NCBI RefSeq assembly: GCF_011045195.1
Contig: NZ_CP049199.1
Coordinates: forward strand, 2,728,001-2,792,000
Direction: 5' to 3'
Length of the DNA: 64,000 nt
DNA from: Caulobacter soli
GTDB taxonomy: Bacteria > Pseudomonadota > Alphaproteobacteria > Caulobacterales > Caulobacteraceae
In this document: piece by piece, positions 1 to 64,000 of the stretch
Layout: each line of letters starts with the position of its first letter
Numbering within the stretch: the first letter of the stretch is position 1
Translations under genes and position numbers: made by a program
The notes under the pieces: model-generated
Database searches by the model: none
Told to the model about the DNA's origin: nothing
The model's input: only the letters and a program-made list of their open reading frames with translations

Positions 1-1404
1 TTGCTGGCCGGCCAGCGACCGGTCGACATTCATCTTGGCCCCCTCCGCTTTGAACGCCTGGACCTCGGCGCCCAGCTCAGCGACCGGGGTCGTGACTACC
101 AGCGGCGCGACCGCGAGGCGGTGTTGAGGCCCGGTGAGGTCATCTCGCCCGGCTTCTTCGATATCCACACGCCCAATGACGTGTTCGGCGGCTTGATCAC
201 CACGCGCACCGGCCCGTGGACGGCCATCGACTTCTCCGCCTTTCGGGCCGCCTTCGTCCTGCCGGGCGAGGCCGACACGGTGATCGTCCAGGCGCAAGAC
301 CTGAACCCGACCGGCGCCGACCTGCAGAACTCCTACAAGGTCGGCGAGCAGATCGCGGCCCTCTACGGCCGGACGGACTTCGCCACGACCATCCTCGGGC
401 GCCCCGCCTCGGGCAATCTGGGCCTGCGCGTCAGCCGCACGCGGACGCGGGTGGAGGGCTCGTTGCTCGGCGTTTCCCCGACCGGCGAACTGGAGGTGCA
501 CCCGGTCGAGCACGGCGGCGCCTATCTGGTCGCCCTGCCCAGCGCCAACCTCGCCATTGAACTGAATCCGACCTGGCGGCTTCGCCTGGCCGCTTCGCGC
601 AGCATCACCCGGCCGTCACTGGCCGACCTGCGCTCGGCGACCATTCCGGCCAGCAGCCTGGTCTCCACACTTTACAATCGCGGCCAGGCCGAGATCGATC
701 ATCCCTCGCCCGACACTCTGTTCAGCGGCGTGGGCGGTAACCCGGACCTGAAACCCTACATCTCTACCAATCTCGACGCCTCGCTGGAGCGGGACTTCGC
801 GGGCTTCGGCGGCTTCAGCCTGGCGGCCTTTCACAAGACCATCGACGACTACATCACCCAGACCGCCAGCCCCGAGCGCCTGGCCTTCGCCACCCGCGCC
901 GGACCGCCGGTGACGGCTACCGTGATGATGGCCAGGCCCCGTAACACAGGCCGCGCCCAGGTATCGGGCGTGGAGATTGCCTTCAGCCGCCGCTTCCCCG
1001 GCGGGCTTGGCGTCTGGACCAGCGCCACCCTGATCGACGCCGAGACGCGCAATCGCGTCACCGGCGAGCACAATCGGCTGAACGGAGTTTCCCGCCTCTC
1101 CTACTCGATCAGCCCCTTCGTCGAGCGCGGTCCGCTACACGCCCATCTCTCGTGGACCTGGCGCTCTTCGTTCGGTTCGGAGGCCGACATGCAGGGCGGT
1201 GGCGTGTCGAGCTTCGTCGTCGCCGATGCGGGCTATCTGGACGTCGCGGGCTCGTACGATCTGGGCCGCTCGATGGTGCTGTTCGTCGAGGCCAGCAACC
1301 TGACCGACACCACCGAAGCGGCCTTCGAGGGACGACCGGGGCGGCCCCTGCAGATTGGCCGCGCGGGTCGCGCCTTCGGCGTGGGCTTCAGGATGCGACT
1401 GTAG
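1..1404 (+). CDS. TonB-dependent receptor, C-terminal part (5' end outside the window)
   Basis: The reading frame is open from the first base, so the start, signal peptide and plug lie upstream. The visible ~467 residues look like the second half of an outer-membrane beta-barrel: alternating polar/hydrophobic strands, the receptor-typical stretch RLRLAASRSITRPSLADLR, then GGNPDLKPYIS, a signature shared by Caulobacter/Xanthomonas-type receptors. The protein ends in an aromatic-poor strand, GVGFRMRL, rather than the usual terminal Phe. It lies about 90 bases before an exported phospholipase C on the same strand, which suggests joint expression and perhaps uptake of a product of that enzyme. 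The substrate cannot be read from the sequence. Confidence 0.9.
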   Translation: MLAGQRPVDIHLGPLRFERLDLGAQLSDRGRDYQRRDREAVLRPGEVISPGFFDIHTPNDVFGGLITTRTGPWTAIDFSAFRAAFVLPGEADTVIVQAQDLNPTGADLQNSYKVGEQIAALYGRTDFATTILGRPASGNLGLRVSRTRTRVEGSLLGVSPTGELEVHPVEHGGAYLVALPSANLAIELNPTWRLRLAASRSITRPSLADLRSATIPASSLVSTLYNRGQAEIDHPSPDTLFSGVGGNPDLKPYISTNLDASLERDFAGFGGFSLAAFHKTIDDYITQTASPERLAFATRAGPPVTATVMMARPRNTGRAQVSGVEIAFSRRFPGGLGVWTSATLIDAETRNRVTGEHNRLNGVSRLSYSISPFVERGPLHAHLSWTWRSSFGSEADMQGGGVSSFVVADAGYLDVAGSYDLGRSMVLFVEASNLTDTTEAAFEGRPGRPLQIGRAGRAFGVGFRMRL

Positions 1405-1493
1405 CCTCGCCGTCCCTCAACCGCCCGATCTGTCACCTCACGGACATCTGGCGTGGCTAGACAGTGAACCAGCATCACCTTTCGGAACGTTCC

Positions 1494-3608
1494 ATGCCCC
1501 CAGTCGATCGTCGCGCCTTCCTGCTCTCCGCGACCGCCGCGCTGGCCTTGCCGCCGACCCTCGCCAAGGCCGCGGCCATCCCCGCGGACGTGCGCACCGG
1601 CACGCTGAAGGACGTGGAGCACGTGGTGATCCTGATGCAGGAGAACCGCGCCTTCGATCACTATTTCGGCGTGATGAATGGCGTCCGGGGCTTTGGCGAT
1701 CGCTTCCCGATCCCGCTGCCCGATAGTCCTGGCTTGCGCCACAAGACGGTTTGGACCCAGGTCAACGACACGGCGAAGGGCGGGCCGCCGCTCATCTCGC
1801 CCTTCCCGTTGGACACGATAAAGACCTTCGCCCACATGCGGGTCGAGAGCACGCCCCATAGCTGGTCCGACGCCCACGCCGCCTGGAACGAAGGCCGCAT
1901 GAACCGCTGGCCCGCCGCCAAGACCGAGCGCGCCATGGGCTATTACCGCCGCGAAGACATCCCGTTCCAGTACGCGATGGCCGACGCCTTCACGCTCTGC
2001 GACGCCTATCACTGCTCGACCCAGACCGGCACCAACACCAACCGTCTGTTCCTGTGGACGGCCACCAACGACCCGTCCGGCCAGCATGGCGGCCCTTCCA
2101 TCTCCAACAGCCACGACAGCTTCGTGGCCGACGGCGGCGCGGCCGATCCCTATCGCTGGACGACCTATGCCGAGCGGCTGCTGGCGGCCGGCGTGACCTG
2201 GCGCATCTACCAGGACATGGCCGACAATTTCACCGACAATCCCACGGCCGGGTTCAAGGCCTATCGCGACAGCCACGACGGCGTCGCGGGCTCGGACCCG
2301 CGCCTCAAGGTCCTGGCGCTGTCGACCCGCAAGCTGGATGGCCTGCGCGAGGACGTGTTGGCGGGAGCCCTGCCGCAGGTGTCCTACATCGTCGCCCCGG
2401 CCGCCGATTCCGAGCATCCCAGCCCCTCCAGCCCCGCCCAGGGCGCGGACTACACCGCCCGGGTGATCGACGCCCTGACCGCCGATCCCAAGGTCTGGGC
2501 GCGGACCGTGCTGTTGGTGATGTTCGACGAGAACGACGGCTTCTTCGACCACGTCCCGCCACCGGCCCCGCCCTCGAAGACCCCTGACGGAACGGTTCTG
2601 GGCGCCTCGACGGTCGATACCACCGGCGAATATCACCTGGTGCGCAATCCTACCGAGGCCCCAGCCGAGCGTGATGAGCTCATGGGCCGTCCGTATGGCC
2701 TTGGCCCGCGGGTTCCGCTCTACGTGCTGTCGCCTTGGAGCCGTGGCGGCTGGGTCAATTCGCAGGTCTTCGACCACACCTCGGTGATCCGTTTCCTGGA
2801 AACGCGGTTCGGGGTGATGGAGCCCAACATCTCGCCCTGGCGACGGGCGGTTTGCGGCGACCTGACCAGCGCCTTCGACTTCAAGACACCGAACGACACG
2901 CCCTTCGCCAAGGGTTTGCCCGCCACGCAAACCCTGGCCGCTCGAGCCGCGGCGCTGAAGGACACCATCGTACCGCCGACGCCGGCCGCGCCGGCGATCC
3001 CGGCGCAGGCGACCGGTCCCCGCCCCTCACGCGCCCTGCCCTACGCCCTGCGCGTGGACGAAGGCGCACAGGACGACCGCCTGACGCTGACCCTCGCCAA
3101 TGAGGGAGCGCAAACGGCGGTGTTTCATGTCTACGACCGCCTGCGTCTCGACCAGGCGCCACGTCGCTACACCATCGAGCCGGGCAAGCAGGCCAGCGAC
3201 GCTTGGCCGGTCGGCGCCTACGACCTGTGGATTCTGGGGCCGAACGGCTTCCACCGTCACTTCGTCGGCGGCGCGCCGGGCAAGGATCCGATCCTGCGGG
3301 TCCTGACGTCTCCGACCGAAGGCCTAGTCGGTCTGAGCCTGCGCAATCCCGGCGGCGCGGCCAAGACCCTGACCGCCACGCCCAACGCCTACAAGACCGC
3401 GTTCCGCCCCTGGAAAATGACGCTGCCGCCGATGCGCGACATCCGCAGGGACCTGCGCGTGAAGGCGACCGGGGGATGGTACGACGTGTCGATCGAAGCC
3501 GACGGTTACCTGCGCCACGTGGCCGGACGATTGGAGATGGGCGTCGATTCCATCAGCGATCCGGCCATGGGCGGCATGGCGATCATGGATCAGCCGTTCC
3601 GGAAGTGA
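1494..3608 (+). CDS. Tat-exported phospholipase C, phosphocholine-preferring family (first copy)
   Basis: Alkaline-phosphatase-superfamily phospholipase C of about 704 residues, the normal family length. A twin-arginine signal (DRRAFLL, residues 5-11) predicts folded export. The metal-site motif MQENRAFDHYFG is near residues 48-59. The active-site region follows as DAYHCSTQTGTNTNR, and the second metal motif is MFDENDGFFDH. Two C-terminal beta-sandwich repeats (DUF756 type) begin near ALPYALRVDEG. I chose the ATG at 1494, with GGAA six bases upstream and the RR motif placed normally; a GTG at 1464 would add ten residues. The family hydrolyses phosphatidylcholine or sphingomyelin to diacylglycerol or ceramide plus phospho-head group. 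The usual Pro before the final Asn-Arg of the active-site segment is Thr here, unlike in the paralogue at 5940. The exact substrate is unknown. Confidence 0.92.
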   Translation: MPPVDRRAFLLSATAALALPPTLAKAAAIPADVRTGTLKDVEHVVILMQENRAFDHYFGVMNGVRGFGDRFPIPLPDSPGLRHKTVWTQVNDTAKGGPPLISPFPLDTIKTFAHMRVESTPHSWSDAHAAWNEGRMNRWPAAKTERAMGYYRREDIPFQYAMADAFTLCDAYHCSTQTGTNTNRLFLWTATNDPSGQHGGPSISNSHDSFVADGGAADPYRWTTYAERLLAAGVTWRIYQDMADNFTDNPTAGFKAYRDSHDGVAGSDPRLKVLALSTRKLDGLREDVLAGALPQVSYIVAPAADSEHPSPSSPAQGADYTARVIDALTADPKVWARTVLLVMFDENDGFFDHVPPPAPPSKTPDGTVLGASTVDTTGEYHLVRNPTEAPAERDELMGRPYGLGPRVPLYVLSPWSRGGWVNSQVFDHTSVIRFLETRFGVMEPNISPWRRAVCGDLTSAFDFKTPNDTPFAKGLPATQTLAARAAALKDTIVPPTPAAPAIPAQATGPRPSRALPYALRVDEGAQDDRLTLTLANEGAQTAVFHVYDRLRLDQAPRRYTIEPGKQASDAWPVGAYDLWILGPNGFHRHFVGGAPGKDPILRVLTSPTEGLVGLSLRNPGGAAKTLTATPNAYKTAFRPWKMTLPPMRDIRRDLRVKATGGWYDVSIEADGYLRHVAGRLEMGVDSISDPAMGGMAIMDQPFRK

Positions 3609-3624
3609 ACGGGCTTCCCCCAGG

Positions 3625-4947
3625 TCAGGCGGCCGCGTCCTGGACGGCGGCCGCCTCCGGGATGCGAGCGTCGTGCGTTGAACGACGGCGCAGGAAATAG
3701 ACGCCGGCCAGGATCGTGCAGACCGCGCCGACGACGCTGGTCGCATAGGCGCTGGCGATGAAGAACCCCAGCCAGTCCAGCCGGACCATGGCGAAGTTGC
3801 GCCACACCAGCAGGGCGACACTGCCCAGATAGCCTGAAGCGTCGGCCACATAGATCAGGAAGCCCGCCGTGCCGACCCGACCGCTGAAGGCGATCATGCG
3901 ATCGAACAGCATGGCGTTGAATGGCGTGTAGGCCATGTAGAGACCCGCGCCCGTCAGGATCATCCAGGTCAGGGACGCCAGCAGGTGGGCCTGGAAGGCC
4001 AGCGTCGAGAGGCCCAGCAACAGGAAGCCGGCCAGGATCACGCCGTGCATCACCAGCAGGGCCCGAAGGTTGTCGCGCACCAGCATGACCGCGCCCATCA
4101 CGGCCAGGGCGATGACCGCCACGGGAAGCTCACTGGCGGTGAAGACGCCGGAGGCTTCGCCGAAGCCCAGGGCGGTCCAGAGCTCGGCGGCGAAGTTGTC
4201 ACGGAAGTCGCGGAAAGCGGTCAGCAGCACATAGGCCATCACAAGCAGGATGACGCCGGGCGCGTAGGCGGCCAGGAAGGCGCGGCGCTGGGCGCGGTCC
4301 ATCGGCTGGCGGCGCACGCGGGCGGCTTCATCGGCCGGACTGGGCGGCGGCATCTGCACCAGGGCCCAGACCGACACCGCCAGTAGCGGCAGGAAGATCG
4401 CGCCGGTGGCGGCGGGCATCCAGAATGGCGAGACATGGTGGTCGACCATCAGCCACTTGCCGACCGACTTCACCACGCCCGACGACAGGATGAAGCTGGC
4501 GCAGAGGATGGCGCCCAGCACCTCGGACGTGCGTCGCCCTTCCATGAAGCCAAACACCAGTCCCCAGATCATGCCCAGCGGCAGACCGTTCAGGAACAGG
4601 GCCGCGACGTTCCAGGGCGCGGGCACGACCGCGAAGGCCAGCAGGGCCAGCCAGGAAATGCCGATCAGGCCCAGGATCGCCGCGCCGCGCCGCGATGGGG
4701 CGATTTCGGAGATCACCTTGACCCCGATCATCTTGGAGGCGGCGTAACCGGCCACCTGGGCCAGCACCAGGGCGATCTTGTAGTCGACGGCGAAGGTCCA
4801 GCCATCGACCACCCCGAAGGTCGCCGCCGCGAACGGCTTTCGAAAGGCGTACATCGAGAAATAGGCGCAGAAGCCAGCCAGACCCGCGAACAGGGTGAAC
4901 GCCAGTGGATTGGCGCGTTCCAGCCAACGCCGAGGACCTGAAGTCAT
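3625..4947 (-). CDS. DUF5690 family, MFS-like membrane carrier
   Basis: An integral membrane protein of 440 residues with about twelve hydrophobic segments. The N-terminal block FSMYAFRKPFAAATFG is what I recognise as the DUF5690/MFS-like signature. No substrate has been assigned to this family as far as I know. It lies 92 bases downstream of the PhnR-type regulator on the same strand but has its own palindromic operator 24 bases before the start codon, so it is probably a regulon member. Start: ATG at 4947, preceded by AAAGGGCGC. Context suggests import of a phosphonate or of a phospholipase product, or export of a by-product; this is inference. Confidence 0.85.
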   Translation of the reverse strand: MTSGPRRWLERANPLAFTLFAGLAGFCAYFSMYAFRKPFAAATFGVVDGWTFAVDYKIALVLAQVAGYAASKMIGVKVISEIAPSRRGAAILGLIGISWLALLAFAVVPAPWNVAALFLNGLPLGMIWGLVFGFMEGRRTSEVLGAILCASFILSSGVVKSVGKWLMVDHHVSPFWMPAATGAIFLPLLAVSVWALVQMPPPSPADEAARVRRQPMDRAQRRAFLAAYAPGVILLVMAYVLLTAFRDFRDNFAAELWTALGFGEASGVFTASELPVAVIALAVMGAVMLVRDNLRALLVMHGVILAGFLLLGLSTLAFQAHLLASLTWMILTGAGLYMAYTPFNAMLFDRMIAFSGRVGTAGFLIYVADASGYLGSVALLVWRNFAMVRLDWLGFFIASAYATSVVGAVCTILAGVYFLRRRSTHDARIPEAAAVQDAAA

Positions 4948-4970
4948 GAAAGCGCCCTTTAATAGAGCAT

Positions 4971-4986
4971 TTTGGTCTATACCAAA
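4971..4986 (-). promoter_or_regulatory. GntR/PhnR-type operator before the DUF5690 carrier
   Basis: The sequence TTTGGTCTATACCAAA is an inverted repeat with half-site TTTGGT and a 4-base spacer. HutC-type GntR repressors bind palindromes of this TGGT-N4-ACCA form. Read towards the carrier gene it continues as ACCAAAATG, a flank shared with the copies at 5905 and 18084. It ends 24 bases upstream of the carrier start codon, a position suited to repression. Confidence 0.75.
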
Positions 4987-5039
4987 TCCAAGACAACTGG
5001 ATGACGGCCTTGCGGGCCCGTCACGACCCGCCTCATGGC

Positions 5040-5756
5040 CTATCGCACGCGAATGTCGACGCTGACCTTCAAGGCGTCATGACGCCAATATTCACGGTCG
5101 AACTCGACCACGCGCCCCTGGGCGTCATAGCAGGTTCGGATCACGCTGAGGCCCGGCAACCCCGACTTGACCCGAAGGGCCTCGGCGACGTCACGGGTCA
5201 GGGCGCAGGGCTGCATGTCGACCTTGTTGCGCGCGACGCCGATGCCATAGACCGACTTCAGGACGCTGGTGAGCGAACCGTCGAGATCGTGTTCCACGAG
5301 GCCCGGGGCCAAGGACGCGTCGACGACGATGCTCTCGATCAGGACGGCCCGGCCGTCGATCAGGCGCCGGCGGCGGATCCAGTACATCGGCGCTCCGACC
5401 GGACGGGAAAAGATCTGGGCCAGCATACCGTCGCAGGCGATCTCGACCTTGCTGAGCGTCTCGGTCTCCGGCCGCCGCCCTTGGGCTTCGACGTACGACA
5501 TGAAACCTTCCCAGCGGGTCGGATCGTAGACCACGGGCGGCGGCGAGACGTACCAGCCGCTCCGGTCCTTGCGGTAAATGATCCCTTCGGCTTCCAGTTG
5601 GAACAGCGCCTCGCGGATGGTGCCGCGCGCCACCCCGCCGCCGACCTGCATCTGACGCTCGGATGGCAAGCGCTCGCCTGGCTTGATTTCGCCGCCCGCG
5701 ATGCGCGCGGCGATGTCGTCACGCACGCCGATATATTGGAGATCGGGTTGTTGCAT
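5040..5756 (-). CDS. phnR: GntR-family (HutC type, UTRA domain) regulator resembling PhnR
   Basis: The N-terminal winged helix-turn-helix shows the GntR signature (PGERLPSERQM, then RGTIREALFQLEAEGIIYR). A UTRA effector-binding domain follows. The segment KDRSGWYVSPPPVVYDPTRW, the DGRAVLIES and DLDGSLTSV blocks and the ending EFDREYWRHDALKVSVDI resemble the Salmonella-type phosphonate-utilisation regulator PhnR as I remember it. Genes for PhnX, a PhnZ-type oxygenase and an aminophosphonate FAD oxidoreductase nearby support that name. I take the ATG at 5756; a GTG at 5789 would add eleven residues. The divergent interval before the second phospholipase C contains an operator (5905), so autoregulation is likely. 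The effector is unknown. Confidence 0.82.
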   Translation of the reverse strand: MQQPDLQYIGVRDDIAARIAGGEIKPGERLPSERQMQVGGGVARGTIREALFQLEAEGIIYRKDRSGWYVSPPPVVYDPTRWEGFMSYVEAQGRRPETETLSKVEIACDGMLAQIFSRPVGAPMYWIRRRRLIDGRAVLIESIVVDASLAPGLVEHDLDGSLTSVLKSVYGIGVARNKVDMQPCALTRDVAEALRVKSGLPGLSVIRTCYDAQGRVVEFDREYWRHDALKVSVDIRVR

Positions 5757-5904
5757 CGGACGACCTGGCCAGCGGTCGAATCCCGCCACCGCGGGATGAT
5801 GGGAGGCCGCCCCTCCGGGGTCAAGGAACTGGATCAGACCACTGACGAGCCGGCATGAACCGGATCAGGCCGTCACGAAAGTTTCGCCGACAGCTTCCAA
5901 TATC

Positions 5905-5916
5905 TGGTCTATACCA
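5905..5916 (+). promoter_or_regulatory. GntR/PhnR-type operator between phnR and the phospholipase C/HD oxygenase operon
   Basis: TGGTCTATACCA is a perfect TGGT-N4-ACCA palindrome with the same 12-base core as the site before the DUF5690 carrier. It lies 23 bases before the phospholipase C start and about 150 bases before the regulator start, so it could control both divergent transcripts. The downstream flank ACCAAAATTG matches the other copies. Confidence 0.75.
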
Positions 5917-5939
5917 AAATTGTCACTGGGAGATGGGCC

Positions 5940-8078
5940 ATGGCCACCAATCGTCGCGCCTTTTTGCGCACAGCCGCCGGCGGCGTGACCGCCAGCGCGG
6001 CCATGGGCCTGCTGCCGGCCACCGTCCGCAAGGCCATGGCCATCCCCGCGCGCCACCGCACCGGCACAATCATGGACGTCGAGCACGTCGTGATCTTCAT
6101 GCAAGAGAACCGCGCGTTCGACCACTATTTCGGCGCGCTCAACGGCGTGCGGGGTCTGGGCGATCCGCGCCCACAGCGTCTGCCCGGCGGCGCTTCGGTG
6201 TGGCGCCAACCGAGCAAGGAACATCCGGACGGTTTCGTGGCGCCCTTCTACGGCGACTCCAAGATCACCAACGCCTACACCGTTGACGGCTCGGAGCAAG
6301 GCCATCAGGGCGCGACCACCATCGTCAACGGCGGCCGCTACGACCAGTGGGGCCACTCGGGCGAACTGCACAAGCGAATGGTCTACTACAAGGCCTCGGA
6401 CCTGCCGTTCTATCACGCCCTGGCCAGCGCCTTCACGATCTGCGACGCCTATCACTGCTCGACCCTGACCCAGACCTATCCGAACCGCCTGCATCTTTGG
6501 ACGGGCTGCAACGGCGGGGGCAAGGTCGGCGGCGATCCGGAGATGAGCAACTACGGCGAGGACGACACGCCCAGCGCCGATATGGCCGAAGACAAGGTCA
6601 TGGCCAACGGGCCGCACGATTGGACGACCTATGCCGAGCGACTGCAGGCCGCAGGGGTCAGCTGGAAGGTCTATCAAGAGTACGACAATTTCGGCGACAA
6701 CATCCTGTCGGTGTTCAGGCCGTTCCGCCCGTGCGACAAGGACTCGCCGTTGTATGAGCGTGGTCGCTCGTGGGTGTCGGAAGGCAAGACCGGCGCCGAC
6801 CGCACCCGCTCGGACGGCGAACAGCTGGTCGAGGCCTTCCGCGCCGACGTCGCCGCCGACCGCCTGCCGCAGGTGTCGTGGATCGTCACCGCCGCCGACC
6901 TGTCCGAACACCCCCAGGCCGAGCCCTCGAAGGGCGAACACGTCTGCGCCGAGCTGATCAAAGCGCTGGTCGACAACCCCGAGGTGTTCGCCAAGACCGT
7001 GTTCATCGTCAATTACGACGAGGCCGGCGGCTTCTACGACCACATGCAGCCGCCCATGCCGCCGCTGACGCCCGAACAGGGCTGGAGTTCGGTCTCGGTC
7101 GCGGGCGAGGCCAAGGACTATGGCGACGACACCAAGCTGGCCAATACGGGCGCCCATCCGCTGGGCCTGGGCATCCGCGTGCCCGCGCTCATCGTCTCGC
7201 CGTGGAGCCGGGGCGGCTTCGTCTGCTCGGAGGTGTTCGACCACACCTCGACCCTGCGATTCCTGGAGAAGCGCTTCGGGGTGCGCGAGGACAATATCAG
7301 CGACTGGCGCCGGACGGTCTGCGGCGACCTGACCTCGGCCTTCGACTTCGCCACGCCCAACCAGGATTGGACGGCCCTGACCCTGCCGCAGACCGCCGAC
7401 TACATGGCGCGCGTGACGCGGTCCAAGGCCGCCCCGACCCTGAAGATCCCCGAAAAGCAGACGGCGTCATCTCAGGAAGGGCCTCAACGTGGCGCGCGTC
7501 CCCTGCCCTACGCGCTGTCGGCCGACGCCCGGGTTCGCGACGGCGGCCTCTGGATCGACCTCGTCAACAAGGGTCGGACGGGCGCGGTGTTCCAGGTGTT
7601 CGACAACACCGACCGCGACGGGCCCTGGCGCTTCACCCTGGCGGCCGGCGAGACCTACGCGGCCGGGCACTGGAACCACACGGGTCGCGCGCCGGGGCGC
7701 TACGACCTGACAGTCCACGGCCCGAACGGCTTCTATCGGCGGTTCGCCGGCGACACGTCACGGCCCCAGCCCAGCGTGTCGGTCGCCGCCGACGCCCGCT
7801 CCCGCCTGGTCGTAAGCCTGACCGGCGTCGCCGCGACTTCGGTCACGGCGCACATGAACGAGGCCTATCCGCTGGCCGAAGGCGAAGCGCGCCAGACCTT
7901 GACCCTGGCCCCCAACGGCGTCGTCCGCTCGGTCTGGGACCTGCGCGGCAGTGACCATTGGTACGACCTGACCCTGACCTTGGCGGACGATCCCTCGTTC
8001 ACCCAGCGCCTGGCCGGTCACTTCGAAACCGGCCGCGCCAGCCGCACCGACCCCGGAATCGGCCGAATGCGCCTGTGA
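5940..8078 (+). CDS. Tat-exported phospholipase C (second copy), head of the phospholipase/HD-oxygenase operon
   Basis: A protein of 712 residues with the same architecture as the copy at 1494. It has a Tat signal (NRRAFLR, residues 4-10), the MQENRAFDHYFG metal motif near residues 55-66, the active-site segment CDAYHCSTLTQTYPNR, NYDEAGGFYDHM as the second metal motif, and two C-terminal DUF756-type repeats starting near RPLPYALSADAR. Start: ATG at 5940 with GGGAG seven bases upstream. Sitting behind a PhnR-type operator and 49 bases before a PhnZ-type phosphonate oxygenase is unusual for this family. It suggests a lipid with a phosphono head group, such as aminoethylphosphonate, as a natural substrate. 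That is inference; ordinary phosphodiester lipids remain possible. Confidence 0.92.
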   Translation: MATNRRAFLRTAAGGVTASAAMGLLPATVRKAMAIPARHRTGTIMDVEHVVIFMQENRAFDHYFGALNGVRGLGDPRPQRLPGGASVWRQPSKEHPDGFVAPFYGDSKITNAYTVDGSEQGHQGATTIVNGGRYDQWGHSGELHKRMVYYKASDLPFYHALASAFTICDAYHCSTLTQTYPNRLHLWTGCNGGGKVGGDPEMSNYGEDDTPSADMAEDKVMANGPHDWTTYAERLQAAGVSWKVYQEYDNFGDNILSVFRPFRPCDKDSPLYERGRSWVSEGKTGADRTRSDGEQLVEAFRADVAADRLPQVSWIVTAADLSEHPQAEPSKGEHVCAELIKALVDNPEVFAKTVFIVNYDEAGGFYDHMQPPMPPLTPEQGWSSVSVAGEAKDYGDDTKLANTGAHPLGLGIRVPALIVSPWSRGGFVCSEVFDHTSTLRFLEKRFGVREDNISDWRRTVCGDLTSAFDFATPNQDWTALTLPQTADYMARVTRSKAAPTLKIPEKQTASSQEGPQRGARPLPYALSADARVRDGGLWIDLVNKGRTGAVFQVFDNTDRDGPWRFTLAAGETYAAGHWNHTGRAPGRYDLTVHGPNGFYRRFAGDTSRPQPSVSVAADARSRLVVSLTGVAATSVTAHMNEAYPLAEGEARQTLTLAPNGVVRSVWDLRGSDHWYDLTLTLADDPSFTQRLAGHFETGRASRTDPGIGRMRL

Positions 8079-8127
8079 GTCAGACGCCAAATCCTTTTTA
8101 CAGTTCAAAACCTTGTACGGATATTTG

Positions 8128-8703
8128 ATGACCTCTCGCCCTACGGCCGATGCTTTCGTGGCCGAGCTTGCCGATCTCTTCGCTCAATTGGGCAACCTTC
8201 ACTACGGGGAGGACGTCAGCCAACTGGAACATGCGTTGCAGACGGCGCACCACGCCAAGGTCGACGGCGCGCCGCCGGCCCTGGTCGCCGCCGCCCTGCT
8301 GCACGACGTCGGCCACATGATGCAGAAGGCCGGCGAAAACGCCGCCGACCGGGGCATCGACACCCGCCATGAGCACATCAGCGCCGGCTATCTGGCGCGA
8401 GCGTTCGGTCCCGAAGTGACCGAACCGATCCGCCTGCACGTGGCGGCCAAGCGGTACCGAGTGGCTGTCGACCCGGCTTATCACGAGCGTCTCAGCAAGG
8501 CGTCACTGCAGAGCCTGGCCTTGCAAGGCGGTCCGATGAGTCCGGACGAGGTCGAGACGTTCCTGGCCGATCCGGCGGCCCAAGCCGCGCTGCGGCTGCG
8601 CGGCTATGACGAGGCCGGCAAAGCGCCCGAAGCCGAGGTGGCCGGCTTCGAAACCTATCACGATCTTCTTCGCGACCTGATCGACCGCGCGCGCCGAGCT
8701 TAG
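8128..8703 (+). CDS. phnZ: PhnZ/TmpB-type HD-domain diiron oxygenase (phosphonate C-P cleavage)
   Basis: A protein of 191 residues, the family size. PhnZ-type enzymes use a mixed-valent diiron centre and oxygen to split alpha-hydroxyphosphonates into phosphate and a carboxylate. All six expected ligands are visible: H35, H59-D60 (LLHDVGH), H81 (RHEHISAGYL), H104 (LHVAAKRY) and D161 (GYDEAGK). The QGGPM block of PhnZ is also present. The lid motif reads H25-Y-G-E28, whereas characterised PhnZ has Tyr-Ile-Gly-Glu, so the lid tyrosine is replaced by His or shifted by one. I chose the ATG at 8128; a TTG at 8113 would add five residues. Very probably co-transcribed with the phospholipase C. The symbol marks the family; the substrate may differ. 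Confidence 0.88.
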   Translation: MTSRPTADAFVAELADLFAQLGNLHYGEDVSQLEHALQTAHHAKVDGAPPALVAAALLHDVGHMMQKAGENAADRGIDTRHEHISAGYLARAFGPEVTEPIRLHVAAKRYRVAVDPAYHERLSKASLQSLALQGGPMSPDEVETFLADPAAQAALRLRGYDEAGKAPEAEVAGFETYHDLLRDLIDRARRA

Positions 8704-8726
8704 CCCCGCTAAGTCGACGATCGCGA

Positions 8727-8762
8727 CCCCGCGTCCTCCACGGCCGAGGACGCGGGGTTTTT
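8727..8762 (+). terminator. Strong rho-independent terminator after the HD oxygenase gene
   Basis: An 11-base-pair perfect stem (CCCCGCGTCCT at 8727 with AGGACGCGGGG at 8747) and a 9-base loop are followed by TTTTTC. It closes the phospholipase/HD-oxygenase operon exactly where the convergent phnX gene ends and could act in both directions. Confidence 0.9.
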
Positions 8763-9575
8763 CTAGCGCGGCGCCTCGCCACACGCGATCCGCGACGCGA
8801 TATCCGCCAGCACGGGCCCGAGGTCGGCGACGCTCTCGACCACATAGTGCGCGCCGGCGTCGCGCAGCGCCTTGGCCGACGCCTCGATCCGCGCGACACG
8901 CTCGGCGGCGGGCAGGATCGCCAGCACGCCCTGCTCCAGGCCCACGCCGTTGCCCGAGGCCGACAGGCCGACGGTCCAGGCGCCGACCTCCAGCCCCTCG
9001 CCGATGCCGACGACCGCGTCGTCAACCTTGACGCAGGCCCGCGCCGGCCAGGCGCCGAGCTCGACCAGGGCCTTCCACATCATCAACGGCGAGGGCCGCC
9101 CCTGCGCGGTCTCACCGGCGCAGACCACCACGTCGGGCGCGTAGCCCTGGCTTGCGGCCAGCGGCAGGATGTCGGCCATCATCGGACGCGTATAGCCCGT
9201 GGTGGAGCCGATCTTCACGCCCTGCGCGCGCAGATCGGCGGCCAGCTCGGCCGCGCCAGGGATCAGCTTGGCGCAATCGCGGGCGGCCGCGCGCATCTTC
9301 GGCTCGACGGCGTCATGCAGGCGATCGACATCGGTCTCGGTCGACACCACGCCGTGAAGTTCTGTCCAAAGGCCGGCGATGCGGGGCATGGCGAGCAGCG
9401 CCCTCACGTGATCGCGTTTGGCCCGTCCCATGTCGGCCCGCGCCTCGGTTTCGGAAATCTCGATTCCGGTCGCGGCGAACACGTCGCGCAACGCCATGAC
9501 GGGCGCGCGGCAGCCGAAGTCGATCATCGTGCCGGCCCAGTCGAAGACGACGGCCTGGATAGGACTTCCGGTCAT
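8763..9575 (-). CDS. phnX: Phosphonoacetaldehyde hydrolase (phosphonatase)
   Basis: A HAD-superfamily protein of 270 residues. It hydrolyses phosphonoacetaldehyde to acetaldehyde and phosphate through a Schiff base. The nucleophile motif FDWAGTMID puts Asp at residue 12. The cap domain has MGRAKRD with Lys at residue 53, the Schiff-base lysine position of Bacillus cereus phosphonatase. Later motifs STTGYTR and VKVDDAVVGIGEG supply the Mg and phosphate sites. Its ATG overlaps the TGA of the FAD oxidoreductase (ATGA), so the two are translationally coupled. It is the last gene of the chain and ends at the terminator at 8727. Confidence 0.95.
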   Translation of the reverse strand: MTGSPIQAVVFDWAGTMIDFGCRAPVMALRDVFAATGIEISETEARADMGRAKRDHVRALLAMPRIAGLWTELHGVVSTETDVDRLHDAVEPKMRAAARDCAKLIPGAAELAADLRAQGVKIGSTTGYTRPMMADILPLAASQGYAPDVVVCAGETAQGRPSPLMMWKALVELGAWPARACVKVDDAVVGIGEGLEVGAWTVGLSASGNGVGLEQGVLAILPAAERVARIEASAKALRDAGAHYVVESVADLGPVLADIASRIACGEAPR

Positions 9576-10714
9576 GCGATGGCTCCCTGGGGCAGGTCGT
9601 AGAGGTCGGCGATCACGTCCTCGGCCAGGCCGAAGGCGGTCGAGGCGCCGGTGCCGCTGGTCACGGTCACCAGGCGCACATCCGGCAAGGGCGCTTCGAC
9701 CAGGCTGTGACCAGCAGCCGAGGCGTAGGTTCCCGTCCAGCGCTCCAGCACCGGCGGCGGCGTCTGGCCGAACACCTGGACGAATTCGTCCAGGATCAGA
9801 GCATCGACATCGTCGCGGGCGAAGGGGTCTGGCGTGGCGGCGTAGTGATGGCTGTCGCCCACCACCAGCGAGCCGTCGGCGCTTTGCACCACGATCAAGT
9901 GAACGCCGTGCTCCAGGTGCGCGCCCTGCTCCGCCTCCAGCCGCGCGCGCAGAGCTGCCGCCTGCGGCAGGTCGGCATAGCCCAGATAGCGGACCAGGCC
10001 GAGATCGGACATCACCGGCGCGGGCAGGCGCCAGCCCGGATCGGCCAGGCGCAGCATCTGCAGTTTGCAGCGCGTGACTTCGGCGCGGGCGAAACGGTCC
10101 GGAAACAGGGTGACGAGATCGTCGCCCGGGCACACCACGATGGCGTCGGCGCGAATGAGGCCGGCCGAGGTTTCCAAGCGCCCGGTCTCGACGCCGTGCA
10201 CGGCCACGCCGCGCAGGAAGACGACCCCATGAGCGGCCGCCAGCCAGGCGGCCAGTCGGGGGATGGCGGTGCGGGACTCGACACGCAGATCGACTTGGCT
10301 GGTCAAGCCGCCCAGCACCCCGCCCTGCCCCGGCAACCGATCGCCAAGATCGTCGGCGTCGCGCCAGGCGCAACCTTCGGCCATCTCGGTCTCGAGGAAC
10401 GCCTCCAGCACCGCCTTGGCCTCGGGCCGGCGAGCGATCATTGTCAGGCCGCGTTGCAGAACCTCGATCCCGGCGGGTCCGGCGATCTCGTTCCAGACCC
10501 GCGCCGACCGACGGGCGCGCCGCCACACCTCGCCCCGCGCCTGACCCGTGACGGTCACGAAGCCGAAATTGCGCACCGAGGCGCCGTTGGCCTGGGCGTC
10601 GCGGTCGATGATCACGACACGCTTGCCAAGGCGCGCGGCGGCCAAGGCGTGGGCCAGGCCCACGACGCCGGCCCCGACCACGGCGAGATCGAAGTGCTCT
10701 TCCAAATTCGTCAT
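9572..10714 (-). CDS. FAD-dependent oxidoreductase of the phosphonate-associated family (TIGR03364/PbfC-like)
   Basis: A DAO-type flavoprotein of 380 residues. The dinucleotide-binding motif VVGAGVVGLAHA lies near residues 11-22 and is followed by GASVRNFGFV, which I recognise from the TIGR03364 group found in phosphonate operons. Members of this group have been reported to oxidise 2-aminoethylphosphonate or its N-methyl form to phosphonoacetaldehyde. That product is exactly what the next gene, phnX, consumes. The ATG at 10714 overlaps the preceding stop and its own stop overlaps phnX, both as ATGA. I reject a longer frame beginning at 10912, because the extra part is Arg-rich and lies inside the neighbouring gene. 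Confidence 0.88.
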   Translation of the reverse strand: MTNLEEHFDLAVVGAGVVGLAHALAAARLGKRVVIIDRDAQANGASVRNFGFVTVTGQARGEVWRRARRSARVWNEIAGPAGIEVLQRGLTMIARRPEAKAVLEAFLETEMAEGCAWRDADDLGDRLPGQGGVLGGLTSQVDLRVESRTAIPRLAAWLAAAHGVVFLRGVAVHGVETGRLETSAGLIRADAIVVCPGDDLVTLFPDRFARAEVTRCKLQMLRLADPGWRLPAPVMSDLGLVRYLGYADLPQAAALRARLEAEQGAHLEHGVHLIVVQSADGSLVVGDSHHYAATPDPFARDDVDALILDEFVQVFGQTPPPVLERWTGTYASAAGHSLVEAPLPDVRLVTVTSGTGASTAFGLAEDVIADLYDLPQGAIA

Positions 10715-11679
10715 CCTTGCCCGGAGGTTCCCGGCATGACTTCGTCCACGACCAGGTGCTGCAACACGCGCTTCTCCAGCACCAACAGCGCACTGACATC
10801 GTTGGTGCGCATGACCAGTCCGGCGGCCAGCGGCCTGGCGGCCTCGTGCACGGCGCCGGCCAGACGCAGGAATTCCGATCGACCTTGCCCGCCGACGCCA
10901 TGCAGCGCGCAAAGCTGGCGCCAGTCGAGCACGAAGCTGTCCAGCAGCAGGCTGAACCGCGCGGCGCGCGCCCTGGCCTCCGCGCTATCCGTGGCGGTCG
11001 TCAGCTCCGCGCGCAGATCGTCGAGCAGCCACTGCGCTTCGGCGGCGGGCATCACGGGTGAGCGCTGGGCGTTCTCGGTGAGCAATTCCGGGCTGATCTT
11101 CGGGTCCCAGGCCAGCGTTCGCCACTGCTCGCGCGGCGGAGCCCGCCCACGGACGAACTGCCAGAAGGCCGCCGTGCCGGTGGTGTCCGCGACCAGATGG
11201 ATGCGCTCGGCGTCGGCCCTGTTCTCCACATGGTGCCGGCGCCAGTTGTCGAAGATCCAGGCCTCCCCCGCGGCCATGTGCACGGACTGCCCGTCGCAAT
11301 GGAAGCGCACCGCCGGTTGGGTGAAGACCGGGATGTGCAGCCGAACTCGCGTATGCCAGTGGTAGTTGATGTCGGCATGCTCGGGCACGTCAGCGCCCGG
11401 CGCCAGACGCATCAGCCGCGAGCGGCTCCAGACCACGCCGAAGCCCGCGAGCACCTGGTGCAGATACGGCATGCCCGCCAACCAGCGCGTCGCCAACATC
11501 TGCCCGTGGACGGCGTCCGTTTCGGCCCCCTCGGCGCTGATCAACCGCGCCGCGCTATTGCCGGCCAGACTGTCGGGGTGCGACACCCAGGCCTCGGCCG
11601 GCAAAGCGGCCACCTCGGCCTGCAGGCGCGCCACGTCGAACAGCACGGGCAGCTGGAAGAAAGGTTGCGACAGTCGCAT
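10711..11679 (-). CDS. Aspartyl/asparaginyl beta-hydroxylase-like 2-oxoglutarate/Fe(II) oxygenase
   Basis: A 322-residue protein. The first half carries the double-stranded beta-helix iron site: HAD near residue 100 (VPEHADINYHWHTRVRLHIP), a distal His in RRHHVEN near residue 149, and the RIHLV segment that usually holds the 2-oxoglutarate-binding Arg. The ~130-residue C-terminal extension is helical and unfamiliar. The ATG at 11679 starts two bases after the upstream stop, and the stop overlaps the FAD gene. The family name refers to protein hydroxylation in animals; bacterial members are mostly uncharacterised. Its coupling to phosphonate genes makes hydroxylation of a phosphonate possible, but unproved. 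Confidence 0.8.
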   Translation of the reverse strand: MRLSQPFFQLPVLFDVARLQAEVAALPAEAWVSHPDSLAGNSAARLISAEGAETDAVHGQMLATRWLAGMPYLHQVLAGFGVVWSRSRLMRLAPGADVPEHADINYHWHTRVRLHIPVFTQPAVRFHCDGQSVHMAAGEAWIFDNWRRHHVENRADAERIHLVADTTGTAAFWQFVRGRAPPREQWRTLAWDPKISPELLTENAQRSPVMPAAEAQWLLDDLRAELTTATDSAEARARAARFSLLLDSFVLDWRQLCALHGVGGQGRSEFLRLAGAVHEAARPLAAGLVMRTNDVSALLVLEKRVLQHLVVDEVMPGTSGQG

Positions 11680-11681
11680 GG

Positions 11682-13583
11682 TCAGGCCCTGTAGCCGGTC
11701 AAGGCGTCGCCCAGCGTATCGCGCAAGGCGCCGAGCCAAGGCGCGTAGTGTCGCCACTGGGTGAGACCCTCCCGACCGAGGGGCTGGCGCACCTGTTCGG
11801 AACTAGGCGTGCGCACGCTGCGTCGGGTTTCGTGGAAGGCCAGGCAGGCCGGCTCGAAGGCCAGTCCGCAACGGTCCAGCATGCGCCGCACGCCGCCTTT
11901 CAGATCCTCGACGACGTCTTCGTATGACACCCTTAGCACCCGCCCCGGCAGCACATCATCCCAGTGCCGCATCAGGTCGAGATAGGCGCGATAGTGGCGG
12001 GCGACGTCCTCGACGCCGTAGGTGAATTCCTGGTTGGTCGTGCCGAACAACTGCTTGAGATTGCTGAAGCAGCACCCCATCGGCTCACGCCGCACGTCGA
12101 TGATCGTCGCCCGGGGCAGGATCAGCTGGATCAGGCCGATGTGCCAGAAATTGTTCGGCATCTTGTCGACGAAGAACGGCCGGCCCCACCTGCGATAGGT
12201 GCGGGTTTCGGCCAGGAAACGCTCGCCCAGCAAGCGAGCCTGCTCGGCCGTCAGGCTCAGCAAGGTCTCGGGGTCCGACGGCAGGCCGCAGCCCGGATCG
12301 CGACCGCAGAGCTCGCCGGCGTAGCGGCCGATCTCGGTCAGCTCCTGCGTGCCCTCCACCTGGGAATGGGAGGCCAGAATCTGCTCGATCAGCGTCGAGC
12401 CCGAACGCGGCAGCCCCAGGACGAAGATCGGCGCTGGGTCGGCCACACCCCAGTCGGCGCGCGCGGCGAAGAACTCAGCGGTGAAGACCTGTTTCAGTCG
12501 CTGAACGCAGGCTTCCGCGACTTCCGAGCGATAGCGGCTGGAGGCGCGCCGTACGGCATTGCCGCGCTCGTAGTATCGCCACGAGAGCTCATAGTCGCCC
12601 TGGTCCTCCAGCGCCTTGCCCAAGGCGAAACACAGATAGACACGGTCCATGTCCTGGAGGTCGGGGCGAGCTTCCGCGACGCGCATGCGCGCGATCTCAT
12701 CGTCGTTGAAGCGATAGGTCTTGAGGTTGGCGAGGCTGAACCAGGCCACGCCGTTGTCCTGCCGGGCCACCAGGGAGGCGCGATAGTCGGCGATGGCTTC
12801 CACTTGCCGGCCGGTGATCTTCAAGGCGTTCGCCCGCCACAGGCGCAGGTCGGCGACTTCCGTTTCCGACTGAGTTTGGCCGGCTAGCAGCCGCTCATAG
12901 AGATCGATCACCGGCTCGTGGTCACCCAGGCCGATGCAGGCCGCGCCGTACTGCTTGAGGTATTGGCGGTTGTCCGGGTCGTGCGCGAGCAAGCGCTCGG
13001 CCTCCTCTCGCGCCTGGCGGTGCTTTTGCCGTTGCAAGAGCAGCATGGCGTAGTCGAGACGGGCGGCGTGGTAGTCCGGCGCGCGATCGAGCACCGCTTC
13101 CAGCACCGCTTCGGCCTCGTCGAGATCGCCACGTTCCTGGCGGATGCGCGCCAGCAGGCGCAGGGCGCCCACGTTGCCGCCGTCCCTACTTAGATAGTCC
13201 CGGATGACCTCCTCCGCCGGCTGTAAATCGCCGTCGGCGAACAGACTGTTGGCCACCACCACCTCGGAAGGCAGCTGCCTCAACACGGCCAGGTGTTGCG
13301 CCGCCGCGACCGCCTGGGCGGTGTCCCCGACCATGCGATGAAGCTGCTCCAGCATGTCCCAGCTAGCCGGCAGAGTCGGATTGAGGCGCACCGCCTCCCG
13401 CAGCGCCGCGACGGCCGCCTCCGCCTCTCCCAGCAGGACATGACAGTGGCCGCGCTCCTGGTGGAGCTGGCTGAAACGGGGATGTAGCGCTTCCAGCCGC
13501 GCTAGCGCCGCTAGCGCTTCCTGGACGCGTTGGTCGACGCGCAGGTCCCTGGCCTCCCGCAGCAAGGCGTCGCGATCGCTCAT
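11682..13583 (-). CDS. TPR-repeat protein with C-terminal sulfotransferase domain
   Basis: A protein of 633 residues. Roughly the first 350 are tetratricopeptide repeats (for example ALLRLARIRQERGDLDEAEAV-like helices). From about residue 385 a sulfotransferase fold follows: the PAPS 5'-phosphosulfate loop VLGLPRSGSTLIEQILASH and the 3'-phosphate motif DVRREPMGCCFSNLKQLF. I chose the ATG at 13583, which overlaps the upstream stop (ATGA). Such TPR-sulfotransferases are often found beside TonB receptors and Asp/Asn-hydroxylase-like genes in Caulobacter and sphingomonads, with unknown acceptors. Here the set is fused into a phosphonate operon. Confidence 0.85.
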   Translation of the reverse strand: MSDRDALLREARDLRVDQRVQEALAALARLEALHPRFSQLHQERGHCHVLLGEAEAAVAALREAVRLNPTLPASWDMLEQLHRMVGDTAQAVAAAQHLAVLRQLPSEVVVANSLFADGDLQPAEEVIRDYLSRDGGNVGALRLLARIRQERGDLDEAEAVLEAVLDRAPDYHAARLDYAMLLLQRQKHRQAREEAERLLAHDPDNRQYLKQYGAACIGLGDHEPVIDLYERLLAGQTQSETEVADLRLWRANALKITGRQVEAIADYRASLVARQDNGVAWFSLANLKTYRFNDDEIARMRVAEARPDLQDMDRVYLCFALGKALEDQGDYELSWRYYERGNAVRRASSRYRSEVAEACVQRLKQVFTAEFFAARADWGVADPAPIFVLGLPRSGSTLIEQILASHSQVEGTQELTEIGRYAGELCGRDPGCGLPSDPETLLSLTAEQARLLGERFLAETRTYRRWGRPFFVDKMPNNFWHIGLIQLILPRATIIDVRREPMGCCFSNLKQLFGTTNQEFTYGVEDVARHYRAYLDLMRHWDDVLPGRVLRVSYEDVVEDLKGGVRRMLDRCGLAFEPACLAFHETRRSVRTPSSEQVRQPLGREGLTQWRHYAPWLGALRDTLGDALTGYRA

Positions 13584-14209
13584 CGCGCCGCGCCAGCCAG
13601 CAGAAAGGGCTCCAGCCAGTCCGGCTCCGGCTGATCGGCGTCGTAGTATTCGAAGATCAGGTGCACGCGGTCGATGTCGCCGCCATTGCGCACCCAGTGC
13701 GGGCCGAGATTGTTGACCTCCACCGCCTCGCCGGGCGGAAAATAGCGCTCCTCGCCACCGAAGAAGGACACCACCCCGGGGTTGGTCGTCAGCGGCACAT
13801 GGATCTTGTGCGGCCACTTCGCCGCCGGATTGGCGTCGACGTGCGGGTGGATCACCCCGCCAGACGGCATCCTGGCCAGCATCACTCGTGGGAACACCCC
13901 ACGCGCGTAGCAGTAGTCGCGGACGGCCTGCGCCAGCACCGGTTCCAGCAAGCCGCGCCATTGGGGCCAGGCCGCGCGATCGTGCGAACCGCGCCAGTCG
14001 CGGGGACTGTCGATGAAGCGAAAGACGATGTGGCGCGTCCCGCCCAGCGCCTCGAATCTGTTGGGTTTGCCGGCGTCCTCCGCCTCCCAGACCGCCTCGG
14101 GGATCGCCAGCACGGCTGTCCGCAACGCGGTGATGTCGACCGAACCGAGCTCGCGGACGGTCGTGGTCTTGCGGGGATTGCCGGCGGGTTCGAGGGGGTT
14201 TGCGCTCAT
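13580..14209 (-). CDS. Aspartyl/asparaginyl beta-hydroxylase-like 2-oxoglutarate oxygenase (second, short)
   Basis: A protein of 209 residues, essentially one oxygenase domain. The iron motif HPHVD lies near residue 120 within GGVIHPHVDANPAAKWPHKI, and the distal His in LGPHWVRNGG is near residue 170. The following DRVHLIFEYYD matches the 2-oxoglutarate arm. The first ~20 residues are polar and probably disordered. Both ends overlap neighbours by ATGA. It is clearly related in fold to the oxygenase at 10711 but lacks its C-terminal extension. Substrate unknown; it could modify a protein, a peptide or a small phosphonate. Confidence 0.8.
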   Translation of the reverse strand: MSANPLEPAGNPRKTTTVRELGSVDITALRTAVLAIPEAVWEAEDAGKPNRFEALGGTRHIVFRFIDSPRDWRGSHDRAAWPQWRGLLEPVLAQAVRDYCYARGVFPRVMLARMPSGGVIHPHVDANPAAKWPHKIHVPLTTNPGVVSFFGGEERYFPPGEAVEVNNLGPHWVRNGGDIDRVHLIFEYYDADQPEPDWLEPFLLAGAAR

Positions 14210-14844
14210 CCCAAGCCTTCGAAGGTGTAGCCGAACAGGTCCAGGTCCTGGGCGTAGCGCGTGGCGACGCCGTCGATCAGGGCCTGGTCGTAGTAGCGAC
14301 GATAGTCGCCGCGTTGGGTGCCGTTGACGCGGTCGAGCGAGCGGGAGGGAATACCGATGCGCGCGCAGATCGCATCATACGACGCCTGCATGCCCTCGAC
14401 ATGACCGATCCCATCGACCAGCAGGGTCTTGCCGTCTCCATCCACCAGCAGAGACGCTTGCGGCTGAAAAAGGATGTGGTGCTCCGGCGGCTCTCCGAAC
14501 AGGAAATGGCGCATCACCTCGCGCGGCCGTTGCTGGAAGTCGTCGCCGCCCCGCAGCATGAAGGCGCAGTAGGACACGAAGCGGTCGAACGGATTGCGCA
14601 CGAAGGCGAACTTGTAATAGCCGCCGAAGGCTTCCTCGCCGAGGTAAGGACGCACCTGCCGCAGAGACAGGTGACCGTGCCGGATCGCCGCCAGATCCGC
14701 CCACGGGAAGCGCTTGTCGACGAACAGCCCCACCTGCTCGATGTCCCCGTCGCCCAGCTGCTCACGCAGGGCCTGGCGCACGGAATGGGTGCCGGTCTTG
14801 GGCACCGCGGCGAAGATGAAACGGTGGCTGTGAGAAATGATCAT
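14206..14844 (-). CDS. Sulfotransferase-family protein
   Basis: About 212 residues. It begins with the PAPS-binding loop FAAVPKTGTHSVRQAL and has the 3'-phosphate-binding segment KFAFVRNPFDRFVSYC near the middle, both typical of family-2-like bacterial sulfotransferases. I prefer the ATG at 14844 (CTGGAAAC just upstream) over a GTG at 14856. Only about 20 bases separate the start from the hairpin behind the TonB receptor gene, leaving almost no room for a separate promoter. Its stop overlaps the next start. The acceptor is unknown. Confidence 0.82.
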   Translation of the reverse strand: MIISHSHRFIFAAVPKTGTHSVRQALREQLGDGDIEQVGLFVDKRFPWADLAAIRHGHLSLRQVRPYLGEEAFGGYYKFAFVRNPFDRFVSYCAFMLRGGDDFQQRPREVMRHFLFGEPPEHHILFQPQASLLVDGDGKTLLVDGIGHVEGMQASYDAICARIGIPSRSLDRVNGTQRGDYRRYYDQALIDGVATRYAQDLDLFGYTFEGLG

Positions 14845-14859
14845 GTTTCCAGACACACG

Positions 14860-14896
14860 GAAAAGGCGCCCCTCCTCCGCGGGAAGAAGGGCGCCT
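14860..14896 (-). terminator. Weak terminator or processing hairpin between the TonB receptor and sulfotransferase genes
   Basis: A perfect 8-base-pair stem (AGGCGCCC/GGGCGCCT) is followed on the minus strand by only four T residues. It sits 15 bases after the receptor stop and about 20 bases before the next gene. A partial terminator or mRNA-stabilising hairpin fits better than a complete stop, because no separate downstream promoter has space. Confidence 0.7.
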
Positions 14897-14910
14897 GACC
14901 TGGGATCGTC

Positions 14911-17697
14911 TTAGAACTTGTAGCTGAGACCCATCATGTAGGTCCGGCCGCTCTGGGTCTGGTTGTAGAGGTACCGGTTCTGACCCCAGAACTGCGTGTC
15001 CTTCTGGTTGGTCAGATTGATCCCATCCAGCGAGATCTGGAGCTTCTCAGTGATGTTGTAGAACGCCGCGGCGTCCACATAGGTGGACCCTTCGAAGCCT
15101 CGCGTATCGGCGCTCATGACGTCGTCGCTATGGCCGGTATACCAGCGCGTGCGGTGGTTCAGCGAGCCCCGCAGGCCCCACCGATCGGTCTCGTAGTAGA
15201 GCGAGATATTGTAGCTGGTCTTGGAGATGCCGGTAAGCGCCTCGTCCGCGTCCACATAGGTGTAGTTCGCGACGGCGCCCAGGTTGTCGAACGGCGCCGG
15301 CAGGAACGAGAACTGGGTCTGGGCGGCCAGTTCGACGCCGGTCAGCTTGGTCTTGCCCTCGACGTTCACCGGCATCGAGAATTCGGTGACGATGGTGTTG
15401 GCCGTCGCGCCCGGGATGGTGCCGAACGGGACGCCCGTCTGGCTGAAGGGCACATCGTGGAGGGTTTCCGAGCCGATGAAGTTCTTGATGTTCTTCTGGA
15501 ACACGCTGGCCGACAGCAGGCCGACCTTGCCGAAATAGTATTCCAGCGAGAAGTCCAGCGTGGTGTCCTTGTAGGGCTTGAGGTCCGGATTGCCGCGCGA
15601 GGCGGTGATCTCGCCGTTGTCCGGATCCTTGAACGCGCTGCCCTCGGCGGCCATCGAACCCAGTCCCGGGCGGTTGACGTTCTGCGTGGCCGCGAAGCGC
15701 ACCAGCACCTCCGGCGTCAGCTCCAGCACCGTGTTCAGGGCGGGTAGCACGCCGTCATAACTGCCCTTCACGTCGGTCGTGCCCAGATAGGCGTAGCTGT
15801 CGCCCTGGATCCAGCCGGTGCTGTGGGTGTCGGTCTGGTAGCCGCGCAGGCCGATGTTGCCGCGGAAGCGCTTGCCGAACAGCTGGCTGTCCCAGTCCAC
15901 CTGCGCATACTCGGAAATGGTCTTTTCGGTGGTGTTGTAGACGTTCTCGATGTCCTGCAGCGCCCCGCCCGTGCCGTCGGTGTTGGGGCCGAACCGGTGG
16001 TACTCGTGGTACTTCGCGAAGCCCTTGGGGTAGTCGCCGACCAGCCATGAACCGAAGCTGTTGGTGAACACCGAGGTGATGTCGCCAACGGCTGTGCCCT
16101 GGGTCTTGGACTTGGTTCCGTTGACGTTGTCGTCATAGAACACGTCCATGCCGCCCTGCGCGAAGCGGTGATAGGCCACCCCGGCGCGCAGCGTGAACAC
16201 GTCGGTCAGCTTGTAGTGGAGGTTCAGCACGCCCTCCTTCAGCTCCGACTGGTTGTTGAAGCCGCGGTAGTAGAACGAATCCATGGCGTAGTTGGCCGGG
16301 TTGGTCGGATCCCAGCCCGGATATTGGAACGAAGCCGACTGGCCGTCGGCGCCGTAGTTGGCGATCAGGTTGCCCTTGGCGCGCATGTAGAACTTGTCGT
16401 CGTAGGGCGTCTTGTAGGTCGACTTCTCATAGCCGACGTGCCCGTCGATCGACAGGCGATCGGTCGCGTCCCATTTGCCGGTCAGGGCCAGCTGATTGAA
16501 GCGGTTCTTGTTCAGCGAGCGGCGATGCTCGCTGCCGAAGGTCGTGCCAGTGACGTCGGTCTTGGTGACGTAGTTGTCTCTGTCCCAAGCCAGATCGTTG
16601 ATGACCGAGCCTTTCTGGAAGGCGGCCGGCCAGACACCGCCGGCCGGAGCGTCGAACGCGATGGAGCCGTCCGAGTTGAGGGGGCGCGTGGCCAGGTGCA
16701 TTTCGTCGCGGTGGGTGGTGAACTGGCCGTACAGCCCATCCAGCGTCAGCAGCAGGTTGTCGACCGGCTTCCACTGCAGCGCGGTCGTCACGCCCAGGCG
16801 TTCCATCTTCGAGTCCCAGGACGACAGGCGGTTGCCGTCGGCGAAGACCAGGTCCCCGGAGAGGAACTTGGTTCGCTGCGCCGCGCTCAGGTGCGAGATG
16901 TCCAGGCCGTCGTCGACCATCTCCTGCAACCGATCAGCATCGGGCTGGTCGTAGTTGTAGGTGTTGTGGCCCTGCTCGGTGGTCTCGCGCTTGGAATAGG
17001 CGATCGAGACCGCCGCGCCGAACCTGTTGTCCCAGTTGTAGCTGTACAGCGCGGCGACGCGCGGCTGTTCGTCCTTGGTGTATTGGTTGGTGCCCAGCTT
17101 GAGAGACACCGCCCCCTTGGCGCCCGGCGCGTAGTCGAAGGGCTTGCCGGTGAACAGCCCGACCGTGCCGGCCATGCCGCCCTCGTTCTGGGCCGCCTGG
17201 AAGGTCTTCTCGACCTCGACCTTCGAGAATAGTTCCGAGGCGAAGATGTTGAAATCGAAGGCGCGGTCGCGCGAACGCTGGCCGCGGCTGTCCTGCGCGG
17301 AGTCGACGTTGCCCAGCACTTCCATGCCGTTCAGCTGCACGCGGGCGAAATCGGGACCCAGGCCCCGCAGCGAGATGCGCCGGCCCTCGCCCGCCTCGCG
17401 GGTGATCTGCACGCCCGGCAGGCGCTGCAGCGATTCAGCCAGGTTCAGTTCCGGGAACTTCGCCATGTCCTCGGCGACGATCGCGTCCTTCTGGATGACC
17501 GAATCCCGCTTGATGTCGCGCGCGTCGCTTAGCGACTTGCGGTAGCCGGTGACGACGATTTCGTCGACCGCGTCGCCAGAGGCCTGCTGGGCCAGGGCCA
17601 CCGACGAATGAGCGCCGACGACCAGCACCGAAACGGTGGCCAGCAAAAGGTTCTTGAGGTTCGGGCGCACGGCCCGAACGGAATATTGCTTCGACAT
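14911..17697 (-). CDS. TonB-dependent receptor (Xanthomonas/Caulobacter type)
   Basis: An outer-membrane receptor of 928 residues. The signal peptide (LLLATVSVLVVGAHSSVALAQ) is followed by a TonB box DEIVVTGYR, the plug domain (LAESLQRLPGVQITREAGEG and RGLGPDFARVQLNGMEVLG) and a long barrel ending in the canonical aromatic strand MGLSYKF. I chose the ATG at 17697, with AGGGGAA upstream; a longer frame to 17757 only adds non-signal sequence. An operator-like palindrome lies 20 bases upstream. The phosphonate genes downstream suggest a ligand related to phosphonates or phospholipase products. Confidence 0.93.
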   Translation of the reverse strand: MSKQYSVRAVRPNLKNLLLATVSVLVVGAHSSVALAQQASGDAVDEIVVTGYRKSLSDARDIKRDSVIQKDAIVAEDMAKFPELNLAESLQRLPGVQITREAGEGRRISLRGLGPDFARVQLNGMEVLGNVDSAQDSRGQRSRDRAFDFNIFASELFSKVEVEKTFQAAQNEGGMAGTVGLFTGKPFDYAPGAKGAVSLKLGTNQYTKDEQPRVAALYSYNWDNRFGAAVSIAYSKRETTEQGHNTYNYDQPDADRLQEMVDDGLDISHLSAAQRTKFLSGDLVFADGNRLSSWDSKMERLGVTTALQWKPVDNLLLTLDGLYGQFTTHRDEMHLATRPLNSDGSIAFDAPAGGVWPAAFQKGSVINDLAWDRDNYVTKTDVTGTTFGSEHRRSLNKNRFNQLALTGKWDATDRLSIDGHVGYEKSTYKTPYDDKFYMRAKGNLIANYGADGQSASFQYPGWDPTNPANYAMDSFYYRGFNNQSELKEGVLNLHYKLTDVFTLRAGVAYHRFAQGGMDVFYDDNVNGTKSKTQGTAVGDITSVFTNSFGSWLVGDYPKGFAKYHEYHRFGPNTDGTGGALQDIENVYNTTEKTISEYAQVDWDSQLFGKRFRGNIGLRGYQTDTHSTGWIQGDSYAYLGTTDVKGSYDGVLPALNTVLELTPEVLVRFAATQNVNRPGLGSMAAEGSAFKDPDNGEITASRGNPDLKPYKDTTLDFSLEYYFGKVGLLSASVFQKNIKNFIGSETLHDVPFSQTGVPFGTIPGATANTIVTEFSMPVNVEGKTKLTGVELAAQTQFSFLPAPFDNLGAVANYTYVDADEALTGISKTSYNISLYYETDRWGLRGSLNHRTRWYTGHSDDVMSADTRGFEGSTYVDAAAFYNITEKLQISLDGINLTNQKDTQFWGQNRYLYNQTQSGRTYMMGLSYKF

Positions 17698-17717
17698 GAG
17701 TGTTCCCCTGCCCCAAC

Positions 17718-17729
17718 TGGTATGGACCA
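17718..17729 (-). promoter_or_regulatory. PhnR-type operator before the TonB receptor
   Basis: TGGTATGGACCA keeps both half-sites of the TGGT-N4-ACCA palindrome and differs from the 4973 and 5905 cores only in the spacer. It lies between a possible -10-like GCTTTAAG (about 17738-17745 on the minus strand) and the ribosome-binding site. A repressor bound here would block initiation of the receptor and the chain behind it. Confidence 0.6.
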
Positions 17730-18083
17730 AGGCGCTTAAAGCAGGTCGCGACGACACCTGCGTGACAGTTCCCGTCCATGATGCGGGAATTCGCCTGCCC
17801 GCTCCGAACCCCGGCAGTGCTTCGAGTCATGGACGACGGCCAACCAGATCGGGAGTTACCAGCTCTCCTTCATGGAAAGCGGGCGACCTGCGGGTTCAAC
17901 CTCTCCGGACGTTCAGCACAGACTGGATTTTCACGCACGGGCAACGCCTATGCCTGGCGCGACTTCATCAATCGTCGGAGAAAAACGCTCGCCGAAATGC
18001 TTGCGACGCCAATATCACGGCGTGTGTCGATGCGAGGAAGCCTGGAGACGCCGTTGGCGCGGCTCCAAACCGAAAACGTTATC

Positions 18084-18095
18084 TGGACTATACCA
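18084..18095 (+). promoter_or_regulatory. Degenerate PhnR-type operator without an obvious target gene
   Basis: TGGACTATACCA differs from the 5905 operator by one base. The match extends beyond the palindrome: TATCTGGwCTATACCAAAAT is shared with the phospholipase C promoter region (w marks the single difference). In that orientation the site points towards guaA, where no matching plus-strand gene remains. Confidence 0.5.
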
Positions 18096-18418
18096 AAATG
18101 AACAAGCAAGCCGTGACGCCGCCGATCTTCCGCTCACGCCGTTAATCGCGGGTGGATGGTCTCGGGTGCGAGAACGGCTTGGTGACCTCGTGAAGCGCGA
18201 AGCCAATCCGAAAGCCGGCCTTCCGCATGGCGGCTCGGGTCTAGAAGTCGTGGGGCCAAGCCCCAGCCCGGAGGCGAGCTCTACGGGCAAAAATTCAGGT
18301 CCAAATGGACGCCAACGGCCGTGGGCCGGAGGCTCCGATCACACCCATCTGGGGGCATGCCTGGTCTGGCGCCCCGATACTGGAAGCGCCGTTAGCGTGT
18401 GGACTCCGGTCGAGACCC

Positions 18419-18462
18419 AGAACCGCCTCCCAACCTTGTCATGGGGGCTGGGAGACGGTTCT
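18419..18462. repeat. Long inverted repeat (hairpin) in the non-coding interval
   Basis: AGAACCGCCTCCCA pairs with TGGGAGACGGTTCT (14-base arms with one mismatch) around a 16-base loop. It is not followed by a T-run on either strand, so a simple terminator is unlikely. Confidence 0.6.
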
Positions 18463-18626
18463 CAAGCGGCTAGCGAGCCGGAGGCGACGCGGGCAGGGTT
18501 TCGCGGTCGAAGGTCAGGGTCGTGATCCGCGCTCACTCAACAGCCAGCTCGACCGGAAGCAGATCTTGGATCACCACTCAGGAATGGGCATCGGAGTGAG
18601 TAACCGTCCGTGCTAAGTTGGCAAAT

Positions 18627-20189
18627 TCACTCCCATTCGATCGTGCCAGGCGGCTTGGAGGTCACGTCGTAGACTACGCGGTTGACGCCGCGGACCTCGT
18701 TGATGATCCGGGTAGCGGTCTTGCCCAGGACGTCCCAGGGGAATTCGAAGAAGTCAGCGGTCATGCCGTCGGTCGACGTCACCGCGCGCAGGGCCAGGAC
18801 ATTCTCGTAGGTGCGGGCGTCACCCATCACGCCGACGGTCTTCACCGGCAGCAGCACGGCGAAGGCCTGCCAGATCTTGTCGTAGAGGCCGGCGTTGCGG
18901 ATCTCTTCGAGGTAGATGGCGTCGGCGTCCTGCAGGACCTTGACCTTCTCGGGCGTGATGTCGCCGGGGATGCGGATGGCCAGGCCCGGGCCGGGGAACG
19001 GGTGGCGACCGACGAAGGCCGGGGCCAGGCCCAGCTCGACGCCCAGGGCGCGGACCTCGTCCTTGAACAGTTCGCGCAGCGGCTCGACCAGCTTCAGTTT
19101 CATGAAGTCGGGTAAGCCGCCGACATTGTGGTGACTCTTGATCACCGCCGAGGGGCCGCCGCGCGCCGAGACGCTTTCGACCACGTCCGGATAGAGCGTG
19201 CCCTGGGCCAGGAAGTCGGCGCCGTCGATCTTGGCGGCCTCGCGATCGAAGATGTCGATGAACTTGCCGCCGATGATCTTGCGCTTGGTCTCCGGATCGC
19301 TGACGTCCGCCAAGGCCCCTAGGAATTCCGCGCCGGCGTCCACATGGATCAGCGGGATGTTGTAGTGGTCGCGGAACAGGGTGACGACTTGGTCGGCCTC
19401 GTTCTTGCGCAGCAGGCCGGTGTCGACGAACACGCAGGTCAGCTGGTCGCCGATCGCCTCGTGGATCAGGACGGCGGCCACCGAGCTGTCGACCCCGCCC
19501 GACAGGCCGCAGATCACCTTGCCGTCGCCGACCTGGGCGCGGATCTTCTGGACCATCTCCTGGCGGAACGAGGCCATGGTCCAATCGCCGGTCAGACCGG
19601 CGATGTTGAACAGGAAGTTGCGGTAGATCTTCGAGCCGTTGATCGTGTGCACGACCTCGGGGTGAAACTGCACGCCATAGATCTTGCGGGCGTCGTTGGC
19701 GATGGCGGCGAACGGCGCGCCGGTCGAGGTGGCGATCACCTCGAAGCCTTCGGGGATGGCGGTGACGCGGTCGCCGTGGCTCATCCAGACGGTTTCCAGC
19801 TCGCCGATCCCGGCCAGGCCCTGGAACAGCGGGCTATCCTTGCCGATGGTCAGCTCGGCGCGGCCGAACTCGCCGGCGTGGCCGCCCTCGACCTTGCCGC
19901 CCAACACGTCGCACAGCAGTTGCTCGCCGTAGCAGACGCACAGCATCGGCACGCCCAGGTCGAAGAGCTTGGTGCCGATGCGCGGGCTATCGGCTTCCAG
20001 CACGCTGGCCGGGCCGCCCGACAGGATGATGGCGCTAGGGGCGTAGTCGTCGACCATGGCCTCGGCCTTGTCGAACGGATGGATCTCGCAATAGACGCCG
20101 GCCTCGCGCACCCGGCGCGCGATCAGTTGGGTTACCTGGCTGCCGAAATCGACGATCAGAACGCGCTGGTGGTGGGTTTCGGTCGTCAT
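18627..20189 (-). CDS. guaA: GMP synthase (glutamine-hydrolysing)
   Basis: A protein of 520 residues, full length. The N-terminal class-I amidotransferase has the Cys nucleophile in [11 protein letters not shown] and the His/Glu pair in [10 protein letters not shown]. The ATP-pyrophosphatase domain follows with the P-loop [13 protein letters not shown], and the dimerisation domain ends in PPGTIEWE. It converts XMP to GMP with glutamine and ATP. The ATG at 20189 gives the expected N-terminus; a frame to 20243 has no support. It lies just downstream of rsmB and close to guaB, forming a purine/translation neighbourhood. Confidence 0.98.
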
Positions 20190-20249
20190 CGGTAGAGGCT
20201 CTCCAGCATCGTCGGTTCGGGTCGATCTCCCTGTCGGGAGCAATCTTGT

Positions 20250-21530
20250 TCAGGGCGCGTAAGACCCGCGCTCGATCACGGCGGCGAAGAAGCCGTCGGT
20301 CCCGGCGCGATGGGGGGTCAGGCGCAGATAGCCTTCGGGAGTCACATGCTGCTCGACGCCGGCCAGGGCGATCGGCTTGACCGAGAAACCCGGATGGCGC
20401 TCGACGAAAGCCGCCACGCGGTCCTCGTTCTCCTCGGTCAGCAGCGAGCAGGTGACGTAGATCAGGCGGCCGCCCGGCTTCACGAAGTCCGCGGCGTCGG
20501 CCAGCACGGCGTCCTGTTCGATCTGGCGCTTGGCCAGTTGGTCGGGCGATAGACGCCACTTGGCGTCGGGGTGGCGGCGCCAGGTGCCCGAGCCGGTGCA
20601 GGGGGCGTCGACGAACACCAGGTCCAGCTTGCCTTCCAGACCCTTCAGCGGCTCGCCCTCGATCGGCGAGCGGATCTGCAGGTTGCGCACCCCTGCCCTC
20701 TGGCCGCGCCGAATGGTGTCGGCCAGGCGGCGAGCGTCGCTGTCGTGGGCGTAGATCTGACCGCTGTTGCCCATGGCGGCGGCCAGGGCCAGGGTCTTGC
20801 CCCCGCCCCCGGCGCAGAAGTCCAGCACCTGCTTGCCCTTGATCGGACCGGCCAGGGCCGAGGCGATCTGCGAGCCCAAGTCCTGAACCTCGAACCAGCC
20901 CTTGGAGAAGGCCGGCACGGCCTCGACCGACGGCGTACGGTCGGCGGCGCCGGGCGCGGGAATGCGGAAGGCGGTGTCCAGAACGCCGGCCGGCTCCGCT
21001 CCGATTAGCGCAACGGCCTTGGCGCCACGCTCGACGTCGGTCTTCAGCAGATTGATACGCAGATCGACCGGCGCGCGCTCGGCCAGGGCGACCATTTCCG
21101 CCGTATGATCGGCGCCCAACGCCCGGGCCAGATGCGGCAGCATCCAGTCGGCATAGTCGCCAGCCACCGGCCCCGGCGCGTCAGCCAACGATCGCGGCGA
21201 CGCCAGCCGATCACGCTCGGCGTCGGTCAGGGCGCCCGGGCCATGCTCTTCGCCAGTGGCTTCGGCGATGCGATCCAGAGACCACTTCCAGTCAAAGGCC
21301 AGCACACCCAGCACCACGTCCCGCGCGCTGTCGTCGCCCATCATCCAGCCCAGCGAACGCTTGCGGCGAAGGGCGTCCAGCGCCAGGCCCGACACGAAGG
21401 CGCGGTCCTTCGAGCCCGCGTAGCGCGCGCTCTCGCCCCAGCGCTTCAGCGCCATCCGTACGGGAAAATGACGCGTCTCGATCTCGGTAAGAACCTCGAT
21501 CGCCGCTGCTAGTCTGCCGCCGTCGCGCAT
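20250..21530 (-). CDS. rsmB: RsmB/NOP-family 16S rRNA cytosine-C5 methyltransferase
   Basis: A protein of 426 residues. A helical N-terminal part (NusB-like RNA-binding region, ALKRWGESARYAGSKDRAFV) precedes a SAM-dependent methyltransferase domain with DFCAGGGGKTLALAAAM for SAM binding. The two family cysteines appear in VDAPCTGSGTWRRHPD and VTCSLLTEENEDRV. It is predicted to methylate a cytosine of 16S rRNA. The assignment to rsmB rather than another NOP-family member rests on general architecture. Confidence 0.88.
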   Translation of the reverse strand: MRDGGRLAAAIEVLTEIETRHFPVRMALKRWGESARYAGSKDRAFVSGLALDALRRKRSLGWMMGDDSARDVVLGVLAFDWKWSLDRIAEATGEEHGPGALTDAERDRLASPRSLADAPGPVAGDYADWMLPHLARALGADHTAEMVALAERAPVDLRINLLKTDVERGAKAVALIGAEPAGVLDTAFRIPAPGAADRTPSVEAVPAFSKGWFEVQDLGSQIASALAGPIKGKQVLDFCAGGGGKTLALAAAMGNSGQIYAHDSDARRLADTIRRGQRAGVRNLQIRSPIEGEPLKGLEGKLDLVFVDAPCTGSGTWRRHPDAKWRLSPDQLAKRQIEQDAVLADAADFVKPGGRLIYVTCSLLTEENEDRVAAFVERHPGFSVKPIALAGVEQHVTPEGYLRLTPHRAGTDGFFAAVIERGSYAP

Positions 21531-21537
21531 TGTGCTT

Positions 21538-21927
21538 TCAGATCACCAACGCCGCCAGGATCAGGCCTATGCCGATCAGGGAGACGAGCCAGACCAGCGA
21601 CCGAACGAACGGCACGCCGAAGGCATAGAGAAAGATGTAGACCGCCCGCGCGCCGACATAGAGCGCGGCCCCATAAGCGGTGAGCGTCCCGAGCCGGCCG
21701 CCGAGATAGGCGACCAGCACGGCGGCGGCGAAGAATGGGAAGGTCTCGCGGAAATTGGCGAAGGCGCGTTGCAGACGCCCCGCCACGCCCGTCAGTTCGA
21801 TCGGCGTGTCGCGCGGACCGGCGTTCCACTTCAGACCACGCTGCGGCTGGGCGGCCGCGGCCGCCCAGAACAGGTGAACGAGGCCGATGACCACGGCCGC
21901 CGCCAGCATCTGAAGTTCGAACGCCAT
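21538..21927 (-). CDS. MAPEG-family membrane protein
   Basis: About 129 residues with four predicted membrane segments. The pattern WNAGPRDTPIELTGVAGRLQRAFANFRETFPFFAAAVLVAY is characteristic of bacterial MAPEG proteins (membrane-associated eicosanoid/glutathione metabolism superfamily). Function in bacteria is unclear. I prefer the ATG at 21927 over a GTG two codons earlier. It sits between guaB and rsmB, 10 bases after guaB, and is likely in the same transcript. Confidence 0.85.
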   Translation of the reverse strand: MAFELQMLAAAVVIGLVHLFWAAAAAQPQRGLKWNAGPRDTPIELTGVAGRLQRAFANFRETFPFFAAAVLVAYLGGRLGTLTAYGAALYVGARAVYIFLYAFGVPFVRSLVWLVSLIGIGLILAALVI

Positions 21928-21937
21928 CCGCACGGCG

Positions 21938-23431
<1,494 letters not shown>

Positions 23432-23536
23432 CTACCGGAGGCAGGTATGTCGACCCGATTGGCCGCACAAAATGGTGACGATCGACTCCCAATGGGAGGG
23501 GGCGACGCCGAAAGCCTCCGGCGTCGCCGAAGGACC

Positions 23537-23740
23537 CTAGCCGACTGGCTTCGCGCCGGGCGTGCCGCACTTGGCGAACTTGCCCTTGGCGTCCTTGCAT
23601 TTGGTGGGCTTGGCCGGCGCCGTGGCGGGACACTTGGTGAACTTGCCCTTGGCGTCCTTGCAAGGCGCGGCGAACGCCCCGCTGGAGACGGCCGACAGGC
23701 CGATGGCGAGCGCGATGGCGACACTCAGGGACTTGGACAT
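23537..23740 (-). CDS. Small secreted protein with duplicated CKDAKGKF-x-KC motif
   Basis: A protein of 67 residues. An N-terminal signal peptide (VAIALAIGLSAVSSGAFA) is followed by a mature part of about 43 residues built on two copies of CKDAKGKF[TA]KC separated by a Pro/Ala/Thr linker. The four cysteines could form two disulfides or bind a metal. Start: ATG at 23740 after AGGCTTCCAG. Similar short proteins occur in alphaproteobacteria without known function. Confidence 0.75.
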   Translation of the reverse strand: MSKSLSVAIALAIGLSAVSSGAFAAPCKDAKGKFTKCPATAPAKPTKCKDAKGKFAKCGTPGAKPVG

Positions 23741-23958
23741 CTGGAAGCCTCTCGAAACAGCGCACGAAGCACGCGAACGAATGCTCACGCCTTCACGACC
23801 GTCGCCGCAAGAGTTTCAAATGTGAAATTATTCAAATAAATCCCGAAATCACAACCAAAAGATTATTCAAACACAAGTCGTGAGCGTCAGGATTGAAAAC
23901 TCTACTTAAGATACGCCCATCGGATCACCAGCTCGACCATTGACGCACGACCGCCGAG

Positions 23959-24666
23959 TTAGCGTCCTTTGAATCCCGTCGCCACCAGGAACACCTCGGA
24001 GCTGTCGCTGCGGCTGGCCTTGGGTTTGAAATGGACGACCTTGTCGAAATGCTTCTTCAGCCGCGCGATCACCTCGGCTGTTTCACCGCCCTGGAACGCC
24101 TTGGCCACGAAGGCGCCGCCGGGCTTCAGGACCTCGATCGCGAAGTCCGCGCCGATTTCGATCAAGCCCACGATGCGCAAGTGGTCGGTCTCGCGGTGAC
24201 CGACGGTGTTCGGCGCCATGTCCGACATCACCAGATCCGGCGCGCCGCCCAGCAACTCCAGCATCTTGGGCGGACAGGCCGGATCGGTGAAGTCCATCTC
24301 CAGAATGTGGGCCGGGGCCACCGGATCGACCGGCAGCAGGTCGACGCCGACGATGTCGGTCACGCCGCGCTCGGTCGCCATCTGCAGCCAACCGCCAGGC
24401 GCGCAGCCCAGGTCGATGACCTTCGCGTTCTTCTTGAAGAACCGATACTTGTCGTCGATCTCGCTGATCTTGAAGGCCGCGCGGCTGCGATAGCCCAGCG
24501 CGCGGGCCTTGGCCGAGAACGGATCGTTGATCTGCCGCTCCAGCCAGGCCTGCTGCGAGGGCGTGCGACCGAAGGCGGTCTTCAGGCGCGCCGGCTTGGC
24601 GCGGCCGCTCTCGTTGCCGCCGGCCGGCGGCTTGACCATGCGCTTGCGGGGAGGTTCGTCGTTCAT
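23959..24666 (-). CDS. rlmE: 23S rRNA (uridine-2552-2'-O) methyltransferase
   Basis: A protein of 235 residues of the FtsJ/RlmE family. The SAM-binding motif is VIDLGCAPGGWLQMA. The catalytic K-D-K-E tetrad is represented by the Lys of SRAAFKISEI, Asp in VMSDMAPNTVG, Lys in FVAKAFQG and Glu in SSEVFLVA. A basic N-terminal extension of about 35 residues precedes the domain. The start ATG overlaps the stop of the upstream phosphatase gene (ATGA). The protein acts late in large-subunit assembly. Confidence 0.95.
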   Translation of the reverse strand: MNDEPPRKRMVKPPAGGNESGRAKPARLKTAFGRTPSQQAWLERQINDPFSAKARALGYRSRAAFKISEIDDKYRFFKKNAKVIDLGCAPGGWLQMATERGVTDIVGVDLLPVDPVAPAHILEMDFTDPACPPKMLELLGGAPDLVMSDMAPNTVGHRETDHLRIVGLIEIGADFAIEVLKPGGAFVAKAFQGGETAEVIARLKKHFDKVVHFKPKASRSDSSEVFLVATGFKGR

Positions 24667-25790
24667 GCGTTCACCGTTGCGGGGCGGGACGACCGACCAG
24701 AGCCGCCTCGCCGACGCCGGCGCGGCTTCTTCTGCTGATCGGACATCAGGGACATCAGAAGACCTTCTCTAAGCCCCCGATCGGCGACACGCACGCGAGA
24801 ACACGGCCAAAGCTCCTGAACAGCCTGAAGAATCGCCGCCCCAGCCAGCACCAGATCGGCGCGATCAGCGCCGATACATGGCTCCAGAGCCCGCTCCTTG
24901 GCGGTCAGGGTCAGCAGGCGATCGGCCGCCGCCTCGCACTCGTGGCGCTGCATCCACAGCCCGTCGACGATGTTGCGATCATAGCGCGGCAAGCCCAGGT
25001 GCAAGCCAGCCAGGCTGGTGATAGCGCCGGACGTGCCGACCATGTGGGCGCGGTCACTCTCGAACAGCTGGCGCATCGGTTCGGCGTGCGGGAAGGCCTC
25101 GATCTGCGCCTTGACCGCATCGACCATGGCCCGGAACCAGCCCTCCTCCACCCGCTCGCCCTCGGGAAAGCGTTCAGCCAGGGTGACCACGCCGATAGGG
25201 ATCGACAGCCACGCCTTGATCGGCAGCTTCCAGGCGGCGAACTGGCGCGGCTTGCTGTCCAGGCCGCCGCCCTTGAGATCTACCCATGAAAGCTCGGTCG
25301 AACCACCGCCCACATCGACCACCAGAGCTGCCTCGGCCTCACGGTCGAACAGGCTCATGCAGCCGGCCACCGACAGCTGGGCCTCTTCCTTCGGCGTGAT
25401 GATCTGGAGGCGCAGGCCGGTCTCCTCGGCGACCCGACGCACGAAGTCGGGGCCATTGGTCGCACCCCGGCAGGCCTGGGTCGCGACGGCCTTCACGCGG
25501 AGCACCTTTCGGCGCCGGATCTTTTCGGCGCAGACCTTCAGGGCCGCCATCGAGCGGTCCATCGCCTCGTCAGATAGCTGCCCTGTCTGGGAAAGCCCCT
25601 CGCCCAACCGGACGATGCGGGAATAGGCCTCGACGACGCGGAAGCCGCGCGGTGAAGGCGTCGCCACCAGCAGGCGGCAGTTGTTCGTACCCAGGTCGAG
25701 CGCCGCATAGCACGACTGCTCGCCTGGCGGCCGGCGCCGGCCCGAACCCGAAGGCTGAGGCGCGCCGGGCGCTCTCGGCGCCTCCGACAT
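24663..25790 (-). CDS. Ppx/GppA-family exopolyphosphatase/(p)ppGpp phosphohydrolase
   Basis: A protein of 375 residues in the ASKHA fold. The phosphate-1 motif is AALDLGTNNCRLLVA, and the phosphate-2 region is VVDVGGGSTELSWV followed by GTSGAITSLAGLHL. It lacks the C-terminal HD-like domain of long Ppx enzymes, so it belongs to the short form. Basic, probably disordered tails flank the core (GSGRRRPPGE and KKPRRRRRGG). I chose the ATG at 25788-25790; a longer frame to 26099 runs into the hspQ region. Coupled to rlmE by a four-base overlap. Whether it prefers polyphosphate or pppGpp cannot be told. Confidence 0.9.
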   Translation of the reverse strand: MSEAPRAPGAPQPSGSGRRRPPGEQSCYAALDLGTNNCRLLVATPSPRGFRVVEAYSRIVRLGEGLSQTGQLSDEAMDRSMAALKVCAEKIRRRKVLRVKAVATQACRGATNGPDFVRRVAEETGLRLQIITPKEEAQLSVAGCMSLFDREAEAALVVDVGGGSTELSWVDLKGGGLDSKPRQFAAWKLPIKAWLSIPIGVVTLAERFPEGERVEEGWFRAMVDAVKAQIEAFPHAEPMRQLFESDRAHMVGTSGAITSLAGLHLGLPRYDRNIVDGLWMQRHECEAAADRLLTLTAKERALEPCIGADRADLVLAGAAILQAVQELWPCSRVRVADRGLREGLLMSLMSDQQKKPRRRRRGGSGRSSRPATVNA

Positions 25791-25950
25791 GGTCTTTCCA
25801 CCTTGTCTCGCAGGCGATTCATGCCGAACCGCCTCACTTCGAGAGCGAGCATAGCGGCGAGATTCCCGCGCTGAAAGGCCTCGCCTTGTTATCCGACGAC
25901 GGAACTCTACGTTCAGGTTCTGGTCAGGAGACTGGTGTAGGCTGCTCGAC

Positions 25951-26280
25951 ATGAATCCGAGACTCGCCAAATTCGCGATCGGCCAAGTGGTCAAGCACCG
26001 TGTCTTCCCGTTCCGGGGCGTGGTGTTCGACGTCGACCCCGTGTTCGCCAACACCGAGGAATGGTGGAACTCCATTCCCGAGGACATCCGGCCGACCAAG
26101 GACCAGCCGTTCTACCACCTGCTGGCCGAGAACGACGACAACACCTATGTCGCTTACGTCTCCGAGCAAAACCTGCTGGCTGACGAGACCGGCGAGCCCG
26201 TGGGTCACCCCCAGACGGCGGTGATCTTCGAGAGCTTCGATCACGGCGCCTACAAGCTTCGCCCCCGGATCTCGCACTAG
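25951..26280 (+). CDS. hspQ: Heat-shock protein HspQ
   Basis: A protein of 109 residues, the family length. The motifs FAIGQVVKHRVFPFRGVVFDVDP, EEWW and DQPFYHLLAEND are typical of the HspQ/YccV family. In enterobacteria HspQ is a Lon specificity-enhancing factor and affects DnaA stability. The gene stands alone, about 80 bases before phhA on the same strand. Confidence 0.93.
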   Translation: MNPRLAKFAIGQVVKHRVFPFRGVVFDVDPVFANTEEWWNSIPEDIRPTKDQPFYHLLAENDDNTYVAYVSEQNLLADETGEPVGHPQTAVIFESFDHGAYKLRPRISH

Positions 26281-26361
26281 GCGCAAGGTCTATTCGGCGA
26301 ACACCGGGTTGCGCGCAAAGTTCGAATGAATTTTGCAGCGCGCCGGGCGTAACGTCGCTTC

Positions 26362-27243
26362 ATGAGCGCAGACGGTTTTAGCAGCGGCCCGCCTCCCGGC
26401 GCGGCCGCCGATTGGACGATCGACCAGGGCTGGGACAACTACACCCAGGCCGAGCACGACGTCTGGATCACTCTTTACGAGCGGCAGACCGCCCTGCTGC
26501 CGGGTCGGGCCTGCGACGAGTTCCTGCGCGGGCTCGACGCCCTGGACCTGCATCGCTCGGGCATTCCTGACTTCAAGCGGATCAACGAGGAGCTTCAGCG
26601 CCTGACCGGCTGGAGCGTGGTGGCCGTGCCAGGCCTGGTGCCCGACGACGTGTTCTTCGACCACCTGGCCAACCGCCGCTTCCCGGCCGGCCAGTTCATC
26701 CGCAAGCCGCACGAGTTGGACTACCTGCAGGAACCGGACATCTTCCACGATGTCTTCGGCCACGTGCCGATGCTGACCGACCCCACCTTCGCCGACTACA
26801 TGCAGGCCTATGGCGAGGGAGGCCGGCGAGCGCTGAGCCTGGGCCGATTGAGCAATCTGGCCCGCCTCTACTGGTACACGGTCGAGTTCGGCCTGATGGA
26901 AACGGCGGCCGGGTTGCGGATCTACGGCGCCGGCATCGTCTCCTCGCGCACGGAGTCGATCTTCGCCCTCGACGATCCCTCCCCCAACCGCATCGGCTTC
27001 GACCTGGAGCGGGTGATGCGCACCCCCTATCGGATCGACGATTTCCAGCAGGCCTATTTCGTCATTCCGTCGATCCAGACGCTGCAGGAGGTGACGCTGC
27101 GCGACTTCGCCCCGCTGTACGACCGTCTCGCGGGCGCCAGCGACCTCGGCATCGCCGAGATCACCGGCGGTGACCGGGTGATCACCGCCGGCACCCAAGC
27201 CTACGCGAAAGCCGGCGGACGGCTGGCCTCCGCTGGCGGCTGA
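26362..27243 (+). CDS. phhA: Phenylalanine-4-hydroxylase
   Basis: A 293-residue monomeric bacterial aromatic amino acid hydroxylase. It converts phenylalanine to tyrosine with tetrahydropterin and O2. The iron ligands are in DIFHDVFGHVPML (two His) and YWYTVEFGL (Glu). There is no regulatory ACT domain, as usual in bacteria. The last 43 bases overlap the convergent acyltransferase gene. No Lrp-type regulator is adjacent. Confidence 0.96.
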   Translation: MSADGFSSGPPPGAAADWTIDQGWDNYTQAEHDVWITLYERQTALLPGRACDEFLRGLDALDLHRSGIPDFKRINEELQRLTGWSVVAVPGLVPDDVFFDHLANRRFPAGQFIRKPHELDYLQEPDIFHDVFGHVPMLTDPTFADYMQAYGEGGRRALSLGRLSNLARLYWYTVEFGLMETAAGLRIYGAGIVSSRTESIFALDDPSPNRIGFDLERVMRTPYRIDDFQQAYFVIPSIQTLQEVTLRDFAPLYDRLAGASDLGIAEITGGDRVITAGTQAYAKAGGRLASAGG

Positions 27244-28409
27244 CCTTTCAGGCCGAACAGGATCCGCACGCCTGGTATGCGGCGCACCAACTCGTAGGTC
27301 GCGAAACAGCCGGCGAAGGTCAGGGTGATCAGGATCAGGGCCTCCAGGGGCTGGGGCAGACCCAGCTTGGCCAGATGGTGCGCCATCACCACGATCAGGG
27401 TCTGGTGGATCAGGTAGAACGGGAACACGCCCAGGGTCAGGTAGCGCAGCGCCGACCCGCCGTGGTTCAGATGCTTGGCGCCGAAACCCAGGATGGCGAC
27501 GATGGCGCACCAGGCGTCGGTCGCCTGGACGAAGCGCATGACCAACTTCAGCGCCGGCGCGGGAACCGGCGTGTCGCCCCGATAGGTCCAGACATAGGCC
27601 GCCCAGGCGGCATAGGCGGCGATGGCCAGGGTCAACGCCGGCCAGCGCGCGGCGGTCAGGCGCTCCCGCAAAGTCTCCGACTTGGCCAAGCCGAAGCCCA
27701 GTAGGAAAGCCGAGAACGACACCGCGTGCACATAGTGGTCGCCGACCAAGGCATGGGTCTCGCCATAGCGAACATAGAGCGTGCCACGCAGCACGCCGAG
27801 AAACAGGATGGGCCAGACAATCAGGCCGAGGCCTCTCAAGGCGCGCTCGGCGCCGGCCTGCAGGTGCTCGCCCAGGCGCTTCCACACCAGCAGCAGGCCG
27901 GCCAGCACCAAGGTGTAGAGGAGCAGATAGGCGACGAACCACATGTGGTTCCAGGTCGGGGTGATCAGGCAGCCGTCGGGGGTGCACCAACGTCCCGACG
28001 CGGTGGCGTACCGGATCCAGAAATTGTCGACGGTCAGCGACGTACCCGGATGGCGAGCGATGTGCTCGACCATCTGATAGTACGACTGGGGCGGCACGAT
28101 CACGAGCATCGCGAACAGCAGCGGCGGCAGCAGCCTGGCCACCCGAGCGCCCGTCAGCTTTCCGACCGTGGTCTTGTCCGACATGAACCGCGTCGCCGCG
28201 CCCGAGACCAGGAACAGAAGTGTCAGGCGCCACGGATTGGTCAGCAGCATGACCGGCTCAAGCGCCTCGACCGGATGCGGCGTCTTCACGTGCCAGTCCC
28301 AGGGCACATAGAACATGCCGACGTGATACAGAATCAGCAGGAAGAAAGCGCCGACCCGAATCCAGTCCAGGTCGTATCGGCGGTCAGAAATCGAAGCAGG
28401 CAAAGGCAT
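27201..28409 (-). CDS. Membrane acyltransferase, acyltransferase-3 family
   Basis: A protein of 402 residues with about ten membrane segments. It starts with the family pattern RRYDLDWIRVGAFFLLILYHVGMFY (the His after the first membrane helix is the expected catalytic residue) and contains LLFLVSGAATRFM. Such proteins transfer acyl or succinyl groups to glucans, polysaccharides or other surface molecules; the OpgC/MdoC branch looks similar. The acceptor is unknown. I chose the ATG at 28409. Its start lies only 15 bases from a possible start of the divergent LytTR gene. Confidence 0.88.
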   Translation of the reverse strand: MPLPASISDRRYDLDWIRVGAFFLLILYHVGMFYVPWDWHVKTPHPVEALEPVMLLTNPWRLTLLFLVSGAATRFMSDKTTVGKLTGARVARLLPPLLFAMLVIVPPQSYYQMVEHIARHPGTSLTVDNFWIRYATASGRWCTPDGCLITPTWNHMWFVAYLLLYTLVLAGLLLVWKRLGEHLQAGAERALRGLGLIVWPILFLGVLRGTLYVRYGETHALVGDHYVHAVSFSAFLLGFGLAKSETLRERLTAARWPALTLAIAAYAAWAAYVWTYRGDTPVPAPALKLVMRFVQATDAWCAIVAILGFGAKHLNHGGSALRYLTLGVFPFYLIHQTLIVVMAHHLAKLGLPQPLEALILITLTFAGCFATYELVRRIPGVRILFGLKGQPPAEASRPPAFA

Positions 28410-28424
28410 GACGAGGCGTCCGGC

Positions 28425-29348
28425 TTGAAAAACGATGCGACCGTCGTGACCCGGACCGCCGCCGGGGGCCAAGAGCCCGGGGACCAGCGGCCGCCGGCAG
28501 GGACGAACGGAAAACCGACAGGGACGAACGGCGCGCTATTCGGGCTGAGCGGCGAAGAGCGACAGGGCCTGGGACGCGCCTGGCTGCTGGGCGTCTGCCT
28601 GATCGCCTGCATCGCCGTGGTCAATGTCTTGACCCTCCGTCACGACGCCCCGCGCCTCGGTGTACTGGGTCCGACGATCTGGGAAGGCAGCAGCGCGTTG
28701 GTGACGATGACGATCTTTGCGATCCCCGCGTCGGTCGCCGTCTGGACCACCCGCGCGGCGCCGCGCTGGTGGCAGGCGGTTCCCGTCCACCTCGTGGCGG
28801 TCGTGCTCTATTCGGTGCTGCACGTCTCGGGCTTCGTGGCGTTACGCAAGCTGGCCTATCTGGCCTTCATGGGCGGGCCGTATCACTTCGGGCCGCTGTC
28901 GACGGAGTTTCCCTACGAGTTCCGCAAGGATCTGATGGCCTATGGCCTGGCCTCGATCATCTACTACCTGTCCCTGAGACGCAGCGCCCACGAGGCCGCC
29001 GCCCAGGCCCAAGCAACGCCGGGCGCGGCCAGCTTCGACATCCGCGACGGCGCCCGGCTGGTCCGCGTTCCGGTGTCCGAAATCCTGGCCGTGCGTTCGG
29101 CCGGAAACTACGCCGAGTTCCTGCTGGCCGATGGCCGGCGGCCGCTGATGCGCTCGTCGCTCAGCGCCCTGGAAACCCAGATGGCCGAGCATCGCTTCGT
29201 GCGCACTCATCGCTCGTGGCTGGTCAATCCGGCCCGTGTGACCGGTCTGCGCCCGGAGGGTTCGGGCGACTACGCGATCGAACTGGGCGCGGTCGAGGCG
29301 CCGTTGTCACGCCGCTTCCCCCACGCCCTGGCGATGCTGCGCGGCTAG
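28425..29348 (+). CDS. Membrane-anchored LytTR-family transcription regulator
   Basis: About 307 residues. A low-complexity N-terminus precedes four predicted membrane segments (AWLLGVCLIACIAVVNVL, an ALVTMTIFAIPASVAV segment, VPVHLVAVVLYSVLHVSGF and DLMAYGLASIIYYLSL). A C-terminal LytTR DNA-binding domain of about 100 residues follows (VPVSEILAVRSAGNYAEFL, FVRTHRSWLVNPARV). There is no receiver domain. The start is uncertain: TTG at 28425 has GAGG upstream, and GTG at 28446 is an alternative. The divergent acyltransferase is a plausible target. Confidence 0.82.
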   Translation: MKNDATVVTRTAAGGQEPGDQRPPAGTNGKPTGTNGALFGLSGEERQGLGRAWLLGVCLIACIAVVNVLTLRHDAPRLGVLGPTIWEGSSALVTMTIFAIPASVAVWTTRAAPRWWQAVPVHLVAVVLYSVLHVSGFVALRKLAYLAFMGGPYHFGPLSTEFPYEFRKDLMAYGLASIIYYLSLRRSAHEAAAQAQATPGAASFDIRDGARLVRVPVSEILAVRSAGNYAEFLLADGRRPLMRSSLSALETQMAEHRFVRTHRSWLVNPARVTGLRPEGSGDYAIELGAVEAPLSRRFPHALAMLRG

Positions 29349-29357
29349 CCCTCGCCC

Positions 29358-30701
29358 CTAAGCGGCGCGCTGGAATGGATAGAAGTCACCGCCAAGGCCG
29401 AGGATCGCCGTCAACTCGTCCAGCGCCTCACGGCCTTCGACGATCAACGCCGGATCGGCGAGATCGACCGGAGCCAGACGGTCGCGGTAGCGATGCTCGG
29501 CCCAGGCGTCCAGACGTTGATGCAAGGTCGCGTCGAACCGCTGGCCGGGATTGGTCGCCGCCAGTTCGGCTTGCGTCAGCACCACCCGCAGCCTCAGGCA
29601 GGCCGGACCACCGCCATTGCGCATGCTCTGACGGACATCGACATATTCCACCCGTCCAATCGGCCCGTTCGAACTGGCCAGGGCTTGAGCCGCGGCGTGG
29701 GCCCGCGGGTTGTCGCGGGTTTCACCAGGCGCCAGCAACACCAAGCGGTCTTCGCCTGGCAGGACGAGGAGTTGGGAGTTGAAGAGATAGCTCTTCACCA
29801 GGTCTTCCATCGGCAAGTCAGCCTCGCTGATCTCGACGAAGGCCGGTTCGAAGAGGCCTTCGGCGGCCCGGCGGACGTCGGCTTCCATCGCCGCGCGGTC
29901 CTCAAAGGCGCGCTCGTGGAACAGCAGGCACTCGCGCGTGCCGACGCAGACCACGTCGTTGTGAAAGGCGCCGCCATTGATCGCCGCCCGTCCCTGGCGG
30001 GCGAAGACACCCCGCCCCGCGCCGTGGCGGCGCTCGACCGCTTCGAAGGCTTCGCGGGTCTGGCGGGCCGGATAGCGGCCTTCCCAGCGTTCCCACGCCT
30101 CGCGTCCCCAGACGAACAGGTTGACCCCAGCCTCGCCATGGTCGGCGCAGAGCCGGACATGGTTGGCCGCCCCCTCATCAGCGAAGTGCGGCTGGGCTGG
30201 CAGCGGATCATGAACGGCGAACCGATCGCGATCGGGAAACAGTCGACGCAGGCTGCGGGCGGTCTGCTCGCCCTCCAGGCTGCGGTGCAGATTGGTCAGC
30301 AGGTTGGCCGGGGTGAAGTGCACGCGACCGTCGGTGGTGTCGGCGCTGGGCGTGACCGTGGCGGCGTTGGCGGCCCACATCGGCGAGGCGGAACAGGCGG
30401 CGGCCGCCAGGGCCGGCGCGTCCTTCCAGGCCTTTTCCAGCACCTGGGCGTCCGAACCCGAAAAGCCGATCGATCGCAACAAGGCCAGATCCGGCCGCTC
30501 GTGCGGCGGCAGCACGAACTGCGGCACGCCCCAGTCGGCCAGCTTGCGCATCTTGGTCAGGCCCTCCAGCACCGCGGCGCGCGGGTTGGAGGCCTCACCG
30601 GCGTTGGTCTGGCTGGCGATATTGCCCGGCGACAGGCCGACATAGGAATGGGTCGGCCCGACCAGGCCGTCGCAATTGGCCTCGACCGCGCCGGAGATCA
30701 T
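29358..30701 (-). CDS. astB: N-succinylarginine dihydrolase
   Basis: A protein of 447 residues of the amidinotransferase-fold family. It hydrolyses N2-succinylarginine to succinylornithine, CO2 and two ammonia. The N-terminus ANCDGLVGPTHSYVGLSPGNIAS is diagnostic; AAINGGAFHNDVVCVG carries a catalytic His, and the C-terminal catalytic Cys lies in MRNGGGPACLRLRVVL. I chose the ATG at 30701, which overlaps the astD stop as ATGA. It is the last gene of the ast operon. Confidence 0.96.
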   Translation of the reverse strand: MISGAVEANCDGLVGPTHSYVGLSPGNIASQTNAGEASNPRAAVLEGLTKMRKLADWGVPQFVLPPHERPDLALLRSIGFSGSDAQVLEKAWKDAPALAAAACSASPMWAANAATVTPSADTTDGRVHFTPANLLTNLHRSLEGEQTARSLRRLFPDRDRFAVHDPLPAQPHFADEGAANHVRLCADHGEAGVNLFVWGREAWERWEGRYPARQTREAFEAVERRHGAGRGVFARQGRAAINGGAFHNDVVCVGTRECLLFHERAFEDRAAMEADVRRAAEGLFEPAFVEISEADLPMEDLVKSYLFNSQLLVLPGEDRLVLLAPGETRDNPRAHAAAQALASSNGPIGRVEYVDVRQSMRNGGGPACLRLRVVLTQAELAATNPGQRFDATLHQRLDAWAEHRYRDRLAPVDLADPALIVEGREALDELTAILGLGGDFYPFQRAA

Positions 30702-32152
30702 TCCCGCAAGCCCTTGATGTCGCCCAAGGTATTGACCACGCCCTGCGCCTCGAAACTGGCCACCGGATAGGCGCAATAGTCGGCCGCGTAATAGGCGCTG
30801 GGCCGATGGTTGCCCGAGCTGCCCAGACCGCCGAACGGCATGGTCCCGGCCGCGCCGGTGGTCGGCCGGTTCCAGTTGACGACGCCAGCTCGGATCCGCT
30901 TCAGGAAGTGATCCCAATGGCTTGTTTCGTTGGAGATAAGTCCGGCCGAAAGGCCGTAGCGCGTGGCGTTGGCGGCGGCGATCGCCTCGTCGAACGAGCC
31001 GACCCGGCGCACCTGCAGCAGCGGTGCGAACAACTCCTCGTCTGGCACGCTCTCGCCCGTCACGTCGACCAGGCCCGGCGACACGAAGGCGCCGCTCAGC
31101 CCCGCGACGGCGGTCATGGCGCGCACGGTCTTGCCGGGCATGGCCTTGGCGCCGGACAGGGCCATGGCGGCGGCGCGATCCGAGATCAGCGGCCCCATGA
31201 AGGGTTCCTCGCGGCCATTCCACGGACCGATGACCAGGCGCTCGGACAGGGCCGTCACGGCGTCGATCACCGCCTGTCCCGCCGCGTCGTCCGACACGAT
31301 CAGCCGTCGGGCGCAGGAACAGCGCTGGCCGGTGGTGATGAAGGCCGACTGTACGACCAGGGCCGCGATGGCCTCGGCGTCGCCGGCGTCCCAGACCACC
31401 AGCGGATTGTTGCCGCCCAGTTCCAGAGCCAGGATCACGTCCGGTCGATCGGCGAAGTGACGTCGGAAGAACGCTCCGGCGGCGGCCGAGCCGGTGAACA
31501 GCAGGCCGTCGATCTCCTGATCGATCAAGGCCTGACCAACCTCGCGGCCGCCCTGGACCAGGTTGACGACGCCGGCCGGAACGCCCGCCTCTTCAAGGGC
31601 TTCGACCAGTAACTGGCCAGCCAGGGGCGTCTCTTCCGAGGGCTTGAACACCACCGTGTCGCCAGCCAGCAGCGCCGGCACGATATGGCCGTTGGGCAGA
31701 TGGCCCGGAAAGTTGAACGGCCCCAGCACCGCCATCACGCCATGCGGACGATGGCGCAGCACGGCTCGGCCGAACGCCATGTCGCTGGCGTGCTCGCCGG
31801 TGCGTTCGTCATAAGCCTTGATCGAGGCCTCGACCTTGCCGGCCATCGAGCCCAGCTCGGCCTTGGTTTCCCACAGCGCCTTGCCCGTTTCGCGGCTCAG
31901 GGCCTCGGCGAAGGTCGCCGTACGAGCGACCAGCGCGTCCTTGTAGCGTCGCAGCACGGCGATCCGCTCTTCACGCGGCAGGTCGGCCCAGGCCGGGAAG
32001 GCCTTGCGCGCCGCCGCGACCGCCGCCACCACGTCGGCCGGACCCGCCGTCGCCTGACGCCAGATCACCTCGCCGGTGGTCGGATCGACCGAATGGGCTT
32101 CCGGCCCCACGCCAGCCCGCCAGACGCCCTCGATGAACACGCCGCCGCTCAT
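30698..32152 (-). CDS. astD: Succinylglutamate-semialdehyde dehydrogenase
   Basis: A protein of 484 residues of the aldehyde dehydrogenase superfamily. The general-base Glu is in LALELGGNNPLVV and the nucleophile Cys in TTGQRCSCARRL. The NAD-binding GSAAAGAFFRRHFA follows the expected order. It oxidises N-succinylglutamate semialdehyde to N-succinylglutamate. Both ends overlap ast neighbours by ATGA, so the four genes are one translationally coupled operon. Confidence 0.95.
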   Translation of the reverse strand: MSGGVFIEGVWRAGVGPEAHSVDPTTGEVIWRQATAGPADVVAAVAAARKAFPAWADLPREERIAVLRRYKDALVARTATFAEALSRETGKALWETKAELGSMAGKVEASIKAYDERTGEHASDMAFGRAVLRHRPHGVMAVLGPFNFPGHLPNGHIVPALLAGDTVVFKPSEETPLAGQLLVEALEEAGVPAGVVNLVQGGREVGQALIDQEIDGLLFTGSAAAGAFFRRHFADRPDVILALELGGNNPLVVWDAGDAEAIAALVVQSAFITTGQRCSCARRLIVSDDAAGQAVIDAVTALSERLVIGPWNGREEPFMGPLISDRAAAMALSGAKAMPGKTVRAMTAVAGLSGAFVSPGLVDVTGESVPDEELFAPLLQVRRVGSFDEAIAAANATRYGLSAGLISNETSHWDHFLKRIRAGVVNWNRPTTGAAGTMPFGGLGSSGNHRPSAYYAADYCAYPVASFEAQGVVNTLGDIKGLRE

Positions 32153-33159
32153 GCCTTCACCCGCACCATTTCGCCATCCTTGACGCCCAGGGCCGCCGCG
32201 GCGTCCCGTCCGATGATCGCGCTCTCGCCATCGACCAGCACCGGCGCGCGCACCGCCCGGAAGCGAGCCACCGCGCCCGAGGCGATCAACGCCTCCTCGC
32301 CATAGGCGTCCTCGCCCAGTCGCACCCGAAGCCGACGCCCCTCGCGCACCGTCTTGATGTCGTCGCGCCGCGCCGCCACCGTCGGGCCGGCGTCGAAGAT
32401 GTCGATCAGGCCCGAGAACCGGAAGCCTTCAGTCTCCAGCATGGCCCGCGCCGCCTCGCCTTCGCGGTGCACCCGGCCGATGGTCTCGGAGGCCGCCTGG
32501 GGCAGCAGTTCGGCATAGATCGGATGGCGCGGCGCCAGGTCCAGGATGAACTGGCCGTCGGTCGAGGCGCTCATCCGGTCGGCCTCGTCGAACTCCAGCC
32601 GGAAGAACTTGCTGGCCACGTGGTCCCAGAACGGACAGCTGCCGTCGTCGTCGAACCAGCCGCGCAGCTCGGCCAGCACCATCTCGGCGAAGCGCTGCGG
32701 CTCCAGGCCGATCAGCATGTAGCGCGACTGGGCCAGCAGCCGCCCCGCCCCGCCCTTGCGGCGCTCGGGCTTGAGGAACAGCGAACCGACCTCCGACCAG
32801 CCGGCGCACTCGTTGACCAGCACCAGGGCCCGGTGGTCGAAACGCTTGTCCAAGGTGGGAGAAGACTGCGCCAAGGTCACGACGCGGAACGAGAAATGCG
32901 GGCGCTTCAGACCCACGCCCGCCTTGACCCCGGCCACGCCGACGACGTCGCCTTCGGCCAGGTCCTCGAGCATCAGGGTGTACCAGGCCTCGGGCGCGGC
33001 GACCTCGGAATGGAAGCTGGCCTGGGACAGGTTCAGACGGGCGCGCAGGGTCTGCTCGTCCTCCGGCAGGCTGGTGAAGCCCCGGCCCGACAGCACGGCC
33101 AGTTCCATCAGGCTGTCGAAGTCGGCGGGCATCGCGGGACGAACAACGAGCATGCTCAA
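32149..33159 (-). CDS. astA: Arginine N-succinyltransferase
   Basis: A 336-residue GNAT-related enzyme. It transfers succinyl from succinyl-CoA to arginine and commits arginine to the AST pathway. Diagnostic stretches are VRPAMPADFDSLMELAVLSG, GFTSLPEDEQTLRARL and EVGSLFLKPERRKGGAGRLL (CoA-binding loop). A C-terminal block near GPTVAARRDDIKTVREGR is also family-typical. Single-copy AstA, not the AruF/AruG pair of pseudomonads. Confidence 0.95.
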   Translation of the reverse strand: MSMLVVRPAMPADFDSLMELAVLSGRGFTSLPEDEQTLRARLNLSQASFHSEVAAPEAWYTLMLEDLAEGDVVGVAGVKAGVGLKRPHFSFRVVTLAQSSPTLDKRFDHRALVLVNECAGWSEVGSLFLKPERRKGGAGRLLAQSRYMLIGLEPQRFAEMVLAELRGWFDDDGSCPFWDHVASKFFRLEFDEADRMSASTDGQFILDLAPRHPIYAELLPQAASETIGRVHREGEAARAMLETEGFRFSGLIDIFDAGPTVAARRDDIKTVREGRRLRVRLGEDAYGEEALIASGAVARFRAVRAPVLVDGESAIIGRDAAAALGVKDGEMVRVKA

Positions 33160-34412
33160 ACGGTCTCCGCGAGGTCGGTCATGGCGGCGCGCAAGGCGGG
33201 ACCGTCGATCTCGCCGCTGGCTAGTTTCATCAGGATCAGGGCCGACAGCTGGGCGCGCTCGACGAAACTGTCGGGCCAGGCGTGCTCGGCCTCGCTGTGG
33301 ATGTCACCGCCGCGCACCCCCAGGGTGTCGACATTGGGCAGGCCCGAGGCGAATAGGTTGTTACCTTCGCAGACCCCGCCGGACGGCTTCCAGGCGATGT
33401 CCTGTCCGAGCAGAGCGCCGGCTTCCTTCACAGCGCCGAACAGCCGTTGCTGGGCGGCGTTGAAGGGTTTGGCGCCACGGGTGATGCGGCCATGCAGGTG
33501 CGCGTGCAGCCCCTCGCCTGTCGAGGCGACGATCTTGGCGACCTCGTCCTCGAACCAGGCGGCGTCTTCGGCGGCCGGGAAACGGACGTTGAAGCGAACC
33601 ACGGCCACGTCGGGCACCATGTTCAACGGCGAGCCGCCATCGATCTTGGCGATGTTGCAGGTCACGCCGTCGCGCAGCCCGTTCAAGGCGTGCAGGGCCT
33701 GGGCGATCCGCGCGGCCTCCATCACCGCGTTGCGGCCGGCGGCGAAGTCGCGCCCGGCGTGGGCGGCCTTGCCATGAACCGCGATGTGGAAATTGCCCGA
33801 GCCCTTGCGAGCGCTGGCCAGGGCTCCGTCGGCCAAGGCCGGCTCATAGGTCAGGCCCACATGCCCCTGCCGGGCGAACTCGGCGAGGATCGGGGCCGAG
33901 GCGACCGAGCCGATCTCCTCGTCCGGCGAGAGCAGCACGCGATAGCCGACGTTGTGGGCCAGCGGATGGCGCTCGAACGCCTCCAACGCCGCCAACATCA
34001 CCGAGATGCCGCCCTTCATGTCGGCGATCCCCGGCCCGTGCAGGGCGCCGTCCGGACGCGTGGTCACGGTCCGAAAGCCGGAGGTCTCGGGATAGACGGT
34101 ATCGTAGTGCCCCGTCAGCACGACCTGGACCGGCGCCTCGGGCCGCACGACCACGGCGATGGCCGCCGGGTGGGCTTGCTCGCCGACCCGACCGTCGGAC
34201 CCGACCTCGGGCGAGGCGCCCAGCGGGATATCGGTCGGCGCGGCCGGCAGATTTCCGAAGGCTTCGAGCAAAACTTGCCGCTGGCGCTCCAGCCCGGCCA
34301 GATGCCGGCTGCCGGAGTTGATGGCGCACCAAGCCACCGCCCGATCGATGATCAGGGGACCTTGGTCGGCCAGATGTCGCAGAACGGCGCGATCCTCGTC
34401 GTTGAGTCGCAT
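33156..34412 (-). CDS. M20-family metallohydrolase in the ast operon
   Basis: A 418-residue M20 peptidase/deacylase-type enzyme, close to glutamate carboxypeptidases. Zinc-site motifs are VLTGHYDTVYP, HGPGIADMKGG and LLSPDEEIGS; the dimerisation (lid) domain contains HAGRDFAAGRNAV. It is the first gene of the ast operon and its stop overlaps astA. The pathway still needs succinylglutamate desuccinylase (AstE, an M14-type enzyme), and no astE-like gene is visible, so this M20 protein may fill that step. That is inference; another amide is possible. Confidence 0.88.
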   Translation of the reverse strand: MRLNDEDRAVLRHLADQGPLIIDRAVAWCAINSGSRHLAGLERQRQVLLEAFGNLPAAPTDIPLGASPEVGSDGRVGEQAHPAAIAVVVRPEAPVQVVLTGHYDTVYPETSGFRTVTTRPDGALHGPGIADMKGGISVMLAALEAFERHPLAHNVGYRVLLSPDEEIGSVASAPILAEFARQGHVGLTYEPALADGALASARKGSGNFHIAVHGKAAHAGRDFAAGRNAVMEAARIAQALHALNGLRDGVTCNIAKIDGGSPLNMVPDVAVVRFNVRFPAAEDAAWFEDEVAKIVASTGEGLHAHLHGRITRGAKPFNAAQQRLFGAVKEAGALLGQDIAWKPSGGVCEGNNLFASGLPNVDTLGVRGGDIHSEAEHAWPDSFVERAQLSALILMKLASGEIDGPALRAAMTDLAETV

Positions 34413-34620
34413 GAATCCACAGTCTCCCTCAGTTCAAACTAAACCAAGGGCCGCGAACGTTTCGTGCTTCCTCGGGCCAGGAAACCGGTCGTCCACGCAA
34501 CAGCCTTGCTCCGAATAGGTCTGCCGACCTCGCCGAAGCCGGGTCGGAATCCGGATCTGTTACTGCATGCCTCCGTTCGCGCTCCCCAGGCTCGATGGCG
34601 CGGGATGGAGCGAAGACGGA

Positions 34621-37600
34621 TTAGTTGTAGTCCTTTCTCCAGCGCACCGAAAGCTGGGTGTCGCCCGTGCTGCCGATCTTGGAGACCAGCGACAACGCGC
34701 GTCGGATGCGCCACTCGACCTGGGCCGAAGACCCTTCGCGCCCGCCGCCAATGATCTCGACATAGACGTCGTCGGTCACGTATTTGCCGCCGGCGACCGT
34801 CATGCCCGTCGCGCTGTCGGCGAAGGACAGTCGGTCCAACCCGGCCAGGCTGCGCAGGTTGCCGATCACGTCGAAGCCGCCGCCACCGGCCAAGGCCGCC
34901 AGCGCCGAGGCCAACTGGGCGGCCTCGATCGGGGTCAGGTTGGCGGCCGACGAGCCGAACAGCACCTGGGACAGCACCTCGTCCTGCGGCAGCTCCGGCT
35001 TGGAGGTCAGGGTGATCTCCGGCTTGGCCGCCGTGCCCTGCACCTTGACCACGGCTGTCAGGGTCGGGTCCTCGCGCGTCGCGGTCAGGTCCAGCCGGAT
35101 GCGGTCCAGTTGGGTGGCCAGGCGCACCGTCCCCGTTTCCTCGAATTCGAAGCGCTTGCCGGCGAAGTCGTATTCGCCGCGCACCATCCGGGCCTCGCCG
35201 TCGAGCTGCGGGCTGTTGGTCGAACCCCCGACGTGAGCGTCCAGCGACAGCTCGACGTCCAGGCCCCTGCCCCGCACAAAGATCCGCCGGGGAGCCTTGA
35301 GCGTGACGTCCAGCAGCATGCCGCTGCCCGGCACGACCTTGCGGGCCTCGATGCCCTGGTCCAGCTCGTCCGGACGGTTGCGCTCGATCACGTCCAGCGA
35401 GACCACGCCGGCCGGGGTCTTGGTCTGGGCCGAGACGTCGGCGCGGTCGATGGTCAGGGCCCCAACCATCTTGACCTTGCCGTCAGCGCCGCGATTGACC
35501 GTGGTCTGGCCGCTGGCGGTGGCCGAGGCCAGTTCGTTGTCGATGACCCGGAAGCCCTTCAGGTCCAGCTTGAAGCTGCTGAGGCCTTCGCGCGCCAGGC
35601 TGATCCGGCCCGAACCCGACATGCTGCCGCCCTGACCGTCGCCGGCCGAAACCTGGCTGACGTCGATGGCGTTGTCGGCCAGGGCCACGCGCACGATGAC
35701 GTCGCGCAGGCTGAGGCCGGTCTGGCCATCGTCGACGCGACCGCCTTCCAGGCTGGCGCGACCGGTCAGGCGGGGATCGGCCAGGGTGCCGGCCAAGTCG
35801 CCCTCGGCGTCGATCTTGCCCGACACGCTGCGCTCGGAGCTGCCCAGCAGGTCCCACAGCGGCTTGATCTCGCCCTGCGCCGTGAACTGGCCGCGCACCG
35901 GGCGGGTGCGGTCGATCGCCAGATGGAACGGCTTGGCCGAGGCCTCGGTCGGCAGCGTCACCTCGGCCTTGGCCTGGAGACCCTGGCTGTTGGAGCTGGT
36001 GGCGCTGATGGTCATCAGGTTGTCGCGCAGCGCGCCGCGGATCTCGGCGTTCAGCGCGCGGTCGGTCCTGGGGCCGCGCTCGCGAGCGCCGATCAGGTTG
36101 GCGTCGAAGTCGCCGTTCAGCGTCGCGCCCGAGCCGGTCAGCGTCAGGTGGCCGTCGACCTTGCCGGCCATGTCGGGATTGATCGCGGTGAGGCTGACGC
36201 CCGTCAGCTGAGCGCGGAGCGTGGCCAGGTCGCCGCCGACATCGGCGTCGAGATCGGCCGAGCCGTCGCCCACCGACAGCCGCAGGCGAGCCGCCGTGCG
36301 CGGACCGCCGAACCGGATCTGCGCGGTTTCGCGGGTCTTGATCTCGGTGCGCGCCATGGCGCCGGCCGCGTCGAGGGCCAGTTGATAGTCTTCGCCGGCC
36401 TCGGTCAGCACGCCCGAGCCCTTCAGGTTCCAGCGCCCGGACGGCGCCTCGCCCCGCGCGTCGATGGTCAGGGGCAGATGCGCCATCGGGCCCGAAGCCT
36501 TGACCGCCGCGTGCCGGACCTTCCAGGCCCCGCTCACGATGTCCTCGACGTTCAGGTCAAGATTGGCCACGGGCCCGCCGGCGGAGTCCGCGATCTTGGC
36601 CGTGCCGCTCACGCGCCCCTGGGGCAGGAAGGCGCCCGGGCCGATCGCCACCGTCAGGTCGGCGGTGGCCGGGCGACCGCTGCGCAGCGAGACCCCGCCC
36701 TTGGCCTTGGCCCCACCGGCGTCGACGTCCAGATCGGTCAGTTCCAGCCCGCCCGGCGCGAAGTTGAAAGCGGCCCGCCCCTTGGCCGGGCCGTACTGGC
36801 TGCCGGCCTCGATCGACGCCGTACCGTCGGCGCCGTCGGTACGCTTGGCGAAGGACAGCACCACATGGGCGTCCTTCAGCGGCAGGCGCGGTACGTCGAT
36901 GGAATCGAAGTCGGCGATAAGATCCGCCTTGGGGGTCGACAGGGTTCCGGTGATGGCGCCCGTGCCCTTGGCCTTGCCGGAGACCTCGATCGGACCGGCG
37001 ACGAACGGCCCCGTCGCGGTCCAGTCGAGCTTGAAGGCCAAGGCCGCGCCCGGACCGAGCACGCCGGAACTGCGCATCGAAGTCGCCGCGCCGTCCAGCT
37101 TGGCGTCGGCCACGGACAGCCGCTCATTGGCCCACGAGGCGCTGGCGTTGAGGCGCGGAGTCTTGCCTAGCAGGCGGTCCAGTTCCGCCAGGCCGGTGGC
37201 GAAGTTGCCGCCCCGCGCGTCCATGGTCAGCATCCACGGCTTGCCCACGCCCTGGCTGACCGACCATTTGGCGGTCGCCTGCCCGGCCATGCCGGCATGC
37301 ACCGGGGCCAGGGAGGCGACCTTGGCCTCGCCCTTGAAGGACAGGCCGCCCAGTATGCCGCGCTCGCCTTCGGCGACGATGTTCAGGTTCGGCGCCTGCA
37401 CCTTGGCCGAACGGATCAGGAAACGCCCGTCCTTAAGCCGCGCCCCCTCGAACTGGGCCGAGGGCGAGCGCCCCAGCACGGCCAGAAGCCCCTGCCCGCC
37501 GCCGCCCTCGGTCGTGGCGTCGGCCTTGATGTTCAGCTCGCCACGTTTCCAGCCGACGGTCGCGGGCCCCTTGGCCCGCGCCAGGCGGTAGCCCAGCAAG

Positions 37601-38811
37601 GAAAGGTCGCGGACATCGACGCGGCCGTCGATCAGGAAACCGTCGCCGGTCAGATGGAAGATCCCGTCCACGGCGCCGGCGCCCATGGTCGGAAACGCGG
37701 TGATCCGCGAAAGCTTGCCGACCTTGGCGCTGAAGGTCAGACCCGCCGGCGCGGTGGTCCGCTTGCCCAGGTCGGCCGGACCGTGAGCGACGAGGCTCAG
37801 GTTCTGGCTGTCGACCTTCAGGTCGAGGTCGCTGAACGCGCCGACCTTGTGACCGACGATCGAGAAGCGTGCGTCCGCCCCGAACATCTGCTCTTCGCGG
37901 TCGGTCAGGGTCGAGGCCGCCAGATCGATGTGGCCGGTCGCCGAGCCGCCCTGCGGCGTCCAGGCGCCGCCGGCCTTCAGCGGCGTGGCGTCGCCCGACC
38001 TTGCCAGCACGGTGAACGCGCCCTGGCTGAAGGTGCCGTGGGCCTTGGCGTTCAGGTCAAAGGGCCGGCTCGGCTCCAAGCCCATCGCTCCGGCCAGGGC
38101 TCCGCCGTTGGCCTCACGGGCCACGGCGTCCAGCAGCAGGGTCTTGTCGCGCCCCAGGTCGAAGACCAGCTTCAGGTGGTCGCCGGCATGCATGCGGCTC
38201 AGCACCTGAAGATTGCCCTTCATCCCGCCTAGCCGCTGGGACTCGTAGTCGCCGCTCAGGTCGAAATCGCCCGCCTGGCGGCTGAACTCGGGCCGGGTGA
38301 TCAGGCGCAGGGCGACCTTGTCCAGGTCCACCGACAGCGGCGCGGCGCTCGACTTGCCCTTGGGGGTCAGGGTCGGCCGACGCAGGACCACCACCTGGCG
38401 GGCGCTGATCGTGTCGGCGTGAAAGCGACGGTAGAACAGTTCGGCCGGCCGCCAATCGACATAGAGGTCGGCGGCGTCGAGCCAGACGCCCTTCTCGTCG
38501 CTGATCGTCAGGCGACGGACGCCGAACGCGCTCCAGATATCGCCCGTCAGCCCCTCGATTTTCAGACGGCCCATGCGTCCGATCTTCAAGCCGCTGGTGC
38601 GCGCTTCCAGAAAAGCGCGGCCCTGTGGCGTGATCGCGCCCAGGCGCACGCCGCCCAACAGCACGGCGACCAGCATCACCAGGCTCACCGAGACTATGAT
38701 GATCAGGCCCGGCCAGCCGATCTTGCGCGCGACCTTGGTCGCCGCCTCGGCGACGGCTTCAGGCATGTCTTCAGGCGGCGGTCCGCCGGAGGGTGTCTGA
38801 GCGTCGGTCAA
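34621..38811 (-). CDS. tamB: TamB, translocation and assembly module inner-membrane protein
   Basis: A protein of 1396 residues. An N-terminal membrane anchor (LIIIVSVSLVMLVAVLLGG) is followed by a very long repetitive beta-helical region and the C-terminal DUF490/TamB domain (about the last 330 residues, ending VEWRIRRALSLVSKIGS...RWRKDYN). It works with the Omp85 protein TamA in outer-membrane assembly or lipid transport between membranes. The likely start is TTG at 38811, overlapping the tamA stop as TTGA; the first in-frame ATG is about 18 codons later. Confidence 0.93.
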   Translation of the reverse strand: MTDAQTPSGGPPPEDMPEAVAEAATKVARKIGWPGLIIIVSVSLVMLVAVLLGGVRLGAITPQGRAFLEARTSGLKIGRMGRLKIEGLTGDIWSAFGVRRLTISDEKGVWLDAADLYVDWRPAELFYRRFHADTISARQVVVLRRPTLTPKGKSSAAPLSVDLDKVALRLITRPEFSRQAGDFDLSGDYESQRLGGMKGNLQVLSRMHAGDHLKLVFDLGRDKTLLLDAVAREANGGALAGAMGLEPSRPFDLNAKAHGTFSQGAFTVLARSGDATPLKAGGAWTPQGGSATGHIDLAASTLTDREEQMFGADARFSIVGHKVGAFSDLDLKVDSQNLSLVAHGPADLGKRTTAPAGLTFSAKVGKLSRITAFPTMGAGAVDGIFHLTGDGFLIDGRVDVRDLSLLGYRLARAKGPATVGWKRGELNIKADATTEGGGGQGLLAVLGRSPSAQFEGARLKDGRFLIRSAKVQAPNLNIVAEGERGILGGLSFKGEAKVASLAPVHAGMAGQATAKWSVSQGVGKPWMLTMDARGGNFATGLAELDRLLGKTPRLNASASWANERLSVADAKLDGAATSMRSSGVLGPGAALAFKLDWTATGPFVAGPIEVSGKAKGTGAITGTLSTPKADLIADFDSIDVPRLPLKDAHVVLSFAKRTDGADGTASIEAGSQYGPAKGRAAFNFAPGGLELTDLDVDAGGAKAKGGVSLRSGRPATADLTVAIGPGAFLPQGRVSGTAKIADSAGGPVANLDLNVEDIVSGAWKVRHAAVKASGPMAHLPLTIDARGEAPSGRWNLKGSGVLTEAGEDYQLALDAAGAMARTEIKTRETAQIRFGGPRTAARLRLSVGDGSADLDADVGGDLATLRAQLTGVSLTAINPDMAGKVDGHLTLTGSGATLNGDFDANLIGARERGPRTDRALNAEIRGALRDNLMTISATSSNSQGLQAKAEVTLPTEASAKPFHLAIDRTRPVRGQFTAQGEIKPLWDLLGSSERSVSGKIDAEGDLAGTLADPRLTGRASLEGGRVDDGQTGLSLRDVIVRVALADNAIDVSQVSAGDGQGGSMSGSGRISLAREGLSSFKLDLKGFRVIDNELASATASGQTTVNRGADGKVKMVGALTIDRADVSAQTKTPAGVVSLDVIERNRPDELDQGIEARKVVPGSGMLLDVTLKAPRRIFVRGRGLDVELSLDAHVGGSTNSPQLDGEARMVRGEYDFAGKRFEFEETGTVRLATQLDRIRLDLTATREDPTLTAVVKVQGTAAKPEITLTSKPELPQDEVLSQVLFGSSAANLTPIEAAQLASALAALAGGGGFDVIGNLRSLAGLDRLSFADSATGMTVAGGKYVTDDVYVEIIGGGREGSSAQVEWRIRRALSLVSKIGSTGDTQLSVRWRKDYN

Positions 38812-40592
38812 AAGGCCTGCCCGATGCTGATATAGACCTGGAACGACGGGTCGCCGTCGCGCTTGCTGATCGGCATGGCGATGTCAGCCCGGATCGGCCC
38901 AAAGCCCAGGTCATAGCGAACGCCGACACCGACGCCGACGCCGAAATCCTGCCCCTTGGGCCACTCGTTGACGCCGACGGCGCCGGCGTCGACGAAGGCC
39001 ACGCCGCCCCATTTCTCCGTGAACTTGTGGCGCAGTTCGAGCGAACTCTCCAAGAGCGACAGGCCGCCTTGCGGGGTGGTGGTGTTGTCGATCCGGGGGC
39101 CGATGGCCTGGTAGGCGTAGCCGCGCACCGAACCGCCGCCGCCGGCGTAGAAACGGTTCGAGGCCGGTACGTCCGGCATGGTTCCGCCCAGGATCTGGCC
39201 AGCCTTGAAGCGTCCCGCCAGCACGGTGCGCGCGCCCTCGCCGAACGGCAGATAGGCCGTGGTCTGGGCCTGCACCTTCAGGAAGGCCATGGTCAGGTCG
39301 CCGGTGATGGCGGTGGGCTCGGCCCGCACGTCCAGCCGCCAGCCCTTGGTCGGATCCAGCACGTTGTCGGACCGGTCCCAGGCCTGGGCGCCCAGCAGGG
39401 TGAAGGTGGCGAAGTTCTGCCGGACGTCGGTGGTCACGCCGTTCACGGTGGTGGGCGAATCGACCTGCGACAGGTCCAGCGAAACGCCGTAGGTGCGGTA
39501 GACGGTGGTGCTCAGCCGTCGCGTCAGGTCCGCGCCGATGTGGCCGCCCGTTTCGACATAGGCGTCCGTGTTGTCACGAAAGATGGCGGTGTTGAGCTTC
39601 AGGGTCTGCTGGCTGCGCTGCCAGTGCGGCAACGCCAGTTCGGCTTCCAGACGGCTGTCCAGCTTAGCCAGTCGCGCCGTCAGGGTCGTGGTGTCGGCGC
39701 GACGAAGACGGTTGTAGCGGATCCACTTGGCGTCCACGCCAGGGCCGTCGGTGGTGGAGTAGCTGGCGGCCAGTTCCAGGGTCTTGGCCTTGCGGTCGGC
39801 CAGGGTGACGATCACGGGGCGCAGGCCGTCGGGCAGCACCTTGTCCTTGGGCGCCAGCGAGACCGACACGGTGTCGTACACCCCCGTGTCGCGCAGTCGG
39901 CGCTCCAGTTCGGCGATGTCGTCGGGCTCGTAGACGTCGCCCGACTTCCACGGCGCCAGGTGCTGCACCCAGGCCGGATTGGACCGGCCTTGAGTGATCA
40001 CCTGAATGCCGTCGACATGGGTCAGGTCGCCGGCCGCGATGTGGAAGGTCGGCCGCAGCGTATGGTCGGCGTGGTCGACGATCACCTCACGCGGATCGGC
40101 CTCGGCGTCGGCATAGCCCAGCTGCTGCACCTCGGCCACGACGCGCCCCTCGGCGGCCAGGACGTCAGCGGCGCGTCCTGGCGCGCCCGGCGTCAGGCGG
40201 ATGACGCTTTCGGCTCGCTGAACCACGCCTTCGTCCGGCGGAGCGCCGCTCCAGGCCACCTTGGGGTCAGCGATGACGAACACCGGTCCCGGCGTGATCT
40301 TGAGAATCGCCCGCGGCGGTTCGGCTTCGGTGACGTCCGGTTCGACGACGTAGCCATAGTAGCCTTCCGAGCGCAGCACCTGAACCGCGTCGTCGCCGGC
40401 GTCCCGGGCGCGCCGACGGGCTTCCGAACGGCTGCGCGGCGGCGCCTTGGCCTCGGTCATGGCGCGTTGGATCGCTTCGCGCAGCGCCTTGTCCTCGACG
40501 CCCGTGATGCTGGCCGCGGGTTCGGCCGCACTGGCGTGGCCGGCGGCCAACAAGGCCGCCGCGGTCACGCCAAGGGCAAATCTCTTACGCAC
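38808..40592 (-). CDS. tamA: TamA, Omp85-family outer-membrane protein
   Basis: A protein of 594 residues. The signal peptide (FALGVTAAALLAAGHASA) is followed by POTRA domains (for example LRSEGYYGYVVEPDV and LRDTGVYDTVSVSL) and a 16-strand barrel with the Omp85 loop-6 signature FYAGGGGSVRGYAYQ. It ends in the aromatic strand VYISIGQAF. The start is GTG at 40592 with AGAAGG upstream; a frame reaching 40739 has a non-signal leader and is rejected. Coupled to tamB. Confidence 0.94.
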   Translation of the reverse strand: MRKRFALGVTAAALLAAGHASAAEPAASITGVEDKALREAIQRAMTEAKAPPRSRSEARRRARDAGDDAVQVLRSEGYYGYVVEPDVTEAEPPRAILKITPGPVFVIADPKVAWSGAPPDEGVVQRAESVIRLTPGAPGRAADVLAAEGRVVAEVQQLGYADAEADPREVIVDHADHTLRPTFHIAAGDLTHVDGIQVITQGRSNPAWVQHLAPWKSGDVYEPDDIAELERRLRDTGVYDTVSVSLAPKDKVLPDGLRPVIVTLADRKAKTLELAASYSTTDGPGVDAKWIRYNRLRRADTTTLTARLAKLDSRLEAELALPHWQRSQQTLKLNTAIFRDNTDAYVETGGHIGADLTRRLSTTVYRTYGVSLDLSQVDSPTTVNGVTTDVRQNFATFTLLGAQAWDRSDNVLDPTKGWRLDVRAEPTAITGDLTMAFLKVQAQTTAYLPFGEGARTVLAGRFKAGQILGGTMPDVPASNRFYAGGGGSVRGYAYQAIGPRIDNTTTPQGGLSLLESSLELRHKFTEKWGGVAFVDAGAVGVNEWPKGQDFGVGVGVGVRYDLGFGPIRADIAMPISKRDGDPSFQVYISIGQAF

Positions 40593-40838
40593 CAAGCCTT
40601 CTAGTCCCCGCGCGGAGCGCCCCCGAACCCCTGTAGTCGCCCCCCCGCCGCCTGTCACGCGGTGAAATGTAAGAGAACACTTCCAGACCGTGGCTCCGCC
40701 CGCGTCAGGACGGCGCCCAAATCTTGGGCAGTCCCGCACATCCCATCATCAAGACACGAAAAGCACCGCTTCCGGACTTCGCGCGTTCTAGGCTGGATCG
40801 GGACGCGCCACCTCAATGCGGCGCGCAGGGCGGACAAA

Positions 40839-42377
40839 GTGGACACGGGCGTGGCGGCGAAAATCCAGGACATCGACGATACTCCCAGCCTGCCGATGAC
40901 CGGGGCGGCGTACCTGCCCGGCGTCGCTTATGACGAGATGATCGCCCAGGGCGGCGACGTCCGCGCCCACTACGCGGCGCTGCAAAGCCGAATCTCCACC
41001 CTCGGCGCGAGCGAGCTGGCCGACCGGCAGCGGATGCTCGAGCGCTCGTTCCTGCTGCAAGGCATCACCTTCACGGTCTACGGGGCCGACAGCGCCACCG
41101 AGCGGATTATTCCGACCGACCTGTTCCCGCGCATCCTCCCGGCCCAGGAATGGGCCAAGATCGAGGCCGGCCTGACCCAGCGCCTGCAGGCGCTGAACAT
41201 GTTCCTGGCCGACATCTATGGTGAGCAGCAGATCCTGATGGACGGGGTGGTGCCGCGCGAGCTGGTGCTGGGCGCGCCCTCGTACCGTCGCGAGATGCAG
41301 AACCTCTACGTGCCGCACAAGGCCTACGCCAATGTCTGCGGCAGCGATCTGATCCGTGGCCAGGACGGCGAGTTCGCCGTGCTGGAGGACAATCTGCGAG
41401 TGCCGTCCGGCGTGTCCTACATGCTGGCCAACCGCGACGCCTCCAAGCGAACCTTCCCTGGCGCCTATCGCGAAGCCGGCGTGCGGCCTGTCGAACGCTA
41501 TCCCGACCTGCTGCTGGCCACGCTGAAGAGCATGAGCGCCGACTGGCGGCCCAACCCCCAGGTCGTGGTCCTGACCCCCGGCGTCTACAACTCGGCCTAT
41601 TACGAGCACGCCTATCTGGCGCGGCTAATGGGCGTGCCGCTGGTCGAGGGGCGCGACCTCGTGGTCCATGACAACATGGTCTACATGCGCACCACGACCG
41701 GCCTGCGCCGGGTGGACGTGATCTATCGCCGGGTCGACGACGACTTCATCGACCCCCTCACGTTCCGGCGCGATTCGTCGCTGGGAGCAGCGGGCCTGTT
41801 CAACGCCTATCGGGCCGGCAACGTGGTGATGTGCAACGCGCCGGGCACCGGGGTGGCCGACGACAAGGCCGTCTACGCCTTCGTGCCCGACATCATCCGC
41901 TACTATCTGGGCGAGGACGCCATCCTGCCCAATATCGAGACCTTCCTGTGCCGCGAACCGGCCCAACTTAGCCACGTGCTCGACAACCTGGACAAGCTGG
42001 TGGTCAAGGCGGTCGGCGCGTCGGGCGGCTACGGCATGCTGGTGGGGCCCCACGCCTCGGCCAAGGAGCGCTCGGAATTCGCCGACGCCCTGAAGGCCGA
42101 TCCGGCCAACTATATCGCCCAGCCGACCATCCAGCTTTCGACCGCGCCCTGCCTAGTCGACGGTCGCATCGAACCGCGCCACGTCGACCTGCGGCCCTTC
42201 ATCCTGTCGGGCGAGAAGACCGTGGTCACCCCCGGCGCCCTGACCCGCGTGGCGCTGAAGCGCGGCTCGCTGGTGGTCAATTCCAGCCAGGGCGGCGGGT
42301 CAAAGGACACCTGGGTTCTGGCCGAGGAAAACGGCCACAACGGCAATGGCCACGCCGAAAAGGGAGTTGCGTCATGA
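40839..42377 (+). CDS. Circularly permuted ATP-grasp protein (type 2)
   Basis: About 512 residues. The sequence contains LERSFLLQGITFTVYG, EDNLRVPSGVSYMLANR and the ATP-binding parts KAVGASGGYGMLVGP and YIAQPTIQLSTAPC, all typical of the CP_ATPgrasp_2 family. Members are predicted amide- or peptide-bond-forming ligases. The start is probably GTG at 40839 (AGGGCGG upstream); ATG at 40896 is possible. It is followed by alpha-E and transglutaminase genes, the classical triad of this family, whose product is unknown. Confidence 0.87.
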   Translation: MDTGVAAKIQDIDDTPSLPMTGAAYLPGVAYDEMIAQGGDVRAHYAALQSRISTLGASELADRQRMLERSFLLQGITFTVYGADSATERIIPTDLFPRILPAQEWAKIEAGLTQRLQALNMFLADIYGEQQILMDGVVPRELVLGAPSYRREMQNLYVPHKAYANVCGSDLIRGQDGEFAVLEDNLRVPSGVSYMLANRDASKRTFPGAYREAGVRPVERYPDLLLATLKSMSADWRPNPQVVVLTPGVYNSAYYEHAYLARLMGVPLVEGRDLVVHDNMVYMRTTTGLRRVDVIYRRVDDDFIDPLTFRRDSSLGAAGLFNAYRAGNVVMCNAPGTGVADDKAVYAFVPDIIRYYLGEDAILPNIETFLCREPAQLSHVLDNLDKLVVKAVGASGGYGMLVGPHASAKERSEFADALKADPANYIAQPTIQLSTAPCLVDGRIEPRHVDLRPFILSGEKTVVTPGALTRVALKRGSLVVNSSQGGGSKDTWVLAEENGHNGNGHAEKGVAS

Positions 42378-43309
42378 TGCTCGCCCGCGTGGCCGACAGC
42401 CTCTACTGGCTGGGCCGCTACATCGAACGCGCCGAGCATCTGTCGCGCCTGTCGACGGTGATGCTGAACGCCACACTCGACCAGACTGACACCGGCGCCG
42501 AGGCCGTGCGCATCGCCCTGTCCGCCGTCGGCGAGACCGAGCTCAGCGCCGGCGCCTTCGAGGCGGCCAAGGGTCTGGTCCTGGATCGTTCGGACGCCAA
42601 CTCGGTGGTCTCGTCCCTGTCACGAGCCCGGGAGAACGCCCGCCAGGTCCGCGACCAGATCACGACCGAGACCTGGGAGCGGCTGAACCTGCTGTACCTG
42701 AAGGTCATCGACCGCAACGCCGGCCGCGACTTCGCCGACAATTCGGTGACCTTCCTGCATGACATCATCGCCGACGTGCACCTGTTCAAGGGCGCGGCCG
42801 ACACCACGATGAGCCATGGCGAGAGCTGGCGGTTCATGATGGTGGGCATGTATCTGGAGCGCGCCCAGCTGATCGCCAGCCTGCTGGAAGCCTGCTTCGC
42901 CGAGGGCGCGCCGAAGGTGAACGATCACCTGGCCCTGGTCAGCCTGCTGCGGATGGGCTGCGCGCTGGAGCCCTATCTGCGGGTCTACACCGCCGAGATC
43001 GAGCCCCGGCACATCCTGGAGTTCATGGTCTTCGACGAAGACTTCCCGCGCTCGATCCGCTTCGCCACCAGCCAGATCGAGAAGCATCTCAGCGAGCTGG
43101 CCCGCCACGTCGAGGCCACCGGCCGCGCGGCGCCCGAGCGCCTGGCCGGCCGGCTGAAGGCGCGGCTGGAATTCGCCGACGTCGGCGAGCTGGAAAGCCA
43201 GGGCGCGGGCGAGCTGCTGACCACCGTGGCCAACGAATGCGCCCGCATCCATCAGGCGATCTACGAGACTTTCGTCGCCTATCCGCTGGAAATGCGCCTC
43301 CCCGCCTAG
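42374..43309 (+). CDS. Alpha-E domain protein
   Basis: A mostly helical protein of 311 residues with the family opening MLARVADSLYWLGRYIERAEHLSRL. The ATG overlaps the stop of the ATP-grasp gene (ATGA). Alpha-E proteins occur almost only next to circularly permuted ATP-grasp ligases and transglutaminase-like peptidases. A helper or second-substrate role has been suggested, but no activity is established. Confidence 0.88.
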   Translation: MMLARVADSLYWLGRYIERAEHLSRLSTVMLNATLDQTDTGAEAVRIALSAVGETELSAGAFEAAKGLVLDRSDANSVVSSLSRARENARQVRDQITTETWERLNLLYLKVIDRNAGRDFADNSVTFLHDIIADVHLFKGAADTTMSHGESWRFMMVGMYLERAQLIASLLEACFAEGAPKVNDHLALVSLLRMGCALEPYLRVYTAEIEPRHILEFMVFDEDFPRSIRFATSQIEKHLSELARHVEATGRAAPERLAGRLKARLEFADVGELESQGAGELLTTVANECARIHQAIYETFVAYPLEMRLPA

Positions 43310-43334
43310 GGATGGCCGCTAAGGAAGACCGCCC

Positions 43335-44318
43335 GTGTTGCTCGAGATCCGCCACGTCACCCAGTACCATTACGAGCGGCCCGTCCGCGAAAGCCTGATG
43401 GAGCTGTGGATGCAGCCCCAGAAGGGCGCCCGTCAGCGGCTGGTCAGCTTCGAGCTGGACATCGAGCCGGCCGCCCAGGTGTTCTCCTACGCCGACAGCT
43501 TCGGCAACGCCGTCTATCACTTCGACGTGCCCCAGCCGCATGACGGCCTGACGATCATCGCCCGCTCGGCCGTCGAGACCGAACCGGTGCTCGAATGGCC
43601 CCAGCCCCTCGACATGGGCGAGTGGGAACGGCTGAAGAGCGCCTTCGTGAAGGGCGAATGCTTCGACTATCTGAGGCCGCACGGCTTCGTCCAGGTGACG
43701 CCGGCCCTGGAGACCTTCATCGCCGAGCACGACCTGGACGCCCTGCGCCGCCGCGATCCCTACTCGGCCGTCCAGGCCCTGTGCGACACGATCTACAAGG
43801 CCTTCGAATACCAGCCGGGTGTCACCGACGCCGACAGCCCGATCGACCTGGCGCTGAGCGCCGGTCGCGGGGTCTGCCAGGACTTCGCCCACATCATGCT
43901 GGCCGTCTGCCGGTCCTGGGGCATCCCGGCCCGCTACGTCTCCGGCTACCTGTTCACCGACCGCGAGGCCGGCGACCGCTCGGATCCCGACGCCACCCAC
44001 GCCTGGGTCGAGGTGTTCCTGCCCAGCTATCGCTGGGTGGGCTTCGATCCGACCAACAATGTCATGACCGGCGAGCGCCATGTCGCCGTGGCCGTGGGCC
44101 GGGACTATAGCGACGTCACCCCGTCGCGGGGGGTCTACAAGGGCGATTCAGAGAGCCATCTGGCGGTCGGGGTCTCGGTGCGCCGGGCCCGGGCGGCGGT
44201 GGCCGAGCCGGAGTTCCTGCGCATGCCCCGCCCCTCGGCCCCGTTCGGCTCGGCCAACCGCCGCCGAGCCAGCGCCGACGCCATCCGCGAACAGCAGCAG
44301 CGCCAGCAGCAGCAGTAG
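43335..44318 (+). CDS. Transglutaminase-fold cysteine peptidase
   Basis: A protein of 327 residues. An N-terminal beta domain (IRHVTQYHYERPVRES) is followed by a transglutaminase-like catalytic domain with the Cys in GRGVCQDFAHIM, the His in ATHAWVEVF and the Asp in WVGFDPTNN. The C-terminus ends in a Gln-rich run (EQQQRQQQQ). It starts with GTG at 43335, 25 bases after the alpha-E gene. It is predicted to cleave or remodel the peptide made by the neighbouring ligase. The 3' end almost touches the convergent cysA. Confidence 0.9.
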   Translation: MLLEIRHVTQYHYERPVRESLMELWMQPQKGARQRLVSFELDIEPAAQVFSYADSFGNAVYHFDVPQPHDGLTIIARSAVETEPVLEWPQPLDMGEWERLKSAFVKGECFDYLRPHGFVQVTPALETFIAEHDLDALRRRDPYSAVQALCDTIYKAFEYQPGVTDADSPIDLALSAGRGVCQDFAHIMLAVCRSWGIPARYVSGYLFTDREAGDRSDPDATHAWVEVFLPSYRWVGFDPTNNVMTGERHVAVAVGRDYSDVTPSRGVYKGDSESHLAVGVSVRRARAAVAEPEFLRMPRPSAPFGSANRRRASADAIREQQQRQQQQ

Positions 44319-44321
44319 GGT

Positions 44322-45341
44322 CTAGGCTGCGAACACGTGGGTGCGGCGGGCCGAGAGCTTGATCTCGCCGCTGAACTTGGGCGCCTCGTCCCTCGCCGCG
44401 CAGATCTCGATGCGGCGACCGTCGGGCAGGCTGGCGTCGACATTGGCCAGCGGTCCCTGGATCACCACCCGCTCGACCTTGGCCGCGAAGCCCGCCGCGT
44501 CCAGCACTAGGTCGTGAGGCCGCACGAAGGCGATCGCCGCGCCGTCGGCGGCGTTCGGGGCCGGCAGCACGACCGGACCAGCCGTGAAGCGCTTGCCCAA
44601 CACCGCGCCCTCGAAGCGGTTGGCCTCGCCGACGAAGCCGCAGACGAACGGCGTGGCCGGGTTGTCGTGCACCTCGTGCGGCGTGCCGATCTGCTCGATG
44701 CGGCCGGCGTTGAGGATCGCCACGCGGTCGGCCAGTTCCAGGGCTTCTTCCTGGTCGTGGGTGACGAAGATGGTGGTGACGCCGGTGGCGTCGTGCACGC
44801 GGCGCAGCTCCTTGCGCAGCGACTTGCGGACGGTGGCGTCCAGGGCGCCGAACGGCTCGTCCAGCAGCAGCACGCTGGGCTGCACGGCCAGGGCGCGTGA
44901 CAGCGCCACGCGCTGACGCTGGCCGCCCGACAGCTGTGAGGGATAGCGCTTGCCCAGGCCGTCCAGCTCGACCAGCTTCAGCAGCTCCTCGACCCGGCGA
45001 TTGATCTCGGCCTTGGGCGGCTTGTCCTTGCCCTTGCGGACGTCCAGGCCGAACGCGATGTTGCGGGCCACGGTCATGTGCTTGAACAGCGCGTACTGCT
45101 GGAACACGAAGCCCACGCGACGGGCGGCGGCCGAGGCGAAGGTGACGTCCTGGCCCTCGAACAGCACCTGGCCGGCGTCGGGGAATTCCAGGCCGGCGAT
45201 CGTGCGCAGCAGGGTCGTCTTGCCCGAGCCCGACGGCCCCAGCAACGCCACGAGTTCGCCGTCGGCGATCTCCAGATCGACGTGGTTCAGGGCCGGGTAG
45301 CGCCCGAACTTCTTTTCGACGGAACGGATGGAGATGGTCAT
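44322..45341 (-). CDS. cysA: Sulfate/thiosulfate ABC transporter, ATP-binding protein
   Basis: A protein of 339 residues. Walker A is [20 protein letters not shown], the signature is [17 protein letters not shown], and Walker B is [16 protein letters not shown]. The C-terminal TOBE-like part carries [14 protein letters not shown], typical of CysA. It energises CysT/CysW import of sulfate. It is the last of three minus-strand genes; no sulfate-binding protein gene is present here. Confidence 0.93.
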
Positions 45342-45359
45342 GAGGTCATCGTTCCGAAT

Positions 45360-46220
45360 CTAGTGTCCGCCGCCGCGCTTGACGTCGGGTTGGGCGATCT
45401 CGAGCACGCTCTTGAGCACCAGGGTCACGATCGCCAGCAGGCAGAGCAAGGCGGCGACGGCGAAGGCGGCGACGAAGTCGTACTCGTTGTACAGAATCTC
45501 GACGTGCAGCGGCATGGTGTTGGTCAGGCCGCGGATGTGGCCGCTGACCACCGAAACGGCGCCGAACTCGCCCATGGCCCGGGCGTTGCACAGCAGCACC
45601 CCGTACAGCAGGCCCCAGCGCACGTTCGGCGCGGTCACCCGCCAGAAGGTGTAGAGACCCGAAGCGCCCATCGAAACGGCCGCCTCCTCCTCCGAAACGC
45701 CCTGCTCCTGCATCAGCGGGATCAGCTCGCGGGCGATGAACGGGAAGGTCACGAAGATCGTCGCCAGCACGATGCCGGGGATGGCGAAGATGATCTTGAT
45801 GTCGTTGTCGATCAGGTGCTCGCCGAACCAGCCCTGCAGGCCGAAGACCAGCACGTAGATCAGGCCCGCCACCACCGGCGACACCGAGAACGGCAGGTCG
45901 ATCAGGGTGATCAGCAGCGACTTGCCCGGGAAGTGGTGCTTGGCGATCGCCCAGGCGGCGCACAGGCCAAACAGCGCGTTGAAGGGCACGGCGATGCCGG
46001 CGGTGATCAGGGTCAGCTTGATCGCCGCCCAGGCGTCCGGCGTCGAGATCGCATCGAGGGCGGGCTGAAGCCCCTTGCGCAGGGCCTCGGCGAACACCGC
46101 CGCCAGGGGCAGGATCAGCACCAGGCCCAGGAAGGCCAGGACCAGGCCGACGATGACGATCTTGGCCCACAGCGGATCGTCGGTCGGGTGACGGAACTGG
46201 GCCTTGGTCGGAACGGCCAT
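45360..46220 (-). CDS. cysW: Sulfate ABC transporter permease CysW
   Basis: A protein of 286 residues with six membrane segments. The permease EAA-loop is LMQEQGVSEEEAAVSMGASGLYTFWRVTAPNVRWGLLYG, seen as separate conserved pieces. The features NARAMGEFGAVSVVSGHIRG and LPFSVSPVVAGL distinguish sulfate permeases. The ATG overlaps the cysT stop by one base. A gap of 18 bases separates it from cysA. Confidence 0.94.
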   Translation of the reverse strand: MAVPTKAQFRHPTDDPLWAKIVIVGLVLAFLGLVLILPLAAVFAEALRKGLQPALDAISTPDAWAAIKLTLITAGIAVPFNALFGLCAAWAIAKHHFPGKSLLITLIDLPFSVSPVVAGLIYVLVFGLQGWFGEHLIDNDIKIIFAIPGIVLATIFVTFPFIARELIPLMQEQGVSEEEAAVSMGASGLYTFWRVTAPNVRWGLLYGVLLCNARAMGEFGAVSVVSGHIRGLTNTMPLHVEILYNEYDFVAAFAVAALLCLLAIVTLVLKSVLEIAQPDVKRGGGH

Positions 46221-47101
46221 CAGACAAACCTCCGCGACCAGGCCTGGATGGCGTTGATGACCAGCAGCATCAGGAACGAGACCCCCAGCATGACCAGGGC
46301 GATGGCCGCGGCGTTGGCGTATTCGAACTGCTCCAGCTGGATGATGATCAGCAGCGGCGCGATCTCGGACTTGTAGGGCATGTTGCCGGCGATGAAGATC
46401 ACCGAGCCGTATTCGCCGACGCCTCTCGCGAAAGCCAGGGCGAAGCCGGTCAGCCAGGCGGGACCCAGGGCCGGAAGGATGATCCGGCCGATCGTGGCGA
46501 AACGGCCCGCGCCCAGGCTGGCGGCGGCCTCCTCGACGTCGGCCGACAGGTCGCGCATCACCGGCTCCAGGGTGCGGACCACGAACGGCAGGCCGATGAA
46601 GATCAGGGCGATGGTGACGCCGACGGGATTGTAGGCCGCCTTGATCCCCAGCGGGGTCAGGTACTGCCCGACCCAGCCGTTGGGAGCGTAGAGCGTGGCC
46701 AAGGCGATGCCGGCCACGGCGGTCGGCAGGGCGAACGGCAGGTCGACCAGGGCGTTGACCACGGCCTTGCCCGGAAACTCGTAGCGGACCAGGGCCCAGG
46801 TGGTCAGCACGCCGAACACCCCGTTGATCACCGCCGCCACGAAGGCCGCGCCGAAGGTCAGGCGATAGGCGGCGATGGCGCGTTCGGAAAAGGCGGCGGC
46901 CAGGAACTGGGCGGGCGACAGCTCCGAAGCCTTGATCGCCACGGCCGACAGCGGGATCAGCACGATCAGCGACAGGATCGTCAGGGTCAGGCCCAGCGTC
47001 AGGCCAAAGCCCGGAATGGCCGAACGACGGCGAAACAGCGGGCGGCGTGGAGCCCGTGCGGAGATCGTCTCGGCGGTCATCGGGTGATCGTCGTCCAGCA
47101 T
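46220..47101 (-). CDS. cysT: Sulfate ABC transporter permease CysT (CysU)
   Basis: A protein of 293 residues, first gene of the operon. It has six membrane helices, the permease loop DVEEAAASLGAGRFATIGRI, and the sulfate-permease motifs DLPFALPTAVAGIALATLY and ARGVGEYGSVIFIAGN. I prefer the ATG at 47101, with CAGGAG upstream; an ATG at 47080 would shorten it by seven. A leader with a terminator-like hairpin precedes it. Confidence 0.93.
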   Translation of the reverse strand: MLDDDHPMTAETISARAPRRPLFRRRSAIPGFGLTLGLTLTILSLIVLIPLSAVAIKASELSPAQFLAAAFSERAIAAYRLTFGAAFVAAVINGVFGVLTTWALVRYEFPGKAVVNALVDLPFALPTAVAGIALATLYAPNGWVGQYLTPLGIKAAYNPVGVTIALIFIGLPFVVRTLEPVMRDLSADVEEAAASLGAGRFATIGRIILPALGPAWLTGFALAFARGVGEYGSVIFIAGNMPYKSEIAPLLIIIQLEQFEYANAAAIALVMLGVSFLMLLVINAIQAWSRRFV

Positions 47102-47139
47102 CCGCGGCGGCTCCTGGAACGGAGCCCTGAAAACAAGAA

Positions 47140-47168
47140 CGCGCCAAGCCGCGAAAACGGCGAGCGCG
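47140..47168 (-). promoter_or_regulatory. Leader hairpin upstream of cysT, attenuator candidate
   Basis: On the minus strand a GC-rich hairpin (outer CGCGC/GCGCG, inner GCCG/CGGC, loop TTTTCG) is followed by TTCTTGTTTTC and then by the cysT ribosome-binding site, starting 39 bases before the ATG. A terminator-like element in the leader of a sulfate-transport operon suggests control by sulfur status. An alphaproteobacterial sulfur-related cis-RNA should be considered; I cannot identify one by eye. Confidence 0.45.
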
Positions 47169-47273
47169 TGGTGAAGCTGAGGCGGCTTAAATCCCTACAC
47201 GGCCGGTCGGGTCAATTGAGTTCGTCGAACGAGGGGACCAGAAAAACTGAGGGGAACTCCGGTGCGGCGATCC

Positions 47274-47394
47274 CTTGCCCCCTACGGACCGCTTCGCGGT
47301 CGTCTTCCCCCGGAGGGGGAAGAGGGACGATGTGCGCGCGTCCTCCGCCCCCTATGGGGGCGGACAGGCGGCGAAGCCGCCAGGTGGGGGCAAG
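47274..47394. repeat. Cloverleaf-like multi-hairpin inverted repeat
   Basis: An outer perfect 9-base stem (CTTGCCCCC at 47274 with GGGGGCAAG ending at 47394) encloses four internal hairpins: GACCGC/GCGGTC (47287-47301), TCTTCCCCC/GGGGGAAGA (47303-47323), CCGCCCCC/GGGGGCGG (47345-47363) and GGCGGC/GCCGCC (47367-47381), all with three-base loops. This resembles interspersed palindromic intergenic repeats of alphaproteobacteria. Confidence 0.75.
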
Positions 47395-47545
47395 TGGGTG
47401 TGATCTCACGCCAGAGGCCATGAGCTGATGGGGAGGGTGCGAAGCGCCCGGGCCTCGCCCGGAGTAGCTTTGATGTTTGTACCGTTTCGACGAAGACGAG
47501 CGCTTCGCGTGGACCGTTTTCCAAAAGCCTTCGGATCGCGGATTT

Positions 47546-47713
47546 TTAACCCGCTCCGATGGAGGCCCCCGACGGGCAGGACGTTGGCGCGTCCTGGACC
47601 GCCTGGGCGATTTCAGCCCAGGCCTGTCGCGTCCGCCGATCCCTCGCCGCCTGGGCTTTGTCCTGTGTTTCAAGGAACCTGCCCAGAACGTCCGAAGCGT
47701 CACTCAAGACCAC
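47546..47713 (-). CDS. Tentative small protein, 55 residues
   Basis: An open frame with GTG start at 47713 (GGAAGCG upstream) and TAA stop. The middle is a plausible amphipathic, charged helix (FLETQDKAQAARDRRTRQAW) with mostly GC-rich third positions, unlike the surrounding non-coding DNA. No family is recognised. It may equally be chance. Confidence 0.3.
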   Translation of the reverse strand: MVLSDASDVLGRFLETQDKAQAARDRRTRQAWAEIAQAVQDAPTSCPSGASIGAG

Positions 47714-47963
47714 CGACGAGCGCTTCCCGCTCGACCACCCCCGAAAGCCGCATCGGTCGCCGTACGTGCGCCCTCCCCGTGCTCTCAGGTGCAAGCATTA
47801 TGCGCCACGGCCAAAGCTCAAGGATCGGAAACGTGCGTTTTCCACTAAAGACCTGAAATTCCTCAACTCTGTTTCGGCGCCGACGGGGATAGACGCCCCG
47901 CCGATAGACACCTCGTTCACCGCATGGTTGAACTGGCGTGTAGCTTTTGGGGGAATGCCAGAC

Positions 47964-48764
47964 ATGACCGATACGACCGTCACGCGCCGCTTCGAGATCG
48001 GCCGCGTCATTTCAGGCACCTTTTCGGTCATCGGCCGCAATTTCGGTACCTTCGCCCTGCTGGCGCTGATCCTGGGCGGCCTGCCCAACCTGCTGCTCAG
48101 CCTGGTCCAGATCTCGTTCGTCGGCCATCAGCAGGTCTTCTCACCCCAGGCGATCGTCGGCTCCGTCGTGGGCCTGGTGGTGATGATCGTCGCCGCCTTC
48201 GTGCTGCAGGCCGCGATCGTCCACGCCACGGTGGCCGACCTCAACGGCCGCCGCGTCGTCCTCGGCGAGAGCCTGAAGGTCGGCCTGCGCAACTGGCTGC
48301 CGCTGGTCGGCCTGGCCATCCTGATGACCCTGGGCCTGATGGTCGGGTTCGTCCTGCTGATCGTTCCCGGGATCATCCTGGCGGTGATGTGGTCGGTCAC
48401 CGTGCCGGCCAAGGTCGTGGAAAAGATCGGCGTGATGGCCGCCTTCCAGCGCAGCCGCGACCTGACGCGCGGCCGGCGTTGGGCGATCTTTGGCCTGTTC
48501 GTGCTCTATGTGATCGCCGTATGGATCGTCGAGGCGGCGATCATGGCGGCCTTCATGCCCTTCGTGCTCTCCAAGGGCGCGTCCGCCCCGGAGGCGATGG
48601 CCGGTTTCAACAGCTCCATCAATCTCGTATCGATGGTCGCCTCGCCGCTGATCGCCACCATCAGCACCCTGGTCACCACGGCCGGCGGCGCGACGCTCTA
48701 TTCGGAGCTGCGCGGCACACGCGAAGGCGTCGGTCCCGAAGCCCTGGCGTCGGTGTTCGACTAG
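47964..48764 (+). CDS. Polytopic membrane protein, glycerophosphodiesterase-membrane-domain-like
   Basis: About 266 residues with roughly six membrane helices. The core GFVLLIVPGIILAVMWSVTVPAKVVEKIGVMAAFQRSRDL follows a pattern (LxIVPGI, then VPA, then SxxLTRG) common in a broad family related to the membrane domain of GdpP/glycerophosphodiester phosphodiesterases. I chose the ATG at 47964 (GGGGGA nine bases upstream). A paralogue follows after eight bases. Function unknown. Confidence 0.8.
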   Translation: MTDTTVTRRFEIGRVISGTFSVIGRNFGTFALLALILGGLPNLLLSLVQISFVGHQQVFSPQAIVGSVVGLVVMIVAAFVLQAAIVHATVADLNGRRVVLGESLKVGLRNWLPLVGLAILMTLGLMVGFVLLIVPGIILAVMWSVTVPAKVVEKIGVMAAFQRSRDLTRGRRWAIFGLFVLYVIAVWIVEAAIMAAFMPFVLSKGASAPEAMAGFNSSINLVSMVASPLIATISTLVTTAGGATLYSELRGTREGVGPEALASVFD

Positions 48765-48772
48765 GCGCATTC

Positions 48773-49492
48773 GTGAACTTCGACACCGGGCGCGCCTTCA
48801 AACTGACCACGGACATCCTGCGACGGGAGGCTCTCAAGCTTCTCCCGCTCGCGGTGCTGCTTGTCGGCCTGCCGAACGCGGCGGCGCCTTATCTCATCGA
48901 GCGCTTCACGCGTCCCGGCGAAGGCTCAGCGGGCTATGTTTGGGCCGTGTCCGCCGCGATCCTGTTGGTGGCCATGCTCAGCACCGCCCTATTGCAGGCG
49001 GCTGTCGCATATCGCTTCTGGAAGAGCCGTCGGCCCGTCATCGACCAGGGCGGTTCCGACTCTGTCGGCCGCATCTTCGACGTCGCGGCTCTGGGTTTGG
49101 TCACCAGCCTGGGGATCCTGGCCGGCTTCGTCCTGCTGATCATTCCAGGGATCATTCTTTCCCTGGCCTGGTTCGTGGCCGTTCCGGCCATGGTGAGCGA
49201 GCGCCTAGGCGTCCTGGAGTCGATCCGTCGCAGCAACAAGCTCACCGGCGAAGCCCGCGGCGCGATCTTCGGCCTGGCGGTGGCGATCGGACTTGCCGAG
49301 TTTCTTTTCGGCTGGCTGGCCCAATTGCTGGCCGGCGTCGCGCACAACGCCGTCGCCGACTTGATCGCGGGTCCCGCCTTGCAGACCGCGACAGGCCTCA
49401 TCAACGCCGCCTTGGTGGTCGCGGTCTATGACGAGTTGCGCTGGAGCCAGGAAGCGCCCGCGGAAAACAGCATCGAGGCCATCTTCTCCTAG
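48773..49492 (+). CDS. Paralogous polytopic membrane protein
   Basis: A protein of 239 residues with the same plan as the preceding gene, including GFVLLIIPGIILSLAWFVAVPAMVSERLGVLESIRRSNKL. The start is GTG at 48773. The two genes look like a tandem duplication that has diverged in length. The stop overlaps the convergent RDD gene by four bases. Possibly a membrane-organising pair; no enzymatic residues were recognised. Confidence 0.78.
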   Translation: MNFDTGRAFKLTTDILRREALKLLPLAVLLVGLPNAAAPYLIERFTRPGEGSAGYVWAVSAAILLVAMLSTALLQAAVAYRFWKSRRPVIDQGGSDSVGRIFDVAALGLVTSLGILAGFVLLIIPGIILSLAWFVAVPAMVSERLGVLESIRRSNKLTGEARGAIFGLAVAIGLAEFLFGWLAQLLAGVAHNAVADLIAGPALQTATGLINAALVVAVYDELRWSQEAPAENSIEAIFS

Positions 49493-50397
49493 CCCTTGTC
49501 GTGCTTGTCCTTGCGTCGCTTGCCCAGCAGCAGGCGCGACTCCAGCCGCCCGCGCAGGGCCGCGTAGTAGGCGGCCAGGAAGTCGCCGTCCGACTCGTCG
49601 GGGGCGGCCTTCCAGTCGATCTTCAGGCGGATGCGGGCGGCGACCAGGGCGATGGTCTTGGTCTCGTAGCGCCGCAGCACGTCCTCCAACACGTGCAGCT
49701 CCTTGACCCCGTAGGCGTCCAGCTGAGCCATGGTGAACTTGAACCGTCCCACCGACGGGCGCGAGGTCTCCACCAGGTCGGGCGCCAGCTTGCGGGTCGG
49801 GGCCTTGACCACCCAGGTGCCGGCCACCAGGTCGCCCACCCGCAGGCGGTCGCGGTTGAACAGCGGGAACAGCACGAAGACCGCGCACCACAGCAGGCCC
49901 AGCAGGTTGAGCCACGCCCCCACCTGGTCGCCGTTGGAGGCCAGGAAACTGAGCGGCAGGTACAGCTCGATCTCGCGCATGGCGTTGCGGGCGAAGATGG
50001 CGTCGGCGGTCAGACGGCCGCCGTTGCGGGCCGCCACGCGCAGACCCATGGCCCGCTTGCCGGGCGTGGCCGCGCCGGGGGTCAGCTCGAACAGCACGAA
50101 ATAGAGATTGCGCAGCACGAAGAAGACCAGCAGCGCCAGCGTGCCGATCACCTCCCAGCCCTTGCCCTTGGCCCCGACCAGGGCCAACAGCGCCAGCAGG
50201 GCGAAGGCGATCATCACGCCGGCCATGATGGCCAGGTCGATCAACAGGGCGGCGGCCCGTTCGCCCGCATCGCCCAGGCGCAGCTTCAGGTCCACGCCCT
50301 CGGGCGTGACCAGCGACCGCTCGCGGCCGTCGTCACGCACCGACGGCTCGGTCAGCGGCGCCGACGCGACCTTGGCCGTCTTGCGAGCGGCCGCCAT
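49489..50397 (-). CDS. RDD-family membrane protein
   Basis: A protein of 302 residues. The RDD domain has the typical arginine-aspartate pair in GERAAALLIDLAIMAG and the later TPGKRAMGLRVAARNGGRL and NRDRLRVGDLVAGTWVV motifs. A C-terminal soluble part of about 110 residues follows. Start: ATG at 50397, overlapping the SpoIIM-like stop. It is the last gene of the MoxR operon; RDD proteins are frequent partners of SpoIIM-like proteins. Transport is suspected for some RDD proteins. Confidence 0.87.
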   Translation of the reverse strand: MAAARKTAKVASAPLTEPSVRDDGRERSLVTPEGVDLKLRLGDAGERAAALLIDLAIMAGVMIAFALLALLALVGAKGKGWEVIGTLALLVFFVLRNLYFVLFELTPGAATPGKRAMGLRVAARNGGRLTADAIFARNAMREIELYLPLSFLASNGDQVGAWLNLLGLLWCAVFVLFPLFNRDRLRVGDLVAGTWVVKAPTRKLAPDLVETSRPSVGRFKFTMAQLDAYGVKELHVLEDVLRRYETKTIALVAARIRLKIDWKAAPDESDGDFLAAYYAALRGRLESRLLLGKRRKDKHDKG

Positions 50398-51392
50398 CAC
50401 GCGGCGCTCCGGCGACGCGGCAGGTACAGATAGGCCGGCCAGGCGACCAGGGTGGCCAGGGCCACGCCATAGCGGGCCAGATCGTTCTGGATCACCTGCC
50501 GCCCCACGCCCTCCAGGATCCCGGCGCAGAATAGCATGACCACCACCCCGGCCATCAGGGTCGCGGCCTGCCTTCCCGCCTGGGCCATGGCGGCCGGACG
50601 GCTTAGGTCGCCGGGGAAGGCCAGGGTCCAGCCGATCTTCAGGCCCGCCGCGCCGGCCAGGATCACGGCCGAGATCTCGGTCACGCCGTGGATCGCCAGC
50701 CAGCCGCCGGCCTCGAAGCCCAGGCCCCGCATGCCGAACACCGCCAGAAAGGCCCCCAGCATCGCGCCGTTATAGGCCATCAGCATGGCGGTCGGCAGGC
50801 AGAAGGCGAAGCCCAGCGCGAAGGCGAAGATCGCCACGCCCGAATTGTGGGTGAACAGGAAGGCGGCGAACACCGACAGGCCGTGGTGCTCGCCCTTGTC
50901 GTACAGCGTGGCCCGCATCGCCTCGACCGAGGCCGTCGGCCCACGCCCGCCCGCCAGGCCGTCGGGCACGAAGGCGCTGAACCAGTCCGGATCGTGCAGG
51001 GTCAGGAAATAGGCGGCCGCCACGCCGATCAGGGTCAGCAGGAAACTGGCCAGGGTCTCGCGCCACAGGGCCCGGGCGGCCTGCGGCCAGGCGCGCCCGA
51101 AGAAGCCGCCCAGCCGTTCGGCCAGGTTCGACCGCGTGCCGTAGACCAGGAAATAGGCCCGGGTGCTGAGGCTCTCCAGATAGTCGACCAGGCCCTGGTC
51201 CAGCGAGGTGGCGCGGGCCACCGACAGCGACGACAGCGCCTGGCGGTACAGCACCGGCAGCGCCAGCAGTTCCTCGTCGCTCAACGCATTGGGCGAGCCC
51301 TTGCCGACCTTGGTCAGCAGCTTTTCCAGCCGCCGCCAGTCATCCTCGCGCTCGGCGCGGAAGCGGTAGCTCTTCAGGTGCAGTTCGGCCAT
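50397..51392 (-). CDS. SpoIIM-like (stage II sporulation protein M family) membrane protein
   Basis: A protein of 331 residues. A soluble helical N-terminus (DWRRLEKLLTKVGKGSPNALSDEEL-like, split here as short blocks) is followed by several membrane helices. The family-typical segment FLFTHNSGVAIFAFALGF and the GWLAIHGVTEISAVILAGAAGL block are present. This organism does not sporulate in the Bacillus sense; here the protein belongs to the MoxR-DUF58-SpoIIM-RDD cluster. It shares one base with the DUF58 stop. Confidence 0.87.
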   Translation of the reverse strand: MAELHLKSYRFRAEREDDWRRLEKLLTKVGKGSPNALSDEELLALPVLYRQALSSLSVARATSLDQGLVDYLESLSTRAYFLVYGTRSNLAERLGGFFGRAWPQAARALWRETLASFLLTLIGVAAAYFLTLHDPDWFSAFVPDGLAGGRGPTASVEAMRATLYDKGEHHGLSVFAAFLFTHNSGVAIFAFALGFAFCLPTAMLMAYNGAMLGAFLAVFGMRGLGFEAGGWLAIHGVTEISAVILAGAAGLKIGWTLAFPGDLSRPAAMAQAGRQAATLMAGVVVMLFCAGILEGVGRQVIQNDLARYGVALATLVAWPAYLYLPRRRSAA

Positions 51393-52708
51393 CAGAGCAG
51401 GTCCCGGCGCTTGAGGTCCAGATAGGCCGCCAGCAGGGCCGGCCCGACCTGGTCGGCCGGCGCCTCGACGATCTCCACGCCCATGCGGCGCAGGCGGCTG
51501 ACCACCACCTCGCGCTCGCGCAGCAGCGAGGCGGCGACCACGGCGCGCGAGACGTCGTCGGCCTCGACGGGCGCCTTGCGCTCGATGTCCTCCAGCTCGG
51601 CGTCGCGCATCATCACGAACAGCACCAGGTGCTGGCGCAGCAGGCGGCCGACGTTCTCCAGCATCAGCTCGGCGCTGGTGGAGTCGGCGATGTCGGTGAA
51701 CACCACGATCAGCGAGCGCCGCGACAGCTGGCCCGACAGTTGGGTCAGGCCCAGGGTGTAGTTGGTCTCCTCGGTCGAATAGTCGATCTTGGAGGCTAGA
51801 CGCTGCAGGGCGCCGAAGGCGTTAGGGCCGGAGGTGACGCCGCTCATCACGTTGGGCCGGGCGTCGAAGCCGAACAGCCCGACCTTGTCGCCCATCTTCA
51901 GGCCCACATAGGCCAGCAGCAGGGTGGCGTTCAGGGCATGGTCCAGGCGCGGGCGGCCCAGTAGCGACTGACTCATCAGCCGGCCGGTGTCGATGGCCGC
52001 GACGATGTGGTGGTTGCGCTCGACGTGGAATTCCTTGGCCAGCAGCGCGCCGTGGCGGGCCGACTGCTTCCAGTCGATGGCCCGGCGGTTCATGCCGGGG
52101 CGGAAATCGGTCAGGGCATGGAAGTCGCTGCCGCCGCCCAGGTCCAGCTGCAGGCGATGGCCGACGGATGGATCGCGCGAGAACAGCCGCAGGGCCTCCT
52201 CCTTGACCCCGGCGATGTCCAGCGTGACCGGGATCACCTGGTCCAAGGCGTCGTCGCGCTGCTTCCACATCAGGCCCAGCGGACCCCGCCAGCGGGCCGA
52301 GACGCGATGCACCCTGCCCTCCCCGCGCCGGACGGCGGTCAGGGTCAGCGGCAGGCCGGCCTGGCGCTCCTGGACGCGGGCCCGGCCGTGGGCGGGGTCG
52401 GCGGTCAGGCGGTCGTCCAGGTCGATGGCGAACTCGACGCTTCCCGGCGCCACGCCGCGCGGGAACGCGGCGTGCAACAGGGCCGGCTTGATCGCGCCGC
52501 TGGCCATCGAGCCCGGCGCGGTCAGGGTCAGCTGCATCTTGCGGCGGCCGGGGGCCAGCAAGGCGTCGACGAACAGCAGGGCCGCGACCAGGGCGATCCA
52601 GGCCGGCCCCAGCAGCCACAGTCGCGCCGAGACGAGCGCCGCCGCCAGGGCCAGGGGCGCGCCCAGGACCATCAGGAAGATCGCTCTCGCCGTCGGATAG
52701 ATCCGCAA
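51392..52708 (-). CDS. DUF58 domain protein (vWA-like)
   Basis: A protein of 438 residues. Two N-terminal membrane segments ([20 protein letters not shown]) precede a beta-rich domain and the DUF58 motif [20 protein letters not shown], followed by a von Willebrand-A-like core ([26 protein letters not shown]). DUF58 proteins are constant partners of MoxR ATPases and probably act as substrate adaptors. It begins with TTG at 52708, with AGGA seven bases upstream. It lies 23 bases after moxR. Confidence 0.9.
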
Positions 52709-52731
52709 GGCCGTGTCCTAGACCAAAGGGT

Positions 52732-53674
<943 letters not shown>

Positions 53675-53688
<14 letters not shown>

Positions 53689-54979
53689 GAGTCATCTCCA
53701 GTCTCCACTGATGCCATCTTGCGGCGACCTTCATCAGGTCGCCCAACGAACGGACCGTTCGGGTGTCTTCGTCCAGGCGCGAGGCGCTATCGGCCGCGCC
53801 GAAACGCTCGCCCTGGCGGTCCAGGAAATCGGTCAGGGCCTGGCCCTCCAGGCGCGAGCCGCCGGCGCGCGGGCCGCCCAGGGCCTTGATGGCGGCGGCG
53901 CGTTGCAGCTCGGCGTAGCGCGGCGCCAGGGCCGGTTCGCGCCGGGCCATGCGGATCAGGCCGGCCGAATTGTCGATCAGGGCGTCCTTGCCCAAGGCCC
54001 AAGCTCGCTCGCCGCGCCGCACCGCCCGGAAGCGAGCCGCGGCGTGCACGCCCATCAGCAGGGCGGCGGCCACCAGGCACAGGGTGGCCCCGACGAACGG
54101 CGCCTCGAAGGCCAGCTTCAGCACGCTGCGCGAGCGCGAGAAGCCGTTCAGCGTGACGTCGAAGGCGATCGTCCGGCCGGTGTCGCGCCGATAGAGGCCG
54201 GACTTGTCGTCCCGCAACGCCCGCAGGATCGCGACCCCGGCCCGCGCCGTGCGGATATCCTTCAGGCCCATGGTGTTGACCAGGTCGGGATCGGCCAGGA
54301 TGTAGGTCTCGGTCGGCATCCGGCGAGCCAGGACGATCCGCCCCCGCGCGTCGGTCAGAACCGGCGCCAGGCCCGGGCCCGACAGGGTCTGCAGGTTCCT
54401 GATCGGGCCGGTCTCGAGCACCAGCCCCTCGGCCGGCCCGCCCGGCGCGCCCACCAGCTTCTGCGGCGCGGCGCCCTTGTCGATCGTGGTCGAGGCCGTG
54501 GCGACGCCGATCGCCTTCAGCAGGCCGGCCAGGTTCCTGGGCACGACAGGCCGCAGGTCGCCGACCCAGCCCGGATGGCGCGGATCCAGCGCGCCCGTCC
54601 ACTTGGGCAGGATCACCAGGGTGCGCGACGACAGGTGGGCGGCCTTGACGTAGGCGTCGCGCGAAACGTTGGATTCCGGCGCGAAGATGATTAGGGCCGG
54701 CTCGTCGCGGCCAAGGTCGCGGCGACTGACGATCACCGGCTCGTCCAGGCCGCGCAGCAGGCGGACCATGCCGCCATAGCCGATCGCCGACTTCGACAGG
54801 GCGTGGGCGCGGCCATTGTCGCCCGACTGCAGGTCCGGCGCGTAGGTCGACAGCACCACGAAGGCCGAGAAGGCGAAGACCCCGGCCACGATCATGCCCA
54901 GCACGACCTTGGGCGAGAACAGCCGTCCGTCGCCGTCGCGCGGCGGTTCGGCGGTCGTGATGGTCTGCGTGTCGCTCAT
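53675..54979 (-). CDS. DUF4350 domain membrane protein
   Basis: A protein of 434 residues. One N-terminal membrane helix ([20 protein letters not shown]) precedes a DUF4350-like extracytoplasmic domain ([22 protein letters not shown]), and a second helix ([20 protein letters not shown]) precedes a helical cytoplasmic tail. Such proteins are regular members of MoxR operons; function unknown. Start: ATG at 54979, sharing one base with the DUF4129 stop. Confidence 0.85.
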
Positions 54980-55635
54980 CACCAGGCCTCGGCGAAGGCG
55001 AAGCCCTCATAGGCCTGTCGGCAGGCGGCGAACTCCTCGGCGCCGACCGCGCGGCCGCCGAAGAAGCTGCGCTCCACCACCCGGGCGATGTCGCTGAAGG
55101 TGCGGCGCACCCGGTCGGGCACGCCGTCCAGCTGGGCGATGTCGCGGCTGGTCAGGGCCGGCTTGATCAGGTCGGGACGCTTGGCCTCGATGTCCTCGAT
55201 GCTGCGGAACAGGATCAGGTGAACCGCCTCGGCGAAGCGTCCGGCGGCCGCCAGCTTGTCGGCGTCCTCCAGCAGGGTCCGGGCCTTCGCCGCGCTGGGC
55301 CGCCAGGCCTCGTCGCCCAGGACGGGGCCCTTGTGCGGCTTCAGCGAAGGCCAGCGCGTGTTGATCAGCTCGCGAACGACGAAGAACAGGATGATCGCCG
55401 CGCCCAGGATCAAGCAGCCCCAGAACACATAGGCCAGGTAGGGCGCGAGCTTGGCCAGGACCTTGCCGATCGCCAGCAGCCAGTCGGGAACGTTCGGCGG
55501 CTTGGGCGTGGCGGATGGCTCGAACTGCAGGTCCTTGCCGCGCATCAGGGCGCCATGGGCGCGCGCGAAGGCGTCCGACGTCCCGTCGAAACCCGGCGAC
55601 GCCGCGTTGCGATCCACCCCAGCCCCCGCCGTCAA
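54979..55635 (-). CDS. DUF4129 domain membrane protein, first gene of the MoxR operon
   Basis: About 218 residues with one strong membrane helix (VFWGCLILGAAIILFFVV) and a C-terminal DUF4129 region (AGRFAEAVHLILFRSIEDIEAKRPD, VERSFFGGRAVGAEEFAACRQAYEGF). The start is uncertain: TTG at 55635 has GGAG seven bases upstream; a GTG at 55617 and an upstream TTG at 55698 are alternatives. It leads a six-gene minus-strand operon ending with the RDD gene. Confidence 0.78.
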   Translation of the reverse strand: MTAGAGVDRNAASPGFDGTSDAFARAHGALMRGKDLQFEPSATPKPPNVPDWLLAIGKVLAKLAPYLAYVFWGCLILGAAIILFFVVRELINTRWPSLKPHKGPVLGDEAWRPSAAKARTLLEDADKLAAAGRFAEAVHLILFRSIEDIEAKRPDLIKPALTSRDIAQLDGVPDRVRRTFSDIARVVERSFFGGRAVGAEEFAACRQAYEGFAFAEAW

Positions 55636-55865
55636 ACGCCCGCTCCGAACTGCCCCGACAACACAGCTACGCGATTCAACTTTCGGTGTCGCCTGCAACC
55701 GAAGACGGCCGCAAATCCATCCGGGAACTGATTCGTCCCTCTCCGCTCCCTAGAGGGATGATCTGGGTCGGCGGCGGGCCGGCGCGCCTTGGGTCCGGGC
55801 CCTCGGCAAGCGTCCGCGGACGCCGCCGAAGCGGTGATTTTAGTCAATCATAACAACGGAGAGGT

Positions 55866-55940
55866 TGGTGGGCCGGCTGGGATTCGAACCCAGGACCATT
55901 CGATTAAAAGTCGAATGCTCTACCACTGAGCTACCGGCCC
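55866..55940 (-). tRNA. tRNA-Lys (anticodon UUU)
   Basis: The minus strand folds into a cloverleaf. The acceptor GGGCCGG pairs with CCGGCCC, with discriminator A and encoded CCA (55866-55868). The D arm is GCTCAGTGGTAGAGC, the anticodon stem CATTCGA/TCGAATG has loop CTTTTAA (anticodon TTT), and the T arm contains GGTTCGAATCC. Length is 75 bases including CCA. Confidence 0.97.
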
Positions 55941-56066
55941 GCATCGACACGGCGGGCAGCCGGTGGAAGCGGCGCGGAACATAGTCGGGGGGCGCTCGTG
56001 TCGCAAGCGCGCTTTCGCATAGCGGGGGAGATGACGAACGCCTCGGAGTGGCGTTAGGTTGGCGGC

Positions 56067-56792
56067 ATGCGCAGTCTCGTGCTTCTCGCCGTCGCCGTTC
56101 CGTTGCTGGGCGCCTGCGCGTCCAAGTCCGAGCCTCCGCCGCAGAAGATCCAGACCAGCTCCGACGCCAACAAGGACGGCATCACCGGCGCGGCCCAAGC
56201 GCCCTTGCGCGACATGAACCTGGTGCGCACCAAGATCCCGCCGGTCCTGCTGGAGGCCATGGCCGATCCCTACGCTCGCCCGCCCGGCAAGAAGATCAAC
56301 TGCGAGACCCTGATCATGATGGTCGCGCCGCTGGACCTGGCCCTGGGCGAGGATGTCGACCGGCGTCCGCCCGAGGACGACGAAGACCTGATGGACCGCA
56401 GCAAGCGCATGGCCGGTTCGGCCGCCTTCGGGGCCATGGCCAGCGCCGCCCAGGACCTGATCCCGATGCGCGGCTGGGTGCGCAAGCTGAGCGGGGCCGA
56501 GAAGCACGACAAGCTGGTGCAGCACGCCGTGGCCTCCGGCGCGATCCGCCGCGCCTATCTGAAGGGCCTGGGCGAGGCTCGCGGCTGCAACCCGCCGGCC
56601 ACGCCCCAACACCTGGCCAAGCCCGCCGGCCCTGTGGTCGAGGCGCGTTTCCCCTGGCAGAAGGACGCCCCAGCCGCCGATGCGCCGGTTGTGGACGCCC
56701 CCGCGGCCGACGCGCCGGTGGTCGATGCGCCGCCCGCTCAGCCGGCGGAGCCGCCAGCGAAGAAGAAAAAGCCGTTCTACAAGATGTGGTAG
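56067..56792 (+). CDS. Hypothetical lipoprotein with Ala/Pro/Asp-rich repeat tail
   Basis: A protein of 241 residues. A lipoprotein signal (VPLLGAC, Cys 17) is followed by a conserved-looking helical middle. The C-terminus has a low-complexity region built on repeats of APAADAPVVD and a basic end (AKKKKPFYKMW). There is no recognised domain. It stands alone between tRNA-Lys and tgt. The repeat tail could span the periplasm. Confidence 0.82.
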   Translation: MRSLVLLAVAVPLLGACASKSEPPPQKIQTSSDANKDGITGAAQAPLRDMNLVRTKIPPVLLEAMADPYARPPGKKINCETLIMMVAPLDLALGEDVDRRPPEDDEDLMDRSKRMAGSAAFGAMASAAQDLIPMRGWVRKLSGAEKHDKLVQHAVASGAIRRAYLKGLGEARGCNPPATPQHLAKPAGPVVEARFPWQKDAPAADAPVVDAPAADAPVVDAPPAQPAEPPAKKKKPFYKMW

Positions 56793-56849
56793 GGGCCCGG
56801 CCGATGAATGCCCTCTCTCTTTGAGGGAGGGATTCCGGGGTCGACCGCC

Positions 56850-57965
56850 CTACCCGCCCAGCTGCCGCGCGGCGAAGTCGCGCCGGAACTGCTCGAACCG
56901 ACCTTCGGCGATCGCCGCGCGCATGGCCGCCGTCAGGGCCTGGAAGAAGGCGATGTTGTGCCAGGACAGCAGCACCTGGCCCAGGATCTCCTCGGCCTTG
57001 AACAGGTGGCGCAGATAGGCCTTGGAATAGTCGCGGCTGGCCGGGCAATCGCTGGTCGGGTCCAGCGGATCCTCGTCCTCGGCGTAGCGGGCGTTCTTGA
57101 TGTTGATCGCCCCGTCCCAGGTCCAGGCCTGACCGTGACGACCCGAGCGGGTGGGCAGCACGCAGTCGAACATGTCGACGCCGCGATAGACCGCTTCCAC
57201 CAGATCGATGGGCTTGCCCACGCCCATCAGGTAGCGCGGACGATCGGCGGGCAGCATGGCCGGCGCGTAGTCCAGCACCTCGCACATGGCCTCATGCCCC
57301 TCCCCGACCGCCAACCCGCCCAGGGCGTAGCCGTCAAAGCCGATCTCCTGCAGACGCTCGGACGACTCCTGGCGCAGATTACGGAAGGTCGAACCTTGCT
57401 GAATGCCGAACAGGGCCTGGCTGTCGCGCGTACCGAACGCGGCCTTGGAGCGCTTGCCCCAGCGCGCCGACAGCTCCATGCCCTCGCGGGCTCGCTTCTC
57501 CTCGGCGGGCCAGGCCACGCATTCGTCCAGCTGCATGACGATGTCGCTGCCCAGCAGATCGGCCTGGATCTCCATCGACCGCTCGGGGCTGAGCACGTGC
57601 TTGGAGCCGTCGATATGGCTGGAGAAGGTGACGGCCTCTTCGGTGACCTTGCTGATCCCTGACAGGCTCATCACCTGGAAGCCGCCGCTGTCGGTCAGGA
57701 TCGGCTTGTCCCAGCGCATGAACTTGTGCAGCCCGCCCAGGCGCTTGATGCGCTCGGCGGTGGGCCGCAGCATCAGGTGATAGGTGTTGCCCAGGATAAT
57801 GTCGGCGCCGGTGTCCTTGACCTGGTCGACGGTCATGGCCTTGACCGTGGCGGCGGTGCCCACGGGCATGAAGGCCGGCGTGCGGATGTCGCCGCGCGGG
57901 GTCTTCAGCACTCCGGTGCGGGCCGCGCCGTCGGTGGCCGAGATCTCGAAGGGAAAGGCGACCAT
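56850..57965 (-). CDS. tgt: tRNA-guanine(34) transglycosylase (queuine/preQ1 insertion)
   Basis: A 371-residue TIM-barrel enzyme that exchanges G34 for preQ1 in GUN-anticodon tRNAs. Substrate and catalytic motifs are visible: [21 protein letters not shown] and [13 protein letters not shown]. The zinc-binding segment is unusual: the family pattern is Cys-x-Cys-x2-Cys...His, but here it reads S-D-C-P-A-S, so two of three cysteines are Ser; the His (SWHNIAF) is kept. The codons are clear in the DNA (57037-57050). The ATG shares one base with the queA stop. Confidence 0.95.
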
Positions 57966-59071
57966 CAGCTTTGCTCGGGTTCGGCTCGGAACAGCAGGCT
58001 GCCGTCGCCATAGGAATAGAAGCGATAGCCGGTGGCGATCGCGTGTTCGTAGGCCGACTTCATCTCGGCCTGGCCGGCGAAGGCGCTGACCAGCATGAAC
58101 AGGGTCGACTTGGGCAGGTGGAAATTGGTCATCAGCACGTCGGCGGCGCGGAAGCGGTAGCCGGGGGTGATGAAGATCGCGGTCTCATCGGCGAACGGCT
58201 TGATCACGCCGTCCTCGCCCGTGGCGCTTTCCAGTAGGCGCAAGGATGTGGTGCCGACGCAGACGATGCGGCCACCGGCGGCGCGGGCCGCGTTCAGGGC
58301 GTCGGCGACAGCGGCCGGCACCTCGCCGAACTCGGCGTGCATCTTGTGCTCGGAAACGATGTCGGTCTTGACCGGCAGGAAGGTGCCGGCGCCCACGTGC
58401 AGGGTGACGAAGTGCAGGCTGACGCCCCGGGCCTTCAGCCGCTCCAGCAGGTCGGGCGTGAAGTGCAGGCCGGCGGTCGGGGCGGCCACCGAGCCGTCCT
58501 CGCGGGCATAGACGGTCTGGTAGTCGGCGCGGTCGCGGTCGTCCTCGGCCCGCTTGGCGGCGATATAGGGCGGCAGCGGCATCTCGCCGTGGGCGGCGAC
58601 GGCCAGGTCCAGGTCGACGCCGGCGAAGTCGAAGGCCAGTTCGATCTCACCGCCCTCATGCTTGGCCACGACGGTGGCGTCCAGCATGCCGGCCTGGCAG
58701 GCGCGGTCCGCGTCATGGCCGAAGGCGATGCGGTCGCCTTCCTTCAGACGCTTGCCGGGACGCATGAAGGCGACCCAGCGGTCCGGCGCGATCCGCCGAT
58801 GCAGGGTAGCCTCGACCGCCACCGGCGATCCGTCGCCGCCGCCGGTCCCGCGCCCCGCCCGCAGGCCCATCAGCCGGGCCGGGATCACGCGGGTGTCGTT
58901 GAAGACCAGGGCGTCGCCCGGGCGCAGGAAATCGGGCAGATCGCGCACGATCCGGTCTTCGAGATCCTGCCCCGGTCGAACGACCAGCAGGCGCGCGGAA
59001 TCCCGCGGTTCGGCCGGCCGCAGGGCGATCGCCGCGTCGGGCAGGTGAAAATCGAAGTCGGACAGGCGCAT
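57965..59071 (-). CDS. queA: S-adenosylmethionine:tRNA ribosyltransferase-isomerase
   Basis: A protein of 368 residues converting preQ1-tRNA to epoxyqueuosine-tRNA with SAM. The N-terminus [25 protein letters not shown] and later [26 protein letters not shown] and [19 protein letters not shown] are diagnostic. It is the partner of tgt in one operon, with a one-base overlap. Confidence 0.97.
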
Positions 59072-59201
59072 GGGGCGGCTTCAAGGCCACGGCGGGGCGT
59101 CGAGGTCAAGCGTCCTGGCGCCGCGTCTCCGGCCAAGCCTCGATGGACAAACCGCGTGTTCCGCCGCCATCCTGCCGTCTCGACGTCTCACGGGGGGAAC
59201 C

Positions 59202-59801
59202 ATGACCGTCACGATCCGCCGCCTGTCGGTCCTCTGCGCCTGCATGCTCGTCGCCGCCTGCAAGCCCGCGACCGAAACCCGCAAACCGGAGACGGCCCCG
59301 GCGCCGTCCACCGCGCCGGCCGCGACGCCGCCCACGCCCGTGACCTTCTCGCACGACCCGGCGCTGGACAGCTTCGGCTATTATTTCACCGACACGACCA
59401 TCCAGTCCGGTGACCTGAAACTGACCTCGCTGAACATCGGCCAGGCCAGCGACTTCGCCGACTGGGAAACCGGCAAACGCCCCGCCACCTACGCACCGAT
59501 CTTCCTGGCGTTCGACGACGTCACCAGCCCGACGGCGCGGAACGAACTGGGCCAGACCTCTCACACCGTCTCGCTGCGGGTGATGCCGACGGCCTATCGC
59601 GTGGACGGCCAGGAAGTCAGCTTCCACGGCGTCGATCCCCGCCTCGGCCAGGTGACCTTCACCGGCGCCTTCGACCTGGAAGCCTTGCAGGCCGCCAAGG
59701 CCGACGGTCCCGGCGAACCGCAACCCGTGCTCAAGGGCGACTTGCAGGTCGGCGACCAACAATTCCGCAATCTCAGCTTCCAGTATTTCGGCGGCGATTA
59801 A
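59202..59801 (+). CDS. Hypothetical lipoprotein
   Basis: A protein of 199 residues with a lipoprotein signal (SVLCACMLVAAC, Cys 20) and a Pro/Ala/Thr-rich spacer. An uncharacterised beta-rich domain with aromatic blocks (DSFGYYFTD, FRNLSFQYFGGD) follows. The ATG at 59202 follows GGGGGGAA. It is divergent from queA and 42 bases before a phosphatase-fold gene. No known family was recognised. Confidence 0.8.
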   Translation: MTVTIRRLSVLCACMLVAACKPATETRKPETAPAPSTAPAATPPTPVTFSHDPALDSFGYYFTDTTIQSGDLKLTSLNIGQASDFADWETGKRPATYAPIFLAFDDVTSPTARNELGQTSHTVSLRVMPTAYRVDGQEVSFHGVDPRLGQVTFTGAFDLEALQAAKADGPGEPQPVLKGDLQVGDQQFRNLSFQYFGGD

Positions 59802-59843
59802 GCCGCGCGCGAACGTCATGCGGGCGTGCTAAGGCCAGACTCG

Positions 59844-60821
59844 ATGCGCTTGATCCTGAACCTCGCCAGCCTGTTCCTGCGTGGCACCGCCCTGATGTTC
59901 GGCTTGGTCGGCGGCCTTGCTGGCCTGGCCTGTTGGGGCGGGATGTTCAGCGGCAAGCTCGACGCGCTGACTCATCTGGCGCCCATCTGGCTGGCTTGTG
60001 GCGTGGCGGGCCTCGTCCTCGGCGCGGTCTTTACACACGAGGCCGAGCGCAAGGCGATCATCGGCCTGTCGGCGACGGCGATCATCGCCATCGGCTTGCT
60101 GATGGCGCCCGAGCTGCTGTCCGCGGCCCGCTCTCCCGCCAAGACGCCTGAAGCCCGTCCTCTGAAGCTGATCCAGTTCAACGTTTGGGCCGAGAACCAC
60201 GATCCGCAGGAGACCTTGAACTGGATCCGCGCCCAGAACGCCGACGTGGTGATGCTGGAAGAGGCCGGCGGGCAATCGTGGTCCATCGTCATGGCGCTGC
60301 GCAAGGTCTATCCCTACGCCGTGTCCTGCGACGGTGATCGCTATTGCGACACCTGGATTTTCAGCCGCCTGCCGATCGTCGCGCGTCGTGGCTTCTACCA
60401 GGATGGCAGAGGCCTGCCCGGCGCCTGGGCCACGCTGCGACGTCCGGACGGCGACTTCACCGTGGCGGCCACCCACTATACCTGGCCCCTTCCCGCCGGA
60501 TCGCAGCTGGCGCAGAGCCGGCGATTGATCAGCCTGCTCAAGCCGTTTCCCCGCGACAGCCTGATCGTGACGGGCGACTTCAATTCCACGCCGTGGTCGT
60601 GGAGCCTGCGGCGTCAGGACAAGGCGCTCGGACTGGAGCGACGCACCCGCGCCCTGGCCAGCTGGCCGACCGGCCGTTTCTCGCGCGTGACCGGATCTCC
60701 CTTCCCGATCCTGCCGATCGATCACGTCTATGCCGGCAAAGCCTGGAAGACCGTCAAGGTCGAGCGCGGCCCCAGCCTGGGCTCCGACCACCGGCCCGTC
60801 GTGGTGACGCTGGCGCGCTGA
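59844..60821 (+). CDS. Membrane-anchored endonuclease/exonuclease/phosphatase-family protein
   Basis: A protein of 325 residues. Three N-terminal membrane helices precede an EEP domain with KLIQFNVWAEN, VVMLEEAGG, VTGDFNSTPWSW and PIDHVYAG plus GSDHRPVVV, which together give the metal and catalytic residues. Such enzymes hydrolyse phosphodiester or phosphomonoester bonds in nucleic acids or lipids; the substrate here is unknown. I prefer the ATG at 59844 (AAGG upstream) over a GTG at 59826. Confidence 0.85.
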   Translation: MRLILNLASLFLRGTALMFGLVGGLAGLACWGGMFSGKLDALTHLAPIWLACGVAGLVLGAVFTHEAERKAIIGLSATAIIAIGLLMAPELLSAARSPAKTPEARPLKLIQFNVWAENHDPQETLNWIRAQNADVVMLEEAGGQSWSIVMALRKVYPYAVSCDGDRYCDTWIFSRLPIVARRGFYQDGRGLPGAWATLRRPDGDFTVAATHYTWPLPAGSQLAQSRRLISLLKPFPRDSLIVTGDFNSTPWSWSLRRQDKALGLERRTRALASWPTGRFSRVTGSPFPILPIDHVYAGKAWKTVKVERGPSLGSDHRPVVVTLAR

Positions 60822-60830
60822 CGCCCAGCA

Positions 60831-60858
60831 AAAAGGCCCCGGTCTCCCGGGGCCTTTT
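60831..60858. terminator. Bidirectional terminator
   Basis: AAAAGGCCCCGG pairs with CCGGGGCCTTTT around a 4-base loop. It separates the EEP gene (plus strand) and the cyclophilin gene (minus strand) and has T-runs in both directions. Confidence 0.93.
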
Positions 60859-60878
60859 CAATTCCAATCCCGTCGCGC

Positions 60879-61346
60879 TTAGGCGTCGGCGGCGATCTTG
60901 GCGCTGAGGATCTTGCCCGGCGTGCGCGGCGGCTCGCCGGTCGGCAGGGAATCGACGTTCTCCATGCCTTCGACCACCTGGCCCCAGACGGTGTACTGGT
61001 TGTCCAGGAAGGTGGCGTCGTCGAACACGATGAAGAACTGGCTGTTGGCCGAGTTCGGATCGGGCGTGCGGGCCATCGAGCAAATGCCGCGCACGTGCGG
61101 CTCCTTGGAGAACTCGGCCTTGATGTCCGGCTTGGCCGAACCGCCGCGGCCGGTGCCGGTCGGATCGCCGCCCTGGGCCATGAAGCCCGGGATCACGCGG
61201 TGAAAGACCACGCCGTCATAGAAGCCTTCGCGGACCAGTTCCTTGATCCGGTCGACGTGGCCAGGCGCCAGGTCGGGACGCAGCTTGATCGTGACAGGCC
61301 CGGTCTCGAGCGTCAGCAGCAGGGTGTTTTCGAGGTCGGCCGACAT
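60879..61346 (-). CDS. Cytoplasmic cyclophilin-type peptidyl-prolyl isomerase
   Basis: A protein of 155 residues with no signal peptide. The catalytic block FHRVIPGFMAQGGDPTGTG (Arg, Phe, Gln) and MARTPDPNSANSQFFI match bacterial PpiB-type cyclophilins. It catalyses prolyl cis-trans isomerisation. I chose the ATG at 61346, because AAGGGA lies at good distance; an ATG at 61352 is too close to it. Confidence 0.93.
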   Translation of the reverse strand: MSADLENTLLLTLETGPVTIKLRPDLAPGHVDRIKELVREGFYDGVVFHRVIPGFMAQGGDPTGTGRGGSAKPDIKAEFSKEPHVRGICSMARTPDPNSANSQFFIVFDDATFLDNQYTVWGQVVEGMENVDSLPTGEPPRTPGKILSAKIAADA

Positions 61347-61472
61347 GGTCATCCCTTAAAGCTTTTGGGGGGAGGCAATGGAGTCGGAAAGGCTTCTAAC
61401 CCGCTTTCCATAAGGGGGAAACCGCTCGGATGCGCCCGAGGGCGGATCAATTGTCACAGCCCAGTTTACAAT

Positions 61473-62288
61473 CTAGCGGATATCCACGGCCAGATCGACG
61501 TCGCAGACCGAGAAGTCGGCGCCTCGCGCGGCGCGCTTGCGGGCCACCTCGGCCTTGAACCAGGCGCTTGCCGTATCGACCACGCGGACGCTCGGACGCT
61601 CGGCCGCCGGGATGTCGGAGAGCAGGCGCACCTTCAGCATCTGGTCCTGCGGCTTGGCCACCGGCTCGCCGGTCTTGATGGCCCGGACCACGTCCAGGCC
61701 GCTCAGCACGCGGCCGTAGGCGGTGTAGCGCTTGTCCAGCGAGGGATAGGGCTGGCGCATCAGGAAGAACTGGCTGTTAGCCGAATTGACGTCCTCGTCG
61801 CGGGCCTCGCCGACCACGCCGGGGCAATAGGTCCCCCACGCAGAGACCTTCTTGTCCGACGTGGCCTCGGCCCAGCTCCAGGCCTGGCTGACGACCGGCA
61901 GCGACTTGAGGAACCCGACCTCGGTCCCGGCCGGGGCGGCGGTGGCCGCGAACGGCGTCGAGGCGTCCCGGCGGAAGGTGAACTCGGCCTTGAGATTGGG
62001 CTTTTTCGTACCGCCCTCCCCCGTGTCGTCCGGATCGCCGGTCTGGGCCATGAAGCGGTCGATCACCCGAAAGAAGGTGCGGTCGTCATAGACGCCCTCG
62101 CGGGTCAGCTCCTGAAAGCGCGCCACATGGCCGGGCGCGACCTCGGGGACCAGCTCGACGATGATCCGGCCCTTGTTGGTGTCGATCACCACCACGTCCT
62201 CGGGCGCCGGCGTCCGCCACTCGGCCGCCTTGGGCGGCGCGACCGTGACGAAGCCCGCGAGCACGGCGACCAGAGGACGGATCATCAT
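61473..62288 (-). CDS. Exported cyclophilin-type peptidyl-prolyl isomerase (second of a tandem pair)
   Basis: A protein of 271 residues. A short signal peptide (LVAVLAGFVTVAPPKA) precedes a cyclophilin domain with FFRVIDRFMAQTGDP and VNSANSQFFLMRQPYP. Compared with the small cytoplasmic enzyme it has an insert and a C-terminal extension of about 60 residues. One Cys lies in the insert (GTYCPGVV) and one in the extension (FSVCDVDL). The start overlaps the stop of the paralogue at 62285. Confidence 0.92.
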   Translation of the reverse strand: MMIRPLVAVLAGFVTVAPPKAAEWRTPAPEDVVVIDTNKGRIIVELVPEVAPGHVARFQELTREGVYDDRTFFRVIDRFMAQTGDPDDTGEGGTKKPNLKAEFTFRRDASTPFAATAAPAGTEVGFLKSLPVVSQAWSWAEATSDKKVSAWGTYCPGVVGEARDEDVNSANSQFFLMRQPYPSLDKRYTAYGRVLSGLDVVRAIKTGEPVAKPQDQMLKVRLLSDIPAAERPSVRVVDTASAWFKAEVARKRAARGADFSVCDVDLAVDIR

Positions 62289-63115
62289 TTCGCCTGCGCC
62301 TCTTTCACCTGGACGGGAATGGTGACGTCGCACGGCCCGAAGGCCGCGCCCATCTCGGTCCGCTTCTTCTCGACCAGCGCCGCGAAGGCGGCCGAGCGGG
62401 TGTCCATCACCTGGATGCTGGGACGTTGGGCGGCGGGCATGTCGGACAGCACCCGGACGGTCAGCATCTTGTCCTGCGGCGCGGCCACCGGCTCGCCCAC
62501 CTTGATCGCGCGAATGGCCTCGATGCCCGTCAGGGCGCGACCGAACGGCGTGTAGGTCTTTTCCAGCGAGGCGTAGTGCTGGCGCATGAAGAAGAACTGG
62601 CTGTTGGCGCTGTCCAGATCGTTGGCGCGGGCCATGCCCAGCACCCCGGGGCAGAACGCGCCCCAGCCGGCCACCTTGCCGTCGGCGGTCATGGCCGCCA
62701 GGGCGCTGTTCTGGCTGTAGACCGGCATCGCGCCGACAAAGCCCATCTCGGTGGACCCGGACTTGCCGGCCGGCACGTAGCCGGCGCCACGCCGGAACAG
62801 GAACTCGGCCGCCAGGTTCGGCTGATCCGAACCGCCGGTGCCGTCGTTCTTCGGGTCGCCCGTCTGGGCCATGAAGCTGTCGATGACGCGGAAGAAGGTC
62901 AGGTTGTCGTAGAAGTGGGCCTTGGCCAGTTCGCGCACCCGCGCCACGTGGTTCGGCGCCGTCTCGGGCGACAGTTCGACGATGATCCGGCCCTTGTTGG
63001 TGTCGACCACCAGGATGTTCTCGGGGTCGGGCGTACGCCAGTCGGAGGCCGATTGGGCGCTGGCGGCGGTGGCCACGGTAAGCGCCAGGACGGCGGCGAT
63101 GGACGCAAGCTTCAT
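62285..63115 (-). CDS. Exported cyclophilin-type peptidyl-prolyl isomerase (first of a tandem pair)
   Basis: A protein of 276 residues. The signal peptide (IAAVLALTVATAASAQS) is followed by the same layout as its neighbour: FFRVIDSFMAQTGDPKNDG, LDSANSQFFFMRQHY, an insert Cys (GAFCPGVL) and an extension Cys (FGPCDVTI). The shared Cys pair suggests a periplasmic disulfide. The two genes are a tandem duplication expressed as one unit. Confidence 0.93.
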   Translation of the reverse strand: MKLASIAAVLALTVATAASAQSASDWRTPDPENILVVDTNKGRIIVELSPETAPNHVARVRELAKAHFYDNLTFFRVIDSFMAQTGDPKNDGTGGSDQPNLAAEFLFRRGAGYVPAGKSGSTEMGFVGAMPVYSQNSALAAMTADGKVAGWGAFCPGVLGMARANDLDSANSQFFFMRQHYASLEKTYTPFGRALTGIEAIRAIKVGEPVAAPQDKMLTVRVLSDMPAAQRPSIQVMDTRSAAFAALVEKKRTEMGAAFGPCDVTIPVQVKEAQAK

Positions 63116-63428
63116 GGAGATCCCCGAATAGACTGGTGACGGCGTAGAACGCCGCCGCCCGCACGACAAGTGGGCGCGCGTTAGAGCTGAAGATTCCGGC
63201 GAGTTTGGGGTGAAGTTCCGAGTTCGACTTCGCAAGCGCCCCGCGCGCGAAGTCGGCCCAATCACCCTCCATGGATGCTGCAATACACACCGCACCCTTT
63301 GGTTGACTCGCTCCGGGATAGATCCCAATAATCTCCATACGAGAACTGGGCGCCGACAACAATCGAGGCGCGATTTGCGCTGACGCCACGGTCCTAGAGG
63401 TCCGAGAGCCTGCTCGATGGGGGGAACC
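63116..63428. other. Intergenic interval between the cyclophilin operon and a small secreted protein
   Basis: I see no gene here. It should hold two divergent promoters, one for the cyclophilin pair and one for the gene at 63429, but no element is clear enough to name. Confidence 0.5.
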
Positions 63429-63818
63429 ATGCGTCCGATCGTTGTCGCCGCCATCGCATCCACGGCCGGGGCGATCCTGGTCTTCTGCGCGAACGCGGCT
63501 GTCGCTCAGTGCGCCAGCGCCGCGCCCGATCGCTGCACCGCCCAGCAGTGCGCTCAGCGACATCAGTCGCAGGTCACGGCCTGCGGAAGCATCTCCGGGC
63601 CGCCCTACGCCTACATGTGCACCCGGGTGACCCGCGACAGAGACAAGGCCGACTTTGTCACCAAGAACCTGCGCTGCCTGCAGGCCCGCCGCAGCACCAG
63701 CGAATGCTTCGCCCAGATCGACGCCGGTCACAGACATCAGATCACGACCTTGAAGAACGCGGTCACAAGCTGCGGCGGAACCGTTCCGGTGAACCCCTTC
63801 AACCCAAATCGCCCATAG
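63429..63818 (+). CDS. Small secreted Cys-rich protein
   Basis: A protein of 129 residues. A signal peptide (VAAIASTAGAILVFCANAAVA) is followed by a mature domain with seven cysteines (for example CASAAPDRCTAQQC and YMCTRVTRD), probably disulfide-bonded. It ends in a Pro/Asn-rich tail. Start: ATG at 63429 after GGGGGAACC. No family was recognised. Confidence 0.75.
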   Translation: MRPIVVAAIASTAGAILVFCANAAVAQCASAAPDRCTAQQCAQRHQSQVTACGSISGPPYAYMCTRVTRDRDKADFVTKNLRCLQARRSTSECFAQIDAGHRHQITTLKNAVTSCGGTVPVNPFNPNRP

Positions 63819-63940
63819 GCCGGCGCCGCGAGATCCGTCGCGACGGCCCGACCCGATCTTTCCGAGACGGCTCGTCTCAGGGCGATCAGCCCCAAACGAG
63901 AACAAGCCGCTTCGCGGCGTCAGATATCCAAGGGGGATCC

Positions 63941-64000
63941 ATGGTTCGGCTATCATCCGGCGAAAGACCGTCCGCGCATCCGATGGGGCGTCGCGGCGCC
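63941..64000 (+). CDS. Possible start of a further gene, cut by the window end
   Basis: An ATG with a strong ribosome-binding site (AAGGGGG, spacing about 4) opens a frame to the window edge. Only 20 codons are visible (MVRLSSGERPSAHPMG...), too few to assign. A GAGACG/CGTCTC hairpin near 63864-63878 separates it from the gene at 63429. Confidence 0.35.
   Translation, partial: MVRLSSGERPSAHPMGRRGA

Follow-up and report, generated by a model that had tools for sequence, protein, structure and literature searches.

Does a phospholipase C (PLC) act as the first step of a phosphonate regulon? The question is raised by a locus of Caulobacter soli (contig NZ_CP049199.1), analysed here in a window of 64,000 nucleotides (the whole stretch of DNA, positions 2,728,001 to 2,792,000), in which predicted operators precede both phospholipase-type and C–P bond cleavage genes. 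Such an arrangement points to a way of obtaining phosphorus in which aminophosphonate head groups are released from lipids or other esters. Phosphonates are reported to be built into lipids and glycans (PMC8316502), and the sources cited here describe the catabolic pathways as starting from the free aminophosphonate. We found no description of a PLC within a phosphonate regulon in the open-access literature, among the matches listed and judging by titles and the first lines of abstracts, and the word 'phospholipase' is absent from the main text of a phosphonate review (PMC10574752). A regulon joining a PLC to C–P cleavage would provide a first step of phosphonate turnover in freshwater and soil bacteria, and would offer roles open to testing for DUF5690 and for a PLC clade now named by default after phosphocholine.

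The initial annotation had proposed a PhnR-controlled regulon for scavenging phosphonates, possibly phosphonolipids. All the genes that it named are present as Pfam or NCBIfam profile matches, and its three palindromes are real (Table 1). It had missed the four genes that separate the FAD oxidoreductase gene from that of the TonB receptor, two of them sulfotransferase-like and two Asp/Asn-hydroxylase-like. TonB2 is probably the first gene of a seven-gene operon in which phnX is the last; AspHa overlaps the FAD gene, and the FAD gene overlaps phnX, by 4 bp each. PLC1 lies just outside the studied region, downstream of a TonB receptor gene that is truncated by the window start.

Table 1. Genes and predicted operator sites of the locus (window coordinates).
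Feature	Position	Strand	Evidence
PLC1, PC-PLC-type phospholipase C	1464..3608	+	PF04185/PF05506; TIGR03396 884 bits
DUF5690 MFS carrier, proposed aminophosphonate importer	3625..4947	-	PF18943 E 2e-160
Predicted PhnR operator, 26 bp upstream of DUF5690 start	4973..4984	.	TGGTCTATACCA
PhnR-like GntR/HutC (UTRA) regulator	5040..5756	-	TIGR03337 241.5 bits; PF00392 + PF07702
Predicted PhnR operator common to PLC2 and divergent regulator gene	5905..5916	.	TGGTCTATACCA
PLC2, phospholipase C of separate clade	5940..8078	+	TIGR03396 770.5 bits
PhnZ/TmpB-type HD-domain oxygenase	8128..8703	+	TIGR03276 210.2 bits
PhnX phosphonoacetaldehyde hydrolase	8763..9575	-	TIGR01422 323.5 bits
PbfD-type FAD oxidase (AEP / N-methyl-AEP to phosphonoacetaldehyde)	9572..10714	-	TIGR03364 403.5 bits
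AspHa, Asp/Asn beta-hydroxylase-like	10711..11679	-	PF05118 E 2.5e-14
TPR-sulfotransferase-like protein	11682..about 13600	-	PF13469 + TPR models
AspHb, second Asp/Asn beta-hydroxylase-like	13580..14209	-	PF05118 match, genome search, 2741646-2741900
ST2, sulfotransferase-family protein	about 14206..14844	-	PF03567 E 1.7e-11
TonB2, TonB-dependent receptor	14911..17697	-	TIGR01782 631 bits
Operator variant, 21 bp upstream of TonB2 start	17718..17729	.	TGGTATGGACCA

PhnX scores above its model cut-off (220 bits) and matches 3iru, 1rql and other PDB entries. The FAD oxidoreductase exceeds the TIGR03364 cut-off (285 bits) and has phnX adjoining, the combination used here to assign it to the PbfD type. 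PMC10590968 annotates PbfD1 as TIGR03364 and reports that PbfD oxidises N-methyl-2-aminoethylphosphonate (N-methyl-AEP) and AEP to phosphonoacetaldehyde; that no PhnW match rose above the cut-off is expected, because PbfD itself makes this product. The locus resembles the PbfD–PhnX route described there, with a TIGR03364 oxidase followed directly by phnX and no PhnW above the cut-off, but the main text of that paper never mentions phospholipase, DUF5690 or Caulobacter. The PhnZ-type protein falls 4.4 bits under the TIGR03276 cut-off (214.6) and matches TmpB (6npa) at E 5.6e-32 and PhnZ (4mlm) at E 1.3e-25. Its kinship to these HD-domain oxygenases recalls the PhnY/PhnZ and TmpA/TmpB routes, although the locus lacks a PhyH-type hydroxylase partner (PF05721), the genome's two matches lying at 1.88 and 3.74 Mb. 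The protein has one residue fewer between the Tyr and Glu near the N-terminus, which we take to be the substrate-gating pair of PhnZ.

PhnR-type control of the regulon has strong comparative support from the operator set and its recurrence, whereas the identity of the regulator as PhnR did not hold to the same degree: the phnR model TIGR03337 is the best of 23 NCBIfam models but stays below its cut-off of 296.75 bits, and we call the protein PhnR-like only, since the name rests on a below-cut-off match. This regulator, one of three UTRA matches in the genome, is of the HutC/UTRA GntR type, having the PF00392 HTH and PF07702 domains and predicted GTMTAKAC-type operators at 4973 and 5905. The published HutC consensus is GTMTAKAC, which the strict sites fit (PMC4494728). 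The pairing of a UTRA regulator with this palindrome is shared with the HutC-type repressors PhnF, DasR and NagR (same source), but here the sites precede phospholipase-type hydrolases plus C–P bond cleavage genes.

The 5905 site lies 24 bp before the PLC2 start and 149 bp before the start of the regulator gene, and PLC1 has no operator of its own. The exact sequence TGGTCTATACCA has two copies in the 5.68 Mb genome, both at the locus, and its one-base-off variants occur in 11 places, among them the 17718 site. The loose palindrome TGGT-N4-ACCA occurs six times in the window against 0.52 expected, and 198 times in the genome against 33 for a reversed-pattern control; with that many genomic sites it was rejected as stand-alone evidence. 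Across 31 stretches (the window and 30 PhnR loci), the strict form TGGT[AC]TA[TG]ACCA gave 56 sites, 55 of them within 400 bp upstream of a gene of this set; shuffled sequence gave none in 20 shuffles, and six control motifs also gave none. A strict site stands 24–26 bp before DUF5690 in 21 of 21 cases, and four of six NPP-like genes are preceded by a site with a one-mismatch centre. The 17718 site fails the strict consensus (centre ATGG, not MTAK); TGGT-N4-ACCA is found 17–25 bp before the TonB2 start in 13 of the 14 genes with visible upstream sequence (window included; the exception is locus L031), with centres CCAT, TCAT, ATGG and others in the other loci. TonB2 counts in the 30-locus table exclude matches below 50% identity.

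PLC1 and PLC2 both exceed the cut-off (580 bits) of TIGR03396, the phosphocholine-specific PLC (PC-PLC) model, which we take to represent the PlcH type. They share its PF04185 + PF05506 architecture and common invariant residues, but the PLC2 clade differs at positions that do not vary among the other 22 PC-PLCs of the comparison. For example, Ala-Gly stands in place of N357-D358, and the resulting DEAGGFYDH is closer to NPC4 (8hav) and 8k3g. The clade comprises 23 rows, 21 from PhnR loci, in a set of 46 that included 22 of the 25 PLC places in genomes of the order, two of these 22 being the PLCs of the window (one place each of genomes G102, G106 and G146 omitted), with the partial L018 left out; two row pairs are identical (L028/L086 and L022/L084). 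The residue comparison set the 23 rows against 22 others, L081 being left out, and a position counted as clade-specific if 95% of the PLC2 rows and 90% of the others agreed. Both PLC1 and PLC2 have an RR-type N-terminus, as judged by eye, and are probably exported. The PLC1 type also adjoins PhnR in L021, L026 and L039. Operators in other loci are followed by PI-PLC-C1 enzymes, NPP-like proteins (PF01663), a PF04185-propeller protein and a PLC1-like protein, and five of the six hydrolase lineages found across the loci have a member behind an operator. These assignments rest on Pfam for the PI-PLC of L030 and L034 and the NPP-like proteins of L030 and L036, and on tblastn for the remaining loci. 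At E ≤ 1e-60, nine genomes carry a PC-PLC among the 385 searched in the class (best identity 47%, the window's own PLC2 aside), and a scan of named genomes gave one PLC2 relative outside the order, in a Novosphingobium (L037, 69% identity).

A PLC or related phosphodiesterase is present in 27 of 30 PhnR loci and a phosphonate gene in 25; these counts are not independent, because most of the loci are closely related and the four PhnR genomes of the order include two that match named loci. PhnR was detected in those four among 150 genomes and is adjoined by a PLC2-clade PC-PLC in all four, while PC-PLCs occur in 18 of the 150 overall (Fisher test for co-presence, 1.5e-4). The linkage persists under other arrangements: in L090 a PLC2-clade PLC stands with PhnX and TIGR03364, and PbfA, a LysR regulator and DUF5690 lie within 10 kb, with no PhnR and no operator, and in L134 such a PLC accompanies FAD–PhnX with PhnR absent. 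There are also departures. L034 and L037 combine PhnR with PLCs, but genes for PhnX, FAD, PhnZ and DUF5690 are all absent from the 20.7 kb read there; L017 (on a contig of 6.9 kb) and L024 show the converse, phosphonate genes without a PLC. In G057 PhnR and PLC2 are adjacent and a FAD–PhnX–DUF5690 cluster is on another contig (L133), with no strict operator in its 19.9 kb. Seven of the 15 TIGR03364 genomes of the order lack a PC-PLC, and in only five of the other eight are the FAD gene and a PLC about 2 kb or less apart. A Pseudomonas locus (L043, 43% PhnR identity) was set aside, its context being unrelated among the nine ORFs scanned. Phosphonate catabolism by the locus, as originally claimed, has strong comparative support in the gene identities and their recurrence in PhnR loci, and the regulon itself is well supported.

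DUF5690 has an AlphaFold2 model (pLDDT 83.5) whose top Foldseek match is G6PT/SLC37A4, with GlpT at rank 11; sequence similarity to SLC37A4 reaches only E 0.011. On this model the fold resembles that of GlpT/SLC37 carriers, and the protein may belong to this group of organophosphate:phosphate antiporters, of which paired substrate arginines are characteristic. It lies within 2 kb of FAD–PhnX (PbfD–PhnX) in 6 of 10 loci away from PhnR. AepP is a known GlpT-like AEP permease (PMC8316502), a major facilitator protein of the organophosphate:phosphate antiporter type. We propose that DUF5690 may likewise carry AEP, but it forms a separate Pfam family. We did not find DUF5690 in the open-access papers searched.

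We give a probability of about 0.5 to the reading that the locus is a substrate-responsive HutC-type (PhnR-like) regulon that obtains phosphorus from ester-bound aminophosphonates, most likely phosphonolipids. Exported PLC2 would cut the lipid-O–P bond and free 2-aminoethylphosphonate or its N-methyl or 1-hydroxy form; in other species, PI-PLC, NPP-like phosphodiesterases or other PC-PLC lineages would make the same cleavage. TonB2 may carry the product or a larger fragment across the outer membrane and DUF5690 may carry the product across the inner one. The PbfD-type oxidase would then convert AEP or N-methyl-AEP to phosphonoacetaldehyde, from which PhnX would yield acetaldehyde and phosphate, while the PhnZ-type oxygenase would handle hydroxylated head groups. 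A phosphonate or breakdown product would release the regulator, presumably acting as a repressor. We only infer a phosphonolipid target, as opposed to ordinary phospholipids or phosphonoglycans, because PLC2 still passes the phosphocholine-specific model and two loci with the regulator and PLCs lack phosphonate genes nearby, but it is plausible. More tentatively, PLC2 and its kin may be phosphonolipases for aminophosphonate head groups, forming the first step of a dedicated substrate-sensing regulon, with DUF5690 a new family of aminophosphonate importers and unrelated hydrolases recruited repeatedly.

The same hydrolases could instead take ordinary phospholipids (PC, PE, PI) from the same prey or detritus as their substrates. 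General membrane-phosphorus scavenging would then be coupled to phosphonate use, and the cue would be either a phosphonate or a phosphorylated head group, for instance phosphoethanolamine. We consider this rather unlikely, although the phosphocholine-specific scores of PLC2 and PLC1, the PLCs of L034 and L037 without local phosphonate enzymes and the PI-PLC-C1 enzymes at the operator, whose usual substrate is phosphatidylinositol, all favour it. The PLC2 clade, however, lacks residues invariant in the other PC-PLCs compared, adjoins the regulator in every one of the four PhnR genomes sampled from the order and accompanies aminophosphonate genes even under another regulator. A parallel exists in Pseudomonas putida, where PhoBR is reported to run lipid-head-group phosphodiesterases and phosphonate pathways jointly (PMC9311074), but Pho box control is unsupported here, three window matches with three mismatches to the Pho box consensus being not above chance (2.27 expected). 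Two of these three matches lie near operators (4990 and 17751).

That a phosphonoglycan or a glycolipid carries the ester-bound phosphonate, for instance as AEP on the surface glycans of protists or bacteria, and that the hydrolases free AEP from sugars or the glycan from a lipid anchor, is improbable. No glycoside hydrolase occurs among the scanned proteins (part of the ORFs of the 30 loci), and PC-PLC-type phospholipases C are the commonest enzymes of the set (18 of the 30 loci have PLC2 and 7 the PLC1 type), against which stand an operator followed by an NPP-like phosphodiesterase that has CHB_HEX and PA14 domains, a TonB receptor suited to a large ligand and PI-PLCs that, judging by their family, could cut inositol-lipid anchors. 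AEP is also reported to serve as a linker on inositol-phosphorylceramide glycans (PMC11765627). That chance placed the palindromes here and made unrelated neighbours of the PLC and phosphonate genes is barely credible: the loose palindrome is common in the genome, but the strict sites were never reproduced by shuffling, their spacing to gene starts is conserved and the association recurs in rearranged gene orders across Caulobacterales and Sphingomonadales. Since the PLC–phosphonate link is recurrent, involves non-homologous hydrolases that converged on it and persists where the regulator has been replaced, it is not a chance neighbourhood.

The sulfotransferase and hydroxylase genes are unexplained by the proposed phosphonolipid model. 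The TPR-sulfotransferase-like ORF stays open to 13961, but its real start is probably near 13.6 kb, because the ORF overlaps the AspHb frame; AspHb counts over the 30 loci are unreliable, since the overlapping TPR-sulfotransferase reference masks AspHb. AspHa as a substitute for PhnY is unsupported: seven stretches with PhnZ have no AspHa homologue (L022, L023, L025 and L042 of Brevundimonas; L035, L038 and L040 of Asticcacaulis), and its relatives are mostly in genomes without PhnR. At E ≤ 1e-20 they occur in 16 of the 150 genomes of the order, two with PhnR (100 and 74% identity) and 14 without it (36–47%).

All genes named for this locus in the initial annotation, together with its three TGGT-N4-ACCA palindromes, were found at the coordinates it gave. 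Two of its labels were softened. The regulator is present but scored 241.5 bits with the phnR model (cut-off 296.75), and the HD oxygenase is present but reached 210.2 bits against a cut-off of 214.6; both are therefore called '-like' here. Four genes omitted from that annotation sit between the TonB receptor gene and the gene encoding the TIGR03364 oxidase (FAD). The TonB2-ST2 gap is 66 bp, and the remaining genes down to that for phosphonoacetaldehyde hydrolase (PhnX) nearly touch or overlap. Given their common strand and short gaps, TonB2-ST2-AspHb-TPRST-AspHa-FAD-PhnX is probably one operon behind the 17718 site. The four-gene cassette recurs among 30 PhnR loci (TPR-sulfotransferase in 18/30; AspHa, ST2 and TonB2 in 17/30 each), and it holds two of the three PF05118 matches in the window genome.

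Features of the PhnR-like locus and related stretches (window coordinates unless a locus is named)
Feature	Location	Strand	Remark
PI-PLC-C1 fused to PAP2	L089:103-1749 (G000:C1:2720103-2721749)		upstream of the window
PLC1	1464-3608	+	PC-PLC-type phospholipase C
Predicted operator	4973		TGGT-N4-ACCA
Predicted operator	5905		TGGT-N4-ACCA
PLC2	5940-8078	+	PC-PLC-type phospholipase C
Cassette	10711-14844		sulfotransferase-like and Asp/Asn-hydroxylase-like genes, two of each, separating TonB2 from FAD
AspHa	between TonB2 and FAD		second PF05118 protein
TPRST	between TonB2 and FAD		TPR protein with PF13469 sulfotransferase domain
AspHb	between TonB2 and FAD		PF05118 Asp/Asn-hydroxylase-like protein
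ST2	between TonB2 and FAD		PF03567 sulfotransferase-like protein
TonB2	14911-17697		TonB receptor
Predicted operator	17718		TGGT-N4-ACCA
TGGACTATACCA	18084-18095		differs from the operator at one base; lies past the 17718 site by ~360 bp; no evident target gene
Second PhnZ-like type	L027:3-663		51% to that of the window; own strict operator 95 bp upstream
Second PLC2-clade PLC of G042	L091:8360-11234		genome also has a PhnR locus

PbfD enzymes, one of which carries the TIGR03364 annotation, are described as oxidizing N-methyl-AEP and 2-aminoethylphosphonate (AEP) to phosphonoacetaldehyde (PMC10590968). No PhnW passed the cut-off in the window genome (best 95.7 of 400.8 bits). The nearest PDB relatives of the PhnZ-like protein are TmpB (6npa) and PhnZ (4mlm), and its substrate is therefore likely to be a hydroxylated aminophosphonate, although the locus contains no PhyH hydroxylase.

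The loose palindrome has no proof value alone, because 198 copies occur in the 5.68-Mb genome. Its exact form TGGTCTATACCA is present twice, both times at this locus; 11 places in the genome differ from it by one base, among them the 17718 site. The strict form TGGT[AC]TA[TG]ACCA, which matches the HutC consensus GTMTAKAC given in PMC4494728, was sought in window positions 1-22000 and in 30 loci encoding relatives of the regulator, from Caulobacter, Phenylobacterium, Brevundimonas, Asticcacaulis, Erythrobacter, Novosphingobium, further Caulobacterales and Sphingomonadales and one Pseudomonas. These 31 stretches yielded 56 occurrences, which are not 56 independent events since many loci are close relatives, and a gene of the set starts within 400 bp downstream of 55; the exception lies in the Pseudomonas locus. 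Twenty rounds of dinucleotide shuffling of the same stretches gave no strict site, nor did they contain any site for six control motifs. Spacing to the start of the DUF5690 carrier gene was 24-26 bp in 21/21 cases and to that of PLC2 19-27 bp in 15/19 stretches, the remainder being 11 bp in one (extrapolated start) and 38-47 bp in three Asticcacaulis. A TGGT-N4-ACCA site precedes TonB2 by 17-25 bp in 13 of 14 stretches with the upstream region in view (L031 has none in that position); the centres of these sites depart from the consensus (four CCAT, two each of TCAT and ATGG, and others). We put the probability that this regulon exists at about 95%.

Of the 30 PhnR loci, 27 carry one or more PLCs or related phosphodiesterases (none in L017, a 6.9 kb contig, L024 or L043), and 25 carry FAD, PhnX or PhnZ (none in L018 and L020, both cut contigs, L034, L037 or L043); individual counts were FAD 20, PhnX 21, PhnZ 25 and DUF5690 24. 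Among 150 genomes drawn evenly from the order, the regulator occurred in four and PC-PLC in 18. All four regulator genomes, at least two of which match species of the named loci (their PLC2 is the same as in L022 and L028), carry a PLC2-clade PC-PLC as the immediate neighbour of the regulator (Fisher p 1.5e-4, for presence only and uncorrected for phylogeny). The oxidase was detected in 15 genomes (14 above cut-off), with PC-PLC in 8/15 of these vs 10/135 others (p 3.4e-5); the two lie within ~2 kb of each other in just five of those eight genomes (G000, G008, G042, G102 and G106). In G057, oxidase, PhnX and DUF5690 lie on a different contig from PhnR-PLC2, in a stretch without a strict operator (L133).

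Where PLC2 is missing, other hydrolases stand at the operators: PI-PLC-C1 in L030, L034 and L041 (and in L037 alongside PLC2), and an NPP-like phosphodiesterase (PF01663, plus CHB_HEX and PA14 domains) in L030-L033, L036 and L041, whose sites have one-mismatch centres and are shared with phnR in 4/6. L034 has, operator-linked, a weak PF04185 match with a beta-propeller, and also a PLC1-like enzyme. In a 46-row tree, the PC-PLCs of PhnR loci occupied three separate places: PLC2, PLC1 (window, L021, L026 and L039, without operator) and PLC1-like (L030, L031, L032 and L034). That unrelated hydrolases were drawn into one and the same regulon favours a requirement for an ester-cleaving step over the hitch-hiking of a single gene. 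The hydrolases would somewhat more probably than otherwise serve the release of esterified aminophosphonate; that this ester is a lipid appears an evenly balanced proposition. Among the matches listed for the open-access literature, no description of a phospholipase C inside a phosphonate regulon was found, and the word 'phospholipase' is absent from the main text of one review (PMC10574752). In P. putida, PhoBR is reported to control lipid-head-group phosphodiesterases and phosphonate pathways (PMC9311074), but that co-regulation acts through phosphate stress and, unlike the PhnR-like locus, has no dedicated regulator.

PLC1 and PLC2, both within 5 kb of the regulator, are the only proteins of the genome to pass the PC-PLC cut-off. 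The 20 kb upstream of the window, which lacks TGGT-N4-ACCA sites, encodes the PI-PLC-C1/PAP2 protein (in the same island, without operator; ~61% identity to the operator-linked PI-PLC of L030), TonB receptors and sigma-factor/FecR-type regulators, followed by a TonB receptor and then PLC1.

PLC2 scored 770.5 bits as a PC-PLC and has, by eye, an RR-type N-terminus. In a comparison of 23 PLC2 rows against 22 further PC-PLCs, with L081 excluded, nine residues invariant in the latter were changed in at least 95% of the former (H132Q, A140I, W141V, Q169Y, I248V, A328E, W345F, N357A and D358G, PLC1 numbering), which share an insertion near residues 278-293. The N357-D358 pair sits inside the conserved DE..G..DH loop; the PLC2 version, DEAGGFYDH, is near those of NPC4 (8hav, DEHGGFYDH) and 8k3g (DETGGFYDH), unlike 9gy2 and 8yk5 (DENDGFFDH) or 9gye (DEGDGFYDH). 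These changes hint at a different head-group range.

Twenty-one of the 23 PLC2-clade rows come from PhnR loci. One exception (L088, context L090) belongs to a genome of another family, in which PhnR was not detected at E<=1e-40; the 19.7 kb of L090 also lack a TGGT-N4-ACCA site. That stretch encodes PhnX (339 bits, cut-off 220), TIGR03364 (358, cut-off 285) and PbfA (618, cut-off 525), together with DUF5690 (47%) and a PhnZ-like protein (28%); a LysR regulator and a metallophosphoesterase are also present. L134, from the same genus, keeps the core of PLC2, FAD, PhnX, PhnZ-like and DUF5690; its aminophosphonate cluster is likewise without PhnR. The second exception (L087, context L091) adjoins a PhnZ-like gene (46%) and a TonB receptor. 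PLC2 thus accompanies aminophosphonate genes under different regulators. DUF5690, the proposed aminophosphonate importer, adjoins FAD-PhnX (<=2 kb) in 6/10 loci away from PhnR.
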